This document shows positions 1 through 64,000 of a stretch of 64,000 bases of DNA, piece after piece. Every line of letters starts with the position of its first letter. The stretch's first letter is position 1. Below the pieces are notes generated by a model, which was not told where the DNA came from, did not search any database, and saw nothing but the letters and a program-made list of their open reading frames with translations. The translations under genes were made by a program, and so were the position numbers. The stretch is from Frigoribacterium sp. VKM Ac-2836 (lineage in GTDB: Bacteria > Actinomycetota > Actinomycetes > Actinomycetales > Microbacteriaceae), in the NCBI RefSeq assembly GCF_013248995.1, contig NZ_JABRPK010000001.1, positions 620,001 to 684,000 on the forward strand, read 5' to 3'.

Positions 1-285
1 AGTGACTCGCTCAAGGTGTCGATTTATGGCTGGGACGGCTTTACGGGTGCTGTCGCTCGTCGCGCATCCGAGGTGCTGGCCGCATCGTCTAGCCCGGTTC
101 TGACTCTTTCGAGCATCCAGTGGAACGCCTCGGAAGACCCGGCCCTAGCGGGGTCCATCGACGTGTACAGCCCCATCACGGTCACCTTCCAGGGCACCAC
201 TCAGCCCTCCCAAATCATCTCCGTCAGCCACGACATCACACCGTCCCGATGGTTGATCACCCTCGACTTAGTAAGGAACACATAA
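1..285 (+). CDS. Phage minor tail protein, C-terminal part
   Basis: The frame is open from the first base of the window, so only the last 94 residues are visible. They are a beta-rich, Ser/Thr-rich segment ending LITLDLVRNT, with no catalytic motif. The stop directly abuts the next phage gene. Position upstream of a fibre-like gene, a lysin and a holin-like gene fits a siphophage minor tail protein, but this assignment rests on gene order rather than on a recognised domain. Confidence 0.5.
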   Translation, partial: SDSLKVSIYGWDGFTGAVARRASEVLAASSSPVLTLSSIQWNASEDPALAGSIDVYSPITVTFQGTTQPSQIISVSHDITPSRWLITLDLVRNT

Positions 286-966
286 ATGCCCGGCTACAAG
301 CAATTCGCGAACGGTGCCGTACTCACCGCCGACGACGTAAACAGCTACCTAATGAGCCAAGTGCTCGTAGAGGTAGGCTCCGTCGCCGAGCGTGACGCCC
401 TGCCCGTCCGACCCCGCACCGTCTACAGGACAGATAAGGAATGGGCCGAGAGGTACTACCCAACCTGGAACGCGACGACCGCACCCAAGGGCGTGAAGAC
501 CGCCGGGTACTACCCAATCGACCACCAGCCGACATTCAACGCAGACGTGCCCGCCGCGACCCTCGCCGCGAACACGGAGTACTTCATCGGCGCGACCACC
601 GGCACTCCGGCACTCCCCATGACGGAGCTTGAAGACTTTGAAAACTGGCGAGCCCCGTCCACCAACCCGAGTCGCATCACACCCAACTATGAGGGGGTCT
701 ACCGCGTCACTTCATGGTCACAGTGGAATGCGAATGCAACCGGATATCGGGCAATGCGCTGCCGCAAAAACGGTGCATACGTCAAGGCTGGTCAGCAGTC
801 CATCCTCGGAACCGGCCCCGCCGCACACATGTTCGCGCAGTGGACAACCGAGATGAATGGGACAACCGACTATCTCGACCTCGCGACAATCCACACGGGA
901 TCACAAGACCTCGGCTTCTCGGCAACCATCCTGGTCGAGTTTGTGAGGCCGATCCACCATGGCTAA
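286..966 (+). CDS. Phage structural protein, probable tail fibre or receptor-binding protein
   Basis: 226 residues with an ATG that follows the preceding stop directly. The N-terminal 40 residues (MPGYKQFANGAVLTADDVNSYL) resemble the short adaptor found at the start of many actinophage tail-associated proteins. The C-terminal third (YRVTSWSQWNANATGYRAMR and following) has the beta-sandwich, C1q-like look of fibre tips. There is no catalytic motif. The 3' end overlaps the endolysin gene by 8 bases, so the two are translationally coupled. The role is inferred from context and fold impression. Confidence 0.5.
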   Translation: MPGYKQFANGAVLTADDVNSYLMSQVLVEVGSVAERDALPVRPRTVYRTDKEWAERYYPTWNATTAPKGVKTAGYYPIDHQPTFNADVPAATLAANTEYFIGATTGTPALPMTELEDFENWRAPSTNPSRITPNYEGVYRVTSWSQWNANATGYRAMRCRKNGAYVKAGQQSILGTGPAAHMFAQWTTEMNGTTDYLDLATIHTGSQDLGFSATILVEFVRPIHHG

Positions 967-1735
967 CACTGCCGGTGTTCAGGCCTCCATCGGCAATGTC
1001 CAGACGATGAATGCGGACGCAGCGATCTACTGGCGTCTTCTCGTGGCCGCTGTCGCCGCCGCGTGTGGTGTGTGGGTTGTCGCTACTGAGGGCACCCGCA
1101 CGTACGCCCGCCAAAAGTACCTATTCGACAACCGGAACCGGCCGGGGTTTAACCCTGCCTGGTCTCCGGACAGTCCATTCGCCTACCACCTCTCCGGACG
1201 TGCAGTCGATGTGGGCTCGCAGGTCGGTTTCATTCTGACCCTCGTCTCCAAGGCCTTCTACGCCCGAGCCGGGGCCTACGGCTTCCGCGCCACAGTCAAG
1301 GGTGAGCCCTGGCACTTCGAATGGCGCTTGGAGTGGGTTCGGGCAGATATCCGCGCCTCGGTTGGCACCACCCCGGCCTCGCCAGCACCCGTCCCCTACG
1401 TCTCCCCAGAACAGAAAGATGACAACGAAATGATCACCCCCGAAGCGCAGCGCTTCATCACCGACACGGTTCGAGCCGTCGTCACCCGTGACAACCGCTA
1501 CCGCCTGTACCGAAACACCGAAACCCAGAAGCTTGTGGCCGTCCGTTGGGACCTGCCTGTGGGTGACCCCGCCCGCACGATCTACCCGAACGATGACGCG
1601 CACGCCCGCCGACTCCGAGACCCGTACCAGGTGTTCGGTGACTCGCCGGAACAGGCCAAGGGTCTTAGCCCCCAGGAGTGGGCCTCACTCCATCGCCTCA
1701 TCGACGGCACAGACGTTGCCTACGAGAAGAAATAG
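959..1735 (+). CDS. Phage endolysin, M15-type D-Ala-D-Ala carboxypeptidase-like
   Basis: 258 residues. The M15/VanY-like zinc peptidase domain spans about residues 18-125: an EGTRTYARQ segment (45-52), YHLSGRAVDVG with His77 and Asp84 as first zinc ligands, and GEPWHFEWR with Glu116 and His119 as catalytic base and third ligand. These are the residues expected of a family cutting peptidoglycan peptides. Residues about 140-258 form a separate C-terminal region, with a Pro-rich linker near 137-148, that may bind cell wall. No signal peptide is seen, so release depends on a holin, and a holin-like gene follows at once. It overlaps the upstream gene by 8 bases. Confidence 0.8.
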   Translation: MANTAGVQASIGNVQTMNADAAIYWRLLVAAVAAACGVWVVATEGTRTYARQKYLFDNRNRPGFNPAWSPDSPFAYHLSGRAVDVGSQVGFILTLVSKAFYARAGAYGFRATVKGEPWHFEWRLEWVRADIRASVGTTPASPAPVPYVSPEQKDDNEMITPEAQRFITDTVRAVVTRDNRYRLYRNTETQKLVAVRWDLPVGDPARTIYPNDDAHARRLRDPYQVFGDSPEQAKGLSPQEWASLHRLIDGTDVAYEKK

Positions 1736-1740
1736 GAATC

Positions 1741-2064
1741 ATGAATAAGACCGCCGCCTTCATTTGCTTCTCTGCTCTCGCAGCCGTGGGCCTCATCGGA
1801 GCCGTTGTGCTCGCCATCCACAGGCCTGACGCCACCGCAACATTCACGAGCTTGATCGTGACCGTCCTCGGCCTCGCCAGCGTCGCAGCCGGAACGTTCT
1901 ACCAACTGGGCAAGCAGTCCGACAAGATCGACACCATTCGCACCCAAACGAACGGCACCCTCTCAAAGCTTCGTGAGGACAACGAGTCTCTGCACCAGCA
2001 AAACGCCGAGCTACGGGAGAAGCTGGGACCTGCATCGGGAAGGCATCGAGAGTTCCCTGAGTGA
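1741..2064 (+). CDS. Holin-like small phage membrane protein
   Basis: 107 residues with two hydrophobic segments, about residues 5-27 and 37-57, then a charged, coiled-coil-like C-terminal tail (residues about 60-107, rich in Leu/Glu/Gln/Lys). This topology is common in actinophage holins and in small DUF2746-like proteins encoded after the endolysin. An ATG further upstream in the same frame would overlap the endolysin gene. The ATG at 1741 is preferred because it follows the endolysin stop and is the start of the hydrophobic segment. Holin function is inferred from position and topology only. Confidence 0.6.
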   Translation: MNKTAAFICFSALAAVGLIGAVVLAIHRPDATATFTSLIVTVLGLASVAAGTFYQLGKQSDKIDTIRTQTNGTLSKLREDNESLHQQNAELREKLGPASGRHREFPE

Positions 2065-2078
2065 AGTGTCCGCAGGAG

Positions 2079-2696
2079 CTACTTGGACTTATCTGCGGCG
2101 AACATCGCCTGGGCGTAGTGCAGGGTCTCGGGGATAAAGAAAAGAGACTCCTTACGACGCCCTTCTAGGGCGATCATGTCTGCGACGGTGGTCATCGGGG
2201 CGCTGTTCATCCGGCTTTCGACGTGTCCCATTAAGACGGCGTACATGACGTGGATGACGACTTGTTGATCTAGTTCCAGCTTGGGTAGCTTCGAGAGGTC
2301 AAACTCAAGAGGATCTCGCCCATAGCGGTTCAGCTCTACTTTTCCTCCGACGTCGGAGGAGCCAGCAAAGTAGTCATTAAAAGAGTCCACCGCAGAATGA
2401 GCGAGGCGATTCCGGCTCTCGTTGATGTTTCTGAGTTGCTTGATGAGGACGTGGCCGTCGCTTATCTCATCGGGAAGAACCTTGCTGAGGAGGCGAAGCT
2501 TCTCCTCAGCCCCTGGCTTCTCAAGCAACGGACGGACTTTGTCAGGGTCAAGAGGATTCACAAAAACGGCGACGAGATTGCTCACCATCGAATCTAGTTG
2601 CGCCGCCCGACTGAGATACCTGCCGATGTGGGCGTACATGCGTTCCTGGGCCTCAGACAGCGCCTCAAAATCAGACTCGAAGGAGTTAGTAGTCAC
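2079..2696 (-). CDS. HEPN-domain protein at prophage edge, possible phage-defence RNase
   Basis: 205 residues, GTG start, transcribed against the phage late genes and ending 14 bases from the holin-like gene. The protein is mostly helical, with NESRNRLAHSA at residues 92-102. Arg95-Asn96-x3-His100 fits the R-(N/D/H)-x3-H signature of HEPN ribonucleases. The preceding helices (residues 14-50 and 60-90) fit the HEPN four-helix core. Many HEPN proteins act in toxin-antitoxin or abortive-infection systems. No antitoxin partner (MNT or similar) is visible next to it. A gene at the extreme end of a prophage, with its own promoter, is typical of lysogeny-expressed cargo. The family call rests on the motif and helix pattern; a non-enzymatic helical protein remains possible. 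Confidence 0.55.
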   Translation of the reverse strand: MTTNSFESDFEALSEAQERMYAHIGRYLSRAAQLDSMVSNLVAVFVNPLDPDKVRPLLEKPGAEEKLRLLSKVLPDEISDGHVLIKQLRNINESRNRLAHSAVDSFNDYFAGSSDVGGKVELNRYGRDPLEFDLSKLPKLELDQQVVIHVMYAVLMGHVESRMNSAPMTTVADMIALEGRRKESLFFIPETLHYAQAMFAADKSK

Positions 2697-2702
2697 GTCG
2701 AA

Positions 2703-2708
2703 AGACTA
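2703..2708 (-). promoter_or_regulatory. -10 box of the HEPN gene (leaderless)
   Basis: TAGTCT on the minus strand lies 6 bases before the GTG start at 2696, the spacing expected when transcription begins at the start codon. No convincing -35 box is seen. Confidence 0.5.
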
Positions 2709-2714
2709 CGAGGC

Positions 2715-2743
2715 TTGACACACGCATAGGACTTGCATTTACT
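2715..2743 (+). promoter_or_regulatory. Possible outward promoter at the prophage edge
   Basis: A perfect TTGACA (2715-2720) is followed 17 bases later by TTTACT (2738-2743, four of six matches to TATAAT). It would read out of the prophage into the dprA remnant and xerC. It is divergent from the HEPN promoter and overlaps the presumed attachment site. Confidence 0.35.
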
Positions 2744-2765
2744 GCAACGCAACCGGCTCATCGCG
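2733..2765. other. Presumed attR within dprA
   Basis: DprA homology (LLQRNRLIAAL) begins at about 2736-2739 with no in-frame upstream continuation: TAG closes the frame at 2727-2729. The crossover core should lie in the conserved codons near 2739-2765. The exact core cannot be fixed without the left end of the element. Confidence 0.4.
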
Positions 2766-3206
2766 GCCCTCACCGCGGCGACGGTCGTGGTCGAGGCCGG
2801 CGGACACTCGGGGTCCTTGAACACGGCCGCCCACGCGCAATCACTCGGGCGCCCCGTGGGCGCGGTGCCGGGCCCGGTCACCTCGTCATCGTCGAGCGGC
2901 TGTCACGCCCTGATCCGATCCGGGCTGGCCGAGTGCGTGACGAACGCCCAGGACGTGCTCGAGCTCGCCGGCGTCCCCACCGACCTCGTCGCCGCGTCCT
3001 ACCACGGGCGTCGGCTCGATCCCGAGACGACGAGGGTGCTCGACGCGCTCAGCACGACGGCCACCCGCGAGACCGACGAACTGGCCGTCGCGAGCGGACT
3101 GTCGCTCGAGACGGTCCGCGACGTACTCGCCGAGCTCGACCTCTCGGGTGCGGCCCGCCGTCACGGGTCGGGGTGGCGGCGGGTGAGGGGGCGTCGCGAT
3201 GGCTAG
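2736..3206 (+). pseudogene. dprA: dprA, 3' part only, cut by prophage
   Basis: About 157 codons matching the C-terminal half of DprA/Smf, the loader of RecA onto incoming single-stranded DNA in natural transformation. Visible are QRNRLIAALTAATVVVEAG, the end of the Rossmann-like core with SGSLNTAAHAQSLGRPVGAV, and the C-terminal winged helix (residues about 98-150 of the fragment). The N-terminal half, including the SAM-like domain and the first half of the Rossmann core, is missing, because the frame stops at the prophage junction. The TTG at 2733 could start a remnant peptide, but that would lack the DNA-binding core. Excision of the phage would be expected to restore the gene. The stop codon overlaps the xerC -10 box. 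Confidence 0.85.
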
Positions 3207-3209
3207 CCT
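3204..3209 (+). promoter_or_regulatory. -10 box of xerC (leaderless)
   Basis: TAGCCT, then six bases, then the ATG at 3216. The box overlaps the dprA stop codon, so xerC would be expressed independently of the interrupted dprA. Confidence 0.5.
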
Positions 3210-3215
3210 GGCGAC

Positions 3216-4172
3216 ATGCACGAGCCGGGGGCCGAGACGCGAGGGGCGGGTCTGGCCGTGACGCGCCTCCTGGGCGAGGTCGAACGGTTCGCCGACCACC
3301 TTCACGACGGCCGCGGTCTCAGCGACCACACGGTGCGGTCGTACGGAGCCGACCTCGACTCGCTCGTGGCCTTCGCCGAACACCGGCTGGGTCGACCGGG
3401 CGAGGTGGGCGACCTCGACCTCGACCTGCTGCGCGACTGGCTCTGGCAGGGCACGCAGGCCGGGCTCGCCCGGGCCACCCTCGCGAGGCGGTCGGCGAGC
3501 GTCCGGGCGTTCACCCGATGGCTCGACGAGACCGACCGGATGCCCATCGACGTCGGTGCGCGGCTGCGCGCGCCGAAGCCCGAGAGTCGCCTGCCCCGCG
3601 TCCTCACGCGTGAGCAGGTCGACGGACTGCTGGCCTCCCTCGCCGTGCGAGCGGACACGGGTGACCCCGGAGCGCGGCGGGACCTCGCCGTCGTCGAACT
3701 GCTCTACGGAGCAGGTTTGCGCGTCTCCGAGCTCGTCGGAGCCGACCTCGGCGACGTCGACCTCGATCGTCTGACGGTGCGGGTGACCGGCAAGGGGGCG
3801 AAGCAGCGCGTCGTGCCGTTCGGGGTGCCGGCGGCCGAGGCGCTGGGGCGCTACCTCGAGCTCGCCCGCCCGACGCTCGCCACCCCGGTCACGGATGCCG
3901 CCTTCTTCGTGGGGGCGACGGGAGGGCGGCTCGGCACGAGAGCGGTCTACCGGCTCGTCGCCGGTCTGCTGGCCGATCTCCCGGGAGGGGGACCGGCGGG
4001 GCCACACGCCCTGAGGCACACCGCCGCCACGCACCTGCTCGACGGCGGTGCCGATCTCCGGGCCGTCCAAGAGCTGCTCGGTCACGCGAGCCTCGGCACC
4101 ACGCAGATCTACACGCACGTCTCGACCGACCGGCTGCGGGACAGCTACCGCTCGGCCCACCCGCGCGCCTGA
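3216..4172 (+). CDS. xerC: Tyrosine recombinase XerC
   Basis: 318 residues, the usual size for XerC/XerD. It resolves chromosome dimers at dif with a partner recombinase. The N-terminal core-binding domain covers about residues 15-110 and the catalytic domain about 125-315. Catalytic residues are in place: Arg169 (GAGLRVSEL), Lys193 (TGKGAKQR), His264 and Arg267 ([11 protein letters not shown]), His290 ([11 protein letters not shown]) and nucleophile Tyr299 (IYTHV). The position after dprA and before the rpsB operon is the standard actinobacterial location, so this is the chromosomal Xer protein and not the phage integrase. The ATG follows a leaderless -10 box. Confidence 0.93.
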
Positions 4173-4285
4173 CGGCGGCGAGGGTATCTGAGGGAGCCGA
4201 GGGCCCCGACGACGCCTCGTGCCGACGACGGGTCGGCCGAGTCACGGGGCCTGCCGCGCTACGTCTGTCGTGTCCGGTCCGGTGC

Positions 4286-4831
4286 TCACCGGGGCCGCGT
4301 GGGCAGCAGCACCGAAGGCTCGATCTCGCCCAAAAACAGCAGGGGCGAGACGTACTCGCCGTCGACGCGGGCCCCCAGGTGCAGGCACGGCCGATCGGCG
4401 CAGTGCCCCTCGTCGAGGACACCGACCGTCTGGCCTCGGGTGACCGCGTCGCCTCTCGCGACCTCGGCCACGACGGGCTCGACGCTGCTCAGCACCCCGT
4501 CGGCATGGCGTATCGACAGCACGGGCCGGTCGACCACGACCCCGGCGAAGTGCACGACGCCGTCGTCCGGGGCGGTGACGACGGAGCCCGGGACGGTCCC
4601 GACGTCGATGCCCCGGTGCCCCGGCGACCACGGATTCGGCGGCCCGACGAAGGGCCTGACCACGGGATGCGGCGAGGCGACGGGCCAGGCCCACACCGCG
4701 CCTCCAGCGGGGGACGCTCCAGAGCTCGCGACCGCCGGCCGGGTCGGGAGCGACCCCGCGAGGACGGCGACCAGGATGGCTGCCGAGACCATGGCGAGGC
4801 GTCGTGACGACAGCTGAGAGAGGTGACGCAT
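4286..4831 (-). CDS. Secreted M23-family (LytM) protein, probably catalytically degenerate
   Basis: 181 residues from an ATG with AGAGAGG upstream. Signal peptide about residues 1-34 (MRHLSQLSSRR then a hydrophobic run ending PAVASS). The LytM/M23 fold contains HRGIDVGT (first zinc His and Asp) and CLHLGAR near the C-terminus. The canonical HxH has Cys in place of its first His, and the usual YxHL segment reads SSVEPV, so the two catalytic His are absent while the zinc ligands remain. This variant recurs in actinobacterial proteins encoded next to rpsB. It may therefore bind peptidoglycan or activate another hydrolase. It is convergent with xerC and divergent from the sugar porter. Confidence 0.8.
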   Translation of the reverse strand: MRHLSQLSSRRLAMVSAAILVAVLAGSLPTRPAVASSGASPAGGAVWAWPVASPHPVVRPFVGPPNPWSPGHRGIDVGTVPGSVVTAPDDGVVHFAGVVVDRPVLSIRHADGVLSSVEPVVAEVARGDAVTRGQTVGVLDEGHCADRPCLHLGARVDGEYVSPLLFLGEIEPSVLLPTRPR

Positions 4832-4964
4832 ACCGGCACATTGCCGGTTGCGCAAGCTTTCTCGGCGAGGCGTAAGGTTCACCCGTGCACGAACACCCCG
4901 TGCACACCGTTTGTGGGGGAGTCGTGGCCACGAGCCCTGCTCCTCGAGCCGTGAAGGAGTACAG

Positions 4965-6413
4965 GTGTCGAACACCACTGCAACGACGAAGAGTTTGAAC
5001 AGGCGGGTGACCGCGCTCGCCGTGGCGGCGGCCATCGGCGGGTTCCTGTTCGGTTTCGACTCATCCGTCATCAACGGCGCCGTCCAGTCGATCACCGACG
5101 AGTTCGGCCTCACCGAGTTCGCCTCGGGCTTCGCGGTCGCCTCCGCCCTGATCGGTTGTGCCATCGGTGCCTACGTCGCCGGTCGCCTCGCCGACAAGAT
5201 GGGCCGCATCAAGGTCATGCTGATCGGTGCCGCGCTCTTCCTCATCAGCTCGATCGGAGCCGCCGCGGCCTTCGCCGTCTGGGACCTCGTGCTCTGGCGC
5301 GTCATCGGCGGGCTCGGCATCGGCATCGCATCGGTCATCGCCCCCGCCTACATCAGCGAGGTCTCGCCCAAGGCCATCCGCGGCCGCTTGGCGTCGTTCC
5401 AGCAGCTCGCCATCACGCTCGGCATCTTCGCCGCCCTGCTGTCGGACCAGCTCTTCGCGGTCACGGCGGGCGGTGCCTCCGAGCCCTCGCTCTTCGGTCT
5501 CGCCGCCTGGCGCTGGATGTTCCTCGTCGGCATCGTCCCGTCGGTCGTCTACGGCATCCTGGCCTGGCGTCTGCCCGAGTCGCCGCGGTACCTCGCCGGT
5601 GACGGGCGCGAGGACGAGGCCAAGAAGGTGCTCCAGTCCATCGTCCCGGCCGAGACGGTCGAGACGAGCCTGAAAGAGATCACGGACTCGATCCGCACCG
5701 AGGCCGAGCTCGAGAAGAAGTCGTCCATCCGTGGCACCCGCTTCGGTCTGCAGCCCATCGTCTGGGTCGGCATCATCCTCGCCGTGCTGCAGCAGTTCGT
5801 CGGCATCAACGTGATCTTCTACTACTCGACCACCCTCTGGCAGGCCGTCGGCTTCCAAGAAGAGGACTCGTTCCTCATCTCGACCATCACCGCCGTGGTC
5901 AACGTCGCCGTGACGTTCATCGCGATCGGCCTGGTCGACAAGGTCGGTCGCCGACCCATGCTGTTGACCGGCTCGATCGGCATGTTCCTGAGCCTCGCCG
6001 TGACCGCCCTGGCCTTCAGCCAGGCCACCACTTCGGCGAGCGGCGACCCGTCGCTGCCCGGCGCCTGGGGCCCGGTGGCCCTGGTCGCGGCCAACCTCTT
6101 CGTCGTGTCCTTCGGTGCGACGTGGGGCCCGCTCATGTGGGTGCTGCTCGGCGAGATGTTCCCGAACAGCATTCGTGCCACGGCACTCGGGGTGGGCAGC
6201 ATGGCGAACTGGATCGCCAACTTCGTCGTGACGGTCTCGTTCCCGACCCTGGCGGCACTCAGTCTCACGCTGTCCTACGGAATCTTCGCGTTCTTCGCGC
6301 TCGTCTCGTTCTTCTTCGTCCTGGCGAAGATCCCCGAGACGAAGGGGCGCTCGCTCGAAGAGATGGGTACGTCGGCCGGCCAGGCCGACACGGGGCGGAC
6401 CGCGAAGGCCTGA
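4965..6413 (+). CDS. MFS sugar:H+ symporter (sugar porter family)
   Basis: 482 residues with twelve predicted membrane helices. Family signatures are present: GRLADKMGR after helix 2, PESPRYL after helix 6, QQFVGINVIFYYS in helix 7, GLVDKVGRRP after helix 8 and PETKGRSLEEM at the C-terminus. This places it with XylE, AraE, GalP and IolT-like porters, although the sugar cannot be read from sequence. The GTG at 4965 is chosen because GAAGGAG lies 5 bases upstream and the next segment is the first helix; the same frame extends upstream without a ribosome site. The gene sits between the M23 gene and rpsB, which are usually adjacent, so it looks like an insertion into a conserved neighbourhood. 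Confidence 0.88.
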   Translation: MSNTTATTKSLNRRVTALAVAAAIGGFLFGFDSSVINGAVQSITDEFGLTEFASGFAVASALIGCAIGAYVAGRLADKMGRIKVMLIGAALFLISSIGAAAAFAVWDLVLWRVIGGLGIGIASVIAPAYISEVSPKAIRGRLASFQQLAITLGIFAALLSDQLFAVTAGGASEPSLFGLAAWRWMFLVGIVPSVVYGILAWRLPESPRYLAGDGREDEAKKVLQSIVPAETVETSLKEITDSIRTEAELEKKSSIRGTRFGLQPIVWVGIILAVLQQFVGINVIFYYSTTLWQAVGFQEEDSFLISTITAVVNVAVTFIAIGLVDKVGRRPMLLTGSIGMFLSLAVTALAFSQATTSASGDPSLPGAWGPVALVAANLFVVSFGATWGPLMWVLLGEMFPNSIRATALGVGSMANWIANFVVTVSFPTLAALSLTLSYGIFAFFALVSFFFVLAKIPETKGRSLEEMGTSAGQADTGRTAKA

Positions 6414-6429
6414 CCTCGGCACGCCCGAC

Positions 6430-6462
6430 GACCGTCCCGTCCAGATCCTGGGCGGGACGGTC
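6430..6462 (+). terminator. Terminator after the sugar porter
   Basis: A perfect 10-bp stem (GACCGTCCCG at 6430-6439 with its complement at 6453-6462) and a 13-base loop begin 17 bases after the stop codon. The T-tract is weak (TCGTTCTC), as is common at high GC. Confidence 0.65.
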
Positions 6463-6590
6463 TCGTTCTCGGAGGACGTCCGGTGAGCCTTGCGGACGGC
6501 CTCGGTCGGTGCCGCTCGTCGTCGGCGCGCGGGTGCGCGGTGGTCCCCGTACCCGGGCGACGACCACCGCCTCCTGGTGACCGTCGGTGG

Positions 6591-6599
6591 TGCTAACAT
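6591..6599 (+). promoter_or_regulatory. Extended -10 of the rpsB-tsf operon
   Basis: TGC followed by TAACAT gives an extended -10 (TGn-TAnnnT). Transcription would start near 6606, leaving a leader of about 237 bases before rpsB. Confidence 0.4.
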
Positions 6600-6605
6600 G
6601 AGCGA

Positions 6606-6842
6606 TGCAGTCTGCTCGGCAGGCTGACTTCGCGTGCCCTGTGCGTCTTCGGACGCACCGACGTCGAGGCGACCCGCTCGTCTCGCGCCGCATCCGGCCT
6701 CCACGTCCACTCGGTCCGAACTCGCCTCACGGTGTGCTCGGCGGACGTGTGCCCGGGCACCAGGCAGTGGCGACCGACCGGTCGCCCGACAACCGACAAG
6801 CAGGCGCCCCCGCGGGTGCGCCCAGAATCAAGGAGAACGACC
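6606..6842 (+). other. Untranslated leader of rpsB
   Basis: The 429 bases between the sugar porter and rpsB hold the terminator at 6430-6462, the presumed promoter at 6591-6599 and this leader. No convincing gene is seen in it. It ends in AAGGAGAA just before the rpsB ATG. Long rpsB leaders mediate feedback by protein S2 in some bacteria. I see no recognisable S2 binding structure here. Confidence 0.3.
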
Positions 6843-7790
6843 ATGGCCGTCGTCACCATCCGCCAGCTGCTCGACAGCGGCGTCCACTTCGGACACCAGA
6901 CCCGTCGCTGGAACCCGAAAGTGAAGCGCTTCATCCTCGCCGAGCGCTCGGGCATCCACATCATCGACCTGCAGCAGTCGCTCGGCTACATCGACAAGGC
7001 CTACGACTTCGTCAAGGAGACGGTCGCCCACGGCGGCACCATTCTCTTCGTCGGTACCAAGAAGCAGGCTCAGGGCTCCATCGCCGAGCAGGCCAACCGC
7101 GTCGGCCAGCCCTTCGTCAACCAGCGCTGGCTCGGTGGGCTCCTGACCAACTTCCAGACGGTCTCGAAGCGCCTCGCCCGCATGAAAGAGCTCGAGGACA
7201 TCGACTTCGACGACACCACGCAGGGCTTCACCAAGAAAGAACTGCTGATCAAGAAGCGTGAGCTCGACAAGCTCCACAAGACGCTCGGCGGAATCCGCAA
7301 CCTGACCAAGACGCCGTCCGCGCTCTGGGTCGTCGACACCAAGAAAGAGCACCTCGCCATCGACGAGGCCAAGAAGCTCGGCATCCCGGTCATCGGCATC
7401 CTCGACACGAACTGCGACCCCGACGAGATCAACTTCCCGATCCCGGGCAACGACGACGCCATCCGTTCCGTGGGCCTGCTGACCCGCATCGTGGCCGACG
7501 CCGCGGCCGAGGGCCTCGTCCAGCGTCACCAGAAGCCCGAGGACGCCGACCAGCCCGTCGAGCCCATGGCCGAATGGGAGGCCGAGCTGCTGGCGCAGGG
7601 CGAGGCCAAGGCTGCCGACGCCGCGGCCGAGGCACCTGCTGCCGAGGCTCCCGTCGCAGAGGCCCCCGTCGAGGAGAACGACGCCGACGCTCAGGTCGCC
7701 GCCAAGCCCCTGGGCGAGCCGGTCGTCGAGCCCGTCGCCGAGGCGACCGAGGCCACCGCCGCCGAGCCGGCCGACGCCGACTCGAAGTAG
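6843..7790 (+). CDS. rpsB: 30S ribosomal protein S2
   Basis: 315 residues. The S2 core covers residues 1-235 with the family hallmarks [39 protein letters not shown] and the [13 protein letters not shown] segment. Residues about 255-315 form an Ala/Glu/Pro/Val-rich, acidic, low-complexity tail, which is typical of actinobacterial S2 and longer than the E. coli protein (241 residues). The ATG at 6843 is fixed by AAGGAGAA 6 bases upstream and by the conserved N-terminus [10 protein letters not shown]. It is co-transcribed with tsf, whose gene begins 43 bases downstream. Confidence 0.97.
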
Positions 7791-7833
7791 TCCTCTCTTC
7801 ACCCTTCCGACTCCACGAAAGGAAGTCAGACAC

Positions 7834-8661
7834 ATGGCCAACTACACCATCGCTGACGTCAAGATCCTCCGTGACCGCCTCGGCGCGGGCATGGTCGACA
7901 GCAAGAACGCCCTCGAAGAAGCCGACGGCGACATCGAGAAGGCCGTCGAGATCCTGCGCGTCAAGGGACTGAAGGGCGTCGCCAAGCGCGAGGGCCGTCA
8001 GACCACTGCGGGTCTCGTCGCCGCGAAGCCCGGCTCGGGCTACGCCACGCTGATCGAGCTCGCCAGCGAGACCGACTTCGTCGCCAAGAACGAGAAGTTC
8101 GTCGCCCTGGCCGACCAGGTCCTCGAGGCCGTGCACGCGGCCGGCGCCTCCAGCGCCGCCGAGGGCAACGCCTCCGCGATCGGCGGCCAGACCGTCGAGG
8201 CCTTCGTCAACGACGAGGCCGCGCTCATGGGCGAGAAGGTCGAACTGCGCACCGTCAGCCGCATCGAGGGCGAGCAGTTCGCCATCTACCTGCACAAGAC
8301 CTCCAAAGACCTGCCCCCGCAGGTCGGCGTGGTAGTGGGCTACACCGGTGACGACGCCGAGACCGCTCGGTCGATCGCGCAGCACATCGCCTTCGCCGCG
8401 CCGACGTACCTGTCGCGCGACGACGTGCCCTCCGAGCAGGTCGACAAAGAGCGTGCGATCGTCGAAGAGACCGCGAAGAACGAGGGCAAGCCCGAAGCGG
8501 CCCTGCCCAAGATCATCGAGGGTCGCCTCACCGGCTTCTTCAAAGAGATCGCCCTGCTCGACCAGGCCTACGCGAAAGACAACAAGTTGTCGGTCGCGAA
8601 GGTCGTCGACGAGGCCGGGCTGTCGATCACGGGCTTCGCCCGCATCAAGGTCGGCGCCTAA
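7834..8661 (+). CDS. tsf: Elongation factor Ts
   Basis: 275 residues, normal for the family. It exchanges GDP for GTP on EF-Tu. The N-terminal UBA-like module (residues 4-45, TIADVKILRDRLGAGMVDSK) and the TDFVAKNEKF core motif (residues 80-89), which inserts next to the Mg site of EF-Tu, are intact. The C-terminal dimerisation-like half follows (about 150-275). AAAGGAAG lies upstream of the ATG. It is the second gene of the rpsB-tsf unit, ended by a strong hairpin. Confidence 0.97.
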   Translation: MANYTIADVKILRDRLGAGMVDSKNALEEADGDIEKAVEILRVKGLKGVAKREGRQTTAGLVAAKPGSGYATLIELASETDFVAKNEKFVALADQVLEAVHAAGASSAAEGNASAIGGQTVEAFVNDEAALMGEKVELRTVSRIEGEQFAIYLHKTSKDLPPQVGVVVGYTGDDAETARSIAQHIAFAAPTYLSRDDVPSEQVDKERAIVEETAKNEGKPEAALPKIIEGRLTGFFKEIALLDQAYAKDNKLSVAKVVDEAGLSITGFARIKVGA

Positions 8662-8672
8662 GCAGCACCGTG

Positions 8673-8706
8673 ACGGGGTCCGAGACGAACGTGTCTCGGG
8701 CCCCGT
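8673..8706 (+). terminator. Terminator after tsf
   Basis: A 14-bp stem with one G-T pair (8673-8686 with 8693-8706, loop GAACGT), starting 12 bases after the tsf stop. It separates the rpsB-tsf unit from pyrH. Confidence 0.75.
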
Positions 8707-8776
8707 TCCCATGCCCGGCCGAGGCGACGACGCCGGGTGCGACATCGGCGACGGACGGCGCCCAGCCCGAACTCGC

Positions 8777-8782
8777 TAACCT
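8777..8782 (+). promoter_or_regulatory. -10 box of pyrH
   Basis: TAACCT 30 bases upstream of the pyrH ATG. The short leader contains GGAGA. The box lies beyond the tsf terminator, so pyrH-frr-cdsA is likely its own unit. Confidence 0.45.
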
Positions 8783-8812
8783 GGCTACGGCCACGACGAG
8801 ACGGAGACTCGC

Positions 8813-9532
8813 ATGACATCGCAAACCACCGGACGCCGACGCGTCCTGTTGAAGCTCTCGGGCGAGGCCTTCGGCGGCGGTCAGCTCGGCGTCAACCCCG
8901 ACGTGGTCGGTGCCATCGCCCGCGAGATCGCCGACGCGGCGACCGACGTCGAGATCGCCATCGTGGTGGGCGGCGGCAACTTCTTCCGGGGGGCCGAGCT
9001 CAGCCAGCGTGGCATGGACCGCGGACGCGCCGACTACATGGGCATGCTGGGCACCGTCATGAACGCCCTCGCGCTCCAGGACTTCCTCGAGCAGGCCGGC
9101 GCCGCGACACGTGTCCAGTCGGCCATCGCCATGACGCAGGTCGCCGAGCCCTACATCCCTCGTCGTGCCGAGCGACACCTCGAGAAGGGGCGCGTCGTCA
9201 TCTTCGGTGCCGGGGCCGGGTTGCCCTACTTCTCGACCGACACCGTCTCGGCCCAGCGAGCCCTCGAGATCGGCGCGACCGAGGTCCTCGTGGCCAAGAA
9301 CGGCGTCGACGGGGTCTACTCGGCCGACCCGCGCCACGACCCGTCGGCGGTCAAGCTCGACCGGCTCACGTACCAAGAAGCGCTGATGCAGGGGCTCAAG
9401 GTCGTGGACTCGACCGCGTTCAGCCTCTGCATGGACAACGGCATGCCCATGCACGTGTTCGGCATGGAAGGTGAGGGCAACATCGCCCGCGCCATCCGAG
9501 GCGAACGCATCGGAACCATCGTCAGCAACTAG
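8813..9532 (+). CDS. pyrH: UMP kinase
   Basis: 239 residues of the amino-acid kinase fold. It phosphorylates UMP to UDP at the start of pyrimidine nucleotide supply. Visible are [11 protein letters not shown] (residues 12-22, phosphate binding), [10 protein letters not shown] (51-60), [13 protein letters not shown] (74-86, UMP site) and [16 protein letters not shown]. It is a cytosolic hexamer in the family. The ATG at 8813 has GGAGA upstream, and it is followed by frr 38 bases downstream, the standard order. Confidence 0.97.
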
Positions 9533-9570
9533 ACGACTAAACTCGACCGCGAACCGAACAAGGAGCACCA

Positions 9571-10128
9571 GTGGCGATCAACGACGTACTCACCGAGACG
9601 CGCGAGAAGATGGACAAGGCGCTCGACGCCGCCAAGAACGATTTCGGCACGGTGAGAACCGGCCGCATCAACCCGGCTCTGTTCCAGAAGATCCCGGTCG
9701 ACTACTACGGCACACCGACGCCGCTGGCGCAGCTCGCATCGTTGCAGGTGCCCGAGGCCCGCACCATGATCGTCACGCCCTACGACAAGACGGCCCTCAA
9801 AGAGATCGAGAAGGCCATCGCGACCTTCCCGAACCTCGGTGCCAACCCGACGAACGACGGCACCATCGTCCGCGTCACGATCCCCGAACTGACGCAGGAG
9901 CGTCGCAAGGAGTTCGTCAAGATCGTGCGAAGCAAGGGCGAGGACGCCAAGGTGCAGGTGCGCAACGTCCGTCGCAAGTCGAAAGAGGCGCTCGACGCGC
10001 AGAAGACCGAGGTCGGTGACGACGAGGTCGCTCGTGCCGAGAAAGAGCTCGAGTCGATCACCAAGGGGTACATCGACTCGATCGACGACGCGCTGAAGAA
10101 GAAAGAAGCGGAGCTGCTCGAGGTCTGA
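9571..10128 (+). CDS. frr: Ribosome recycling factor
   Basis: 185 residues, the normal size. With EF-G it splits post-termination ribosomes. Conserved segments include TGRINPALF, the hinge [19 protein letters not shown], and [19 protein letters not shown] in the long three-helix bundle. GTG start with AAGGAG upstream (AACAAGGAGCACCAGTG). The stop codon overlaps the cdsA ATG by one base (TGATG), which implies translational coupling. Confidence 0.97.
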
Positions 10129-11126
10129 TGAGACAGCGACCCGACGACGCCGGCCCCGACGACTCGTCTCCGGCGCAGAAGAGCACCCTCGGCAGTCGCC
10201 GGGCCGACTTCGACGCTCGTGCGCAGGCGGCGAGGCACGACATCGAGAACCAGCTGCGGGCCGGCAAGGCGCGCCTCGACTCCCGCAACGAGAAATTGAC
10301 GGCACGGACCGGTCGCAATCTGCCGGCGGCCATCGCCGTCGGGGTGTTGCTCGGTGCTGCAGTCCTGCTCAGCCTGATCTTCGTCAAGGCGTTCTTCATG
10401 ATCGTGGCCGCGGCCCTGATCGGTTCGCTGTGCTTCGAGCTCGCGAGTGCTCTGCGGTTCGCCGGCCGCGACGTCCCTCGGCTGCCGAGCGTCCTGGCGG
10501 GGCTGGCGGTCGTCCCTGCCGCTTTCTACGGTGGGGCGGGCGGACAATGGGCGGCCCTCGTCGGCGGCATCGTCGTGGTGTCGCTGTGGCGCCTCGTCGA
10601 GTTGGCGCGTCCCTCGCACCGGAGCGGCGCCTCCTCGCTCGGTCGCGATCTGGGGGCCGGTGCCTTCGTCCAGATCTACTGCTCGTTCCTCGGCAGCTTC
10701 ATGGTCCTCCTGGCCGCCCGCCCCGACGGGCAGTGGTGGACGCTGTCGGCGCTCATCGTCGTGATCGCCGTCGACACCGGTGCCTACGCGACGGGTCTGA
10801 ACTTCGGCAAGCACCCGATGGCCCCGCGCATCAGCCCGAAGAAGACCTGGGAAGGTTTCGCCGGCTCGGTGGCCGCCAGCTTGATCGCGGCCGTGTTGCT
10901 CTCGGTGTTCCTGCTCGACGAGCCGTGGTGGTTCGGCCTGGTGTTCGGAGGCGTGATCATCGTCACCGCCACCATCGGTGACCTCTCCGAGTCGCTCATC
11001 AAGCGCGATCTCGGCATCAAGGACATCAGCACCTGGCTGCCGGGTCACGGCGGGTTCCTCGACCGCCTCGACAGCACCCTGCCCTCCGCGGCGGCGGCCT
11101 TCGGGATGTACCTGCTCTTCGCCTAG
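10128..11126 (+). CDS. cdsA: Phosphatidate cytidylyltransferase
   Basis: 332 residues, integral membrane. It makes CDP-diacylglycerol from phosphatidate and CTP for phospholipid synthesis. The first about 60 residues are hydrophilic and charged, an actinobacterial extension, followed by about eight membrane helices. The CdsA signature lies at residues about 287-315: S-x-x-K-R then K-D and PGHGGFLDRLDS, holding the metal-binding Asp residues. It overlaps frr by one base, completing pyrH-frr-cdsA. Confidence 0.95.
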   Translation: MRQRPDDAGPDDSSPAQKSTLGSRRADFDARAQAARHDIENQLRAGKARLDSRNEKLTARTGRNLPAAIAVGVLLGAAVLLSLIFVKAFFMIVAAALIGSLCFELASALRFAGRDVPRLPSVLAGLAVVPAAFYGGAGGQWAALVGGIVVVSLWRLVELARPSHRSGASSLGRDLGAGAFVQIYCSFLGSFMVLLAARPDGQWWTLSALIVVIAVDTGAYATGLNFGKHPMAPRISPKKTWEGFAGSVAASLIAAVLLSVFLLDEPWWFGLVFGGVIIVTATIGDLSESLIKRDLGIKDISTWLPGHGGFLDRLDSTLPSAAAAFGMYLLFA

Positions 11127-11185
11127 GCACGACCGGCCGAGGCCGACGAGCCGCGCGTCCAGCGGGTGGTCATGTGGCGATGCGG

Positions 11186-11191
11186 CATGAT
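11186..11191 (+). promoter_or_regulatory. -10 box of the DivIVA-like gene (leaderless)
   Basis: CATGAT, seven bases, then the GTG at 11199. One mismatch to TAnnnT in its first base. No Shine-Dalgarno site is seen for this GTG or for the in-frame ATG codons upstream. Confidence 0.4.
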
Positions 11192-11198
11192 GGTCGCC

Positions 11199-11744
11199 GT
11201 GAGCAGCACATTTCCGACCGTTCCCAAAGGCAAGCGGGGCTATGTCGTCGACGAGGTCGACGCGTTCCTGGCCGAGGCACGCAAGGCCTACGCCGGCGAC
11301 GCGAGCCGCGGCATCGATTCGGCGCGCATCCGCCGGACGGCCTTCGGCCTGACGAAGAACGGCTACTCGACGGCGCACGTCGACGCCGCGCTGGAACGAC
11401 TCGAGGACGCCTTCGCCAGCCGCGAGCGTGAACGCGCCGTCTCGTCCGGGGCGGAGTCCACGTGGTTCTCGTCAGCGCGTTCCGGGGCCGAAGACATCGT
11501 CGCCCGGCTCGAGCGACCGCAGGGGCATCGGTTCGACCGAGTCGGCATCCTGACGACGGGCTACCACCCGCGAGACGTCGACCGTCTGACCCGCCGCCTG
11601 CACGGCTACTTCACCGACGGACGGCCACTCAGCATCGACGACGTGCGGGCCTCGGTCTTCCGGTCGAAGCGTGGGGGCTACCGTGAGAGCCAGGTCGACC
11701 TCCTGCTCGACACCGTGGTCGACGTCATGCTCGCCGTGCGCTGA
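11199..11744 (+). CDS. DivIVA-domain protein (short)
   Basis: 181 residues from the GTG. The N-terminal TFPTVPKGKRGYVVDEVDAF matches the DivIVA membrane-anchoring segment (F then GYxxxEVDxFL). A second similar turn occurs later (HRFDRVGILTTGYHPRDVDRL), followed by RSKRGGYRESQVDLLLD, so the protein consists of repeated DivIVA-like units rather than one long coiled coil. Such short proteins are common in Microbacteriaceae next to cdsA and may act at poles or septa. In-frame ATG codons exist at 11166, 11172, 11187 and 11190. The GTG is preferred because of its leaderless promoter spacing and because homology starts there. Confidence 0.75.
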   Translation: MSSTFPTVPKGKRGYVVDEVDAFLAEARKAYAGDASRGIDSARIRRTAFGLTKNGYSTAHVDAALERLEDAFASRERERAVSSGAESTWFSSARSGAEDIVARLERPQGHRFDRVGILTTGYHPRDVDRLTRRLHGYFTDGRPLSIDDVRASVFRSKRGGYRESQVDLLLDTVVDVMLAVR

Positions 11745-11833
11745 TCGTCGCCGAGGGTTCCGTCACCGGCGACGAGATCGCCCCTCCGACACGCAGCAGG
11801 CCGCCGTCCCTGGTCCTCCGGCGCCCCATCGGT

Positions 11834-11839
11834 TACCCT
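11834..11839 (+). promoter_or_regulatory. -10 box of the lytic transglycosylase gene
   Basis: TACCCT, ten bases, then the ATG at 11850. Transcription would start about three bases before the start codon, so the message is close to leaderless. Confidence 0.45.
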
Positions 11840-11849
11840 GGATGGACTC

Positions 11850-12674
11850 ATGGGCAGGCACGCAGCGAATCCGATCCCCGGTCCCTCTCGACAAGAGCAT
11901 CCGGCCGCCGTCGAACGACCCTCGAGCCGTCGACGCGTTCGCGTCCCGGCCTCGCAGACCGTCGCTCGTCGAGCCGCCGCCGGTTCGCTGGTGTCCACCG
12001 CTTCTGGTGACACCACCGGCACGTCCGTTCGCGGCGCGGGCGTCCCTCGCCGGGTCGTGCTGCCCCTCATCGGATTCTGTGCATCGTTCGCCTTCGTGTC
12101 GGCCTCGCTCGTCAACCCGCTGGCCGGTGCCGAGGCGGCGACGACCGTCCCGGGCGCCGCGTCGGTGCTGACGGCCCCTGGCCAGACCCTCACCGTCGCT
12201 GGTGCGGCGGTGACGGTCGCCGATCGTGACGCGTACGGCGTCACCGAATACGTCCCGCCGCCGCCTCCGCCCGTCGTGGTGGCCGAGACCGAGAAACCAG
12301 CGGCCACGCCGGGTGCGTCCTCCGGTTCCGCCAAGAAGTCCTCGGCCGCCCCGGTGGCCGGTACTCCCGACCCCGGCAGCGCCAAGGCCGTTGCGGCCGA
12401 ACTCGTCGCGGCCCGCGGGTGGGGTTCCGACCAGTACGACTGCCTCGTCTCGCTGTGGCAGAAAGAGTCGGGTTGGAACGTCTACGCGTCCAACCGTTCC
12501 AGCGGTGCCTACGGCATCCCCCAGGCCCTGCCCGGCAGCAAGATGGGTTCCGTCGGCGCCGACTGGCAGACCAACCCCGCCACGCAGATCACGTGGGGCC
12601 TCAACTACATCGGTGGTCGGTACGGCAATCCTTGCGGTGCCTGGGCCCATTCCGTCGCCAGCAACTGGTACTGA
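11850..12674 (+). CDS. Secreted or membrane-anchored lytic transglycosylase-like protein
   Basis: 274 residues. A long basic cytoplasmic N-terminus (1-67) precedes one hydrophobic helix (about 69-97). Next come a short beta segment (100-135), a Pro-rich spacer (PPPPPP at 136-141) and an Ala/Ser linker. The C-terminal transglycosylase-like domain (about 177-274) has WQKESGWNVYA with catalytic Glu206, SSGAYGIPQALPGSKM and a final GNPCGAWAHS. Cys198 and Cys262 may form a disulfide. This lysozyme-fold type is widespread in actinobacteria as resuscitation-factor or SLT-like wall hydrolases. Cleavage of the glycan is inferred from the conserved Glu and surroundings. Confidence 0.82.
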   Translation: MGRHAANPIPGPSRQEHPAAVERPSSRRRVRVPASQTVARRAAAGSLVSTASGDTTGTSVRGAGVPRRVVLPLIGFCASFAFVSASLVNPLAGAEAATTVPGAASVLTAPGQTLTVAGAAVTVADRDAYGVTEYVPPPPPPVVVAETEKPAATPGASSGSAKKSSAAPVAGTPDPGSAKAVAAELVAARGWGSDQYDCLVSLWQKESGWNVYASNRSSGAYGIPQALPGSKMGSVGADWQTNPATQITWGLNYIGGRYGNPCGAWAHSVASNWY

Positions 12675-12710
12675 ACCGTCGCACGGCCCTCGTCCTCGCA
12701 GGGCCGTTGC

Positions 12711-12716
12711 TACGCT
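12711..12716 (+). promoter_or_regulatory. -10 box (leaderless) of the 99-residue protein gene
   Basis: TACGCT, seven bases, then the ATG at 12724, the exact leaderless spacing. Confidence 0.5.
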
Positions 12717-12723
12717 GGTCGTC

Positions 12724-13023
12724 ATGCCCCGAAGCAACCGCTCCCGTCGCTCGCGCGACCGGCGTGAGGCCGATGAGGCGTACGACATCACCCGGGCGTC
12801 TTTCGGCGGCCTGACGGTCGAGACCAAGCACGGGCGTTCGTTCAACGTGCAGTCGGTGTCGGCCTCGTCCGCCGTCAAGGAGTACGTCTGCCCCGGCTGT
12901 TCGCTGGGCATCGTCCCGGCGACTCCCCACGTCGTGGCGTGGCGGGCCGACGGGCTCTTCGGGGCCGAAGACGACCTGGCGGCCCGCCGACACTGGCACA
13001 CCCACTGCTGGAGGATCTCGTGA
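12724..13023 (+). CDS. Small putative zinc-binding protein, conserved in actinobacteria
   Basis: 99 residues: a very basic N-terminus (PRSNRSRRSRDRR), then a compact domain with VCPGC (Cys56, Cys59) and a C-terminal RRHWHTHCW (His90, His92, His94, Cys95). This cysteine/histidine set suggests one structural zinc. No catalytic motif is seen and I do not recognise a named family. Its stop overlaps the hydrolase start (GTGA), so the two are co-translated. The basic tail suggests nucleic-acid binding, which is inference only. Confidence 0.7.
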   Translation: MPRSNRSRRSRDRREADEAYDITRASFGGLTVETKHGRSFNVQSVSASSAVKEYVCPGCSLGIVPATPHVVAWRADGLFGAEDDLAARRHWHTHCWRIS

Positions 13024-13775
13024 CGACTCCCGACACCGACACCGACACCGACTCCGTCGACATCCGCGGGGGAGTCCTCCTGCCCGCGCGCCGTGAGGAC
13101 GTCGAGCTGCACACCGGTGACGGTCTCACCTTGGTGGGCGAGCTGAGCCTTCCCGCCGATCGCGAACCCGTCGGGACCATCGTCGCCCTGCACCCCTTGC
13201 CCACAGCCGGTGGGTTCATGGACTCGCACGTCATCCGCAAGGCTGCGGCCCGTCTGCCGGCGCTGGCCGACCTGGCCGTGCTCCGGTTCAACTTCCGCGG
13301 GGTGTCGTCCCCGCGCGGGCGGTCCGAGGGCGAGTTCGGCGACGGAGTGACCGAAGCGGCCGATCTCGCCGCCGCCGTGGCGTTCGTGCGCGACCGGGGA
13401 CTGCCGCTGCCGTGGCTGGTGGGCTGGTCCTTTGGCACCGAGGTCGCCCTCAAGCACGGCCTCGACGTCGAGATCGCGGGCGTCGTCCTGCTGTCCCCGC
13501 CGCTGCATCGCACGTCGGACGCCGAGCTCGGGGCGTGGCACGGGGCCGGATTGCCCGTCGTGGCCGTCGTCCCCGAGTTCGACGACTACCTGCGGCCCGA
13601 CGAGGCCCGTCGTCGATTCGCTCTCGTGCCCGAGGCCGAGATCGTCGATGTCGAGGGGGGCAAGCACCTCTGGGTCGGAGAGAAGCAGACCAGCCGCGTG
13701 CTGACCGAGATCGTCAGCCGGGTCGCTCCCGGTGCGCTGCCCTTGCCGTCCACCTGGCCGCCCCGCGCCTCCTGA
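13020..13775 (+). CDS. Alpha/beta hydrolase
   Basis: 251 residues from a GTG overlapping the preceding stop, with GGAGG 6 bases upstream. The oxyanion segment is VALHPLPTAGG (55-65). The nucleophile elbow GWSFGTE gives Ser137. His216 in GGKHLWVG is the probable catalytic His, and an Asp in PEFDDY (188-189) the probable acid. The pattern fits the dienelactone hydrolase/YdjP-like branch of serine hydrolases. The N-terminus carries TDTDTDTDS, encoded by three GACACC units. No signal peptide; the substrate is unknown. Confidence 0.78.
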   Translation: MTTPDTDTDTDSVDIRGGVLLPARREDVELHTGDGLTLVGELSLPADREPVGTIVALHPLPTAGGFMDSHVIRKAAARLPALADLAVLRFNFRGVSSPRGRSEGEFGDGVTEAADLAAAVAFVRDRGLPLPWLVGWSFGTEVALKHGLDVEIAGVVLLSPPLHRTSDAELGAWHGAGLPVVAVVPEFDDYLRPDEARRRFALVPEAEIVDVEGGKHLWVGEKQTSRVLTEIVSRVAPGALPLPSTWPPRAS

Positions 13776-13846
13776 GGGCCTCGGGCACCCGGGGCGGCAT
13801 CGCCCGTCGACGGTGCCCCGACGACGGCGGAGGCGGCCGCCCTCAG
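13772..13846. terminator. Large hairpin between convergent genes
   Basis: CTGAGGGC (13772-13779) pairs with GCCCTCAG (13839-13846). Inside it TCGGGCACC and GGTGCCCCGA pair with one bulged base. It ends both the hydrolase gene (+) and the AI-2E-type gene (-), whose stop codon lies within the right arm. Confidence 0.45.
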
Positions 13847-14901
13847 AGCTGGTTCTGGCGAGGCACGTAGACCTCACGGATGATCAGCAGGACCGACGCG
13901 GCGACCGGGATCGCGATGAGGGCACCGAGTACGCCCAGCAGCGTGCCGCCGACGAGGGCGGCGATGACGACGATCACGCCCGGGACGCGCACAGCGCGAC
14001 GCATGATGCGCGGGCTCAGGAGGTAGGCCTCGACCTGCATGTAGACGAGGTAGTAGATGGCGGCGGTGATCCAGGTGGCCGGCGACTGGGGCAGCAGCGC
14101 GATCTGCGCCAGCACGATGACCGCCGAGCCGCTGATGGTGCCGACGAGGGGGATGATCGAGCCGAGGAACGCGATGAAGGCGAAGACGGCCGGCTGTTGG
14201 GCGCCGATGATGCTGAGGAACACGAAGCTGAGGATGCCGTTGAGCGCCGCGAGCGTGAACTGGCCGATGACGTAACGACCCACCGACTGGCTGATCTGCT
14301 CGGAGATGTCGACGAACTGCGCCCGTTTCGAGGCCGGGACGAGCTGGTACAGGGCACGCTTGACGCTGTTGATCGACGAGGTGAAGTAGATCGTCAGGAT
14401 GACCACCACGACCGTCCCGAACAGTCCGTTGCCGATCGCCACGCCCACGGCGAGGACCCCGCCGCCGATCGTGACGACGTTGTCGGGGTTGGTCAGGAAG
14501 TCGACGATGGAGTCCAGCGAGTCCTGCACGTCGAAGACGTTCTGCGGGACGAGTTCTTGCAGGTTGTCGACGAACTGCTGGGTGGTGACGCTCTGCAGGT
14601 ACGAGGTCAACGCCTGGATCAGGCTCGTGGTCTGCTGCACGATGACGGGCACGATCGCGAAGACGACGCCCACGAAGGCACCGACCACCGCCACGAGGAC
14701 GATCACGATGGCGATGCCGCGGGGCACCCGGCGCTTCTCGAGCCACGAGACGATCGGGTCGAGGCCCAACGAGATGAACAGGGCCGCGCCCACGTAGGTC
14801 AGGATCGTCGAGAGCTGGCCGACGGCGCCGCCGATCACGAGGGCGACGAGGACACCCAGGCCCGCGAGCAGACCGATGCGGAACGGGTTGTGGATCTTCA
14901 C
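13843..14901 (-). CDS. AI-2E family transporter (PerM/TqsA-like membrane protein)
   Basis: 352 residues with about eight membrane helices in the family layout: two helical pairs near the N-terminus, a long extracytoplasmic segment (about 75-150, rich in Gln/Asp/Val), then the C-terminal helices with PLVGTISGSAVIVLAQIALL. The family exports or imports varied small solutes, including AI-2 or Na+/H+ in some members, and sequence does not reveal the substrate here. The ATG lies downstream of a G-rich leader. The gene is not obviously in an operon with the coiled-coil gene upstream, which is 73 bases away on the same strand. Confidence 0.85.
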   Translation of the reverse strand: MKIHNPFRIGLLAGLGVLVALVIGGAVGQLSTILTYVGAALFISLGLDPIVSWLEKRRVPRGIAIVIVLVAVVGAFVGVVFAIVPVIVQQTTSLIQALTSYLQSVTTQQFVDNLQELVPQNVFDVQDSLDSIVDFLTNPDNVVTIGGGVLAVGVAIGNGLFGTVVVVILTIYFTSSINSVKRALYQLVPASKRAQFVDISEQISQSVGRYVIGQFTLAALNGILSFVFLSIIGAQQPAVFAFIAFLGSIIPLVGTISGSAVIVLAQIALLPQSPATWITAAIYYLVYMQVEAYLLSPRIMRRAVRVPGVIVVIAALVGGTLLGVLGALIAIPVAASVLLIIREVYVPRQNQL

Positions 14902-14974
14902 GGGCGGGCTCCTGTCGACGGCGCGGGCCGGTCGAGGCCAGGGCGGCGCCGACTGCCCGACACGGCCTGTCGCC

Positions 14975-16858
14975 CTACTCTGGCGTACCGCCGCCGACTT
15001 GTCCGATCATGCCACGCAGGTTCTCGAAGTAGTCGGCGACGGCATCGCGTTCGCGCGTGATCTCGGCGAGGCGCTCTTCCGCGTCGCCGACGAGGTCGTC
15101 GGCTCGCTGCTGGGCGTCCGCCAGGATCGACCGCGCACGTTCGTCGGCATTGGTCAACACGTCGTGGGCCGTACCGTCGGCCTCGGCCCGGGTCGTCCGT
15201 GCGTACTCGTTCGCACTGCGCTCGAGCTCGTCGGCCTCGCGCCGCACCTCGGTGGCGCGTCGGGTGGCCTCGGCGAGCTGCCCGGCCGCCGCGTCGAGCA
15301 GTTCTTGGGTCTCGGCGACGGCCTGCTGGTGTCGCTGCGTGAGCTCGGTCTCGGCCTCGTCGCGTCGGGCCAGCAGCTCGACCTCGAGGTCGGCCCGCCC
15401 CTGGTCGACGTCACGACGCAGGTCGGCGGTGGCTCGCTCGCGGTCGGCCTCGAGGCCTGCCCGGACGCGGACGTCGTCGGCAGCCAGCCGAGCGCGCTGG
15501 GCCTCGGTCTCGTCCGCCAGGGCGGCACGGGCCTCTGCCATCTCGGCGGCGAGTTCTGCTCGTGCCTGCTCGAGTTCGGTCGCGAGTTCGGCCCGCCGGT
15601 CGGCGTCCTCGCGTGCGAGACGGTCGGCCTGCGCGTCGCTCTCGCGGGTCAGGCGTTCGTCCGTCTCGAGGGTGACGCGCTCGATGCGTTCCCGGGAGGT
15701 CGTCTCGGCCAGGTCGAGTTCGTCACGGCGCCGTCGCGTCTCGCGCTCGAGTTCGGTGCGGGCGTCGGTCGCCTCTTTCTCGAGCTCGGCACGAGCCACA
15801 GCGATATCGGCCGCGAGGCGATCACGTCCGGTGGCGATCTCGCGCTCGAGCTCGACGCGGGTGGACTCGACCTCGTCGGTGAGGTCGGCACGGGTGGCGT
15901 CGACGTCGCGGGCGAGGAGGGCCCTGGTCTCGGCGACCTCGTGGGCCAGGTCGGCGCGGGCAGCGGCGACGTCACGCTCCAGCTGGGCGCGCTGATCCGC
16001 GACGTCATCGGCCAGCTCGGCGCGCGCGGTCGTGATCTCTCGCTCGAGTTCGGCGCGACGTGCACCGACTTCGGCGTCGAGGTCGGCACGGGTGGTCTCG
16101 TCGAGCCTGGCGAGTTCGGCGCGGATCGTGACGCCTTCGCGGTCGAGGTCGGCACGCTGACGTTCGGAGTCGCTCTCGAAGACGGCGCGGGCCTCGCGTG
16201 TGTCGGCCGCCAGGGTGTCGGCCTCGTCGCGGGCCTCGGCGAGGTCGCGGGCCACGGCGGCTCGCTGCTCGGCGACCTCGTGCTCGACCTCGGCCCGGAG
16301 CGCCGCCGCTTCGCGTCGCGCCGTCGAGACGTTCTGGGCTGCCTCGGTGGCCGCCGAGCCGCGGATCGAGATGGCGTCGCGCTGTGCCTCTTGCAGCAGG
16401 CCACGCGCCTCGGCCTTGGCGCGCGCGACCAGGCGGTCGGCGTCGGCGGTGGACTCGGCGACCTGGGCCGCGGCCCGGCCTCTGGCGTCGTCCAGCACGG
16501 CCGTGGCCCGTTCGGTGGCGTCGTCGAGCAGGCGCTTCGCCTCGGCTGTGGACGAGGAGCGCAGGGCCTCGGCGTCGATGTCGGCCTGGCTGATCAACAG
16601 GGTGGACTGCTGCTCGGCCAGACGGAGGGTCTGCTCGAGCTTGCTGCCGAGACCCGAGTAGGTGGGGGTGCCCGCCTCTTCGAGTTCGGCGCGGATCTCG
16701 TCGACACGCTGTTGCAGGAACGCGACTTCGCTCGCTCGGTCGGCGCGGTCGGCGTTGGCCTTGATGAGCTCACGCCGCAGGTCACCGAGTACGCGGTCGA
16801 CCTCGTCCTTGCGGTAGCCCCGGAGTTCAATGCCGAAATCGGCTTCGTCAGCGGCCAC
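14975..16858 (-). CDS. Long DivIVA/Scy-like coiled-coil cytoskeletal protein
   Basis: 627 residues from a GTG with GAAGGAG 5 bases upstream; the frame also continues 17 codons further 5' without such a site. The N-terminal DivIVA segment (FGIELRGYRKDEVDRVLGDL) is followed by almost uninterrupted coiled coil to the C-terminus. Ala/Arg/Glu/Asp-rich repeats in which RAELE, RADL and RAEL recur give a long rod. This layout resembles Scy and FilP of Streptomyces, which scaffold polar growth. The final 40 residues (VADYFENLRGMIGQVGG) are less repetitive. A polar or septal scaffold role is inferred. Confidence 0.82.
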   Translation of the reverse strand: MAADEADFGIELRGYRKDEVDRVLGDLRRELIKANADRADRASEVAFLQQRVDEIRAELEEAGTPTYSGLGSKLEQTLRLAEQQSTLLISQADIDAEALRSSSTAEAKRLLDDATERATAVLDDARGRAAAQVAESTADADRLVARAKAEARGLLQEAQRDAISIRGSAATEAAQNVSTARREAAALRAEVEHEVAEQRAAVARDLAEARDEADTLAADTREARAVFESDSERQRADLDREGVTIRAELARLDETTRADLDAEVGARRAELEREITTARAELADDVADQRAQLERDVAAARADLAHEVAETRALLARDVDATRADLTDEVESTRVELEREIATGRDRLAADIAVARAELEKEATDARTELERETRRRRDELDLAETTSRERIERVTLETDERLTRESDAQADRLAREDADRRAELATELEQARAELAAEMAEARAALADETEAQRARLAADDVRVRAGLEADRERATADLRRDVDQGRADLEVELLARRDEAETELTQRHQQAVAETQELLDAAAGQLAEATRRATEVRREADELERSANEYARTTRAEADGTAHDVLTNADERARSILADAQQRADDLVGDAEERLAEITRERDAVADYFENLRGMIGQVGGGTPE

Positions 16859-16910
16859 GATGTCTCCTTCGGTGCAGGGATCGGACCAGGGGAGCGCGGT
16901 CCGCGTCACG

Positions 16911-16916
16911 ATGTTA
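16911..16916 (-). promoter_or_regulatory. -10 box of the coiled-coil gene
   Basis: TAACAT on the minus strand, 52 bases before the GTG. The transcript would carry a short leader with the GAAGGAG ribosome site. Confidence 0.4.
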
Positions 16917-17099
16917 GTGGGAGCTCCTCGACGGACGCCGACCCACGGGTTAGGTGCCTCTCAGCCTCGTCGGATACGCTGAGCCGTCTTAAATTCTGCT
17001 GCCGCGCCCGGCCTCCTGGCCAGGCTCGTGCGAGGCCCGTCGTCGACCACGGCGGTTCCTGGCGCCCCGACCGGGATGGTGGCTCGGAGGGAGAGAAAC

Positions 17100-18902
17100 G
17101 TGCGTTTCATCGTCGCAGTCGTCGTCGTCGTCCTGGCGGCGGTGATGGTGGCGTTGGGCTTCGCCCAACGCACCGTCTTCGCACCCCCGCCGAGCGTGTC
17201 GTCCCAGGTCGACACCACCGACTCGGACGCGACCGTCACCGTCGTCCCCGCCTCGGCGCTGCACGGCCACGACGGGCGTCAGACGGTGTCGGTGTCGGGC
17301 GGCGACACCGCGTTCGCCGCCTACGGCCGCACGTCCGACGTGCTCGGCTGGGTGGGCGACGCGAGCTACAACGAGGTCGAGTACGACCAGTCCAGCGGCG
17401 AGCTCGTCAGCCGGACGGTGGCCGGTGACACCACCGAGGTGCCCGACCCGACCGACTCCGACCTCTGGTTCGACCAGTTCGCCGGCAGCCAGCTGACCTT
17501 CTCGCTCGACGCACCCGACGACGTCTCGCTCGTCATCGTCTCGGACGGCACCCAGCCGGCCCCGTCCGACCTCCGCATCACCTGGCCGCTCTCGACCGCG
17601 ACGCCCCTGGCCGGTCCGCTGATCGTCGGCGGGCTCGTGGTCCTGCTGATCGGCATCGGGCTCTACGTCTGGGCGATCCTGCACCACCGTCGCACGCGGG
17701 GCCCGCGTCGGCGCTCGGGCGACGGCAAGCGACCCCGACTGTCGCGTCGGGCCGGCCGCAAAGCGGTCAAGGCGCTCGACGCCGGGGGCACCGAGAACGC
17801 ATCACCCGTCCGGGGTCGTGCCCGCGGCATCCGTCGTCTCGTCGCCGTGGCGCCGCTCGTGCTGGTCTCGTCGCTCGCTCTGTCGGCGTGCACCGCGGAC
17901 TACTGGCCCCAGCAGGCGCCCTCGACGGGGTCGGACTCGTCGACCCCGACCCCGACACCCACCTCGACCGACGGGACGGGGGCGGGCGACCAAGGCAACG
18001 CCCTGCAGCCGCCCGTGATCAGCGTGGCCCAGGCGAAACGCATCGTCGAGCGCATCTCGGCGACGGCCACCGAGGCCGACGCTTCGCTGAACGCCGACCT
18101 CGCCGCCACCCGCTTCACGGGTCCGGCCCTCGAACAGCGTCAGGCGAACTACACGATCCGTTCCAAGGACGCCGCGGCCGCGGCCCCCCTGGCCATCCCG
18201 ACCGGCACCGTCACGCTCACGCTGCCGCAACAGGCCGACTCGTGGCCACGGTCCGCCTTCGTCGTCGTGCAGGACGCCGACACGAGCGTCGCCCCCGTCG
18301 CTCTCACCCTCGAACAAGAGTCCGCGCGGGACCCCTACAAGGTCGAGTACGCGGTCAGCCTGCAGACGCAGACCCCGTTGACGGTGGCACCCGCGTCGAT
18401 CGGCGCTGCGCGGCTCTCTCCCGACGTCAAGCTGCTCAAGCTGCAGCCCGACCAGCTGGCCGAGGCTTACGGCGACATCCTGCGCAACGGCGACGAGAGC
18501 CAGTACGCCGCGCAGTTCCAGGCCGACGGCGACTCCCTGCGCGAGAAGATCGGCAAGACCTACAAGGACGCCAAGCGTGCGGCCCTGCCGACCACGGCGT
18601 CGATCGACTACACGTCGCAGGCCAGCGACGAGACCCCGGTCGCGTTCGCGACCAACGACGCCGGTGCCATCGTCTCGGTCGCGTTGAATGAGATCGAGAC
18701 CGTCAAGCCGACGGCCACGGGCGCCAAGGTCAACCCCGAGGGCACCGTCAAGACCCTGTTGGGCCTCGACGAGTCGTCGAAGGGCATCGAGGCGACCTAC
18801 GGCGTCGAGCTCTTGTTCTCCGTGCCGCCCGTCGGCAGCGACGACCCCATCGTCCTGCTCGGTTTCAGCCAGGCCCTCACCTCTGCCAAGGAGCTGCCAT
18901 GA
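17100..18902 (+). CDS. Two-part membrane/lipoprotein-like protein of unknown function
   Basis: 600 residues from a GTG with GGAGG upstream. Residues 2-22 form a membrane helix. About 23-170 are extracytoplasmic. A second helix spans about 172-194, followed by a very basic cytoplasmic stretch (195-246). A third hydrophobic segment (247-263) ends LSACTADYW, a perfect lipobox around Cys264, and a Ser/Thr/Pro linker then leads to a large extracytoplasmic domain to residue 600. This looks like a membrane protein joined to a lipoprotein, either by gene fusion or with the second signal acting as an internal helix. No enzyme motif is seen. Its stop overlaps the thioredoxin-TPR gene (ATGA). Confidence 0.7.
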   Translation: MRFIVAVVVVVLAAVMVALGFAQRTVFAPPPSVSSQVDTTDSDATVTVVPASALHGHDGRQTVSVSGGDTAFAAYGRTSDVLGWVGDASYNEVEYDQSSGELVSRTVAGDTTEVPDPTDSDLWFDQFAGSQLTFSLDAPDDVSLVIVSDGTQPAPSDLRITWPLSTATPLAGPLIVGGLVVLLIGIGLYVWAILHHRRTRGPRRRSGDGKRPRLSRRAGRKAVKALDAGGTENASPVRGRARGIRRLVAVAPLVLVSSLALSACTADYWPQQAPSTGSDSSTPTPTPTSTDGTGAGDQGNALQPPVISVAQAKRIVERISATATEADASLNADLAATRFTGPALEQRQANYTIRSKDAAAAAPLAIPTGTVTLTLPQQADSWPRSAFVVVQDADTSVAPVALTLEQESARDPYKVEYAVSLQTQTPLTVAPASIGAARLSPDVKLLKLQPDQLAEAYGDILRNGDESQYAAQFQADGDSLREKIGKTYKDAKRAALPTTASIDYTSQASDETPVAFATNDAGAIVSVALNEIETVKPTATGAKVNPEGTVKTLLGLDESSKGIEATYGVELLFSVPPVGSDDPIVLLGFSQALTSAKELP

Positions 18903-19894
18903 CCAACCTTCCTCCCGTCCCCGCCGGTCTCCGCGGCGCCGTCGACCTCTCGTCGCTCGTCAACCGACCACCCGCGCCGGCCGGTCCGTCCGGCGGGCCG
19001 CCCGCCGAGGGCGCGACCGCAGGAGGCGCGGGGGGCGCCCCGGCCCCCGCTGCCGGTCAGGTCGCGGTGCCGGGTCTCGTGCTCGACGCGACCGACGAGA
19101 CCTTCACGCAGGTCCTCGAGATCAGCAACACCGTTCCGGTGATCGTCGACCTCTGGGCGGAGTGGTGTGGCCCGTGCAAGCAGCTGTCGCCGGTCCTCGA
19201 CAAGTTGGTCGGAGAGTACGCCGGCCGTCTGCTGCTCGTCAAGGTCGACGTCGACGCCAACCCGCAGCTGACGCAGGCCTTCCAGGCCCAGTCGATCCCC
19301 GCGGTGGCCGCGGTGATCGGTGGCCGTCCCGTCCAGCTCTTCGTGGGTGCCCTACCCGAGGCCCAGGTGCGCGACGTCTTCGAGCAGGTGCTCGAGCTCG
19401 CCGCGCAGAACGGCGTGACCGGCACGGCCGTGGTCGACGGCGCTCCCGTCGACGAGGCCGACGAGGTCGAGCCCGAGCCGCTTCCGCCGCACCACCAGGA
19501 CGCCTACGACGCGATCGACCGGGGTGACTACGCCGCGGCGATCACGGCGTACAAGACGGCCATCGCCCAGGACCCGCGCGACCAGCTCGCCGTGGCGGGA
19601 CTCGCCCAGGTGTCGTTGCTCGAGCGCCTCCAGGGCGCGTCGCTGGCCGACGTCCGTGCGGCGGCCGCGGCCGCCCCCACCGACCTCGACGCCCAGCTCG
19701 ACGTGGCCGACCTCGACCTCAGCGGCGGGCACATCGAGGACGCCTTCGACCGCGTGCTGACCGTCTTCCCGTCGCTCGACCCCCCGGGCCGTGACGTGGC
19801 CCGGGCCCGCCTCCTCGAGTACTTCGAGATCGTCGGCGTGGACGACCCGCGGGTGGCGACCGCCCGTCGTCGTCTGGCGATGCTGCTGTACTGA
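18899..19894 (+). CDS. Thioredoxin-TPR protein, CnoX/YbbN-like
   Basis: 331 residues. Ala/Gly/Pro-rich N-terminal 60 residues, then a thioredoxin domain (about 62-165) with the active site WCGPC at 89-93, so unlike E. coli CnoX it keeps a redox-active CxxC. A TPR-like region follows (about 195-325: HQDAYDAIDRGDYAAAITAY, a 20-residue helix pair). Such proteins guard unfolded substrates from oxidation and hand them to chaperones. The stretch encoding AGGAG (residues 41-45) contains a copy of the dispersed GGAGGCGCG word. It overlaps the previous gene by 4 bases. Confidence 0.88.
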   Translation: MTNLPPVPAGLRGAVDLSSLVNRPPAPAGPSGGPPAEGATAGGAGGAPAPAAGQVAVPGLVLDATDETFTQVLEISNTVPVIVDLWAEWCGPCKQLSPVLDKLVGEYAGRLLLVKVDVDANPQLTQAFQAQSIPAVAAVIGGRPVQLFVGALPEAQVRDVFEQVLELAAQNGVTGTAVVDGAPVDEADEVEPEPLPPHHQDAYDAIDRGDYAAAITAYKTAIAQDPRDQLAVAGLAQVSLLERLQGASLADVRAAAAAAPTDLDAQLDVADLDLSGGHIEDAFDRVLTVFPSLDPPGRDVARARLLEYFEIVGVDDPRVATARRRLAMLLY

Positions 19895-19912
19895 GCCGCG
19901 CCTCCTGCGGGT

Positions 19913-19958
19913 ACGACGAGACCCCCGCGGCCCTGACGGGTCGCGGGGGTCTCGTCGT
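19913..19958. terminator. Bidirectional terminator
   Basis: A perfect 17-bp stem (19913-19929 with 19942-19958) and a 12-base loop lie between the convergent thioredoxin-TPR gene and glgB. Confidence 0.85.
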
Positions 19959-19970
19959 CGGAGCAGGGAC

Positions 19971-22151
19971 TCAGCGGCGCAGCTTGAGCCAGACGACGCC
20001 GAGCGGCGGCAACTGGACGTCGGCCGCGGCGGGGCGACCCGCCCACGGCTCGTCGGTCGCGGTCACGCCACCGTAGTTGCCCACGCCCGAGCCGCCGTAG
20101 ACCTCGGCGTCGGTGTTGAGGATCTCGTCCCACCGGCCGGCCTCGGGCAGACCGAAGCGCATCCGTACGGGCTGACCCGAGAAGTTCGCCAGCACGGCGA
20201 ACGATTCGCCCGACCCCGACTTGCGGAGGAACGCCACGACGCTGTGCTCGGCGGCGCCGCCTTCGATCCACTCGAAGCCGTCGGTGTCGAAGTCGTGCGC
20301 CCAGAGCGCCGATTCGTCGCGGTACACCTCGTTGAGGCGGGCCACGAGCCCGTGCAGCCCCTGGTGGACGGGCTGGTCGAGAATCCACCAGTCGAGCCCT
20401 CGCTCTTCGCTCCACTCGCTGGGCTGACCGAACTCGCTGCCCATGAAGAGCAACTGCTTACCCGGGTGGCCCCACATGTAGGCGAGGTAGGCCCGCAGGT
20501 TGGCGAGCTTCTGCCACTGGTCTCCGGGCATCTTGGCCAGCAGCGATCCCTTGCCGTGCACGACCTCGTCGTGGCTGATCGGCAACATGAAGTTCTCGCT
20601 GAAGGCGTAGACGAACGAGAAGGTGATCTCGCCGTGGTGGTAGGCGCGGTAGAGGGGGTCCTTCTCGACGTAGTCCAGGGTGTCGTGCATCCAGCCCATG
20701 TTCCACTTCAGGCCGAAGCCGAGGCCACCCTCGCTCGTCGGGCGGGTGACGCCGGGCCAGCTGGTGCTCTCTTCGGCGATCATGACGATGCCGGGGTGAC
20801 GCTTGTAGGCCGTCGCGTTGGCCTCTTGCAAGAAGCTGATCGCCTCGAGGTTCTCGCGTCCGCCGAACTCGTTCGGCAGCCACTCGCCCTCGTTGCGGCT
20901 GTAGTCGAGGTAGAGCATCGAGGCGACGGCGTCGACGCGCAGCCCGTCGATGTGGAACTCCTCGAGCCAGTAGAGGGCATTCGACACGAGGAAGTTGCGC
21001 ACCTGCGAGTCACCGAAGTTGAACACCAGCGTGCCCCAGTCGGGCTGTTCGCCGCGGCGGGGGTCGGAGTGCTCGTAGACGGCGCGACCGTCGAAGGTCG
21101 CCAGGGCCCACTCGTCCTTGGGGAAGTGCCCGGGCACCCAGTCCATGATCACGCCGATGCCGGCCTGGTGCAGCCGGTCGATCAGGTAGCGCAGGTCGTC
21201 GGGGCTGCCGAACCGGCTGGTCACGGCGTAGTACCCGGTGACCTGGTAGCCCCACGAGCCGCCGAAGGGGTGCTCGGCGAGGGGCATGAACTCGACGTGG
21301 GTGAATCCCAGGTCGCCGACGTACTCGATGAGCTGGTCGGCCAGCTCGCGGTAGCCGAGGCCCGGGCGCCACGAGCCGACGTGCAGCTCGTAGACGCTCA
21401 TCGGGCCGGCGTGGACGTCGTTCTCGGCCCTGGCGGTCATCCAGGCGTCGTCGGCCCAGGCGTGACCGGCTTTCGTGATCACTGTGCCGGTGAGCGGCGG
21501 CACCTCGGAGGTGCGGGCCATCGGGTCGGCGCGCTCGACCCAGACGTCGTCGGGGGTGAGGATCTCGTACTTGTAGATGCCGTCCGTGATGCCGGGCACG
21601 AAGAGCTCCCAGACGCCGTTGCCGTCGAGACGGCGCATCGCGTGCCGTTCTCCGTTCCAGCCGTTGAGGTCGCCCTTGACGCGGACGGCGCGTGCGTGCG
21701 GCGCCCAGACGGCGAACGAGGTGCCGGTGACGCCCTCGTGTTCGCGCACGTGGCTGCCGAGCATCTTCCAGAGCTGCTCGTGACGGCCCTCGCCGAAGAG
21801 GTAGAGGTCGAACTCGGTGACGGTGGGGGCGAAGCGGTAGGGGTCGTCGGAGACCCACGCCGCGCCTCCTTCGTAGGTCGCTTCGACCGTGTACGCACCG
21901 AGGGGCTCGTCGCTGACGCCCTGCCAGAGGCCGTGGGCCACGTGTTCGAGGGCGAGCGGGGACCCGGAGGCGCCGGTCACCGTGACCGCGTCGGCCAGCG
22001 GTCGGACGACGCGCACGGCGGTGCGGCCGCCGCGGGGGTGTGCGCCGAGGACGGCGTGGGGGTGGCCGTGGGTGCCGGTGGCAGCCGCGTACACCTCGTC
22101 GTCGCCGAGAGCGAAGGTGGTGTGGGGTCCGGTCGGGGGAGTGGTGGTCAT
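19971..22151 (-). CDS. glgB: 1,4-alpha-glucan branching enzyme
   Basis: 726 residues, full length. It introduces alpha-1,6 branches into glycogen or maltosyl glucan. Two N-terminal beta-sandwich modules (about 15-110 and 120-230) precede the GH13 barrel with MDWVPGHFPKDEW, the nucleophile Asp in DGLRVDAVASMLYLDYSR, the acid Glu in MIAEESTSWPGV and HDEVVHGKGSLL around the third Asp. A C-terminal beta domain ends the protein. The ATG is chosen for AGGAGCG upstream and lies 10 bases from the glgE stop, so glgE-glgB form one unit. Confidence 0.95.
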   Translation of the reverse strand: MTTTPPTGPHTTFALGDDEVYAAATGTHGHPHAVLGAHPRGGRTAVRVVRPLADAVTVTGASGSPLALEHVAHGLWQGVSDEPLGAYTVEATYEGGAAWVSDDPYRFAPTVTEFDLYLFGEGRHEQLWKMLGSHVREHEGVTGTSFAVWAPHARAVRVKGDLNGWNGERHAMRRLDGNGVWELFVPGITDGIYKYEILTPDDVWVERADPMARTSEVPPLTGTVITKAGHAWADDAWMTARAENDVHAGPMSVYELHVGSWRPGLGYRELADQLIEYVGDLGFTHVEFMPLAEHPFGGSWGYQVTGYYAVTSRFGSPDDLRYLIDRLHQAGIGVIMDWVPGHFPKDEWALATFDGRAVYEHSDPRRGEQPDWGTLVFNFGDSQVRNFLVSNALYWLEEFHIDGLRVDAVASMLYLDYSRNEGEWLPNEFGGRENLEAISFLQEANATAYKRHPGIVMIAEESTSWPGVTRPTSEGGLGFGLKWNMGWMHDTLDYVEKDPLYRAYHHGEITFSFVYAFSENFMLPISHDEVVHGKGSLLAKMPGDQWQKLANLRAYLAYMWGHPGKQLLFMGSEFGQPSEWSEERGLDWWILDQPVHQGLHGLVARLNEVYRDESALWAHDFDTDGFEWIEGGAAEHSVVAFLRKSGSGESFAVLANFSGQPVRMRFGLPEAGRWDEILNTDAEVYGGSGVGNYGGVTATDEPWAGRPAAADVQLPPLGVVWLKLRR

Positions 22152-22161
22152 CGGGTCGCTC

Positions 22162-24162
<2,001 letters not shown>

Positions 24163-24169
24163 GTTGTCG

Positions 24170-24175
24170 ACCGTA
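24170..24175 (-). promoter_or_regulatory. -10 box of glgE-glgB (leaderless)
   Basis: TACGGT on the minus strand, seven bases, then the glgE GTG. Confidence 0.5.
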
Positions 24176-24573
24176 CCCGGTCTGGCCCGCCCGGTCCCGA
24201 CCCGGGGCGGGCCCGGGCCCGACTCGGCGTGGTGACGGTGCATCCGGGTGCGAAACGCTGATTTCGGGGTACGAAGCTGTGTCCGCCCTGTCACGGACAG
24301 ACGTCAGGGTCCGGTTTGTCCCCCCAACTGGGTGCATGCATGAGCATGAATGACCTGTCGGCACTTTGGGGGACCGCGTACTGTCGGATCTGTCGCCGCG
24401 GCCTGCCCGCCCGAAGAACCCGAACTCCTCGAGAGCCCGGCGTCCGACGACACCGATCGGCCACCCGACCCGGAGCCGACAGCCCTGCAACGCCGTGCGC
24501 CACCCCGACGTCGACCTGACCGACGGCGCACGGCGGCGCTCGAGCGCGCCTCGGTGCGCGGAACAGGACCGAC
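24176..24573 (+). other. Intergenic region upstream of SipW-type cluster 1
   Basis: About 400 bases between divergent transcription units with no convincing gene. It holds a small hairpin (TGTCCG at 24280-24285 with CGGACA at 24294-24299). It also holds a longer dyad in which GTCCCCCCAA (24318-24327) faces TTGGGGGAC (24366-24374) around a relatively A+T-rich core with repeated GCATG words. That dyad is a plausible regulator site for the cluster. I could not fix a promoter. Confidence 0.35.
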
Positions 24574-25152
24574 ATGAACAAGCTCGTCACGGGTGCCGTC
24601 GCCGGCGCGGCCGGCATCGCCCTCCTCCTCGGTGGCGCGGGGACCTTCGCCCTCTGGAACGCCAGCACCGAGGTCGACGCCGCCAGCGTCGCCTCGGGCA
24701 CCCTCTCGCTGACCCAGGCGTCGGCGGGCAGCTGGACCGACGTCACCAACGGCCGGAGTACGGCCCTGACGAGCGCCCAGGTCGCCGCCTACAAGATCGT
24801 CCCCGGCAGCAAACTGCAGTTCACGCAGCCGATCACGATCGCCGCCTCGGGCAACGACCTGCGCGCCGACCTCACCTACGACGCCACGTCGGTCACCGGC
24901 AGCCTCAAGCCCTACGTGACGAACGCCCTGACCGTCTCGACCGCCGTCGGCACCACGACCCTGCCGTCCGGCGTCACCGCGGGGGGAGCGCCAGGCAGCT
25001 ACGTCGTCGCCCCGGTCTCCGCCGGCAGCACCTCGGCCGTCGTGACCTTCGTCGTCGAGCTGCCCTCGTCGGAGACCGACGCCGCGAGCCAGGGTGGCAC
25101 GCTCGACCTGAGCAAGCTGACCTTCACGCTCACGCAGCGCCCCATCGCGTAG
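24574..25152 (+). CDS. SipW-type secreted protein 1 (alternate-type signal peptide)
   Basis: 192 residues. The N-terminus MNKLVTGAVAGAAGIALLLG followed by GAGTFALWNAS is the alternate signal peptide recognised in SipW/TasA/camelysin-like proteins: a hydrophobic run, then G-T-x-A-L-W. The mature part is beta-rich and Ser/Thr/Ala/Val-rich without Cys, like the jelly-roll of TasA subunits. No anchor is seen. It heads a group of three such proteins with a dedicated ER-type signal peptidase (27766-28356). A fibre or matrix role is inferred from that context. AGGACCGAC just before the ATG is the only ribosome site. Confidence 0.75.
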   Translation: MNKLVTGAVAGAAGIALLLGGAGTFALWNASTEVDAASVASGTLSLTQASAGSWTDVTNGRSTALTSAQVAAYKIVPGSKLQFTQPITIAASGNDLRADLTYDATSVTGSLKPYVTNALTVSTAVGTTTLPSGVTAGGAPGSYVVAPVSAGSTSAVVTFVVELPSSETDAASQGGTLDLSKLTFTLTQRPIA

Positions 25153-25338
25153 CGGCGCCCCGGCCGGACGGCCGCAGCAGCCGCGTCACCGACGGGCGAC
25201 CGGGCCGCACCCGACGCGGCCCGGTCGCCACCTCGCGGCGACCCACTCGACCCGACCTCCCGACCGACCCGACCGACTCGTCCGACCAGCGGGCCCCGGA
25301 CCACCGCATCGCACGACCGACCACCAGGGGGTGAGACG

Positions 25339-25956
25339 TTGACCGGACCGTTCCGCGCACGCGCGCGTCACCGCTCCACCGAGCGCGCCTCCTCGTCCCG
25401 TCGTCCGCTGCGATCGCTGTGGGCGGGGACGGCCGTCGTGGCCGGTGCCGTCACCGTCGCCCTCGTGGCGACGGGCGGCACGTACGCGCTGTGGAACACG
25501 TCCGCGACCTCGAACGCCCAGATCGTGAGGTCGGGAACGGCCGCGCTCTCGATCGCCGGGCAGCCGGACCTCGACACGCCCCTCGCCCCGGGGCAGGCGA
25601 CCGCGACCACCTTCTCGGTGACGAACGGCGGCGACGTCCCGCTGTCGATGCGGGTGGCTGTCACCGCGACCACGACGTCGTCCGGCGCATCGGGCACCGG
25701 CGCGGACTCGCTCGACGAACTGACACTGCGCATCACGCCGGTGTCCTCGGCGTCGGAATGCACGGCGACGACCAGCGGCGGGTACTCGGCCCGGCCCGCC
25801 GGCTTCGACACCGGCTCCGGGTACTTCACGCTTCCCTCGGGCGTCTCGGCCCTCGCGTGTCTCGTCCTCGCCCTCGATCCGGACGCCCCCCTGGCCACGT
25901 CGGGTTCGGTCGCCGACCTGACGATCACCGTGTCGGGGACGCAGGTGACGTCGTGA
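25339..25956 (+). CDS. SipW-type secreted protein 2
   Basis: 205 residues from TTG, with AGGGGGTGAG upstream. A long basic N-terminal segment (1-27) precedes the hydrophobic run and GGTYALWNTSA. The mature part is beta-rich and includes two Cys (TTSGGYSARP region and SALACLVL) that may pair. The 186-base gap after protein 1 contains no gene. The 3' end overlaps the next gene by 4 bases (GTGA), so proteins 2 to 4 and the signal peptidase are translationally coupled. The start assignment is moderately uncertain because TTG is rare. Confidence 0.72.
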   Translation: MTGPFRARARHRSTERASSSRRPLRSLWAGTAVVAGAVTVALVATGGTYALWNTSATSNAQIVRSGTAALSIAGQPDLDTPLAPGQATATTFSVTNGGDVPLSMRVAVTATTTSSGASGTGADSLDELTLRITPVSSASECTATTSGGYSARPAGFDTGSGYFTLPSGVSALACLVLALDPDAPLATSGSVADLTITVSGTQVTS

Positions 25957-26852
25957 GGCCCGCACGCCTTCGGGTCGCGCTCGTCGTGGGACTGGTCGTG
26001 CTGCTCGTCGGCAGCGGCACCGGCACGAGCTGGGCATTGTGGAGCGCCTCGACGTCGTTCGACCAGACGGCCACCCTCGGCACGCTCTCGACCTCCGTCG
26101 ACGGTGTCTCGAGTCTCGGGACGACGTACGAGAGCCGGTCGGCGTCGGTCACGGCGCCCGTGACCCTGCGGAACACCGGCAACGTGGCGGCCACGGGGAC
26201 GATCCAGGCCTCGACGGCCCCGACGAACACCCCGGCCTCGACCACCCTGCTCTCGGAGATCTCGGTCGTCACGTGGCCGGTCGACTCGACCACCGCCTGC
26301 ACGCCGAGCGCGACCGCCCCCTCGACCGCCCTGGCCGGTACCTGGGCCTCACCGCCCGCACCCCCGTCGGTCGTGCTGCCCGCGGGAGGGTCGGCCTCCT
26401 GGTGCTATCGCACGACGCCGACGGCCGACGCGCCGGCGTCCGCCACCGTCGACGCGAGCCTCACGACGACGGTCACCGCCGGCTCGTGGACCGCTAGCAG
26501 CTCGGCCGGCTTCTCCCAGGCCACCGCCGACTCGCTCCCGCCCGTCTATTGCACCGACACCGGAGCCTGGTACGTCACCATCCGCTACGACAAGTCCACC
26601 CGTCCCCTCGACACCTACTACGGCCTGAGCATCGACGGCACCCTCGTGGCCGATCCCGACCAGGGATACAACGGCTATTTCCAGCTCGACGCTGCGGAGA
26701 TCAGCACGGACCTCGCCCCCGACGGGCGCGTGTTGACCCGGGTCGTCGTCCTCGACCAGGCCGGGGCGCCGACGTCGACCGTGGTGTCGAGCGGTTACGT
26801 GACCTTCGGTCAGCACTCGACCAGCACGGCTCGCACCGTGGTGTGCTCGTGA
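25953..26852 (+). CDS. SipW-type secreted protein 3
   Basis: 299 residues from a GTG overlapping the previous stop. Signal region VRPARLRVALVVGLVVLLVG then GTSWALWSAS. The mature protein has two beta-rich parts: about 30-190, with Thr/Ser/Ala-rich strands, and about 195-299 (YCTDTGAWYVTIRYDKSTRP and on), ending TARTVVCS with a terminal Cys. Four Cys overall could form disulfides. No anchor or catalytic motif. It is the largest of the three co-encoded secreted proteins and also overlaps the next gene by 4 bases. Confidence 0.72.
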   Translation: MRPARLRVALVVGLVVLLVGSGTGTSWALWSASTSFDQTATLGTLSTSVDGVSSLGTTYESRSASVTAPVTLRNTGNVAATGTIQASTAPTNTPASTTLLSEISVVTWPVDSTTACTPSATAPSTALAGTWASPPAPPSVVLPAGGSASWCYRTTPTADAPASATVDASLTTTVTAGSWTASSSAGFSQATADSLPPVYCTDTGAWYVTIRYDKSTRPLDTYYGLSIDGTLVADPDQGYNGYFQLDAAEISTDLAPDGRVLTRVVVLDQAGAPTSTVVSSGYVTFGQHSTSTARTVVCS

Positions 26853-27769
26853 CCGCGACCCGCCGCTCCGTCGTGGCGGCCGTCCTCGGGGTGGCTGCCC
26901 TGGTTACGGCTCTGGTGGGTGGCGGTGCGCTCACGGCCCCGACGTCCGCAGCGGCGGCCACCGCGCCGCGTCTGATGGTGAGCGACGACGGGGAACACTG
27001 GCAGGGTCGGCTCGACTCCGCGCTGTTCGGCGACGACCTGAGGCTCGTTCCCGGGGCGAGCGCGACCGGCACCTTCTGGGTGAAGAACCTGTCGAGCGAG
27101 CCGGCCACACTCACCGCCCGCCTCGTCGACGTCACCACCTCGTCGCCCGCGTTCGCCGAGGCCGTCACCGTCAGCTCGCGTTCCGACCTCGACGTCGGCG
27201 CCCTGCCCCCCGTCACCCTGGCCGGCGACGGCTGCACCCGCGTCCTCGCCCCGCTCCGGCTCGCCGCGGGGCGCGAGGTCCCGGTCACCGTCTCGGTCGC
27301 GCTCGCCGAGTCCGCCGCCGACGGCACCGGGGGCCAGACGCTCGACTTCGGCGTGCTCGTCACGCTCACCGGCCTCGCCGGTGCGGCCGTGCCCGCGGAC
27401 TGTGCTCCGACGGGGACCGCCGCTCCCGCGGACTCGGCGGGCTCCGTCGAGACGAGCGCAGGAGGCGCGGGTGGCGGCGGCGTCTCGAGCGCGACGATCG
27501 AGGCGGTGACGACCCGCGCCTCCTCGGCTGCCGGAGCCGGCGGGGCCGCGTCCTCCGGCGGCGGCCCGGCCGGAGTCGGTGGCACCGAGCTGCCCCTCCA
27601 CGCACTCGACGCGCTCGACGACTTCGTGCCCGTGCCGTTGCGGGGCACGTGGCTGCCGCTGATGATCGCGGCGATCGCCGTGTCGTCTGGCGCGTTCGTG
27701 GCGGTCGGACGCCGCCGCCCGACGGAGGACGACAGGGCGTCGGACGACCCGGCGAGGCAGCGGCCGTGA
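26849..27769 (+). CDS. Sec-secreted, C-terminally anchored partner protein of cluster 1
   Basis: 306 residues from a coupled GTG. An ordinary signal peptide (to about residue 33, PTSAAAAT) is followed by an Ig-like beta-sandwich with TFWVKNLSSEPATLTARLVD. A Gly/Ala/Ser-rich linker (about 195-250) contains SAGGAG and TRASS, read from two inverted copies of the dispersed word. One membrane helix (about 268-286) and a charged cytoplasmic tail end the protein. It probably anchors or organises the SipW-type proteins at the membrane. It is the positional counterpart of the LAYTG protein in cluster 2. Confidence 0.7.
   Translation: MTATRRSVVAAVLGVAALVTALVGGGALTAPTSAAAATAPRLMVSDDGEHWQGRLDSALFGDDLRLVPGASATGTFWVKNLSSEPATLTARLVDVTTSSPAFAEAVTVSSRSDLDVGALPPVTLAGDGCTRVLAPLRLAAGREVPVTVSVALAESAADGTGGQTLDFGVLVTLTGLAGAAVPADCAPTGTAAPADSAGSVETSAGGAGGGGVSSATIEAVTTRASSAAGAGGAASSGGGPAGVGGTELPLHALDALDDFVPVPLRGTWLPLMIAAIAVSSGAFVAVGRRRPTEDDRASDDPARQRP
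27461..27523. repeat. Inverted pair of the dispersed word in the cluster 1 partner gene
   Basis: GGAGGCGCG at 27461-27469 and its complement at 27515-27523. They encode SAGGAG and TRASS in the linker before the membrane helix. Confidence 0.85.
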
Positions 27770-28356
27770 GCGGCCGCCGTGCCGCGGTGCGCGAGAAGGG
27801 TCTGCTGCACGCCCTCGGCCTCGGCCTCAGCGCGGGGCTGTTCGCCGTCGTGGTGGGACTCGCGCTGGTGCTGATCGTCGTGCCGAAGGTCGCCGGGGCC
27901 ACACCGCTGACCGTGCTGACCAGTTCGATGGAGCCCCGGTTGCCCCCGGGCACCCTGATCGTGGTCGAGCCGACAGCGGTCGACGAGATCCATCTGGGCG
28001 ACGTCGTCACGTACCAGATCGAGAGCGGCCGTCCCGAGGTGATCAGCCACCGGGTGATCGAGGTCGTGTCGTCGTCGGACGGCGGTACGGCCTTCGTCAC
28101 GAAGGGCGACAACAACTCCGAGCCCGACGAGGCCCTCGTGCTGCCCGAACAGGTGCGTGGCACGCTCTGGTACTCGGTGCCGTGGCTCGGATTCGTCAAC
28201 CAGGTCGTGAACGGTGACGCCCGGTCGTGGATCGTGCCACTCGTGGCCATCGCCTTGCTCGGCTACGCGGGCTACGCCCTGGCCGCCGGCCTGGTGGAGG
28301 CGCAGCGTCGGCGGGCGCGGGCGCGGACGCGGAAGGCCCGCCCGGCCCCACGCTGA
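27766..28356 (+). CDS. ER-type signal peptidase I (SipW-like)
   Basis: 196 residues. N-terminal membrane helix (about 20-40), catalytic LTSSMEPRLPPG with Ser54, and VISHRVIEV with His95 in the position where bacterial Lep enzymes have Lys, so the Ser-His dyad of archaeal/ER and SipW enzymes is present. TKGDNNSEPDEA (113-123) is the conserved acidic box. A second helix near residues 160-180 leaves a basic C-terminus inside. It should cleave the alternate signal peptides of the three upstream proteins. The gene ends the coupled operon. Confidence 0.88.
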   Translation: MSGRRAAVREKGLLHALGLGLSAGLFAVVVGLALVLIVVPKVAGATPLTVLTSSMEPRLPPGTLIVVEPTAVDEIHLGDVVTYQIESGRPEVISHRVIEVVSSSDGGTAFVTKGDNNSEPDEALVLPEQVRGTLWYSVPWLGFVNQVVNGDARSWIVPLVAIALLGYAGYALAAGLVEAQRRRARARTRKARPAPR

Positions 28357-28360
28357 GCGA

Positions 28361-28377
28361 GGGGCCGGACGGGCCTC
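28361..28377. terminator. Short hairpin between convergent genes
   Basis: GGGGCC (28361-28366) pairs with GGCCTC (28372-28377), with one G-T pair and a 5-base loop, in the 32 bases separating the signal peptidase gene and the convergent binding-protein gene. It is a weak structure. Confidence 0.3.
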
Positions 28378-28388
28378 GGGCGGTGCTC

Positions 28389-30062
28389 CTACTTCGTGAA
28401 GCCGACGATCGTCCAGTCCACGTCGCTCGCGCCGGCGCGAGCGCCGTAGTTCGCGAGCTTGGGGCTCTGGAACGAGATGAACGGCGCCTGGATGATCGGC
28501 ATCGAGTGCCCGATCTCCCAGATCTTCTCGTCGGCCTGGTTGTACAGGTCGGCGGCCTTCTCGGGGTCGCCCTCGGCGACGGCCTGGTTCAGCAGCTCGT
28601 CGATCTCGGGGCTCGAGACACGGCCGTAGTTCTGGCCCTGCTCGTCGGAGTTGTAGATGCTGACACCGGACGCCTGGTAGCCGGTGCCCTGCCAGACGAA
28701 GATCGTCATGTCGTAGTTGCCGGGGGTGACGTTGTCCTCGAAGAACGCGTCGACGGCCACGGCGTTGATCTTCAAGGTGATGCCGACCGCGGCGAGCTGG
28801 CTCTGCATGACCTCGGACAGCTGCTGCGAGATGGGCGTGCCCGACGGGATCGTGATGGCGATCTCGAGCTTCTCACCGTCCTTCTCGAGCACGTCGCCGT
28901 TCAGCTCCCAGCCGTCGTCGGCGAGGATCTTCTTCGCCTTCTCGACGTCGTAGTCGCCGGTCTCCTTCGCGTTGTCCTGGTAGGCCCCGTCCGTGCTGAG
29001 GAACAGGTGGTTGTTCAACGGCGTCAGTTCGTAGGGGAGCGTGCCGGTGATGACCTTGCCGAGCGCCTCACGGTCGACCGCGTGCTGGATCGCCTGACGG
29101 ATCTTCTCGTCGGCGAGGACGCCCTTCGTGCTGAAGTCGACGTGGGTGTACCGGGCCGACGGTGCAGCACGGATGTCGGTGTTCTTCGCACCCTTGAGGC
29201 GGTCGTACCGCTCGGACGAGTTTCCCGTCACGAAGTCGATCTCACCGTTCAGGTACGCGTCGACGTCGGCGTCGCTGTCGAGGGCGCGGAAGACGATCGA
29301 GTCGAGCTTGGGCGCGTCGCCCCACCACGCCTCGTTCGGGACGATCGTCACGGTCTGCGCCGTCGTGTCGATCTTCTCGACCTTGTACGGTCCTGCCGAG
29401 ACGGGCAGGGTGTCGACGTACGCGGTGTTGAAGGCGGTCGGGTCGTTGTAGAGGCTCGCCGGGTAGAGCGGGGCGAACATGCTCTTCCAGTCCGAGAACG
29501 GCTCGGAGTAGGTCACGACGACCTGCTTGTCGCTCGAACCCGCCTCGACCGAGGCCATGCGGTCCGGGCCGAGCGTGCTGCCGACCTGGTACTCGGCGTT
29601 CGAGCCGTCGAGGGCGGTCTTCCAGGCCTGGAAGTCGGCGACCGTGATCGGGGTGCCGTCGTTCCACACCGCGTCGGGGTTGATGTCGTAGGTCACCACG
29701 AGCGGGTCCTGGCTCGTCGCCTCGGCACTCGTGACGAGGTTCTCGTCGATCTGCGGCACGCCCTTCTCGTCGATGCGGAAGGGCTGCGGCAGCACGGCGC
29801 TCTCGATCAGCGAGGCATCGCCGAGGGCTCCGTCGAGCTGCGCGTAGTTCCACTGCGAGGGCAGCTGCTGCAAGGGGAGGGTCAGGTCGCCCCCCTGCTG
29901 GACGTCGGCCGCGGCCGTGGCATTGATGTCGCCATCGGGGGACAACTGGCCGTTCTTGGCGGCCCCGTTGCCGTCGTCGCCGCCGCCACCGCTGCACGCC
30001 GTGACGACGAGGGCGATGCTGACGAGGCCGGCCGCCAGGCCGAGCTTCTTCGTGATCTTCAT
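28389..30062 (-). CDS. ABC transporter substrate-binding lipoprotein, peptide/opine family 5
   Basis: 557 residues. MKITKKLGL then a hydrophobic run ending VVTACSGGGGDD gives a lipobox with the Cys at about residue 23. The rest is a type-C substrate-binding fold of the DppA/OppA family (SBP_bac_5): NDGTPITVADFQAWKTALDG and AGPYKVEKIDTTAQTVTIVP are typical. The ATG has CGGAG upstream; the frame extends further 5' without such a site. It is divergent from the two permease genes and the double ATPase, which together make a complete importer. The ligand (peptide or other) cannot be read from sequence. Confidence 0.9.
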   Translation of the reverse strand: MKITKKLGLAAGLVSIALVVTACSGGGGDDGNGAAKNGQLSPDGDINATAAADVQQGGDLTLPLQQLPSQWNYAQLDGALGDASLIESAVLPQPFRIDEKGVPQIDENLVTSAEATSQDPLVVTYDINPDAVWNDGTPITVADFQAWKTALDGSNAEYQVGSTLGPDRMASVEAGSSDKQVVVTYSEPFSDWKSMFAPLYPASLYNDPTAFNTAYVDTLPVSAGPYKVEKIDTTAQTVTIVPNEAWWGDAPKLDSIVFRALDSDADVDAYLNGEIDFVTGNSSERYDRLKGAKNTDIRAAPSARYTHVDFSTKGVLADEKIRQAIQHAVDREALGKVITGTLPYELTPLNNHLFLSTDGAYQDNAKETGDYDVEKAKKILADDGWELNGDVLEKDGEKLEIAITIPSGTPISQQLSEVMQSQLAAVGITLKINAVAVDAFFEDNVTPGNYDMTIFVWQGTGYQASGVSIYNSDEQGQNYGRVSSPEIDELLNQAVAEGDPEKAADLYNQADEKIWEIGHSMPIIQAPFISFQSPKLANYGARAGASDVDWTIVGFTK

Positions 30063-30175
30063 GGCACTCCGAACTGAAGGGTGGTGAAAAGTGCTGATCA
30101 GCGGGAACGTACTGCGTCGTCGACCTGTGCGGGCACGTGTCGCGACGCGTCCCGAGAACTGACCGCGTGTGCCCA

Positions 30176-30181
30176 AATGTA
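30176..30181 (-). promoter_or_regulatory. Possible -10 box of the binding-protein gene
   Basis: TACATT on the minus strand with TTGCGT 16 bases upstream, leaving a leader of about 107 bases. The surrounding 30180-30230 region is A+T-rich for this genome and may hold a regulator site. Confidence 0.3.
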
Positions 30182-30266
30182 CGGATGCCTTGAATCCACG
30201 CAAACTTTCATGTGAATTTGTTACACGCTCGAAACCTGGCCAGCTGGTCGGGCCGCGGGGTACGTC

Positions 30267-30272
30267 TAGTGT
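30267..30272 (+). promoter_or_regulatory. -10 box of the permease operon (leaderless)
   Basis: TAGTGT, eight bases, then the ATG at 30281. No Shine-Dalgarno site precedes this ATG. Confidence 0.5.
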
Positions 30273-30280
30273 GATCTGCC

Positions 30281-31267
30281 ATGGCTCGATTCCTCGCCCG
30301 CCGGCTGGTGTACTACGTCGCCCTGGTCTTCATCGCGACGTCGCTCACGTACTTCCTCGCCTCGGCGACCCTCAACCCCCGTGCCGTCTACGCCGACCGC
30401 AATCCCCGGCCCTCGGCCGAGGTGGTCGACGCCAAGCTCACCTCCATCGGCGTCAACGACAAGGACCCCCTGGGCGAGCGGTACGTCCACTGGCTCGGGG
30501 GTGCGGTCACGGGAGACCTCGGTCAGACCATCCAGGACAAGCCGGTCACCCAGGAGTTCGGGCCGAGGCTGGGGGTCAGCCTGCGCCTCCTGCTGGTGGG
30601 CTCGATCCTCGGCATCGTGCTGGCCGTCGTGGTCGGCACCTGGAACGCCATCAGGCAGTACAAGTTCTCGGACCGTGTGTCGTCGGTGTTGTCGTTCATC
30701 CTGATCTCGACGCCGGTGTTCCTCACGGCGGTGCTGTTGAAGATCGGGGCGACGAAGCTGAACGACGTCCTGGGCTATCAGCTGATCACCTTCACCGGTG
30801 AGGCGACGCCGAACCTGACCGGGGGCTTCGGCACGATCGCGTGGGACCGCATCGCGCACCTCTTGCTGCCGACGATCTCGATCGGCGTCGGTCTGATCGC
30901 GGTCTACAGCCGGTACCAGCGGGCGACGATGCTCGACGTGCTGCAGGCCGACTACATCCGCACGGCCCGCGCCAAGGGACTCCGTCGTCGCCCCGCGATC
31001 TTCAAGCACGGGCTGCGCACGGCCTTGATCCCGATGACGACGCTGTTCGCCTTCGCGTTTCTCGGCGTGCTGACCGGGGCGACCTTCACCGAGAAGATCT
31101 TCGCCTGGAACGGCCTCGGTGCCTGGTTCATCGATGCCGTCCAGTCGAACGACATCAACATCGTCGTCGCGTACACCCTGTACAGCGCCATCGTCGTCCT
31201 GCTCGCCGGCTTCGTGTCGGACGTGCTGAACGCGGTGCTCGACCCGCGCGTCCGAGCGCAGAAGTAG
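30281..31267 (+). CDS. ABC transporter permease, DppB/OppB type
   Basis: 328 residues with six membrane helices: an N-terminal helix (FLARRLVYYVALVFIATSL), then an extracytoplasmic loop, then the BPD_transp_1 core. The coupling-helix EAA-type segment is YIRTARAKGLRRRPAIFKHG, which contacts the ATPases. The gene starts the + strand half of the transporter and is followed after 9 bases by the second permease. Confidence 0.92.
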   Translation: MARFLARRLVYYVALVFIATSLTYFLASATLNPRAVYADRNPRPSAEVVDAKLTSIGVNDKDPLGERYVHWLGGAVTGDLGQTIQDKPVTQEFGPRLGVSLRLLLVGSILGIVLAVVVGTWNAIRQYKFSDRVSSVLSFILISTPVFLTAVLLKIGATKLNDVLGYQLITFTGEATPNLTGGFGTIAWDRIAHLLLPTISIGVGLIAVYSRYQRATMLDVLQADYIRTARAKGLRRRPAIFKHGLRTALIPMTTLFAFAFLGVLTGATFTEKIFAWNGLGAWFIDAVQSNDINIVVAYTLYSAIVVLLAGFVSDVLNAVLDPRVRAQK

Positions 31268-31276
31268 GGCCGCCCC

Positions 31277-32347
31277 ATGACCCGGTTCACACCCGACCTG
31301 CTCGAGGGTCCGTCCGACGCGGTCGTCCCCGAGTCGCGCGAAGAAGTCGCGGCGACGACGCCGAACCGCTTCGTGCTGACCTTCCGTCGCCTGTTCGCCA
31401 ACCGCGGCGCCACCGTCGGCCTGGTGGTCGTGCTGCTGCTGTTCGTGTTCGCGTTCGTCGGCCCGCTCGTCTCGCCGTTCGCCTACGACTACATCGACTA
31501 CACGGCCCTGTCGTCGCCGCCGACCGGCACGCATTGGTTCGGCACGAACAACATCGGCCAGGACGTCTTCGCCCAGACCGCCCGGGGCCTGCAGAAGTCG
31601 CTGCTCATCGGTCTGCTGGTCGCCCTGTTCTCGACGGTGATCGCCGGGATGCTCGGTGCGATGGCGGGCTACTTCGGCGGCTGGATCGACCGGGCCGTGA
31701 TGGTCTTCGTCGACCTGCTGCTCGTGCTGCCGTCGTTCCTCATCATCGCCATCCTCTCGCCGCGCCTCAAGCAGTACGGCTGGCTGATCCTGGTGGCCCT
31801 GCTCGCCCTCTTCGGCTGGATGATCACGGCCCGTGTGGTGCGCTCGCTGACCCTCAGCATCAAGGAGCGGGAGTTCATCCGCGCCGCCCGCTACATGGGC
31901 ATCGGCCACTTCACGATCATCCTGCGGCACATCCTGCCGAACGTCGCGTCGTTCCTGGTGATCGATGCCACGATCGCGATCGGGGCCGCCGTGCTCACCG
32001 AGTCCGGGCTGTCCTACTTCGGCTTCGGAGTCCAGCCGCCGGACGTGTCGCTCGGAACGCTGATCGCCCAGAACCAGAGCGCCGCGACCACCAAGCCGTG
32101 GCTGTTCTTCTTCGCGGCCGGCGCCCTGATCGTGTTCGCCCTCGCGAGCAACCTGCTCGGCGACGGGCTGCGCGACGCGCTCGACCCGACCTCGACGGCC
32201 GGCCGCACCGGTCGCCGCCGACGCTCGCGCGGCCGGACGCCCGAGAGCACAGGAGGCGCGACGCCCCTCGGTCGCGCCGGCGGCGTCTCCGAGGCGGCGA
32301 GCCCCGCCCCATCCCGCACGAACGACGAGAAGGGGGAGCGCGCATGA
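31277..32347 (+). CDS. ABC transporter permease, DppC/OppC type
   Basis: 356 residues: an N-terminal helix after about 45 cytoplasmic residues, the THWFGTNNIGQDVFAQ motif typical of OppC/DppC, and the core with FIRAARYMGIGHFTIILRHI as coupling segment. The last about 55 residues are a charged cytoplasmic tail rich in Arg/Gly/Pro; it contains STGGAT, read from one copy of the dispersed word. The stop overlaps the ATPase start (ATGA). Confidence 0.92.
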   Translation: MTRFTPDLLEGPSDAVVPESREEVAATTPNRFVLTFRRLFANRGATVGLVVVLLLFVFAFVGPLVSPFAYDYIDYTALSSPPTGTHWFGTNNIGQDVFAQTARGLQKSLLIGLLVALFSTVIAGMLGAMAGYFGGWIDRAVMVFVDLLLVLPSFLIIAILSPRLKQYGWLILVALLALFGWMITARVVRSLTLSIKEREFIRAARYMGIGHFTIILRHILPNVASFLVIDATIAIGAAVLTESGLSYFGFGVQPPDVSLGTLIAQNQSAATTKPWLFFFAAGALIVFALASNLLGDGLRDALDPTSTAGRTGRRRRSRGRTPESTGGATPLGRAGGVSEAASPAPSRTNDEKGERA

Positions 32348-32382
32348 CGCTCACCGAACCGGTCGACCGCACCCGCGCCTCC
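32252..32382. repeat. Inverted pair across a permease-ATPase junction
   Basis: One copy (32252-32260) encodes STGGAT in the permease tail. The inverted copy (32374-32382) encodes TRASS at the start of the ATPase. Confidence 0.85.
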
Positions 32383-34461
32383 TCGGCTCCGGTGCTCGAG
32401 GTGCACGACCTCACCGTGACCTTCCCGACCCCGGACGGCGACGTGCGCGCCGTGCGCGGTGTCGACCTGACGCTGCGCCGCGGCGAGGTGCTCGGCATCG
32501 TCGGCGAGTCGGGCTCCGGCAAGTCGGTCACGAGCCTGGCCGTGCTCGGCCTGCTGCCCTCCACCGCCAAGGTGACCGGCTCGATCACGCTCGACGGCGA
32601 AGAACTGCTCGGCCGCGGCGACAAGGCGATGTCGGCGATCCGCGGCAAACGCATCGCGATGGTCTTCCAGGACCCGCTGTCGGCGTTCACGCCGGTCTAC
32701 ACGGTGGGCCAGCAGATCGCCGAGACCGTGCTGATCCACCGCGGGGGCTCGAAGAAGCAGGCGCGCGAGCGGGCGATCGAGCTGCTCGGACTCGTGGGCA
32801 TCCCCGAACCCGAGCGGCAGGTCGACTCGTTCCCGCACGAGTTCTCGGGTGGCATGCGGCAGCGCGCCATGATCGCCATGGCCATCGCGAACGACCCCGA
32901 CGTCATCCTCGCCGACGAGCCGACCACGGCCCTCGACGTGACGATCCAGGCACAGGTCATCTCGGTGCTGCGCACGGCCCAACGCGAGACGGGGGCCGCG
33001 CTGCTGTTCGTGAGCCACGACCTGGGCGTCATCGCCGGGTTCGCCGATCGGATCGCCGTCATGTACGCCGGACGCGTCGTCGAGACGGCGACGGCCGACG
33101 ACCTGTTCGCCCACCCCCGCATGCCGTACACGGTCGGTCTGATCGGCGCGTTGCCGCGGCTCGACCAGCGGTCGGACCAGCCGCTCGTGCCGATCCCCGG
33201 GACGCCGCCGTCGCTGCTGTCACTGGCCCCGGGCTGCCCGTTCGCGGCGCGCTGCCCGCTCGTGACGGCCGAGTGCCGCGTCGACGAGCCCGCGCTCGAG
33301 CAGGCCCCGGCGGTCGAGGTCGGCCACCGGGCCGCCTGCCTCCACGCGGACCAGCTCGTGGGCGAGGGCACCGACCCCGAGGACGTCTACGACCTCCCGC
33401 CCGCCCTCACCTCCGACCTGGCGGCCGTGCCCCGGGCGTCGCGGGACCGGGTGCTGCACGTCGACGGACTCGTCAAGACGTTCCCGCTCACCAAGGGGTC
33501 GGTGTTCAAGCGACGCGTGGGCAGCGTGTGGGCGGTCGACGGGGTCGACCTCGACGTGCGCGAAGGCGAGACGCTCGGACTCGTGGGCGAGTCCGGCTCG
33601 GGCAAGAGCACGACGCTGCACGAGATCATGGACCTCCGCGTGCCCGAGGCCGGCACCATCGAACTGCTCGGCACGGCCCTCGACCGCAAGCTCGACGGCT
33701 CGACGGTGAAGAGGCTGCGCGGCGCCGTGTCGATGGTCTTCCAGGACCCGATGGCCAGCCTCGACCCGCGTCAACCGGTCAGCGACATCATCGCCGAACC
33801 GTTGCTCGCGATCGGTCGACCCCGCGACGAGGTGTCACGCCGGGTGCCCGAGCTGATGCGCCTCGTCGGGCTCGAGCCTGCCGCGGCCACCCGCTACCCC
33901 CACGAGTTCTCGGGCGGGCAGCGGCAGCGCATCTCGATCGCGCGGGCGCTGGCGGCCGATCCGAAGCTGATCGTGCTCGACGAACCGGTGTCGGCGCTCG
34001 ACGTGTCGATCCAGGCCGGCGTGCTCAACCTGCTGGCCGAGCTCAAGGCGAAGCTCGACCTGTCGTACCTGTTCGTGTCGCACGACCTCTCGGTCATCCG
34101 GCACGTGGCCGACCGGGTCACGGTGATGTACCTCGGCCGCACCGTCGAGACGGGCCCGGTCGACGAGGTGTTCGAGCACCCGCTGCACCCGTACACGCAG
34201 GCACTGCTGTCGGCCGTGCCGGTACCCGACCCGGTCAAGGAGCGGGCACGTGAGCACATCGTGCTGCCGGGGGACCCGCCGACGCCGACGGTCAAGCAGA
34301 CGGGGTGCCGGTTCCGCAGCCGCTGCCCGCTCTACGCGATGCTGCCCGAGGCCCAGCGCTCCCGCTGCGAGGACGAGGTGCCCACGATGCTGCCGCACGG
34401 TCGCGACGGCGCCGACCACACCGCCGCGTGCCACTTCGCCCGGGAGAAGCAGCTCGTCTGA
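32344..34461 (+). CDS. Fused double ATPase of peptide-type ABC importer (DppD-DppF)
   Basis: 705 residues with two complete ABC ATPase domains. First, about 18-270: GESGSGKSVTSL Walker A, SGGMRQRAMIAMAI signature, ADEPTTALD Walker B. Second, about 365-650: GESGSGKSTTLHE, SGGQRQRISIARAL, LDEPVSALD. Each is followed by an oligopeptide-type C-terminal extension with clustered Cys (PGCPFAARCPL; GCRFRSRCPL), the usual iron-sulfur-like motif of this subfamily. The ATG overlaps the permease stop. The early TRASS (residues about 11-15) comes from a copy of the dispersed word paired with one in the permease tail. Confidence 0.93.
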   Translation: MTLTEPVDRTRASSAPVLEVHDLTVTFPTPDGDVRAVRGVDLTLRRGEVLGIVGESGSGKSVTSLAVLGLLPSTAKVTGSITLDGEELLGRGDKAMSAIRGKRIAMVFQDPLSAFTPVYTVGQQIAETVLIHRGGSKKQARERAIELLGLVGIPEPERQVDSFPHEFSGGMRQRAMIAMAIANDPDVILADEPTTALDVTIQAQVISVLRTAQRETGAALLFVSHDLGVIAGFADRIAVMYAGRVVETATADDLFAHPRMPYTVGLIGALPRLDQRSDQPLVPIPGTPPSLLSLAPGCPFAARCPLVTAECRVDEPALEQAPAVEVGHRAACLHADQLVGEGTDPEDVYDLPPALTSDLAAVPRASRDRVLHVDGLVKTFPLTKGSVFKRRVGSVWAVDGVDLDVREGETLGLVGESGSGKSTTLHEIMDLRVPEAGTIELLGTALDRKLDGSTVKRLRGAVSMVFQDPMASLDPRQPVSDIIAEPLLAIGRPRDEVSRRVPELMRLVGLEPAAATRYPHEFSGGQRQRISIARALAADPKLIVLDEPVSALDVSIQAGVLNLLAELKAKLDLSYLFVSHDLSVIRHVADRVTVMYLGRTVETGPVDEVFEHPLHPYTQALLSAVPVPDPVKERAREHIVLPGDPPTPTVKQTGCRFRSRCPLYAMLPEAQRSRCEDEVPTMLPHGRDGADHTAACHFAREKQLV

Positions 34462-34462
34462 G

Positions 34463-34502
34463 GCTGCTGGGGTCTGAGCCCGCCGGGGGTCAGCGCAGCA
34501 GC
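34463..34502. terminator. Possible hairpin between convergent genes
   Basis: GCTGCTG (34463-34469) and CAGCAGC (34496-34502) pair across 26 bases. The right arm lies inside the end of the convergent gene. Weak evidence. Confidence 0.25.
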
Positions 34503-35131
34503 GCGAGCGAGAGGGTGACCACCAGCACGTTCATTCCGACCGTGGCCCAGAAGGCGAGCTGGAACGAGCGTTTGCTCGTCTTGTGGCGCAGCAGCTGTTG
34601 CGCGACGAGGGCTCCGGGCCAGCCGCCGAGCAGACCGAGCAGCAGCAGCGTCCGCTCCGGTACGCGATGCCGTCCTCGCCGGGCCGCGGATTTGTCGAGT
34701 GCGTAGACGAGGGCCGTGAGGACGGTGACGCCGACGAGTCCGCCGATCAGCCAGGGGGTGAGGACGCCGAGCAGGGGTGACGTCGACCCTCGGGTCAGGG
34801 CCCAGGCGCCTGCGGCGACGCCGAGCACGACCACCAGCCCGACGACGAGGGCGACCCTGCCTGCCCGCGTGGGGCGGGGTGCCCGGGCCCGGGGTACGGA
34901 CCAGCGCGTGCCGACGGACGACACCCGCACGGCCGCCGGCCCCCGGTCACCGTGACGGTCGACCTCGTACGAATAGATGTCGCCGACCCGGGGCCGGGCC
35001 GTGCCGCGGCCGAACGCCGTGATGTGGACGAACGCGCGGCCCCGCCCCGAGGTCGGGGTGAGGAACCCGAAGCCGCGGTCGTCGTCCCACGAGGTGAGCG
35101 TGCCCTCGACCCGGGCCGGTCCGCCGGTCAT
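34490..35131 (-). CDS. Cold-shock domain fused to DUF1294 membrane domain
   Basis: 213 residues. The N-terminal cold-shock-like domain (about 7-75) has GTLTSWDDDRGFGFLTP and AFVHITAF, the RNP-1 and RNP-2-like motifs that bind single-stranded nucleic acid. Two membrane helices follow (about 92-112 and 118-142). The DUF1294 region (about 143-213, with PERTLLLLGLLGGWPGALVAQ and HKTSKRSFQ) ends in another helix. This fusion is widespread in bacteria; its function is not known. The ATG is chosen because TAGGGT lies seven bases upstream. Confidence 0.88.
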   Translation of the reverse strand: MTGGPARVEGTLTSWDDDRGFGFLTPTSGRGRAFVHITAFGRGTARPRVGDIYSYEVDRHGDRGPAAVRVSSVGTRWSVPRARAPRPTRAGRVALVVGLVVVLGVAAGAWALTRGSTSPLLGVLTPWLIGGLVGVTVLTALVYALDKSAARRGRHRVPERTLLLLGLLGGWPGALVAQQLLRHKTSKRSFQLAFWATVGMNVLVVTLSLALLR

Positions 35132-35138
35132 GCGCCCG

Positions 35139-35144
35139 ACCCTA
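35139..35144 (-). promoter_or_regulatory. -10 box of the CSD-DUF1294 gene (leaderless)
   Basis: TAGGGT on the minus strand, seven bases before the ATG at 35131. Confidence 0.5.
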
Positions 35145-35180
35145 GCCCGCGCTCGCCGTGTGCCCGCCGCCTTCGCTTCG

Positions 35181-35238
35181 CGCCATGAAGTGGACACCGC
35201 GTCACGTTCTAGCGCGGCGCGGTGTCCACTTCGTGGCG
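35181..35238. repeat. Imperfect palindrome, 21-bp arms
   Basis: The left arm (35181-35201, core GAAGTGGACACCGCG) pairs with 35218-35238, with a single T-G mismatch, around a 16-base loop. It is intergenic, between ybaK and the CSD-DUF1294 promoter, both on the minus strand. CTTCGCGCC precedes the stem, as at the palindrome at 48253-48318. It lacks a T-tract and may be a REP-like element or a terminator of the glgX-ybaK unit. Confidence 0.7.
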
Positions 35239-35279
35239 GCGTGGGCTCCGCGGGCTGATGGCGGGAGGCGCGGCGCGGG

Positions 35280-35783
35280 TCAGTCGCGGCGGATCGACGC
35301 GTAGGTGCCGCCGGTGGCGCGCACGAGGTCGTCGGGGGCGATCTCGATGTCGAACCCGCGCCTCCCGCCGCTGACGAAGACAGAATCGAGGGAGGCGGCG
35401 CTCGCGTCGACCACGGTCGTCGCCGCGGTCCTCTGGCCGAGCGGGCTGATGCCGCCGACCACGTAGCCGGTGCGGCGTTCGACGAGGGCGGGGTCGGCCA
35501 GCGAGGCCTTCTTCGCCCCGACGGAGGCGGCGAGCGCCTTGAGGTCGAGACGGCCGGCGACCGGGACGACGCCCACCACGAGGGTGCCGTCCGCGTCGAC
35601 CACGAGGGTCTTGAAGACGCGTTCCTCCGAGAGGCCGAGCTCGGCGGCGGCCTCCGCACCGAAGTTCGTCGCCGTGTCGTGGTGCTCGTAGGTGTGTGCC
35701 GTGAACGGGATGCCGGCGGCGGCGAGCGCGACGGTGGCCGGCGTCGCGGGGCCGCGCGCCCCTCCGGCGTCCTTCGTGCTCAC
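35280..35783 (-). CDS. ybaK: YbaK/EbsC-type Cys-tRNA(Pro) deacylase
   Basis: 167 residues. It hydrolyses cysteine mischarged on tRNA-Pro. The YbaK fold is recognisable from FTAHTYEHHDTATNFGAEAA, ERVFKTLVVDADG with the conserved catalytic Lys, VVGVVPVAGRLDLKALA and GYVVGGISPLGQR. GTG start overlapping the upstream glgX stop (GTGA), so it is coupled to glgX. It stands alone, without a ProRS domain. Confidence 0.9.
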   Translation of the reverse strand: MSTKDAGGARGPATPATVALAAAGIPFTAHTYEHHDTATNFGAEAAAELGLSEERVFKTLVVDADGTLVVGVVPVAGRLDLKALAASVGAKKASLADPALVERRTGYVVGGISPLGQRTAATTVVDASAASLDSVFVSGGRRGFDIEIAPDDLVRATGGTYASIRRD

Positions 35784-37825
35784 GGGGCGTCCTCGACCGT
35801 CGTGGCGCCGAACACCACGACGGTCGGGCCCGACACGAGCAGCTCGTCGCCAGGGGCGGCGGCCGTGGGCACGCTGCGATCGTCGCTGGTCCAGAGCGCC
35901 GTGTACGCCGTCACGCCGTGGTGCCGGGGGAGCGTCACCGTGACGCTGGTCTCGGCCCCGTGCACCACCACGAGCACCGTGTCGGGCGCCTCGTGTTCGG
36001 GGGTCGAGGTGGCGAGGTACTGGAGGGTGCGGACACCCGGGTCGTTCCACTCGTCGGGACGCATCTCGTCACCCGAGGCCGAGTACCACGACATCTCGTT
36101 GGCGCTGAGCGTGCAGGCGCCGTCCAGGCCGAATCGCGACGGGCGGAGGGCGGGGTGCTCGGCACGCAGCCGGGCCAGGGTCGCGACGTCGTCGTGCAGG
36201 GCCCGGTGCCAGGGCTCGTCGGACCAGTCGACCCAGGTGAGTTCGCTGTCGGTGCAGTAGGCGTTGTTGTTGCCGTGCTGGGTGCGACCACGCTCGTCGC
36301 CGGCGGTCAGCATCGGGATGCCGGCCGACACGAAGAGCGTGGCGAGCAGGTTGCGCATCGACCGGCGGCGGGCGTCCGAGATCCAGGGATTGACGCTGTC
36401 GCCCTCGACCCCGTGGTTGAACGACCGGTTGTCGTCGGTGCCGTCGCGGTTGTCCTCGCCGTTGCTGAGGTTGTGCTTTCCGTCGTACGAGACGAGGTCG
36501 AGCAGTGTGAAGCCGTCGTGCGCCGTGACGAAGTTGACGCCCGACAGCGGGCCGCGGTCGTGGGCGTAGATGTTGCTCGACCCGCTGAGCTTCGACGCGA
36601 AGCTGCCGAGGCCCGACGGGGGAGCGCCCTGGGAGCGGGCGGCGGCGACGTCGGTCAGCCAGAAGTCGCGGGCCCGGTTGCGGAACCGGTCGTTCCATTC
36701 GATCCAGCCGTCGGGGAACGCGCCGGTCTGCCAGCCGCCCATGCCGACGTCCCACGGCTCGGCGATCATCTTGACGCCCTCGAGGACCGGGTCGGTCACG
36801 ATCGCCTCGAGGAGCGGGTGCTCGGGGTCGAAGACGTGGTCGGCCCCTCGCCCGAGCGTCGCGGCCAGGTCGAAGCGGAACCCGTCGATCTGCACCTCGT
36901 CCGCCCAGTAGCGCAGCGAGTCGAGCACGAGCCGAGACGCGGCCGGCGTGCTCGTGTCGAGGGAGTTGCCGCACCCCGTCACGTCGACCGGGCGGCCCTC
37001 GGCGTCGTGGCGGTAGTAGGCCGAACCGTCGAGGCCGCGCAGGCTCGTGACCGGGCCGCCCACCTCGCCCTCTTCGGCCGTGTGGTTGTAGACGACGTCG
37101 AGGTACACCTCGATGCCGGCCTCGTGCAGCAGGCGCACCATGCCCTTGAACTCGCGGAGCACCGCCGAGGCGCCAGCCAGTTGGGCGTCGCGGCTGGCGT
37201 AGGCGGCGTGCGGGGCGAAGTAGCCCAGCGTGTTGTAGCCCCAGTAGTTCTCGATGCCCTGGGCGACGAGACGCTGCTCGTCGACGTGCTGGTGCACGGG
37301 CAGCAACTGCACCGCCGTGACACCGAGGCCCGTCAGGTAGGCGATGGTCGACTCGGCGGCGAGGCCGGCATAGCTGCCGCGCAGTTCTTCGGGCACGAAG
37401 GGGGCCAGTCGGGTCAGACCGCGGACGTGCGCCTCGTAGACGACCACCCGGTCGAGGGGCGTGCGGGGCTTGGCCACCCCGCCCCAGTCGAACGACTCGT
37501 CGACGACGGTCGACTGCCACGTGCCACGTCCCGTGCGACCGAGCCCCCGCGCGTACGGGTCGAGCAGCTCGAGCGAGGGGTCGAAGGCGTTGCCGGCACC
37601 GGTGGGCCCGTCGGCTCGCAGCCAGTACCGCCGCCCGGGGGTGAGGGCACCGTCGGTGGCGCTCCACACGTCGTGTTCGTCGCGGGTCATGGGCACGACG
37701 CGGTCGTGCGGGGCGTCGTCGATCACGACGTCGACCCGGGACGCGGACGCCGACCAGACGCGCAGCGTCGGCCCGTCGGGCCCGGGACGGATGCCGAGAT
37801 CGCGCAGAGGGTCGAGGTCGGTCAC
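35780..37825 (-). CDS. glgX: Glycogen debranching enzyme GlgX/TreX
   Basis: 681 residues. It removes alpha-1,6 branches from glycogen. A CBM48-like N-terminal domain (about 10-120: GPDGPTLRVWSASASRVDVV) is followed by the GH13 barrel with VYNHTAEEG, the nucleophile Asp in DGFRFDLAATLG, the Glu in MIAEPWDVG and FVTAHDGFTLLDLVSY. A C-terminal beta domain ends the protein. GTG start with TACTGT six bases upstream; the same frame runs far upstream but without homology. With glgE and glgB it provides glycogen turnover. Confidence 0.93.
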   Translation of the reverse strand: MTDLDPLRDLGIRPGPDGPTLRVWSASASRVDVVIDDAPHDRVVPMTRDEHDVWSATDGALTPGRRYWLRADGPTGAGNAFDPSLELLDPYARGLGRTGRGTWQSTVVDESFDWGGVAKPRTPLDRVVVYEAHVRGLTRLAPFVPEELRGSYAGLAAESTIAYLTGLGVTAVQLLPVHQHVDEQRLVAQGIENYWGYNTLGYFAPHAAYASRDAQLAGASAVLREFKGMVRLLHEAGIEVYLDVVYNHTAEEGEVGGPVTSLRGLDGSAYYRHDAEGRPVDVTGCGNSLDTSTPAASRLVLDSLRYWADEVQIDGFRFDLAATLGRGADHVFDPEHPLLEAIVTDPVLEGVKMIAEPWDVGMGGWQTGAFPDGWIEWNDRFRNRARDFWLTDVAAARSQGAPPSGLGSFASKLSGSSNIYAHDRGPLSGVNFVTAHDGFTLLDLVSYDGKHNLSNGEDNRDGTDDNRSFNHGVEGDSVNPWISDARRRSMRNLLATLFVSAGIPMLTAGDERGRTQHGNNNAYCTDSELTWVDWSDEPWHRALHDDVATLARLRAEHPALRPSRFGLDGACTLSANEMSWYSASGDEMRPDEWNDPGVRTLQYLATSTPEHEAPDTVLVVVHGAETSVTVTLPRHHGVTAYTALWTSDDRSVPTAAAPGDELLVSGPTVVVFGATTVEDAP

Positions 37826-37831
37826 GCGTTT

Positions 37832-37837
37832 ACAGTA
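37832..37837 (-). promoter_or_regulatory. -10 box of glgX-ybaK (leaderless)
   Basis: TACTGT on the minus strand, six bases before the GTG at 37825. A copy of GGAGGCGCG follows at 37840-37848, inside the divergent region shared with the cysteine desulfurase gene. Confidence 0.5.
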
Positions 37838-37903
37838 GAGGAGGCGCGCGTCGGCCCCGAAATCATCGAGCGTCACCGCCCACCCCAGCCTGAGGACCCG
37901 AAC

Positions 37904-39070
37904 ATGAGCGTCTACCTCGACCACGCGGCCACCACGCCGATGCACCCGGCGGCGATCGCCGCCTACGCCGAGGCGCTCGGCACGGTCGGCAACCCCTCGT
38001 CCATCCACTCGGCCGGCCAGAACGCCAAGCGCGTCCTCGAAGAGGCGCGAGAACGCGTCGCCGCGACCCTCGGGTGCGACCCGATCGAGATCGTCTTCAC
38101 CTCGGGCGGCACCGAGGCGGTCAACCTCGCGATCAAGGGGCTCTGGTGGGCGAGGCAGTCCGACCGCCCGCGCCCGCGCCTCCTCGTCCCGGCCGGCGAG
38201 CACCACGCCACCGTCGACACCGTCGAGTGGCTCGAACGCTACGAGGGGGCCGTCGTCACCTGGCTGCCCCTCGACGAGCGGGGCCGGGTACGCGTCGACG
38301 CCCTCGCCACGGCCCTCGACGAGGACGACGACGTCGCCCTCGTCAGCCTGCTCTGGGCCAACAACGAGGTCGGCACCATGCAGCCCGTGGACGAGGTCGT
38401 GGCGCTCGCCGCGGCTCACGGGGTGCCGGTGCACTCGGACGCCGTCGCGGCGTACGGGCAGGTGCCCATCGACTTCGCGGCCTCGGGGCTCGCGGCGCTC
38501 AGTGTCAGCGCCCACAAGATCGGCGGGCCCATCGGTATCGGCGCGCTCGTGTTGTCGCGCTCGGCGACCGTCGTGCCGCTGATCCACGGCGGAGGGCAGC
38601 AGCGGCAGGTCCGCTCGGGCACCCAGGACGCCCCGGCCGCCGTGGCCTTCGCCGTCGCCGCCGAGCAGCGGCACGGGGACTACGAGCCGTTGCGCGACCG
38701 GCTGATCGCCGGGGTGCTGCAGTCGGTGCCCGGGGCGGTGCTGCGGGGCGATCCCGTCGACCGGCTGCCGGGCAACGCCCACTTCACCTTCGACGGCTGC
38801 GAGGGCGACTCGCTGTTGTTCCTGCTCGACGCCGCGGGGGTCAGCGTGTCGACCGGGTCGGCCTGCCAGGCCGGCATCCCCGAGCCGTCGCACGTGCTGC
38901 TCGCCATGGGGCTGCCGGCGGACGCTGCCCGCGGTGCGCTGCGGATGACCATCGGGCACACGAGCACCGACGCCGACGTCGACGCGCTGCTCGCGGCCTT
39001 GCCGTCCGCCGTGGCGCGCGCCGGCCGGGCGGGTTACGCGGACCGCGCTCCCGCGCTCGGCGCCCGCTGA
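37904..39070 (+). CDS. Cysteine desulfurase (NifS/IscS class)
   Basis: 388 residues. A PLP enzyme that moves sulfur from cysteine to a protein persulfide. It has the conserved MSVYLDHAATTPMHPAA start, TSGGTEAVNLAIKG (66-79), HSDAVAAYGQ (177-186), PLP-binding Lys205 in SVSAHKIGGP, and the active-site Cys321 in STGSACQAG on the flexible loop. GAGGA lies upstream of the ATG. In actinobacteria this gene usually precedes mnmA, to which it supplies sulfur for tRNA. Here mnmA is not next: SipW-type cluster 2 follows. Confidence 0.93.
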   Translation: MSVYLDHAATTPMHPAAIAAYAEALGTVGNPSSIHSAGQNAKRVLEEARERVAATLGCDPIEIVFTSGGTEAVNLAIKGLWWARQSDRPRPRLLVPAGEHHATVDTVEWLERYEGAVVTWLPLDERGRVRVDALATALDEDDDVALVSLLWANNEVGTMQPVDEVVALAAAHGVPVHSDAVAAYGQVPIDFAASGLAALSVSAHKIGGPIGIGALVLSRSATVVPLIHGGGQQRQVRSGTQDAPAAVAFAVAAEQRHGDYEPLRDRLIAGVLQSVPGAVLRGDPVDRLPGNAHFTFDGCEGDSLLFLLDAAGVSVSTGSACQAGIPEPSHVLLAMGLPADAARGALRMTIGHTSTDADVDALLAALPSAVARAGRAGYADRAPALGAR

Positions 39071-39298
39071 CCCGGGGCAGGGCTCCACGAGGTCCCGTGG
39101 CCCCCGAACGGGTGGGTTGTCGGACCCCGCAGGGGGTGGTCTACTCGACGTCATCACACGTGAGCACGTCTCACGGGCAGGGCCTCACCATCCCTCGCCC
39201 CCGCCGCTGACTCGCGGCCCGCCGCCCACTCACCACGGGCGTCCATCGCAACATCCGAGCGACGCCCTCACCGGTCGTCGCGGATCAGGAGCACCACC
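39071..39298 (+). other. Intergenic region upstream of SipW-type cluster 2
   Basis: 228 bases without a gene. A 6-bp hairpin or operator-like dyad (CGTGAG at 39159-39164 with CTCACG at 39170-39175) sits in the middle. GATCAGGAGCACCACC precedes the ATG at 39299 and is the ribosome site. I could not fix a -10 box. Confidence 0.3.
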
Positions 39299-40039
39299 AT
39301 GACGCAGCACAGCCCTGCCTCCGACACCCCTCGCGAGGCCGACGCGTCCTCCGAGCATCACGCCCCGAGGTCCCGCAGGTTCCGCAAGGTCGCGGCACTG
39401 GCCGCCGGAGGCGCCCTGGTCGTCGGCGGGCTCGGCTACACGGTGGCCGCCTGGACCGACAGCGAATGGGTCTACGCCGGTGACGGCGCCGGTGGCCCCG
39501 GCATCGGCACGGGCACCTTCGAGGTGCAGCAGAGCGTCACGTCGCCCTACACGGCGGGCTTCGCCGACTTCGAGGCGAACCCCGGCCAGGCCATGCTCTT
39601 CACCCCCGGCGCCCAGACCCTGAGCCCCGGCGAGAGCGTCTACGCCGGCGTCGCCCTCCGCACGACCGCGACCACGACCGTCCCGGCCGACGTCCAGGTC
39701 CGCGCCGCCGTCCCCGCGACGGGCGTGGCCGTCGCCGACGCCGGGGGCACGCTCTTCGCCGCCCTGACCGTCCGCGTGGCGACCGTGGTCGTCCCGGCGA
39801 CCGGAGCCGCCCCGACCTGCACGGCGGCCGCCTTCACGGCTCCGACGACCATCGGCACCGGTCCCCTCGCCTCGACCGGTGCGACGGGCACGCAGCGTCT
39901 CGCCGCCGGGTCCGGCACCACGCAGTTCTACTGCTTCGAGGTGACCCTGCCGCAGAGCGCGGCGACGGCGGCGTCCTCGACCCTCCAGGGCCGCACGGTC
40001 GCCCCGGCGTGGGAGTTCGCCTCGACCAGCGTCGAGTGA
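39299..40039 (+). CDS. TasA-like SipW-type secreted protein
   Basis: 246 residues. A 25-residue polar N-terminus, a hydrophobic run (AALAAGGALVVGGLG) and YTVAAWTDSEWVYAG form the alternate signal peptide, with the A-A-W-T-D-S-E cleavage context typical of TasA/camelysin-like proteins. The mature protein is beta-rich. Two segments hold paired Cys (APTCTAAAF and FYCFEV). AGGAG lies upstream of the ATG. The stop overlaps the signal peptidase GTG (GTGA). It is probably the main fibre-like subunit of cluster 2, by analogy with the TasA-SipW arrangement in Bacillus. Confidence 0.77.
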   Translation: MTQHSPASDTPREADASSEHHAPRSRRFRKVAALAAGGALVVGGLGYTVAAWTDSEWVYAGDGAGGPGIGTGTFEVQQSVTSPYTAGFADFEANPGQAMLFTPGAQTLSPGESVYAGVALRTTATTTVPADVQVRAAVPATGVAVADAGGTLFAALTVRVATVVVPATGAAPTCTAAAFTAPTTIGTGPLASTGATGTQRLAAGSGTTQFYCFEVTLPQSAATAASSTLQGRTVAPAWEFASTSVE

Positions 40040-40719
40040 CGGAGCCCCTCGTGGTCGACACCGACACACGATCCCCGGCCCGCGGCGACGCATCGTCGAC
40101 CGGCCGGGTGGCGGATGCCGAGGCGACGCTCGGTCGTGCCGCGACCCGGGCCGCGACCCGGGCCGCGACGCGGGCCTCCGCCCGCCCGCGGCGCCCGAGC
40201 CGCCCGCGTCGGCGCCCGGTCGACGTCGCCTCGACGGTCCTGCTCTCGGTCGTCGGACTCGTGGGTGCGGTCTGCCTGCTCTGGATCGCCGTCTCGACGG
40301 TGCTCGGCCTGTCGCTCGTGGTCGTCCTCACCGGCTCGATGAGTCCGACCGTGCCCGCGGGCGGAGCAGTCGTCACACGGGCCGTCGCGGCGGCGGAGGT
40401 GCGACCCGGCGACGTGGTCACGGTGCCGCGGCCCGGCTTCGAGGTACCCGTGACGCACCGTGTGGTCTCGACCACCGCCGTGCCCGGAGACGCCGCCGCG
40501 CGGTCCCTCGTGCTGAGGGGCGACGCCAACGACTCGGACGACCGCGACCCCTACGTCGTGCGCGACGCCCGTCTCGTGGTCGCCTCGGCCCCCGGGCTCG
40601 GCTTCGTCCTCACGACGATGTCGACCCCGCCGGCCCGGGGCCTCGCGGTCGCCGTCGTCGGTGCCGCGATCGTGCTGGCCTTCTGGCCGACGCGACGCGA
40701 CGCCCGCCGTCGAGGGTGA
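40036..40719 (+). CDS. ER-type signal peptidase I (SipW-like), second copy
   Basis: 227 residues. The first about 60 residues are cytoplasmic and Arg/Ala-rich, including ATRAATRAATRA encoded by a 12-base tandem repeat. A membrane helix (about 64-90) follows, then VLTGSMSPTVPAGG with catalytic Ser101, VPVTHRVVST with His141 in place of Lys, and RGDANDSDDRDP (161-172) as the acidic box. A C-terminal helix spans about 200-218. The Ser-His dyad marks the SipW/ER class. It is coupled to the TasA-like gene and to the next gene by 4-base overlaps. Only about a third of positions look shared with the cluster 1 enzyme. Confidence 0.87.
   Translation: MTEPLVVDTDTRSPARGDASSTGRVADAEATLGRAATRAATRAATRASARPRRPSRPRRRPVDVASTVLLSVVGLVGAVCLLWIAVSTVLGLSLVVVLTGSMSPTVPAGGAVVTRAVAAAEVRPGDVVTVPRPGFEVPVTHRVVSTTAVPGDAAARSLVLRGDANDSDDRDPYVVRDARLVVASAPGLGFVLTTMSTPPARGLAVAVVGAAIVLAFWPTRRDARRRG
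40141..40176 (+). repeat. 12-base tandem repeat, three units
   Basis: GCGACCCGGGCC at 40141-40152 and 40153-40164, and GCGACGCGGGCC at 40165-40176. It is in frame and encodes the repeated Ala-Thr-Arg-Ala of the signal peptidase N-terminus, so a change in copy number would not shift the frame. Confidence 0.9.
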
Positions 40720-41633
40720 GGTCGATCGTGGACCCCGTGAGCCGTGGGCAGCGTGGCCCCGCGCACCGTGAACCCGGCCGAGCGTCGACGCTGTTCGCCG
40801 TGGTCGGGGCCGCGGCGTTCGTGCTCGGTGGTGCTTTGACCGTCCAGGCCGGCACCGCCCGCGCCCTCGAACCCGTGCCCGAGACCGGCCTCGACGGCCA
40901 CCTCGTCCTCTCGGACGATCTGACCGGGACCGCCGACATCGCGCCGTCCTCGCCGGGACGCTGGCAGATCGCGACGGAGGTCACCACCGGCGACCGGGTG
41001 GCCCTCAGCATCGAGCTGGTCGGTTCGGGCTCGCTCGTCGAGCGACGCGACGGCCTCGCCCTCGGGGTGGACGCCTGTGACGTCGAGTGGCAGCAGCTCG
41101 AGACGACTCCGCGCTGCGCGACCGGGGCGTGGCCCGTCGCCGAGCCGACCCGCGCCTCCTCGTTCGTCGACGGCGGTCCGGCTTGGCCGGTGCGGTCGGC
41201 AGGAGGCGCGGGCCGGGTGTTCCTGCTGGTCAGCCTCGGTCTCGTCGACGGTCCGACGGGCGACGACGGCTCGCTGATGGGCCAGACCGCACGCGTGGGA
41301 GTGGGCATCACCGCGACCGCCCTCGACCCGATCCCGACCTTGCCCGCAGAACCCGGCCCCGACCCCACGGACGAGCCCTTGCCGGGTGGGTCGAGCACCG
41401 CCGTCCCCGGAACCGACCCCGGGGACGGAGGCGCGGCGACCCTCGGCGACGGAGCGGACGGCACCGAGGTCGTGACCGCCGGTGCCGAGGTCGCCGTCGT
41501 CCGGGCAGACCCCACCCGCTTCCTCGCCTACACCGGCGGTCTCGCGTTCGGCCCGGCCGTCGCCGGCGCGGGTGCCCTGCTCATCGGTCTCGCCCTGCAC
41601 CTGCGCGGCCGAGGCCGGTCGGTGACCCCGTGA
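40716..41633 (+). CDS. LAYTG-anchored surface protein of cluster 2
   Basis: 305 residues from a coupled GTG. Signal peptide to about residue 52 (VQAGTARALEP). The mature domain (about 55-215) is beta-rich with two Cys (DACDVEW and TPRCATG). Its loop carries TRASSF and SAGGAG, from an inverted pair of the dispersed word. A Pro/Gly/Thr linker precedes FLAYTGG (LAYTG at 270-274), a hydrophobic stretch and a GRGRSVTP tail: a cell-wall sorting signal of the LAxTG type used by class E sortases. No sortase gene is in the window. Confidence 0.72.
   Translation: MRSIVDPVSRGQRGPAHREPGRASTLFAVVGAAAFVLGGALTVQAGTARALEPVPETGLDGHLVLSDDLTGTADIAPSSPGRWQIATEVTTGDRVALSIELVGSGSLVERRDGLALGVDACDVEWQQLETTPRCATGAWPVAEPTRASSFVDGGPAWPVRSAGGAGRVFLLVSLGLVDGPTGDDGSLMGQTARVGVGITATALDPIPTLPAEPGPDPTDEPLPGGSSTAVPGTDPGDGGAATLGDGADGTEVVTAGAEVAVVRADPTRFLAYTGGLAFGPAVAGAGALLIGLALHLRGRGRSVTP
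41151..41210. repeat. Inverted pair in the LAYTG protein gene
   Basis: Complement at 41151-41159 (TRASS) and direct copy at 41202-41210 (SAGGAG), in a loop of the mature domain. Confidence 0.85.
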
Positions 41634-43444
41634 CGCGCGGACGGCACACGGCCGGTCGCCCGTCGCTGCGGACGCGGCTCACCCCGCGTCGGGCCCTGGT
41701 CGCCGCGGTCGCGGTGGCCGCCGTCCTGGGGGCCGTCATCGTGCCCCCGCCGGCCACGACGACCGCCGCCTGGACCGATTCCGAGCGGACGTACGGCCTG
41801 GTCGGCACGTCGAGGTTCACCTGCGGCACCGACACGGGGTACGCGGCGGCGGCCTCCAGTCGGTTCGCGCGCGGTAGCCTCGCCGGCACCGACCTCGACA
41901 CCGTCGCCGCCCTGCGCGGTGCGGACCTGGCCCGCACCCGGGCCGGGGTCGTCACCGCGGTGCCCACGTCGCCCGCTCCGACCACGGACGCCGGAGGCAC
42001 GACGACGTTCCGCAATCCGCTGTCGGTGAGCGCCGGTTCGGGTCTCGTGGGCCTCGACCTCACCGGACTCGGCACGAACCTGCCCGTCGGGTCGGCCGGA
42101 GCCCTGAACCAGTTCACGCGGGTCGCCCCGACCGGTACGGCGGCCGCCGCCTCGGGCCTGGTGAGCGACTCGGGCGGACTCGGCGTGACGCCCACGACGC
42201 CGAGCACCTCGCTGCCCGGCCCCGCGCGGATCGGACTGACCTCGGTGCTGCCCGCGACGACCGCGCTCGACCGGGCCGACCTGACCGTCGGCGCGGTCGC
42301 CTCGTCGGCGACGCTCGACGGCTGCCGCGCGCTCGAGAGCCGCATCTGGGGCGACGGCAGCGTGACCGGGGTCGTCCGCGACTACGGTGTCGCCGGTCTC
42401 GGCCTCGAGCTGCGCAGCCCGGCGGTGGCGGGACTGGCGGGCCAGGTGTCGAGCACGGTCACGAGCCTGAACTTCGCGGCCGCGGGGTTGGCCGGCCCGA
42501 ACGGAACGATCTCGGGCGTCGTGAAGTCGGGTGTGCTGGGCACGGTCACCGCCCTCACGAACCTGCTCAGCCTCGGGTCCGTGAGCGGCGACGTCGTCGT
42601 CTCGGGCCTGAACCTGCAGGCCGCCGTCGATCCTCTGCTGGCGGGCTCCCTGACGAGCACCGACGGAACGGTGACGATCACCCCGTCGACCGGCCTGGTG
42701 AGGGTCGACCTGGTCAAGCTGGTGGGGCCCACGGGTGGGATCAACGGCCTGGCGCCGAACACCGAGCTGGTTCTCAGCGCGACGGCGATGAACTCGATCA
42801 CGGCCTCGGTGGGCGGGCTGCTCGACGGGTTGACCTCGTCGATCGTCACGGCGCTGAAGGCCGCGGTCGACAGGGTGAACCTCGACGTGGCGTTGAAGGT
42901 CGACCTCACGGCGACGCTGCTCGGCGCCGCCGTGCCTGTCCTCCGGGTGGACGTGGTCGTCAAGGGGTCGCTATCCCAGGTGCTCGCGTCGCCGTCGACC
43001 GCCCAGGCGTCGGTGACCGGAACCGTGTTGCCCGTGCTCGGTCTCGGTGCGGCCCTGAGTGCGGTGCTGAACGGGCTCCTCACGCCCCTGGCGAACTCCG
43101 CCCCCGCTCTCGTGGGGTCGATCGCCACCCTGGTGACGGCCACCCTCGTCACCCCGATCACGACCCTCGGCAGCACCCTCTCGACCACGCTCGCCCCGGT
43201 CGTCACCGCCGTGGGCGCCCTCACCGCACGCCTGCCCTCGGCGCTGTCGCTGCGTGTCAACCTGCGACCCGACCAGCCGGGTTACCCCGGCGGCGTCGTG
43301 ACCACCGCGCCGGCCGACAAGTGGTCGACCAGTCCGTACCAGGTGGGGGCGTTGCGGGTGGCCCTGTCGGCCGGTGCGACGACGGTCACCTCGCTCGACT
43401 TCGCGACGTCGAGGGTCGGCCCCGTCAGCACCGTGCCCCGATAG
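41630..43444 (+). CDS. Large SipW-type secreted protein, choice-of-anchor G-like
   Basis: 604 residues from a coupled GTG. Basic N-terminus, hydrophobic run (ALVAAVAVAAVLGAVIVPPP) and TTAAWTDSERTYG form the alternate signal peptide. The mature part contains few Cys (near 60 and 225) and is built of Leu/Val/Thr/Ser/Gly-rich strands (VSSTVTSLNFAAAG, LVRVDLVKLVGPTGG) plus amphipathic segments. It matches my memory of the choice-of-anchor G family found in actinobacterial SipW clusters. No membrane anchor or sorting motif is visible at its end. It completes the coupled cluster of four genes. Confidence 0.72.
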   Translation: MTRGRHTAGRPSLRTRLTPRRALVAAVAVAAVLGAVIVPPPATTTAAWTDSERTYGLVGTSRFTCGTDTGYAAAASSRFARGSLAGTDLDTVAALRGADLARTRAGVVTAVPTSPAPTTDAGGTTTFRNPLSVSAGSGLVGLDLTGLGTNLPVGSAGALNQFTRVAPTGTAAAASGLVSDSGGLGVTPTTPSTSLPGPARIGLTSVLPATTALDRADLTVGAVASSATLDGCRALESRIWGDGSVTGVVRDYGVAGLGLELRSPAVAGLAGQVSSTVTSLNFAAAGLAGPNGTISGVVKSGVLGTVTALTNLLSLGSVSGDVVVSGLNLQAAVDPLLAGSLTSTDGTVTITPSTGLVRVDLVKLVGPTGGINGLAPNTELVLSATAMNSITASVGGLLDGLTSSIVTALKAAVDRVNLDVALKVDLTATLLGAAVPVLRVDVVVKGSLSQVLASPSTAQASVTGTVLPVLGLGAALSAVLNGLLTPLANSAPALVGSIATLVTATLVTPITTLGSTLSTTLAPVVTAVGALTARLPSALSLRVNLRPDQPGYPGGVVTTAPADKWSTSPYQVGALRVALSAGATTVTSLDFATSRVGPVSTVPR

Positions 43445-43511
43445 TCGTCGCGCCGGCGCCGGCCACGGACCCGAGGAGGCGCGGGTCGGCCTCGCGCGCT
43501 CCGCCTCGCGT

Positions 43512-43517
43512 CAGACT
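43512..43517 (+). promoter_or_regulatory. -10 box of the membrane-protein gene (leaderless)
   Basis: CAGACT, six bases, then the ATG at 43524. One mismatch to TAnnnT, in its first base. Confidence 0.35.
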
Positions 43518-43523
43518 GGGGTC

Positions 43524-44126
43524 ATGCAGCTCTACTCGTCCTCCCCCCTCGTCCGCACCCGTCAGGTGACCGGTGACGTCGTGGCGATCGGTCTCGTCGT
43601 CGTGTTCGTCGTGCTCGGCGTCAGCATCGCCGGGTTCATCGGCACCTTCGCCGACCTCGGGAGGCAGCTCGAGGAGGCGGGGGCCGGTTTCGAGGGGACG
43701 ATGCAGGACGCGTCGCGCGCCCTGGCCGGGCTGCCCCTGGTCGGTGGCGCCGCCAGCGCACCGTTCGACGGGGCCAGCGGTGCCGGGCAGTCCCTGGCCG
43801 ACGCCGGCAGGCAGCAGCAGGACGGTGTCGCGCGGGCGGCGCTCGTCGCCGGCCTGGTCGTGGCCGGGGTGCCGAGCCTCGTGGTGCTGTGGGTCTGGCT
43901 GCGTGGGCGGATCGCGTTCGTGCGCCGCGCCTCCTCGGTCCGTTCGCTGCTCGCGCTGCCGGGCGGAGAGGACCTGCTCGCGCTGCGCGCCCTGACCGGC
44001 CGGGACGCGAAAGCCGCGCTCGCGGTCGCGCCCGACCCCGTCGCCGCCTGGCGTGCGGGGGAGCCCGCCGTCGTCCGTCGCCTCGCGGACGTGGCCCTGC
44101 GCGAGGCGGGCGTCGCCCGGCGCTGA
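43524..44126 (+). CDS. Membrane protein of unknown function
   Basis: 200 residues with two membrane helices, about 18-41 and 104-126, separated by an extracytoplasmic Gly/Ala/Gln/Asp-rich loop. The C-terminal cytoplasmic part (about 127-200) is Arg/Ala/Leu-rich and amphipathic, with [20 protein letters not shown]; its ASS comes from a copy of the dispersed word. No known family is recognised. Similar small proteins are found upstream of prfB in Microbacteriaceae to my recollection, but I cannot verify that. The gene is separated from prfB by 67 bases that hold the prfB promoter. Confidence 0.6.
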
Positions 44127-44179
44127 GCGTCGGGGGCCCGGACGGGGCGGCCCCGCACGTCGCGCCCACCCGCGCCGGG

Positions 44180-44185
44180 TAAGCT
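44180..44185 (+). promoter_or_regulatory. -10 box of prfB (leaderless)
   Basis: TAAGCT, eight bases, then the ATG at 44194. Confidence 0.5.
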
Positions 44186-44193
44186 CGGCAACC

Positions 44194-45303
<1,110 letters not shown>

Positions 45304-45389
45304 CCCGCCCCACCCCGCCGACGGCTCCCAGCACATCCATAGCCGCCCGGCCGCAGCGAGTCGCTGCGACGATCGTCGCGGCCCGCGCT

Positions 45390-45395
45390 TAGGGT
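45390..45395 (+). promoter_or_regulatory. -10 box of ftsE-ftsX
   Basis: TAGGGT, ten bases, then the ATG at 45406; close to leaderless. An in-frame ATG at 45394 overlaps the box and is therefore not used as the start. Confidence 0.45.
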
Positions 45396-45405
45396 GATCC
45401 CCGTC

Positions 45406-46149
45406 ATGATTCGGTTTGATGAAGTCACCAAGGTCTACGTCGGCAACCCCCGGCCCGCGCTGAACGCCGTCACCCTCGAGATCCTCAAGGGCGAGTTCGT
45501 GTTCCTCGTCGGGGCGAGCGGCTCCGGCAAGTCGAGCTTCCTGAGGCTCGTGCTGAAAGAAGAGAAGCCGTCCCAGGGGCAGATCCACGTCCTGGGTCAG
45601 CGCCTCGGCACGCTTTCGAGTCGCAAGGTGCCGTATTTCCGGCGCAACCTCGGCGTCGTGTTCCAGGACTTCCGGCTGCTGCCGCAGAAGAACGTGTTCG
45701 ACAACGTCGCGTTCAGCCTGCAGGTCATCGGGAAGAGCAAGGGCTTCATCCAAGAGGCCGTACCCGACGTCCTGAAGATGGTCGGCCTGGTCGGCAAGCA
45801 GCACCGTCTGCCGCACGAGCTCTCCGGTGGTGAGCAGCAGCGTGTGGCCATCGCCCGGGCGATCGTCAACAAGCCGGCCATCCTGCTGGCCGACGAGCCC
45901 ACGGGTAACCTCGACCCCTCGACGAGCGCGGGCATCATGACCCTGCTCGAGCGCATCAACGCCGGTGGCACGACCGTCATCATGGCGACGCACGACGCCG
46001 GCATCGTCGACCAGATGCAGCGCCGCGTGATCGAGCTCAGCGCGGGTAACATCCTGCGCGACGAGCGCCACGGCGGCTACCAGACCCAGGCGGTGCCCAT
46101 CCAGGCCATCGGGGTCGAAGACCTCAGCACGAGAGGGGCCGACGCATGA
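45406..46149 (+). CDS. ftsE: Cell division ATP-binding protein FtsE
   Basis: 247 residues. ABC ATPase with [15 protein letters not shown] (Walker A), [20 protein letters not shown], the signature [15 protein letters not shown] and [11 protein letters not shown] (Walker B). It drives FtsX to activate peptidoglycan hydrolases such as RipC-like enzymes at the septum. The last about 30 residues form a short variable tail. The stop overlaps the ftsX ATG by 4 bases, giving coupled synthesis. Confidence 0.96.
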
Positions 46150-47060
46150 GACTCGGACTCGTCATGAGCGAGGTCGGGAGCGGCCTCCGCCGCAACGCCT
46201 CGATGGTCGTCTCGGTCGTGCTCGTCACGTTCATCTCGCTGACCTTCGTCGGCACGGCCGCCCTGCTGCAGATGCAGATCACGCAGATGAAGGGCTACTG
46301 GTACGACAAGGCCCAGGTCGCCGTCTACCTCTGCACCGACACCGACACCACTGGCAACTGCACCGGTGCGATGGCCACGCAGGACCAGATCGACGGCGTC
46401 GAGGCGCAGCTCGACAGCGACGTGCTCACGCCCTACGTGGACAAGTTCTACTTCGAGGACCAGACCGAGGCCTTCGACCGCTTCAAGCAGCAGTTCGCCG
46501 ACAGCCCGGCCACCGAGTTCGTGCAGCCGGCCTACCTCAACGAGACCTTCTGGGTGAACCTGAAAGACCCCACGCAGTCCGACGTCCTCACCGAGAGCCT
46601 GTCGAGCCTGGCCGGGGTGCAGAGCGTGGTCGACCAGCGCGGGTACCTCGACCCGATCTTCGCCGTGCTGAACGCGGCGAGCTACACGGCCATCGGTATC
46701 GCCTCGCTCATGCTGATCGCCGCCGTGCTGCTGATCGCCACGACCATCCGGTTGAGTGCGTTCAGCCGGCGTCGAGAACTCGGCATCATGCGCCTGGTCG
46801 GCGCGTCGAACCGGTTCATCCAGACGCCGTTCATCCTCGAGGGGGTGATCGCGGCCCTCGTGGGATCGTTGCTCGCGGGTGGGGCGATCATCGCGATCGT
46901 GAACTTCTTCGTGAAGGGCTACCTCGCCGTGACCTTCCAGGGGACGCCGTTCATCGGCCTGCGTGACGCCGCACTGGTCGTGCCGATCGTCATCGTGGTC
47001 GGCATCCTGCTCGCGGCGCTCAGCGCGAACGTGGCCATCCGGCGCTACCTCAAGGTCTAG
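46146..47060 (+). CDS. ftsX: Cell division protein FtsX
   Basis: 304 residues. Membrane helices near residues 20-42, 180-202, 230-255 and 270-295. A large extracytoplasmic loop (about 45-175) with two Cys ([15 protein letters not shown]) is expected to bind wall-hydrolase partners. The [18 protein letters not shown] segment is the family's conserved cytoplasmic motif. The stop is followed 13 bases later by a perfect 19-bp hairpin. Confidence 0.95.
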
Positions 47061-47073
47061 AACCGGCCATGCA

Positions 47074-47116
47074 GAAGGAGGCGCGGTGCCCGTGAGACGG
47101 GCACCGCGCCTCCTTC
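47074..47116 (+). terminator. ftsX terminator built from two inverted copies of the dispersed word
   Basis: A perfect 19-bp stem (47074-47092 with 47098-47116) and a 5-base loop TGAGA. The left arm contains GGAGGCGCG (47077-47085) and the right arm its complement (47105-47113). It begins 13 bases after the ftsX stop and ends 4 bases before the smpB -10 box. The trailing T-run is missing. Confidence 0.85.
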
Positions 47117-47120
47117 GCTG

Positions 47121-47126
47121 TATACT
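47121..47126 (+). promoter_or_regulatory. -10 box of smpB
   Basis: TATACT, the best match to the TATAAT consensus in the window, 51 bases before the GTG start. It immediately follows the ftsX terminator. Confidence 0.55.
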
Positions 47127-47176
47127 GAACGGCTGCCTGTCGGCAGCATCCCCACCCGAACGACCAGGAGGCCAGC

Positions 47177-47653
47177 GTGGCGAAAGAACGCGGTGAGAAG
47201 GTCGTGGCGACGAACCGCCGCGCGCGCCACGACTACACGATCGACACCACGTACGAGGCGGGCATCGTTCTGAGCGGTACCGAGGTCAAGTCGTTGCGGC
47301 AGGGGCGGGCGTCGCTGGTCGACGGCTACGCGTTCGTCGACGGTGGCGAGGCGTGGCTCGACGCGGTGCACATCCCCGAGTACACCGAGGGCACCTGGAA
47401 CAACCACGCCCCACGGCGCAAGCGCAAGCTGCTGCTGCACCGCCACGAGATCGACAAGATCGGGCAGAAGACCAAAGAGGGCGGCTTCACGGTCGTCCCC
47501 CTCAAGATCTACTTCAGCGACGGCCGGGCCAAGGTCGAGATCGCCCTCGCCAAGGGCAAGCGCGAGTACGACAAGCGTCAGACCCTGCGCGAGCGAACGG
47601 CGACGCGCGAGGCGCAGTCGGCGATGTCGGCGCGCAAGCACCTGGGGGAGTGA
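47177..47653 (+). CDS. smpB: SsrA-binding protein SmpB
   Basis: 158 residues. It binds the tRNA-like part of tmRNA and places it in stalled ribosomes. Conserved segments: [32 protein letters not shown] in the oligonucleotide-binding barrel (given here only as its start and end, RRARHDY and [14 protein letters not shown]), FVPLKIYF-like [16 protein letters not shown], and the basic C-terminal tail with [21 protein letters not shown] start with AGGAGG upstream. ssrA follows 129 bases later. Confidence 0.96.
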
Positions 47654-47716
47654 CCGATCGGCTCGTGTGCCCCCGTGGGCGGAGTGCCGCCGGTGGCGCG
47701 AACGCGTCGGACGACG

Positions 47717-47722
47717 TAGACT
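47717..47722 (+). promoter_or_regulatory. -10 box of ssrA
   Basis: TAGACT, with transcription expected near 47729, about 54 bases upstream of the mature 5' end. A small perfect hairpin (CGCACG, loop GAAA, CGTGCG) lies in the precursor leader. Confidence 0.45.
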
Positions 47723-47782
47723 AATAGGCCGCACGGAAACGTGCGTTGGTAACTCAAGAGCGTGTGACGACGGCCCCCTCAT

Positions 47783-48160
47783 GGGGATGATCGGTTTCGA
47801 CATCGCCTGTGTGCGAACGAGAAGCGGGCCGAGGATCCAGGGTTATCTCGTAAACGATCTCTGGAAAACAATAAGTGCCAATAACAAGCGCACTGACTTC
47901 GCTCTCGCTGCGTAAGCAGTAGAGCCACATGGAGTCCGTCAGTCTGGTGACCGCCTTCTAACCAGATCCTGACGTCATTTAGATGGCTTGCTGTGTGACT
48001 ACGCCTGGGGGTCACACGGGACTTGCACTCGGGCTGGGCTCGTCGACCTAGAAGCCAGTAACAAAGGTCGGAGCCGAGCAGAACGTCTCATCTGGCTACG
48101 CCCGTAGAATGCGTGCAATCTCAGCGATGGACGGGGGTTCAATTCCCCCCATCTCCACCA
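47783..48160 (+). ncRNA. ssrA: tmRNA (SsrA)
   Basis: About 378 bases in one piece. The 5' end GGGGATGATCGGTTTCGACA and the 3' end TTCAATTCCCCCCATCTCC then ACCA form the tRNA-like domain: GGGGATG pairs with CATCTCC (one G-T pair), and the T-loop is GTTCAATTC. The tag reading frame is at 47877-47915: ANNKRTDFALAA followed by TAA, an actinobacterial type of degradation tag ending in ALAA. CCA is encoded. The rescue partner smpB is directly upstream. No integrated element is seen at the ssrA 3' end, a frequent phage target. Confidence 0.96.
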
Positions 48161-48188
48161 TCGGTCGTCGTCACACTCTCTCGAACAC

Positions 48189-48222
48189 CGAACGCCCCCA
48201 CCTCTCGAGATGGGGGCGTTCG
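48189..48222. terminator. Terminator after ssrA
   Basis: A perfect 12-bp stem (CGAACGCCCCCA at 48189-48200 with its complement at 48211-48222) and a 10-base loop, beginning 29 bases after the tmRNA 3' end. No T-tract. Confidence 0.75.
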
Positions 48223-48252
48223 TGCGTCCTGGGCCTAAGGGCTTCGCGCCGA

Positions 48253-48318
48253 GTCGCACCGCCGAATGAACATTGCGCCGCCCATTTCGATGGTGCGATG
48301 TTCACCCGGCGGTGCGAC
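48253..48318. repeat. Large imperfect palindrome between ssrA and a surface-protein gene
   Basis: Outer arms GTCGCACCGCCG (48253-48264) and CGGCGGTGCGAC (48307-48318) are perfect. After a 2x2 internal loop, inner arms TGAACATTGCGCC (48267-48279) and GGTGCGATGTTCA (48292-48304) pair with two G-T steps. The 12-base loop is at 48280-48291. This gives a 25-bp stem with no gene function visible. Like the palindrome at 35181-35238 it is preceded by CTTCGCGCC. Confidence 0.75.
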
Positions 48319-48414
48319 ACCGCTGCGGCCGCGCCGGGTGTGGCCGCCGCCGGATGCGGAACGGCCCCCGTCACTGCCGAGGCAGCGACGGGGGCCGTCG
48401 TCGTGGTGCGGGTG

Positions 48415-49956
48415 TTACTCGCCGGCCACGTCGGTGGTCGCGAGCTTCGCGCGGCGGCGAGCGAGGACCATCAGGGTCGAGCCGAGCAGCAGGACGGCGG
48501 CGCCGATGCCGATGGCGGCTTCGGTGCCTTCGCTACCCGTGTACGCCAGGCCGGTGGTGCCGGTGGTGCCGGTGGCGATCGGGGTGGCGGGGGTGCCGGC
48601 CGGGACGACCGCGGCGACGAGGCTGAAGGCCACGTCGGCCGAGGGGGCCGACACGATCGGCTGACCGGCGGCGTCGAGAACCGGCAGGCCGTCGGCGTCG
48701 AGCAGGAACGCCACGGCGGCAGCCGTGTAGTCGTCCGGCGTCAGGGCGAGGGTGACGGTCCAGTTGCCGTCCGCGTCGACCACGATCGGGTCGGCGGGGT
48801 CGGCAGGCTCGGCAGCGGCGCGCATCTCGTCAGCGGGTGCCTCGAGCTCGGGCAGCTGGTCCGTCGGGACGACGGCGAGCAGGATGTTCGAGCCGGGGGT
48901 GCCGGTGCCCTCGAAGGTGACCTGGTCACCGACGACGACCTGGCCCTCGGTGGGCGAGGTGATGACGGGTGCGTCCAGCACGACGGGCGTGGTCGGGGGA
49001 ACGACCACGGCGGGCAGGTTGAAGCTACGGGTGATGTCGCCCGAACCCGAGGCGCCCGTGACCTGGGTCACGCGAACGGTCTGAGCGACGGCTGCGTCCT
49101 CGGCGTACACGTACGTGGCGGTCCAGTTGCCGTTGTCGTCGACACGGGCCTGAGGAGCGAGGCGGTCGCCCGCGGCGTCAAGGACGTTGACCGAGGAGCC
49201 GGGGTTGCCGGTACCCGAGAACACGACGGTGCGCGAGTCCGTGGTGCTGCCTTCGGCAGGCGTGTTGACCACGAGGGTCTGGCCGGTCGGCAGGTTGAAG
49301 GTGACGTTCTCGTCGCCCGTTCCGGCGCCTCCGGTGACCTGGGTCACGCGGACCGTCTGCTGACGGTCAGCGAACTCGTCGTAGGTGTAGTCGAGGCTCC
49401 ACGCGCCGTTCTGGACGACGGCGGGGCCGACCAGGCGAGCGTTGTCGTTCGCGGGGTCGAGGACGTTGACCGTCGAGCCGTCGTTGCCCGTGCCCGTGAA
49501 GGTGACGGTACGTGAGCCGAGCTGCGAGCCTTCGACGGGGGCCGTGACCGAGAAGGTCTGGACCGGCGCGACGGCGGGCAGGTTGAAGGCGATGGTCTGG
49601 GGGTCGATGCCGGACAGTCCGACCAGGCCCGAGACCGTGATGTTCTGTGCGACGTCGTCGGTCTCGCTGTACGTCAGAACGGTCGACCAGGTGGTCTGGT
49701 TGCCCACGGTGATGCGGGCTTCGGCGGTGCCGGCGACGGCCGTGCCCTTGTAGACGTCGACGCGTGAGCCTGCGCGGACGGTGCCAGAGACGGTCACCTC
49801 GCGCGAATCAGCGGTGCTTCCGGCGACAGGCGTCGAGACGACGAGGTCGGCGGGGGCGGCCTGGGCCGCGGTGGAGGAGAGGAGGGCCCCTCCGAGGGCG
49901 AGCGTGAGGACGGCCGGAACGGCCACCGCACGACGCCAAGAGAACTTGGTGATCAC
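48415..49956 (-). CDS. LAYTG-anchored surface protein with Ig-like repeats
   Basis: 513 residues from a GTG. Signal peptide about 1-33 (ALLSSTAAQA). At least four Ig-like units of about 80-95 residues start with related strands: STPVAGSTADSREVTVSGT, TAPVEGSQLGSRTVTFTGTG, NTPAEGSTTDSRTVVFSGTG and TSPTEGQVVVGDQVTFEGTG. A fifth, more acidic region follows. The C-terminus is GLAYTGSEG, a hydrophobic helix and RRRAK, an LAxTG sorting signal for a class E sortase. It is monocistronic, with a weak AAGAAAG ribosome site. Role: adhesin or wall-linked stalk, by inference. Confidence 0.82.
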   Translation of the reverse strand: MITKFSWRRAVAVPAVLTLALGGALLSSTAAQAAPADLVVSTPVAGSTADSREVTVSGTVRAGSRVDVYKGTAVAGTAEARITVGNQTTWSTVLTYSETDDVAQNITVSGLVGLSGIDPQTIAFNLPAVAPVQTFSVTAPVEGSQLGSRTVTFTGTGNDGSTVNVLDPANDNARLVGPAVVQNGAWSLDYTYDEFADRQQTVRVTQVTGGAGTGDENVTFNLPTGQTLVVNTPAEGSTTDSRTVVFSGTGNPGSSVNVLDAAGDRLAPQARVDDNGNWTATYVYAEDAAVAQTVRVTQVTGASGSGDITRSFNLPAVVVPPTTPVVLDAPVITSPTEGQVVVGDQVTFEGTGTPGSNILLAVVPTDQLPELEAPADEMRAAAEPADPADPIVVDADGNWTVTLALTPDDYTAAAVAFLLDADGLPVLDAAGQPIVSAPSADVAFSLVAAVVPAGTPATPIATGTTGTTGLAYTGSEGTEAAIGIGAAVLLLGSTLMVLARRRAKLATTDVAGE

Positions 49957-50195
49957 GTGGTGAGTGCTTTCTTGATCGGTGGTGCAAGCGTCATCGCTTG
50001 TCCGCCCCCAGCCCAGCGCTAGGTGAGACATGCTGTGCCGGCCCGGAGGGCAGCACCAAAGAAACCTATCGCGAAGCTGAGAGAACAACACCGTTCGGTC
50101 CATCACGCGCCGGGTGAATGCCGATCCACCCCCGCGTCACCCGTTCGCGGGTGGCGTTCTGAACTCGATCTGCTACAGCCCCGTTCGGGGGGTGT

Positions 50196-51473
50196 TCACT
50201 CGCCGTCCTCGACGAAGGAACAGGGCAGAACCATCAGCCACGGGCCTCCGGGAGCGATGCTCGCGTCGCCCACGGCTGCACCGGCGTCGCACTCGTCCAC
50301 GACGGTCGTCGCCTGGGGAGGCCAGACCGGTCCAGCCGCGCGGGCACCGTGCACGGAACCGAGTTGGGTGGCCTGCACCACGAGCAAGATGAGAAGGCCG
50401 GCGGTGATCAGAAGCGTGGGCACGCGCGCCGATCGGGATCGCGCTAGGGAGAGGGCGAGCGGCAGCAGGGCGACGAGCAGCATCCCGGGCACCACGCCAT
50501 AGCGCGTGTATTGGAAACCATCCAGCCAGGCATCGGGTGTGTACGTGGAGTACATCGCCCGGTGATAGCCGTTCGCGAGGTAGGCGCCGGCGTAAGCGCC
50601 GAGCGAGCCGAGGGCTAGTGCCGCCGTGGCGACGCGATGCAGGGAGTCTCCGCGCACGAGGAGGTAGGCCGTGGCGCAGACGAACGGCAGGGCCACGGCG
50701 ACGAGCAGGGGCCACCGTGATGCGACGACCTCGCCCACCTGGTGCGCGTCTGCCCACCAGACACCACCGATGACGTTGACGAGATAGCCCGTGACGAGGT
50801 CGGACAGATCGCCGGCCGCCCCCGCGACCTCGGCCCGGGGGGACCGGACCGTGGCCAGGACCTGCGCGCCCAGACCGAGCAAGAGGGTGACGCGAGGCGG
50901 CCACCGACGGGCGTCGCGAAGGTGCCACAACATCAGGGGCACGAAGAGCACGGCTTGGATCTCGGTCAGCGCGATGACGGCGGCGCCGATGGTGGCCAGC
51001 ACGAGGCCGGTCCGCGTGCGGTAGCGCCGCAGGAGCAGCCAGGGCGTCACCCACAGCAGGAACCAGTGCAGGTTGGCGAGGTTCCCGAGGACCTCCCACG
51101 ACGTGATCGGAAGCAGTATCGGAACGAGTGCGACGACGGCTCGGCTGGTCCGGTCGCCGATGACGTCACCGGCGCAGACGTAGACCACGACCGCGACGAC
51201 GGCGACGACGAGACAGCTGACGGCCGTGACGGCCACGGCGTACCGGGGCAGCGGCGCCAGCGCGGTGACGAGATCGGCTGACAGGCGAGGCAGCAGGTGG
51301 AGGTAGCCGGCGTAGGGGTCGAACCACGCGCCTCCTACTCGTGAGCCCGCGCTGTCGGCGAGGAAGTTCCGGCCGTCCTCGGCCCAGAGGCTGTCCCGGG
51401 CGCTCGGCGCCAGGCGCCACCACGAGACGGCCAGGGTGACGGCGAAGAGCAGAGCCGAGACGACGACGTCCAC
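50196..51473 (-). CDS. Polytopic membrane protein, GT-C glycosyltransferase-like
   Basis: 425 residues with about ten membrane helices. The first loop contains LWAEDGRNFLADS: an acidic pair just after helix 1 is the catalytic position in GT-C enzymes that use polyprenyl-linked sugars. Most of the rest is hydrophobic, with a short extracytoplasmic C-terminal end (ATTVVDECDAGAAVGD, PCSFVEDGE) holding two Cys. GTG start without an obvious ribosome site. The assignment to GT-C rests on topology and the ED motif. It could belong to an uncharacterised branch that modifies the wall or surface glycans. Confidence 0.55.
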   Translation of the reverse strand: MDVVVSALLFAVTLAVSWWRLAPSARDSLWAEDGRNFLADSAGSRVGGAWFDPYAGYLHLLPRLSADLVTALAPLPRYAVAVTAVSCLVVAVVAVVVYVCAGDVIGDRTSRAVVALVPILLPITSWEVLGNLANLHWFLLWVTPWLLLRRYRTRTGLVLATIGAAVIALTEIQAVLFVPLMLWHLRDARRWPPRVTLLLGLGAQVLATVRSPRAEVAGAAGDLSDLVTGYLVNVIGGVWWADAHQVGEVVASRWPLLVAVALPFVCATAYLLVRGDSLHRVATAALALGSLGAYAGAYLANGYHRAMYSTYTPDAWLDGFQYTRYGVVPGMLLVALLPLALSLARSRSARVPTLLITAGLLILLVVQATQLGSVHGARAAGPVWPPQATTVVDECDAGAAVGDASIAPGGPWLMVLPCSFVEDGE

Positions 51474-51634
51474 GATCGAGACGGAGAACCGCGAGGCGCG
51501 TGACGTGGACGCGGGCGCGTGAGCGATGGAGGTGATGGGGGAGCCGTTCTCGAGTCGGTTCGGGGCTTCACGACCCTAGCAACGCGTCGGTCGCGGCACG
51601 GTCACCCGACACGTGTCGGCGTGGCCGGAGGCCG

Positions 51635-52519
51635 TCAGGCCGGTGCCGGCCCCGAGGACCCCCGCCGCACGAGCGAAGCGGGCGGCGCCTCGACCGAGGC
51701 GACGTCCTCACCCGCCAGCACGGCGAGCAGCATGCCGGCGGCGACCTCGCCGATGCCCTGCACGTCGTGGCTGACCGCCGACAGCGGTGGCGTCGACAAC
51801 TGGCACTGCGACGAGTCGTCCCAGGCGACGAGCGTCAGTCGCGCGGGGACGTCGATCCCCAGCCGGTGCGCCGCCGCGAGCCCGCCGAGCGCCATCTGGT
51901 CGTTGTCGAAGACGACGGCCGTCGGGGGCGTCGGTCCTGCGAGCAGACGCGAGACGGCGATCGAGCCCGCGTCCCACGAGTAATCGCCCTCGATCGTCTC
52001 GACGACGGACGAGGAGGCGCGACTCGCGGTGACCAGCGCCTCCTGCCTCACCTGCGTGTGCAGCAGCGCGGCGGGGCCCGACACGTGCGCCAAGCGGCGG
52101 TGACCGTCGGCGACGAGCGCCGCGACGGTGTCGCGCATGGCGAGGCCGTCACCCGTCCAGACGGCGGGCAGGTCGCCCGAGAGCGCGGGGTCGCCGAGCA
52201 CGACCGCGGGCAGACCGAGTTCGCGCAGCAGGGCGGGGCGGGGGTCGTCGTCGGTGAGGTCGACGAGCACGACCGCGCCGAAGTCGCCCGAGGCCGCCCA
52301 GCGCCGGTAGGCCGCCAGTTCGGCGGCGCGATCGGCCAGGGCCTGCAGCAGCAGGGTGTGGCCCCGGGGTCGCAGCACGCGTTCGATGCCGGCGATGAGT
52401 TCGTGGTAGAACGGCTCCGCCCCCAAGATCTCGCCGGGGCGGACGAGGGCGAGACCGACGCGACGGCGGTCACCCGGCCCGACAGGGGCCACCCGGGTGT
52501 CGACGATGGAGTCGGTCAT
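51635..52519 (-). CDS. LacI/PBP1-type ligand-binding protein lacking the HTH domain
   Basis: 294 residues. The two-lobed periplasmic-binding-protein-like sensor of the LacI/GalR family is complete: RRVGLALVRPGEI at its start, GAVVLVDLTDDD, PAVVLGD, AALVADGHRRLAHVSGP, PTAVVFDNDQMALGGL and DVPARLTLVAWDDS. A LacI repressor would carry a helix-turn-helix of about 55 residues first. Here only 20 residues precede the sensor, and the leaderless TAGGTT box fixes the ATG. No signal peptide is seen, so it is cytosolic. It is divergent from the ROK gene by 41 bases and may act with it as a sensor subunit, which is speculation. Confidence 0.8.
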   Translation of the reverse strand: MTDSIVDTRVAPVGPGDRRRVGLALVRPGEILGAEPFYHELIAGIERVLRPRGHTLLLQALADRAAELAAYRRWAASGDFGAVVLVDLTDDDPRPALLRELGLPAVVLGDPALSGDLPAVWTGDGLAMRDTVAALVADGHRRLAHVSGPAALLHTQVRQEALVTASRASSSVVETIEGDYSWDAGSIAVSRLLAGPTPPTAVVFDNDQMALGGLAAAHRLGIDVPARLTLVAWDDSSQCQLSTPPLSAVSHDVQGIGEVAAGMLLAVLAGEDVASVEAPPASLVRRGSSGPAPA

Positions 52520-52526
52520 GCGCCCG

Positions 52527-52532
52527 AACCTA
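52527..52532 (-). promoter_or_regulatory. -10 box of the LacI-like sensor gene (leaderless)
   Basis: TAGGTT on the minus strand, seven bases before the ATG at 52519. It lies in the 41-base gap shared with the divergent ROK gene. Confidence 0.5.
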
Positions 52533-52560
52533 CAGCCCCCGACAGGTCGGAGCGACGCCC

Positions 52561-53802
52561 GTGGTGACCCGCGACCCCGACCCGACCCCGCCGCGCACCC
52601 CGGCTCAGCTCGCCCCGTCGCCTCAGCCTCAGACCAGCCGCGAGCTCGTCGTCGACCTGGTGCGGTCGTCGGGCCCGATCAGTCGGGTCGAGCTCGCCCA
52701 GGCCAGCGGCCTGACGCAGGCCTCGATCTCGACGATCGTCCGGCGGCTGCTCGACGAGGGGCTCGTCCGCGAGACCGGCCGGGCCGCGTCGACCGGCGGC
52801 AAGCCGCGCACGATGGTCGAGGTCAACCCGCGTGCCGTGTACGGCATGGGCGTGCAGATCGGCGGGGACGCGCTCACCTACGTCGTCACCGACATGCGCG
52901 GCGGAGTCGTGGGCCGCCTGCAGGTCGACGCCGGCCCCGCCGCCTCCGACGACGTCACGGCCGCAGCGGTCCGTATCGTCGACGGCTTCCATGACGTCGT
53001 CGGCAGCCTCGGCCTCGCCAGCGGCGCGGTGGCGGGCCTCGCCGTCGTCCGCCCGCGGGCCACCCTCGCGCACGGCGTCCGCACCGGGCCCCGCTCGACC
53101 GAGAGCGCCCTCCACGCCGGCCTGCACGCGGCCGTGGCGCTGCGTCTCGGCCTGCCCGTCGTGGTCGACAACGACGCGGCGGCCGCAGCGCTCGGCGAGT
53201 TCTGGAGCCGCCAGGTGCCGCGCTCCGAGACGTTCGCCTGCGTGTACCTCGGCACGGGGGTGGGATCGGGCATCGTGCTCGACGGAGAGCTCCACCGCGG
53301 CGCGAGTTCGGGTGCCGGCGAGCTCGGCCACGTCTCGATCGACCTCGACGGCGAGCCCTGCTACTGCGGAAACCGTGGCTGTCTCGAGCTCGCCGCGTCG
53401 CCCGGTGCCGTCGTCGCCCGGGCGCACCGGGACGCCTCCTCGTTCGACGACCTCGGCCTCACCTGGGCCCTCGGCGGGGTCGCGCGGGACTTCGACCTGC
53501 TCGCCCGGGCCGCGATCGCCGGCCACGTCGCAGCCGACGCGCTCGTGACTCGTGCCGCCGAGCAGCTCGCCGCAGGGGTCGTGACGCTCACCAACCTGTT
53601 GGACCTCGACCGAGTCGTCCTGAGCGGCCCCGGGGTCGCGGTCGCCGGCTCGATCTACGCCCGCGCGGCCGTTGAGGCCCTGGGCCGCACGGCGTTCTCG
53701 CGCGGCGTGCACACCACCCGGGTCGAGGTCTCGACCGACCCGCGCGACGCGGCCGCCATCGGTGCCGCCGCTCTCGTCGTGCAACGCGCCCTCTCGCGCT
53801 GA
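52561..53802 (+). CDS. ROK-family transcriptional regulator
   Basis: 413 residues. A winged helix-turn-helix (about 27-75: SGPISRVELAQASGLTQASI then VRRLLDEGLV) is followed by a ROK sugar-kinase-like domain with VVDNDAAAAALGE, GTGVGSGIVLDGELHRG, the GELGH motif and the zinc-binding CYCGNRGC (Cys267, Cys269, Cys274, with His257). It is most likely the repressor of the mannoside operon downstream, responding to a sugar. GTG start; a second GTG follows directly. GGAG precedes it. Confidence 0.93.
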   Translation: MVTRDPDPTPPRTPAQLAPSPQPQTSRELVVDLVRSSGPISRVELAQASGLTQASISTIVRRLLDEGLVRETGRAASTGGKPRTMVEVNPRAVYGMGVQIGGDALTYVVTDMRGGVVGRLQVDAGPAASDDVTAAAVRIVDGFHDVVGSLGLASGAVAGLAVVRPRATLAHGVRTGPRSTESALHAGLHAAVALRLGLPVVVDNDAAAAALGEFWSRQVPRSETFACVYLGTGVGSGIVLDGELHRGASSGAGELGHVSIDLDGEPCYCGNRGCLELAASPGAVVARAHRDASSFDDLGLTWALGGVARDFDLLARAAIAGHVAADALVTRAAEQLAAGVVTLTNLLDLDRVVLSGPGVAVAGSIYARAAVEALGRTAFSRGVHTTRVEVSTDPRDAAAIGAAALVVQRALSR

Positions 53803-53879
53803 CCCCGCGGCGGTGGCCGCGGCGCAGCGGGTCGGCGCCCCGAGGAGGCGCGGGTCACGATCCCGACACGGCCTCATGA

Positions 53880-53915
53880 CTTTCTTGACTCGCTTACGTA
53901 AGTCGTCTAAGAAAG
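53880..53915 (+). promoter_or_regulatory. Promoter and operator of the mannoside operon
   Basis: A bipartite palindrome centred at 53897/53898: CTTTCTT (53880-53886), six bases, the perfect 10-mer CTTACGTAAG (53893-53902), six bases, AAGAAAG (53909-53915). A promoter is superposed, with TTGACT (53885-53890), a 17-base spacer and TAAGAA (53908-53913), so the 10-mer lies between the -35 and -10 boxes, where a bound repressor would block RNA polymerase. The ROK protein encoded just upstream is the natural candidate. Confidence 0.7.
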
Positions 53916-53960
53916 ACCTCGGGACCAGGCGACGGCGCCTGGCACGACGAAGGGTCGACG

Positions 53961-55637
53961 ATGCCTCTCTCCATGACCAACCGCCGACGGGCCGGGTTCG
54001 GCGCGATCGCGCTCGCGGCCGCCGCAGGCCTGGCGCTCACCGGCTGCACCGCCTCGAGCGGCGGCGACGAAGGCGGCATCACCGCCAACACGGGCCCGGC
54101 CGGCGATCTGACGGCCAACTTCAACCCGTTCTCGGCCACCGCCGACAGCACGTCGCAGGGTCTGCTCTACGAGCAGCTCTTCTATTACAACGTGCTCACG
54201 GGGGCCGACCCCAAGCCGATGCTGGGTGAGAAGTACGAGTGGAACGACGACGGCACCGAGCTGACCGTCGACCTGCGGACCGGTGTGCAGTGGAGCGACG
54301 GCGAGGACTTCACGGCCGACGACGTCGCCTACACGTTCCAGACGATGCTCGACAAGCCCGAGCTCAACCGCGTCGGCTTCGAAGGCACCGTCGAGGCGAC
54401 CGACGACGACACCGTCGTCTTCTCGTTCGACTCGACCTCGTTCGTCAAGGGCCCCGACATCCTCGGCCAGGCCGCGATCGTTCCCGAGCACGTGTTCTCG
54501 CAGTTGTCCGACATCGCGACCGATCCGGTGAAGGAACCGATCGGCACCGGGCCGTACATGCTCGACACCTTCACGCCGCAGAGCTACGTGTACAAGGCGA
54601 ACCCGAACTACTGGCAGTCGGGCAAGCCCGAGGTCAAGAGCATCCGCTACATCGCCCTGGCCAACAACACCTCGGCCACCGACGCGATCGTCGGCGGCGA
54701 CCTCGACTGGTCCAGCATCTTCATCCCCGAGGCCGACAAGGTGCTCGGCAGCAACCCCGACGTCAGCTACGTGGCGACCCCGCTGCAGCAGATCACGCTG
54801 ATGACCTGCTCGAACGCCGACCTCGGCTGCACGGGCCCGCAGACCGACCCGGCCGTCCGCCAGGCGATCTACAAGGCGATGAACCGTGACCAGCTCAACG
54901 ACCTCGCCTTCTCGGGCACGAACAAGCAGATCTCGCCGACCTTCATGACGCTCGGTCGTGACGACGCCTACATCAGCCCCGACGTCGAGAAGGAGACGCC
55001 GATGACGGCCGACACCGAGGGCGCCGACGCACTGCTGCAATCGGCCGGCTACGTGAAGGGTTCCGACGGCATCTACGCCAAGGACGGGCAGAAGCTGCAG
55101 CTCGAGATCCAGGTCGTCACCGGCTACTCGGACTACATCGCGGCCATCGACGCCATGGCCGAGCAGCTGCGCGCCGTCGGCATCGAGATCACGCAGAGCG
55201 CCAAGTCGTACAACGAGTGGGTCGCCGCCCGCAACAACGGGCAGTTCCAGCTGACGATGGACTCGCTCGGCCAAGGCCCGTCGACCGACCCGTACTACGT
55301 CTACAACGGCAACTTCGACTCGACCACGACCTCGCCGGTGGGCGAGCAGGCGATCAACAACTTCGCCCGGTACTCGAATCCGACCGTCGACGCCGCGATC
55401 GTCGCGGCCGAGCAGACGGACGACGTCGCCGCCAAGACCGAGCAGTACTTCACGATCCAGAAGGAGATCGTGAAGGACATGCCGTACATCCCCGTGCTGC
55501 TGCAGTCCACGCTGACCGAGTTCAACAGCTCGAAGGTGACCGGCTGGCCCACGGGCGACGACGACACCGAGAACTTCCCGGCCACGTGGAAGACCTGGGA
55601 CAACGCCCAGACCGTCCTGAACCTGAAGCTCAAGTGA
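53961..55637 (+). CDS. ABC transporter substrate-binding lipoprotein, family 5, mannoside operon
   Basis: 558 residues. Signal peptide with lipobox GLALTGCTASS (Cys at about 30). The DppA/OppA-type fold is shown by ELTVDLRTGVQWSDGEDFTA, YTFQTMLDKPELN and IGTGPYMLDTFTPQSYVYKA. Peptide-family binding proteins of this cluster often bind oligosaccharides, as in Thermotoga mannoside transporters. The beta-mannosidase at the end of the operon points to beta-manno-oligosaccharides. GAAGGG lies upstream of the ATG. An alternative ATG is four codons downstream. Confidence 0.9.
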   Translation: MPLSMTNRRRAGFGAIALAAAAGLALTGCTASSGGDEGGITANTGPAGDLTANFNPFSATADSTSQGLLYEQLFYYNVLTGADPKPMLGEKYEWNDDGTELTVDLRTGVQWSDGEDFTADDVAYTFQTMLDKPELNRVGFEGTVEATDDDTVVFSFDSTSFVKGPDILGQAAIVPEHVFSQLSDIATDPVKEPIGTGPYMLDTFTPQSYVYKANPNYWQSGKPEVKSIRYIALANNTSATDAIVGGDLDWSSIFIPEADKVLGSNPDVSYVATPLQQITLMTCSNADLGCTGPQTDPAVRQAIYKAMNRDQLNDLAFSGTNKQISPTFMTLGRDDAYISPDVEKETPMTADTEGADALLQSAGYVKGSDGIYAKDGQKLQLEIQVVTGYSDYIAAIDAMAEQLRAVGIEITQSAKSYNEWVAARNNGQFQLTMDSLGQGPSTDPYYVYNGNFDSTTTSPVGEQAINNFARYSNPTVDAAIVAAEQTDDVAAKTEQYFTIQKEIVKDMPYIPVLLQSTLTEFNSSKVTGWPTGDDDTENFPATWKTWDNAQTVLNLKLK

Positions 55638-55671
55638 TCGTGGTCGGAACCGAGAAGGTCAGGAGGCGCGG

Positions 55672-56661
55672 ATGAGGTACGTCGCGCAGAAGATCGGCTT
55701 CTACGCGGTCGCGTTGTTCGCGGCCCTGACGTTGAACTTCTTCATCCCGCGGTTGCTGCCCGGTGACCCGGTGGACATCCTGCTGGCCAAGATGCAGCAG
55801 AAGGGACCGGTCAGCGAGGCGACCGTGACCAGCCTGCGCCTCCTTCTCGGCTCCGACTCCGACGAACCGCTGTTCTCGCAGTACGTGCAGTACCTCGGCA
55901 ACCTGGCCCGGGGGGACCTCGGCATCTCGGTGTCGTACTTCCCGGCCGGGGTGTCGACCATCATCGGCCAGGCCATTCCGTGGACGATCGCCCTGATCGG
56001 CATCGCGACCATCTTGTCGTTCGTCTTCGGGGTGGGGCTCGGGACCCTCGCCGGGTGGAAGCGCGGCTCGGTGCTCGACAACTTCATCCCCGTGACGACG
56101 ATGTTCCAGGCGGTGCCGTACTTCTGGCTCGCCCTCATCCTGTTGTACGTGTTCGGCAGCATCCTGCGGGTGTTCCCGCTGTCGGGTGGCTACAACGTGT
56201 ACGAGGCGACGCCCGGCCTCAACGGGACGTTCGTCCAGAGCGCCGTGCTCTACGGCACCCTGCCGGCCCTGACGATCATCATCTCGTCGGTCGGCGGCTG
56301 GCTGCTCGGCATGCGCAACATGATGGTCTCGACCCTCAGCGAGGACTACATCGTCACCGCCGAGGCCAAGGGGCTCTCGCCGATGCGCATCCGCCAGAGC
56401 TACGCGGCCCGCAACGCCGTTCTGCCGCAGTTCGCCGGCTTCGCGATCTCGCTCGGGTTCGTCGTCTCGGGGTCGATCGTGACCGAGCAGGTGTTCTCGT
56501 ACCCGGGCATCGGCAACGCGCTCTTCACGGCGACGCAGAACAACGACTACGCGCTGATGCAGGGCATCTTCCTGGTCATCACCCTCGCCGTGCTGGGGAC
56601 GAACTTCATCGTCGACCTGATGTACGGCTTCATCGACCCGCGCACGCGCGCCAAGCGTTAG
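55672..56661 (+). CDS. ABC permease, DppB type, mannoside operon
   Basis: 329 residues, six helices. MRYVAQKIGFYAVALFAALT is the first helix, followed by FFIPRLLPGDPV. The coupling segment is YIVTAEAKGLSPMRIRQSYA. The ribosome site AGGAGG is part of a copy of the dispersed word (55662-55670), with the ATG one base after it. The next permease starts 10 bases after the stop. Confidence 0.92.
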   Translation: MRYVAQKIGFYAVALFAALTLNFFIPRLLPGDPVDILLAKMQQKGPVSEATVTSLRLLLGSDSDEPLFSQYVQYLGNLARGDLGISVSYFPAGVSTIIGQAIPWTIALIGIATILSFVFGVGLGTLAGWKRGSVLDNFIPVTTMFQAVPYFWLALILLYVFGSILRVFPLSGGYNVYEATPGLNGTFVQSAVLYGTLPALTIIISSVGGWLLGMRNMMVSTLSEDYIVTAEAKGLSPMRIRQSYAARNAVLPQFAGFAISLGFVVSGSIVTEQVFSYPGIGNALFTATQNNDYALMQGIFLVITLAVLGTNFIVDLMYGFIDPRTRAKR

Positions 56662-56671
56662 GACGACGAGC

Positions 56672-57667
56672 ATGTCCACGATCGACCTCGGCCAGCTCGC
56701 CGACCCGACGTCGCCCACGGGCGACAGCAGTCCGGGCACCGGCCGGAAGGGCCTGAAGCGGGTCTTCCCGCAGGTCACCCCGAAGCTCTGGGTGGGGGCG
56801 GGCATGATCGCCGCCATCGCCCTGTTCGGCCTGATCTTCCCCCTCGTCGTGCAGAACCCGCAGGCCATCAGCGACATCGGCCTCAGCGGGCCGAGCGGCG
56901 AGCACCTGCTCGGCACCACGCAGACCGGGCAGGACGTGTTCGCGCAATTGGCCTACGCGACCCGCGGTTCGCTGCTGATCGGGGTGCTGGTCGGCGTCGT
57001 CGCGATGGCGCTCGCCATCGTCTTCGGCGTGATCGGCACCTACGTGGGCGGGTTCGTCGACGAGGCGTTCTCGTTGTTCTCGAACGTCGTGCTGGTGATC
57101 CCCGGCCTGCCGCTCGCGATCATCGTGTCGAGCTACGTGCCGCAGAAGGGACTCGTCGTGATCGCCTTCGTGATCGTCATCACGAGCTGGGCGGCCAGTG
57201 CCCGCGTCCTCCGCGCCATCACGCTGAGCCTTCGATCGCGTGACTACGTGGCGGCGTCGCGGGTGTCGGGCGAGAAGACCTGGCGCATCGTCGCCGTCGA
57301 GATCCTGCCGAACGTGTTGCCGGTGCTGGCCAGCCAGTTCTTGTTCGCGGTGATCTTCGCGATCCTCGCCGAGGCGGGACTGTCGTTCCTCGGGCTGGGC
57401 GTCTCGGGCCAGTTCACCTGGGGCTCGATGCTGTACTTCGCCCAGAACGGCCTCGCGCTGCGACTCGGGGCCTGGTGGTGGTTCGTGCCGCCGGGGCTGA
57501 TGATCGCCCTGCTGGGCTGCGCGCTGTCGCTGATGAACTTCGCCATCGACGAGATCATCAACCCGAAGCTGCGCGACCAGACCCGGGCCGGTGTCAGCCG
57601 GGCCGACCGCAAGCGACTGGCGCGGGCCGAGGCCGCCGCCGGCACCACCGAGGGGGCCACCGCATGA
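56672..57667 (+). CDS. ABC permease, DppC type, mannoside operon
   Basis: 331 residues. About 35 cytoplasmic residues, the first helix (LWVGAGMIAAIALFGLIFPL), then EHLLGTTQTGQDVFAQLAYA, the DppC/OppC hallmark. The coupling segment is YVAASRVSGEKTWRIVAVEI. The final 35 residues are a charged tail. The stop overlaps the ATPase start (ATGA). Confidence 0.92.
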   Translation: MSTIDLGQLADPTSPTGDSSPGTGRKGLKRVFPQVTPKLWVGAGMIAAIALFGLIFPLVVQNPQAISDIGLSGPSGEHLLGTTQTGQDVFAQLAYATRGSLLIGVLVGVVAMALAIVFGVIGTYVGGFVDEAFSLFSNVVLVIPGLPLAIIVSSYVPQKGLVVIAFVIVITSWAASARVLRAITLSLRSRDYVAASRVSGEKTWRIVAVEILPNVLPVLASQFLFAVIFAILAEAGLSFLGLGVSGQFTWGSMLYFAQNGLALRLGAWWWFVPPGLMIALLGCALSLMNFAIDEIINPKLRDQTRAGVSRADRKRLARAEAAAGTTEGATA

Positions 57668-58581
57668 GCACCGTCCTGACCGTCGAGGACTTCAGCGTCG
57701 ACTACGCCGTCGAGCACCCCGTCCACGCCGTCAAGAACGTCAGCTTCGAACTCGCCCGGGGCGAGATCCTCGGCCTGGCGGGCGAGTCGGGCTGCGGCAA
57801 GACGACGCTGGCGTACGGCATCAACCGGCTGCTCAAGTCGCCGGCCGTGATCACGGGCGGCCGGGTGGTGTTCCACGACGCCGAGGGCGCCGACATCCTG
57901 CTGCCCGAACTCGACGACAAGGCGCTGCGGGCGTTCCGCTGGGACAAGCTCTCGATGGTGTTCCAGGGGGCGATGAACGCGCTCAACCCCGTCACGACGA
58001 TCCAGGCGCAGCTCGAGGACGTCTTCAAGACCCACCGCCCGTACTGGAAGAAGGCCGACCGCGTCGAGCGCGCGGGCAAGCTGCTCGAGACCGTGGGTGT
58101 CGACCGCAGCCGGCTGAAGTCGTACCCACACGAGCTGTCCGGCGGCATGCGCCAACGCGTGATGATCGCCATGGCGCTGGCCCTCGGCCCGCAGATGATG
58201 ATCATGGACGAGCCGACCACGGCCCTGGACGTCGTGGTGCAGCGCGAGATCCTGCGCGAGATCGCACGGTTGCGCGACGAGCTCGGCTTCGCGGTCATCT
58301 TCATCACCCACGACCTGCCGCTGCTGCTCGAGATCAGCGACCGCATCGCCGTGATGCGGGCGGGCGAGATCGTCGAGATCGGAGAGTCGACCGAGCTCTA
58401 CACGAACCCGCAGCACGAGTACACGAAGACCTTGCTCGGGTCGTTCCCGAGCCTCACCGGCGACCGCGGGGCGTTCATCCGCAGCGGGGTCGACGAGACG
58501 GCCGGGGGCGGCGCGACCCGCGCCTCCTCGGGGCACGAGCAGGCGACGTCGGTCGCCACGAGCACAGGAGGCGCGGCGTGA
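57664..58581 (+). CDS. ABC ATPase, DppD type, mannoside operon
   Basis: 305 residues. GESGCGKTTLAYGI Walker A, LSGGMRQRVMIAMAL signature and MIMDEPTTALDVVVQ Walker B are present. The C-terminal 45 residues lack the usual Cys-rich oligopeptide extension. They consist instead of a Gly/Ala/Thr/Ser-rich stretch reading ATRASSG and STGGAA, from an inverted pair of the dispersed word. The tail thus appears to have been remodelled by the repeats. It overlaps the second ATPase by 4 bases (GTGA). Confidence 0.92.
   Translation: MSTVLTVEDFSVDYAVEHPVHAVKNVSFELARGEILGLAGESGCGKTTLAYGINRLLKSPAVITGGRVVFHDAEGADILLPELDDKALRAFRWDKLSMVFQGAMNALNPVTTIQAQLEDVFKTHRPYWKKADRVERAGKLLETVGVDRSRLKSYPHELSGGMRQRVMIAMALALGPQMMIMDEPTTALDVVVQREILREIARLRDELGFAVIFITHDLPLLLEISDRIAVMRAGEIVEIGESTELYTNPQHEYTKTLLGSFPSLTGDRGAFIRSGVDETAGGGATRASSGHEQATSVATSTGGAA
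58519..58575. repeat. Inverted pair at the end of the DppD-type gene
   Basis: Complement at 58519-58527 (TRASS) and direct copy at 58567-58575 (STGGAA, then stop). The second copy is also the ribosome site of the next gene. Confidence 0.85.
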
Positions 58582-59393
58582 GCACGCTCGAGTTCCGTAA
58601 CGTCGTCAAGGACTACCGGGTACGCGGGGGCCGGGGTGAGAAGGGTCACCTCCGCGCGGTGAACGACGTGAGCTTCACCCTCGAGGCCGGCAAGACCGTC
58701 GCGCTCGTCGGTGAGAGCGGGAGCGGCAAGTCGACGATCGCGAAGATGCTGCTGCAGCTCGAGCGGCCGACGAGCGGCTCGATCGTGCTCGACGGAGCCG
58801 TCGCGCCCCGGCACGGCGAGGCCCTGCGGCGTTATCGCAGTGACGTGCAGATGGTGTTCCAGGACCCGTTCGCCTCGCTCAACCCGTTCCACTCGATCGG
58901 GCACCACCTGGCCCGGCCGCTGCTGCTGCACGGCAAGGCGACCCGCTCCACGGTCGACGAGAAGGTGCGCGAGCTGCTCGGGCGGGTGCAGCTCGGCCCG
59001 GCCGCCGACGTCGCCGCGCGTCGACCGCACGAGCTGTCGGGCGGGCAGCGGCAGCGGGTCGCGATCGCCCGGGCCCTGGCGCCCGAGCCGCGCATCCTCA
59101 TCGCGGACGAGCCGGTCTCGATGCTCGACGTGTCGATCCGGCTCGGAGTGCTCAACCTGCTGGCCGAGCTGCAGCGGCAGGAGGACCTGGGCGTGCTCTA
59201 CATCACGCACGACCTGGCGACGGCCCGCCACTTCTCGGACGAGATCCTCGTGATGTACAAGGGGCAGGTGGTCGAGCGCGGGACCCCCGACGACGTCATC
59301 CTCGACCCGCAGCACCCCTACACGCGGCAGCTCGCCGAGGCCGCGCCCGACCCCGAGAAGCGCATCGCCGAGCGGCGCGCCGCCCGGGCCTGA
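58578..59393 (+). CDS. ABC ATPase, DppF type, mannoside operon
   Basis: 271 residues from a GTG. GESGSGKSTIAKMLL Walker [16 protein letters not shown] signature, IADEPVSMLDVSIRLGV Walker B and ITHDLATARHFSDEI switch are all intact. The C-terminus ends soon after PYTRQLAEAAPDPEK, without a long extension. The ribosome site is the AGGAGG of a dispersed-word copy (58567-58575), located inside the end of the upstream ATPase gene. Confidence 0.92.
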   Translation: MSTLEFRNVVKDYRVRGGRGEKGHLRAVNDVSFTLEAGKTVALVGESGSGKSTIAKMLLQLERPTSGSIVLDGAVAPRHGEALRRYRSDVQMVFQDPFASLNPFHSIGHHLARPLLLHGKATRSTVDEKVRELLGRVQLGPAADVAARRPHELSGGQRQRVAIARALAPEPRILIADEPVSMLDVSIRLGVLNLLAELQRQEDLGVLYITHDLATARHFSDEILVMYKGQVVERGTPDDVILDPQHPYTRQLAEAAPDPEKRIAERRAARA

Positions 59394-59478
59394 CGCGGCC
59401 CGCGCCTCCTGCACCTGAACCGCGCCGCCCCCGGGGCGGGCCCGACTCCACGCCACACCCTCGATCGCTGGGAGCGAC

Positions 59479-62049
59479 ATGAGCACCACCGAGACCACCA
59501 CGACCACGACCACCCACGCGACACAGCGCGCCGTCCGCCCCCTGCACACCGGCTGGAGCCTGCGCAGCACCGCCGGCCCCGTGCCGCCCGAGATCGCGGC
59601 CGTCGACGTGCCCGCGACCGTCCCCGGCACGGTGCACACCGACCTGTTGGCGGCGGGCCTGATCGTCGACCCGTACCTGGACGCGAACGAGCACCTGCTC
59701 GCCTGGATCGGCCGGGCCGACTGGTCGTACACGACGAGATTCGACTGGGCACCCGACGGGCACGACCGTCACGAGCTGGTCTTCGCCGGTCTCGACACGG
59801 TGGCGACCGTCCTGCTGAACGGCGAGGTCGTGGCCGAGACGCGCAACCAGCACCGCACCCACAGGGTCACGGTCGACGGACGGCTGCGCGAGGGCGCGAA
59901 CGACCTCGAGGTGCGCTTCGGCTCGCCGGTGGCCTACGCCGACGCGCAGAGCCTCTCGCTCGGCTACCGGCCGCACGTGAACCACCACCCCTACAACGCC
60001 GTCCGCAAGATGGCGTGCAGCTTCGGCTGGGACTGGGGGCTCGACACGGCGACCTCGGGGATCTGGAAGCCCGTGACGCTCGAGTCGTGGTCCTCGGTGC
60101 GGCTGGCGGCGGTGCGTCCGGTGGTGACCGTCGACGGGTCGCGGGGCGTCGTCGACGTGCACGTCGACCTCGAGCGCGCGGGGGTGTCGGCAGGTGCGGC
60201 GGTCGAGCCGGTGACGGTCCGGGCGACCGTCGGCGAGGTCACGCAGGAGGCGCGGGTCGAGCCGGGCACGGACTCCACCGTCCTGCAGGTGGTCGTCGAC
60301 GACCCCGAGCTGTGGTGGCCGAGGGGCCACGGCGGGCAGCCGTTGTACGACGTGAGCGTGTCGGTGACCGGGGGAGAGGGCGGGGACGCGACCCGCGCCT
60401 CCTCGGGTGTCGGGGCGCCGGCCGGCGCCGTGCTCGACGCGTGGTCGTCGCGCATCGGGTTCCGCTCCGTCGAGGTGCAGGTCGAGCCCGACGACATCGG
60501 CACGAGTTTCACGGTCGTGGTGAACGGGGAGGCGCTGTGGATCAAGGGGGCCAACTGGATTCCGGACGACGCGTTCCCGCACCGCATCGGGCGCGACCGT
60601 TACCGGCAGCGCATCGAGCAGGCCGAGTTCGGCAACGTGAACCTACTGAGGGTGTGGGGTGGCGGCATCTTCGAGTCGGACGACTTCTACGAGCTCTGCG
60701 ACGAGCGCGGCATGCTCACGTGGCAGGACTTCCTGTTCGCCTGTGCGGCCTACGCCGAGGAGGACCCGCTGCGCGGCGAGGTCGAGGCCGAGGTGCGTGA
60801 CAACGTGACCCGGCTGATGACGCATCCGAGCCTGGTGCTGTGGACGGGCAACAACGAGAACATCTGGGGTCACGACGAGTGGGGCTGGGAGCGGCGGCTC
60901 GACGGGGCGACCTGGGGTCTCGGCTACTACCTCGAGTTGTTGCCCGCGCTGGTGGGCGAGCTCGACCCGGGGCGTCCGTACGCGGCGGGCAGCCCCTGGT
61001 CGGGCAGCCTCGACGTGGCGCAGAGCGACCCCGATCACGGGTCGGTGCACCTGTGGGAGCAGTGGAACCGCAAGGACTACCCGACCTACCGTGACGTCGT
61101 GCCGCGTTTCGTGGCCGAGTTCGGCTGGCAGGGGCCGCCGACCTGGTCGGCGATGACGCGGGCCATCCACGACGAGCCGCTGACGCCCGAGTCGCCGGGC
61201 ATGATCGTGCACCAGAAGGCGATGCAGGGCAACGACAAGCTGACCGACGGGCTGCTGGCGCACTACCGGCTGCCGAACGAGATCGAGGCGTGGCACTGGG
61301 CGATGCAGCTGAACCAGGCGAACGCCGTGCAGGTCGCCCTCGAGCACTTCCGGTCGCACGCTCCACGGTGCCAGGGAGCCGTGGTGTGGCAGATCAACGA
61401 CTGCTGGCCGGTGACGTCGTGGGCGGCGGTCGACGGCGACGGACGGCGGAAACCGCTGCTCTACGCCATGCGGCACGCGTTCGCCGATCGACTGGTGACC
61501 ATCCAGCCCCGCGAGGCAGGTCTCGCGGCCGTCCTCGTCAACGACACCGGGGAGGCGCTGGCCGGCCCGCTCACGCTGCGGCGCCTCGCCTACGACGGTC
61601 GTGTCCTGGCTTCGGAGTCGGTGGCGCTCACGGTGGGGGCTCGCGAGACGGTGACCGTGCCGGTGCCCTCGTCGGTCGGGGAGTTCGGGTCACCCGGATC
61701 GGAGTTGCTCGTCGCCTCGGTGCCCGGGGTCGCCCGGGGGTTGTGGTTCCCGGTCGAGCCGCGGGACTCGGGCCTCGCCGAGGCGTCGCTGTCGACCTCG
61801 GTGACGGTGGTGCCCGAGGGGCAGGAGGCGCGGGCCGGCTATCGCGTCGAGGTGACGGCTGCGTCCTTGGTGCGTGACCTGACTCTGCTCGTCGACAAGG
61901 TCGACCCCGCGGCGACGGTGGACGAGATGCTGATGACGTTGTTGCCGGGGGAGACGGCCGTGTTCACGGTGGTGTCCGATGTGCCGGGCGTGGGGGAGCA
62001 GCTCGTGGCGCGACAGGTGTTGCGTACTGCGAACGAGCTGGTGGGGTGA
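59479..62049 (+). CDS. Beta-mannosidase, GH2
   Basis: 856 residues, the family length. It hydrolyses beta-mannosides from the non-reducing end. The N-terminal sugar-binding domain starts TGWSLRSTAGPVPPE and contains VPGTVHTDLL. Two Ig-like domains (about 190-310) and the TIM barrel follow, with WTGNNENIWG (acid/base Glu about 460) and FVAEFGWQGP (nucleophile Glu about 547). A C-terminal beta region ends the protein. No signal peptide, so it acts on imported oligosaccharides. GGGAGC lies before the ATG. The Ig-like part contains VEPGTDS and TRASSG segments read from two inverted copies of the dispersed word. Confidence 0.93.
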   Translation: MSTTETTTTTTTHATQRAVRPLHTGWSLRSTAGPVPPEIAAVDVPATVPGTVHTDLLAAGLIVDPYLDANEHLLAWIGRADWSYTTRFDWAPDGHDRHELVFAGLDTVATVLLNGEVVAETRNQHRTHRVTVDGRLREGANDLEVRFGSPVAYADAQSLSLGYRPHVNHHPYNAVRKMACSFGWDWGLDTATSGIWKPVTLESWSSVRLAAVRPVVTVDGSRGVVDVHVDLERAGVSAGAAVEPVTVRATVGEVTQEARVEPGTDSTVLQVVVDDPELWWPRGHGGQPLYDVSVSVTGGEGGDATRASSGVGAPAGAVLDAWSSRIGFRSVEVQVEPDDIGTSFTVVVNGEALWIKGANWIPDDAFPHRIGRDRYRQRIEQAEFGNVNLLRVWGGGIFESDDFYELCDERGMLTWQDFLFACAAYAEEDPLRGEVEAEVRDNVTRLMTHPSLVLWTGNNENIWGHDEWGWERRLDGATWGLGYYLELLPALVGELDPGRPYAAGSPWSGSLDVAQSDPDHGSVHLWEQWNRKDYPTYRDVVPRFVAEFGWQGPPTWSAMTRAIHDEPLTPESPGMIVHQKAMQGNDKLTDGLLAHYRLPNEIEAWHWAMQLNQANAVQVALEHFRSHAPRCQGAVVWQINDCWPVTSWAAVDGDGRRKPLLYAMRHAFADRLVTIQPREAGLAAVLVNDTGEALAGPLTLRRLAYDGRVLASESVALTVGARETVTVPVPSSVGEFGSPGSELLVASVPGVARGLWFPVEPRDSGLAEASLSTSVTVVPEGQEARAGYRVEVTAASLVRDLTLLVDKVDPAATVDEMLMTLLPGETAVFTVVSDVPGVGEQLVARQVLRTANELVG
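60246..60402. repeat. Inverted pair within the beta-mannosidase gene
   Basis: Direct copy at 60246-60254 (read as QEARVE) and complement at 60394-60402 (TRASSG), both in the Ig-like region, outside the catalytic barrel. Confidence 0.85.
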
Positions 62050-63076
62050 CCGAGCTGCAGCACGTCCTGCAGGTCGGCAAGGCCGATCAGCACGTCGGTC
62101 AGGCCGACGACGCCCCGAGGCCCAGCGTGTCAGCCAGGTGGGGCAGACGCAGGTCACCGTCGACCACGTCGACCACGTCGACCACGTCGACGGTGGCGCC
62201 GGTCTCGGCGAGGGCCACCGCGAGGTTGGCCGTCGTGGTCGTCTTGCCCTCTCCGGGCAGCGACGACGTGACGACGAAGCAGCGACTGGCCGACTCCACG
62301 TTGACGAACTGCAGGTTCGTGCGCAGGGTGCGGAACGACTCGGCGCGCGGGTTGCGCGGGTCGACGTGCACGATCAGCGGGTGCTTCTTCGCCCCGGGGT
62401 CGTAGCAGATGCCGCCGACGATGGGGGCGTCGGTGACGAGCTCGACGTCGTGCGAACCGTGGATGCGCGTGTCGAGGGTGCTCCGCAGCACGGCGGCACC
62501 GACACCCAGGGCGAGGCCGATCAGCAGGCCCAAACCGAGGTTCAGCGCCGTGCGGGGGGTCGAGGGCGCCGAGGCCACCGACCCGGGGACGATCGTGGCG
62601 ATCTTGACCAGGCTCGCGCCTCCATCGGCGGGCGTCTCGAGCTCGTTGACGACGACCTCGGTAAGGGAGGTGCCCACCGCGTTGGCGACGTCGGCCGCCC
62701 GCTGGGCATCGGTGTCGGTCACCGTGATGTTGATCAACACGGTGTTGAGGGGGGAATCGGCAGTGATCTGACCGGCCAGCGCCGCCGCGGTCGTGTCGAG
62801 GCCGAGCTGGTCGATCACCGGGTCGAGAACGGCGTCGCTCGTCACGACGTCGACGTAAGACTGCACCTTCTGCTGTGCCGCGCTGCTGCCCTGGACCGCA
62901 TCGCCCGTGGTCGACGAATCCTGGGCCTGCACCGAGACGAACAGCCGGGTCGACGACACGTAGGTCGGCGTGGCGAGAAGAGAGGCGAGGGCACCGACGG
63001 CGACGCCGGCGAGCGTGAGGGCGGCGATGAAGATCCAGCCCTTGCGGAGAATGCGGATGTAGTCACGGAGTTCCAC
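62050..63076 (-). pseudogene. Exopolysaccharide tyrosine kinase (CpsD/Wzc-like), frameshifted and truncated
   Basis: The frame from GTG 63076 encodes 325 residues, then TGA at 62099-62101. Wzz-type chain-length domain with helices about 14-35 and 177-199, then a BY-kinase domain with SSLPGEGKTTTTANLA (Walker A about 271-279). The Walker A' region reads VDVVDVVDVVDGDLRLP, six residues longer than the family pattern. After LADTLGLG the homologous continuation GVVGLTDVLIGLADLQDVLQ lies in the -1 frame, consistent with loss of one base near 62112. It stops at the mannosidase end, so Walker B and the tyrosine tail are missing. The membrane part may still be made. Confidence 0.8.
62159..62191 (-). 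repeat. 9-base tandem repeat within the Walker A' region
   Basis: On the plus strand GTCGACCAC occurs three times (62159-62185), followed by GTCGAC. On the coding strand it encodes repeated Val-Asp-Val. Two units more than the family pattern would add six residues without changing the frame. Confidence 0.85.
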
Positions 63077-63396
63077 GTGGCTGAGGTCCTGTCCTGATCG
63101 GGTGCGAGCACCGTCGCAGGTACCCGGGCATACGCCGCGCGGACCATGCCTCCCGGCACCCTGATGGCTCCCCGCGGCTCTGCGCCGTGACCAATACTCA
63201 CACATGTGCCGCCCAGGCGGGGTACATATGTTGCGTCATCCGCTGAAGTGGCCCCCGAAGGGGGGTCGACTGCGACACCCGTCGTCCAACGAGCAGGCTG
63301 GGTGCTCGCTGAGATTCGGTCGTGCCTCGTGCCGGGCGCAATAGCGTGACGACGACGGGCACGCCCCGTGCTCGCATGTGATCAAGGAGGATCACC
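63077..63396. other. Intergenic region between the EPS kinase remnant and the dehydrogenase gene
   Basis: 320 bases with no convincing gene. It should hold divergent promoters. TAGCGT at about 63344 could be a -10 box for the dehydrogenase. A small CCCCC-GAAG-GGGGG hairpin lies at 63252-63265. AGGAC precedes the kinase GTG on the minus strand. Confidence 0.35.
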
Positions 63397-64000
63397 ATGG
63401 CAACGAATCACGCGGTCGCTTACAAGGGCCCCGGCCAGGTCGAGGTCATCGACACCGAGTACCCGACCTTCGAGCTGAAGGACGGCCCGGGCGTCAATCC
63501 CGCGAACGTCGGCCGCAAGGTCAACCACGGCGCGATCCTGCGCACGATCGCGACGAACATCTGCGGCTCCGACCAGCACATGGTCCGCGGTCGCACCACG
63601 GCCCCGTCGAATCTCGTCCTCGGCCACGAGATCACCGGCGAGGTGGTCGAGGTCGGCCCCGACGTCGAGTTCATCAAGGTCGGCGACATCGTCTCGGTGC
63701 CCTTCAACATCGCCTGTGGCCGCTGTCGCAACTGCAAGGAGCGCAAGACCGGCATCTGCCTCAACGTCAACCCCGACCGTCCGGGCAGCGCCTACGGGTA
63801 CGTCGACATGGGCGGCTGGGTCGGCGGCCAGGCCGAGTTCGTGCTCGTGCCCTACGCCGACTGGAACCTGCTGAAGTTCCCCGACCGCGACCAGGCCATG
63901 GAGAAGATCCTCGACCTGGCGATGCTCTCCGACATCTTCCCGACCGGGTTCCACGGCGCCGTCACCGCCGGGGTCGAGGTCGGCTCGACCGTCTACGTCG
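63397..64000 (+). CDS. fdhA: Glutathione-independent formaldehyde dehydrogenase, N-terminal part
   Basis: The first 201 residues are visible and the gene runs off the window. Medium-chain zinc alcohol dehydrogenase: NICGSDQHMVRGR with catalytic-zinc Cys56, LGHEITGEVVEVG with His77 and Glu78, and the structural-zinc set Cys107-x2-Cys110-x2-Cys113-x7-Cys121 (IACGRCRNCKERKTGICLNV). LSDIFPTGFHGAV (178-189) is characteristic of the FdhA branch, in which Asp replaces Cys as third catalytic ligand. AAGGAGG lies 6 bases before the ATG. Strong match for the PFDH-like group; other aldehyde or alcohol substrates are possible. Confidence 0.88.
   Translation, partial: MATNHAVAYKGPGQVEVIDTEYPTFELKDGPGVNPANVGRKVNHGAILRTIATNICGSDQHMVRGRTTAPSNLVLGHEITGEVVEVGPDVEFIKVGDIVSVPFNIACGRCRNCKERKTGICLNVNPDRPGSAYGYVDMGGWVGGQAEFVLVPYADWNLLKFPDRDQAMEKILDLAMLSDIFPTGFHGAVTAGVEVGSTVYV

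Follow-up and report, generated by a model that had tools for sequence, protein, structure and literature searches.

The genomes of Frigoribacterium are crowded with copies of one short word, with the core GGAGGCGC and the consensus AGGAGGCGCGG, which we read, at a probability of roughly 0.47, as a sequence-specific self-label for the uptake of DNA or for the recombination of DNA that has been taken up. This reading draws on the abundance of the word, its genus specificity, its excess over synonymous-codon shuffles and in intergenic DNA, its lack of polarity, its hairpin pairs, its maintenance in place, the positional profile of its changes, the words of other genera and a variant in one Frigoribacterium genome (G007). 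On the side of the machinery, it draws on a type IV pilus (T4P) operon, on ComEC and on the natural transformation published for Rhodoluna lacicola, a member of the same family (PMC11577799, in the part of the paper available to us).

A self-label could act in the following manner: a trans-acting receptor would bind double-stranded DNA at the word, whichever strand bears it, and word-bearing fragments of close relatives would be preferentially imported or recombined. Such biased exchange would hold the frequency of the word up, and the specificity of the receptor would drift between genera, giving rise to dialects (AGGAGGCGCGG; GGATGCC(G); CAGGATCCGG). We infer that the receptor exists and belongs to DNA import, and likewise which filament would carry it.

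Distribution in the window and the genome

The window, i.e. the whole 64-kb stretch of DNA analysed, contains exactly 36 copies of GGAGGCGCG, 17 on the plus and 19 on the minus strand, in agreement with the original prediction of about 36 copies on both strands. Its chance estimate was four or five copies; 100 dinucleotide shuffles of the window yield 5.26 (sd 2.37, maximum 12), and an order-4 (5-mer) Markov model of the window expects 1.7. Among 9- to 13-mers, GGAGGCGCG and its extensions are the most strongly over-represented in the window. In correction of the original prediction, 27 of the 36 copies fall within predicted genes (gene prediction used a simple codon model, not a published program); the intergenic DNA, 12% of the bases, holds 9 copies and thus has a higher density than the genes.

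Unpaired copies in coding DNA are found on the minus strand at 3262..3270, 4697..4705, 13764..13772 (where the predicted gene ends 3 bases on), 21861..21869, 43926..43934, 51327..51335 and 62615..62623, and on the plus strand at 19022..19030, 22495..22503, 23682..23690, 37840..37848, 41427..41435, 52013..52021 and 61824..61832. A further copy, at 45068..45076 (minus), lies within a gene for a release factor with PCRF and RF-1 domains. Intergenic, unpaired copies are located at 19897..19905, 25384..25392 and 59401..59409 on the minus strand and at 43475..43483, 53844..53852 and 55662..55670 on the plus strand, the last of these with a predicted start codon just after its end. Between 4705 and 13764 there are zero copies, so the stretch that had been called rpsB-cdsA and word-free, gene names that we take over from the original prediction, is indeed empty.

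Neither confinement to the window nor a count near the Markov expectation was observed: the word occurs throughout the genome and the genus, far above the nulls. Genome-wide, AGGAGGCGCGGG is present in 490 copies (253 plus, 237 minus) in 3.27 Mb, the reversed word in 1. In 844 kb of sampled sequence, GGAGGCGCG occurs 479 times (25.6 by model), the 10-mer AGGAGGCGCG 316 times and AGGAGGCGCGG 247 times (2.0 by model).

Genus specificity and the words of related genera

All 16 Frigoribacterium genomes carry 217-674 copies of the word; 103 genomes of other genera carry 0-18. Other Microbacteriaceae have different words with a GGA core, namely GGATGCC(G) in many of them and CAGGATCCGG in two genomes, G019 and G061. 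The occurrence of different words in related genera resembles the dialects of DNA uptake sequences. The kinship of these words rests on the short GGA core, and their function would presumably be a common one, the words of the other genera serving the same purpose as that of Frigoribacterium. The reversed-word control for the other genera contains TAG and therefore exaggerates the contrast, so the other control and the comparison between genera were relied on.

The samples of Curtobacterium, Rathayibacter and Agreia lack a GGA-core word. In Curtobacterium, the next genus by FtsX, AGGAGGCGCGG occurs 3 times in 688 kb and the 9-mer at about twice the 4-mer model (74 vs 33.9); a comparable word was not found there (29 of 36 loci in one comparison, 5 in another). 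The family's small genomes (0.9-1.8 Mb) have no clear excess of CGGATGCCGC (1-19 copies), which speaks against a self-label, although Rhodoluna, a small-genome member of the family, is transformable. Two further candidates were dropped: CAGGAACTC, suggested as a Frondihabitans word by one 20-kb locus, makes no family genome stand out (the highest count is 68 within the family and 80 beyond it), and GGAGGCGC in G046 is intergenic only.

Tentatively, and with more reserve than for the self-label itself, we propose that the Microbacteriaceae possess a system of uptake dialects which is independent of the systems in Neisseriaceae and in Pasteurellaceae and perhaps not bound to T4P. Its GGA-core word would have a putative receptor, vary between genera, be missing in some and be drifting (GGAGGCGC to GGAGTCGC) in one living Frigoribacterium species.

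Persistence and change of copies between species

Copies were compared between species by pairwise local alignments, the multiple alignment of 11 loci being unusable (38 kb of columns). The word persists at two to three times the rate of permuted words: 364 of 606 orthologous comparisons show it unchanged, whereas 400 permuted words are unchanged in 786 of 3986. In genes, the proportions are 249/399 vs 723/2719 (300 permuted words), in intergenic DNA 115/207 vs 137/433; these comparisons are not independent of one another. Changes are near or below expectation at word positions 2-6, few at positions 7-9 and well above expectation at positions 1, 10 and 11, a profile as for one recogniser. Simple drive models predict intermediates; single-mismatch forms at core positions 2-9 total 52 vs 44 expected, which counts against a self-label.

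In G007 the core variant AGGAGTCGCGGG occurs 88 times, against 0-3 times in the other 15 Frigoribacterium genomes. The first position is relaxed in this genome, and a further word, GTTCGGGGTT, is frequent as well. A wholesale change of the word in place is unsupported by the five aligned AGGAGTCGCG sites of G007, which in the source genome correspond to one AGGAGGCGCG, three other sequences and one gap. The single AGGAGGCGCG counterpart is most likely the site at 38175..38183 (minus), which reads GGAGTCGCG at the aligned site of L083 (F. endophyticum) and GGAGGCGCG in nine other Frigoribacterium loci.

Candidate uptake machinery and possible binding by other proteins

The source genome encodes ComEC and a T4P operon, which is located in L066 together with pilins. 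The ComEC and TadE profiles have no discriminating power because matches are too common: ComEC is found in 16/16 Frigoribacterium and 114/119 genomes overall, TadE in 9/16 and 106/119. T4P genes are present in 13 of the 16 Frigoribacterium genomes; in the remaining three (G002, G003 and G006), neither PilM, PilB nor TadE gave a match. TadE matches are weak in the genus, and four T4P-bearing members also lack one. That these three genomes nevertheless hold 529, 637 and 487 copies, respectively, argues against a self-label. Their ratios of near-plus-exact to exact copies (2.97, 2.74 and 3.16) equal those of seven T4P-bearing members (2.76-2.97) and lie below those of the other six (3.52-5.45), so no decay is visible. 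Among 56 other genera of the family, T4P and CGGATGCCGC are weakly associated (one-sided p 0.019, uncorrected for descent; a ratio of at least 4 in 16/28 vs 9/28, Fisher p 0.11), and in two word-rich genomes, G071 (766 copies) and G068 (314, draft), T4P gave no match.

The original prediction had left the choice between an uptake sequence and another binding word. The habits of uptake sequences that could be tested were indeed found: the word uses both strands, is denser in intergenic DNA, forms hairpin pairs and is specific to the genus, and related genera have words that differ from it. Its association with type IV pili is loose, and hence a genome-wide protein-binding word of another kind keeps a real share of the probability. 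The word would then be the site of a putative intracellular protein unrelated to DNA import (candidates are a nucleoid organiser, a self-marker of a defence system or the site of an orphan methyltransferase), which we regard as rather unlikely, albeit the rival to be taken most seriously. Sharp recognition, genus specificity, maintenance in place and the persistence of the word in the three genomes without T4P or TadE matches all suit such a protein; the use of both strands in genes and the preference for permissive DNA over fixed positions do not, and replacement of the word between genera would require hundreds of site changes without biased exchange. If uptake is not the purpose, a word strictly maintained in hundreds to thousands of copies would indicate an as yet undescribed DNA-binding system that acts across the whole genome.

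Orientation, hairpins and coding context

Chi sites act in one orientation and are often polar on the replichores; typically they are short words whose over-representation is specific to a species, a likeness that the Frigoribacterium word shares and that counts for a Chi-like signal, which would halt a nuclease of the RecBCD/AddAB/AdnAB type and start recombination. A recombination signal would likewise favour exchange among relatives. The word is without polarity, in contrast, as had been argued in the original prediction against Chi and KOPS: strand counts are balanced in the 36 of 40 stretches, the window among them, that hold at least five copies (chi-square 21.2, 36 degrees of freedom, p 0.98; ori and ter not located), and a KOPS-like polarity towards the terminus is absent as judged by stretches. 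Given also a density 3.8 times higher in intergenic (1.62/kb) than in coding DNA (0.43/kb), a Chi-like role is improbable. The word differs from its reverse complement, unlike HIP1 of cyanobacteria, which is genome-wide as well but palindromic.

The inverted pairs that had been noted are real: seven pairs of neighbouring copies, with starts 28-148 bases apart, occur in the window. Five are convergent, i.e. 27461..27469 (+) with 27515..27523 (-), 32252..32260 (+) with 32374..32382 (-) and 60246..60254 (+) with 60394..60402 (-), all coding; 35264..35272 (+, intergenic) with 35357..35365 (-, coding); and the hairpin at 47077..47113 (+) in the ftsX/smpB gap, formed by copies at 47077-47085 (+) and 47105-47113 (-). 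Two are divergent and coding, i.e. 41151..41159 (-) with 41202..41210 (+), and 58519..58527 (-) with 58567..58575 (+), where the predicted gene ends 6 bases on. The hairpin at 47077-47113, a terminator according to the original prediction, is very strong (-48.1 kcal/mol), but a T run is absent and a scan for intrinsic terminators gave no match; visual inspection of the 16 bases that follow the other listed hairpins revealed no T run either.

Convergent pairs at most 45 bases apart number 20, including 16 intergenic hairpins, a minority of which behave as units. Neither L084 nor L088 has the ftsX-smpB hairpin, which is missing there as a unit, two of the 16 (L039 and L078) are nearly alike in stem and loop, and intergenic copies are often lost with gaps (62/207; controls 161/433), all of which would fit copies left over from a hairpin element (REP-like or MITE-like) that a transposase had spread. 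The 20 close pairs account for about 40 of the 479 copies, however, and genic copies differ mainly by substitution, with gaps in 21/399 comparisons, much like the controls (159/2719). This origin is largely refuted for coding copies and very unlikely overall. In the ftsX-smpB hairpin, stem and loop differ among species, and the word arms are mostly kept.

That codon usage, dipeptide content or mutation bias produced the enrichment as a side effect is hardly credible. It is true that in genes mostly the word encodes the frequent readings TRAS, EEAR, QEAR, ARAS and PRLL, and that its density rises with G+C. However, the coding copies number 316 where 60 synonymous-codon shuffles give 61.6 (maximum 81), so that copies exceed such shuffles 5- to 14-fold and are never reached by them, the word in intergenic DNA stands about 20 times above seven control words (0.02-0.11/kb), and Curtobacterium has almost no AGGAGGCGCGG, even though its 9-mer exceeds the model.

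Comparison with known uptake systems

Two families of Gram-negative bacteria are known to possess uptake sequences. Those of the Pasteurellaceae (USS) are very frequent short words tolerated in coding DNA, as is the Frigoribacterium word; they have AT-rich flanking positions, unlike the latter, whose flanks carry weak information only. A minor pilin is the predicted receptor of USS, according to the available part of PMC12616744. The DUS of Neisseriaceae are 10- to 12-mers with 943 to 3236 copies and dialects (Frye et al. 2013, PMC3630211); as described in the part of that paper at hand, they share with the Frigoribacterium word the high frequency, the different words in related taxa, the intragenic and intergenic copies and the inverted pairs that form stem-loops. 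The differences lie in the unrelated sequence and phylum, the absence of a strict T4P link, hairpins without T runs and the fact that the Frigoribacterium word is known from sequence alone.

ComEC-based uptake would be shared with Micrococcus luteus, which belongs to the same order of actinobacteria. Its transformation depends on Flp pili (PMC4322843; reviewed in PMC6370729; both in the parts available), and a term search of PMC4322843 and PMC8467076 returned no mention of uptake sequences. As far as our literature search reached, none have been described in actinobacteria, and the self-label, if true, would be the first such case in this phylum. It would imply that species-labelled transformation arose independently in actinobacteria that live in the environment and on plants, provide a family-scale set of dialects for studying the co-evolution of receptor and word, and suggest including the word in donor DNA if these genera are to become genetically tractable.

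Stretches with few copies

A 30-base query of phage collections retrieved seven records, which is chance level, and in broader viral scans the matches listed did not set the word apart from its control. Three stretches, L050, L053 and L054, contain 1 copy each. L053 may be an island; ten of its proteins, tested by PHROGs, yielded no phage structural module. Word density declines as G+C decreases, also when permuted words are used to correct for composition, and foreign DNA and constraint are both candidate causes. L050 and L054 were wrongly considered as foreign DNA, since they contain housekeeping genes.

Abundance and host range

In the window, the 9-mer GGAGGCGCG is present in 36 exact copies (17 on the plus and 19 on the minus strand), compared with a mean of 5.26 and a maximum of 12 in 100 dinucleotide shuffles, which bears out the original observation of about 36 copies, almost equally divided between the strands, where four or five would be expected by chance. 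Together with its extensions, the word leads the over-represented 9- to 13-mers of this stretch. The enrichment reaches beyond the window (C1:620001-684000 in its own genome): the 3.27-Mb genome contains 490 copies of AGGAGGCGCGGG, 253 plus and 237 minus, and a single copy of the reversed word. Among 119 genomes searched, its own included, all 16 of Frigoribacterium carry 217-674 copies of AGGAGGCGCGGG each; the 103 others (56 from other genera of the family and 47 from other families of the order) carry 0-18, approximately the level of their reversed control. For the FtsX of the window, the ten best of 80 loci belong to Frigoribacterium (88-99% identity), followed mainly by Curtobacterium and other Microbacteriaceae. 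Literature searches on uptake sequences in actinobacteria, Microbacteriaceae and Curtobacterium, and on repeats in Frigoribacterium, returned no such word among the matches listed, and a search for its letters in paper texts no title on the subject among those listed (the searches covered papers open without subscription).

The word may serve as a self-label for transformation, a reading to which we assign a probability of slightly less than one half; it matches an uptake-sequence dialect in most of the testable sequence-level features, although it departs from one in having neither a tie to a filament nor near-match intermediates. That it marks the site of a putative intracellular DNA-binding protein is a less likely reading.

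Anatomy and placement

In an 844-kb sample of the genome (the window plus 39 further stretches, each 20 kb long), AGGAGGCGCGG occurs 247 times versus 2.0 expected from 5-mers, and GGAGGCGCG 479 times versus 25.6. The core is GGAGGCGC, preferably preceded by A and followed by GG, with a weak tail, GTCGGGTC. Single-change forms of the 11-mer do not clearly exceed expectation at positions 2-6, some falling below it, and are common at positions 1, 10 and 11; at positions 7-9, a few reach 4-11 times expectation, each with at most 10 copies.

Predicted intergenic sequence, 11.9% of the bases, holds 163 of the 479 copies (1.62 per kb), and predicted genes hold 316 (0.43 per kb), compared with 0.02-0.11 per kb for seven rearranged control words. 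Tandem gaps are the densest (2.24 per kb), followed by convergent (1.41) and divergent ones (0.74). Genic copies occur in both orientations and several reading frames. The absence of strand bias, as originally noted, holds across 36 of the 40 stretches (chi-square 21.2, 36 df, p 0.98; four with fewer than five copies excluded), and strand counts lacking polarity do not fit Chi or KOPS. A REP element does not fit either, since genic copies show no insertion, and nor does a by-product of codon bias, since genic counts exceed those of synonymous-codon shuffles 5-fold for GGAGGCGCG and 14-fold for AGGAGGCGCGG.

Neighbouring copies less than 50 bases apart number 40 where 12 would be expected; half of these are convergent, with a spacing of 20-40 bases, and 16 of the 20 convergent pairs spaced within 45 bases are intergenic hairpins. 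The ftsX-smpB hairpin of the window has a predicted folding energy of -48.1 kcal/mol (z -9.0); it had been taken for a terminator formed by paired copies, a reading that its lack of a T run does not support. An intrinsic terminator does not fit the word in general, T runs being absent and most copies single. Across species, stem and loop of this hairpin vary and the word arms are mostly kept; it is missing in two of ten Frigoribacterium loci (L084, L088), its site being partly masked in L081 and consisting of G and C runs in L083, an F. endophyticum record. Past ftsX, after position 10912, L083 contains long G/C runs resembling low-quality sequence. One stretch (L053, G000:C1:940001-960000) has a low GC content of 66% and one word copy, and is possibly an island; of three proteins submitted to Pfam, two scored above the cut-off, one as an MFS transporter and the other as a Na+/H+ antiporter.

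Turnover and probable drift

The window segment and ten Frigoribacterium loci were aligned pairwise, giving 55 comparisons that share sequences and are not independent. AGGAGGCGCG had stayed the same in 364 of the 606 cases aligned, versus 786 of 3986 for 400 permuted words. In genes, the word was kept in 249/399 cases and gapped in 21/399, versus 723/2719 and 159/2719 for 300 permuted words; outside genes, the figures were 115/207 and 62/207 versus 137/433 and 161/433. Compared with control words, retention of the word is thus some two- to threefold higher, and genic copies come and go mainly through substitution.

The lowest AGGAGGCGCGGG count in the genus, 217, is that of G007, which has 88 copies of AGGAGTCGCGGG versus 0-3 in the other 15 genomes. 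At one site, L083 carries a T instead of the G shared by the window and the nine other Frigoribacterium loci. Within 400 kb of G007, position 1 of the word is also relaxed, and only one of five aligned AGGAGTCGCG sites reads AGGAGGCGCG in the genome of the window. In our reading, the word that is recognised has drifted, for the most part other than by in-place change. The same 400 kb (L471-L490) contain 36 copies of GTTCGGGGTT (model, 0.4), which is absent from the top words of the window's genome.

Other words in Microbacteriaceae

Leifsonia, Agromyces and Cryobacterium carry a different word, CGGATGCCGC, at their FtsX loci, with the variant GGATGTCGC in Leifsonia locus ALI-44-B. Genome-wide, CGGATGCCGC reaches 1179 copies in G016, 1182 in G040 and 1137 in G044, its ratio to the reversed control being generous because that control contains TAG; it is unremarkable in Frigoribacterium (24-44 copies) and in other families. 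In shuffle tests of seven sampled genera (G068, also sampled, was left out), GGATGCCG exceeds expectation 3.0-5.5-fold in genes (G016, G040, G044, G071, G054, G023, G021) and, on small counts of 1 to 9, 8-20-fold between genes in six of them, but only 1.5-fold in G021. Named Leifsonia, Cryobacterium and Agromyces loci are similarly enriched, one Agromyces 1.9-fold in genes; samples of Curtobacterium, Rathayibacter and Agreia show no comparable GGATGCCG enrichment.

In G019, AGGATCCG is enriched 13-fold in genes and 15-fold outside; CAGGATCCGG numbers 293 there, 155 in G061, 0-66 in the remaining genomes of the family and up to 119 in other families. In 40-kb samples, G056 has GGATGACC, and the palindrome CGGATCCG stands 12-fold above synonymous shuffles in genes of G049 (L219-L220), where nine copies of TAGCCCGTAG were also seen. 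Samples of G031, G041, G048, G064 and G065 yielded no clear word. These words share GGA, then G or T, which is suggestive, but not proof, of kinship across genera. In G046 (L215-L216), CCTGGAGG and GGAGGCGC repeats lie 13-18-fold above permutations between genes, with no enrichment in genes; in 40 kb of G059 (L223-L224), TCTCGATACG (10 copies) and GGGCTACTCG (8 copies) are repeat-like.

Candidate uptake machinery

In Micrococcus luteus, natural transformation depends on Flp pili (PMC6370729). It has also been reported in a member of the Microbacteriaceae, Rhodoluna lacicola (PMC11577799), so that DNA uptake in the family is real. ComEC matches were found in 114 and TadE in 106 of the 119 genomes, so that neither discriminates word carriers. 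By sequence-profile matches, a type IV pilus (T4P) operon lies at C3:483384-496413 of the window's genome (L066:3384-16413), encoding PilB, a second T2SSE ATPase, PilC, a major pilin, a 235-aa protein whose N_methyl match is borderline (22.6 and 19.8 bits), a 472-aa protein that begins like a pilin but lacks an N_methyl match, a 599-aa protein assigned to no family, PilD, PilM, a further protein of no family in the position of PilN, and PilO. One gene downstream of the operon lie ribosomal genes, which we take from their translations to resemble rpsL, rpsG and fusA. PilM and PilB are both present in 13/16 Frigoribacterium genomes and 28/56 of the other genera of the family. T4P is weakly associated with CGGATGCCGC (one-sided Mann-Whitney p 0.019; Fisher p 0.11 at a fourfold threshold), descent being ignored in both tests. 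T4P genes and TadE matches are both missing from three Frigoribacterium genomes (G002, G003, G006); their ratio of near-plus-exact to exact copies, 2.74-3.16, indicates no decay of the word, and that of T4P-bearing members is 2.76-2.97 in seven and 3.52-5.45 in the other six.
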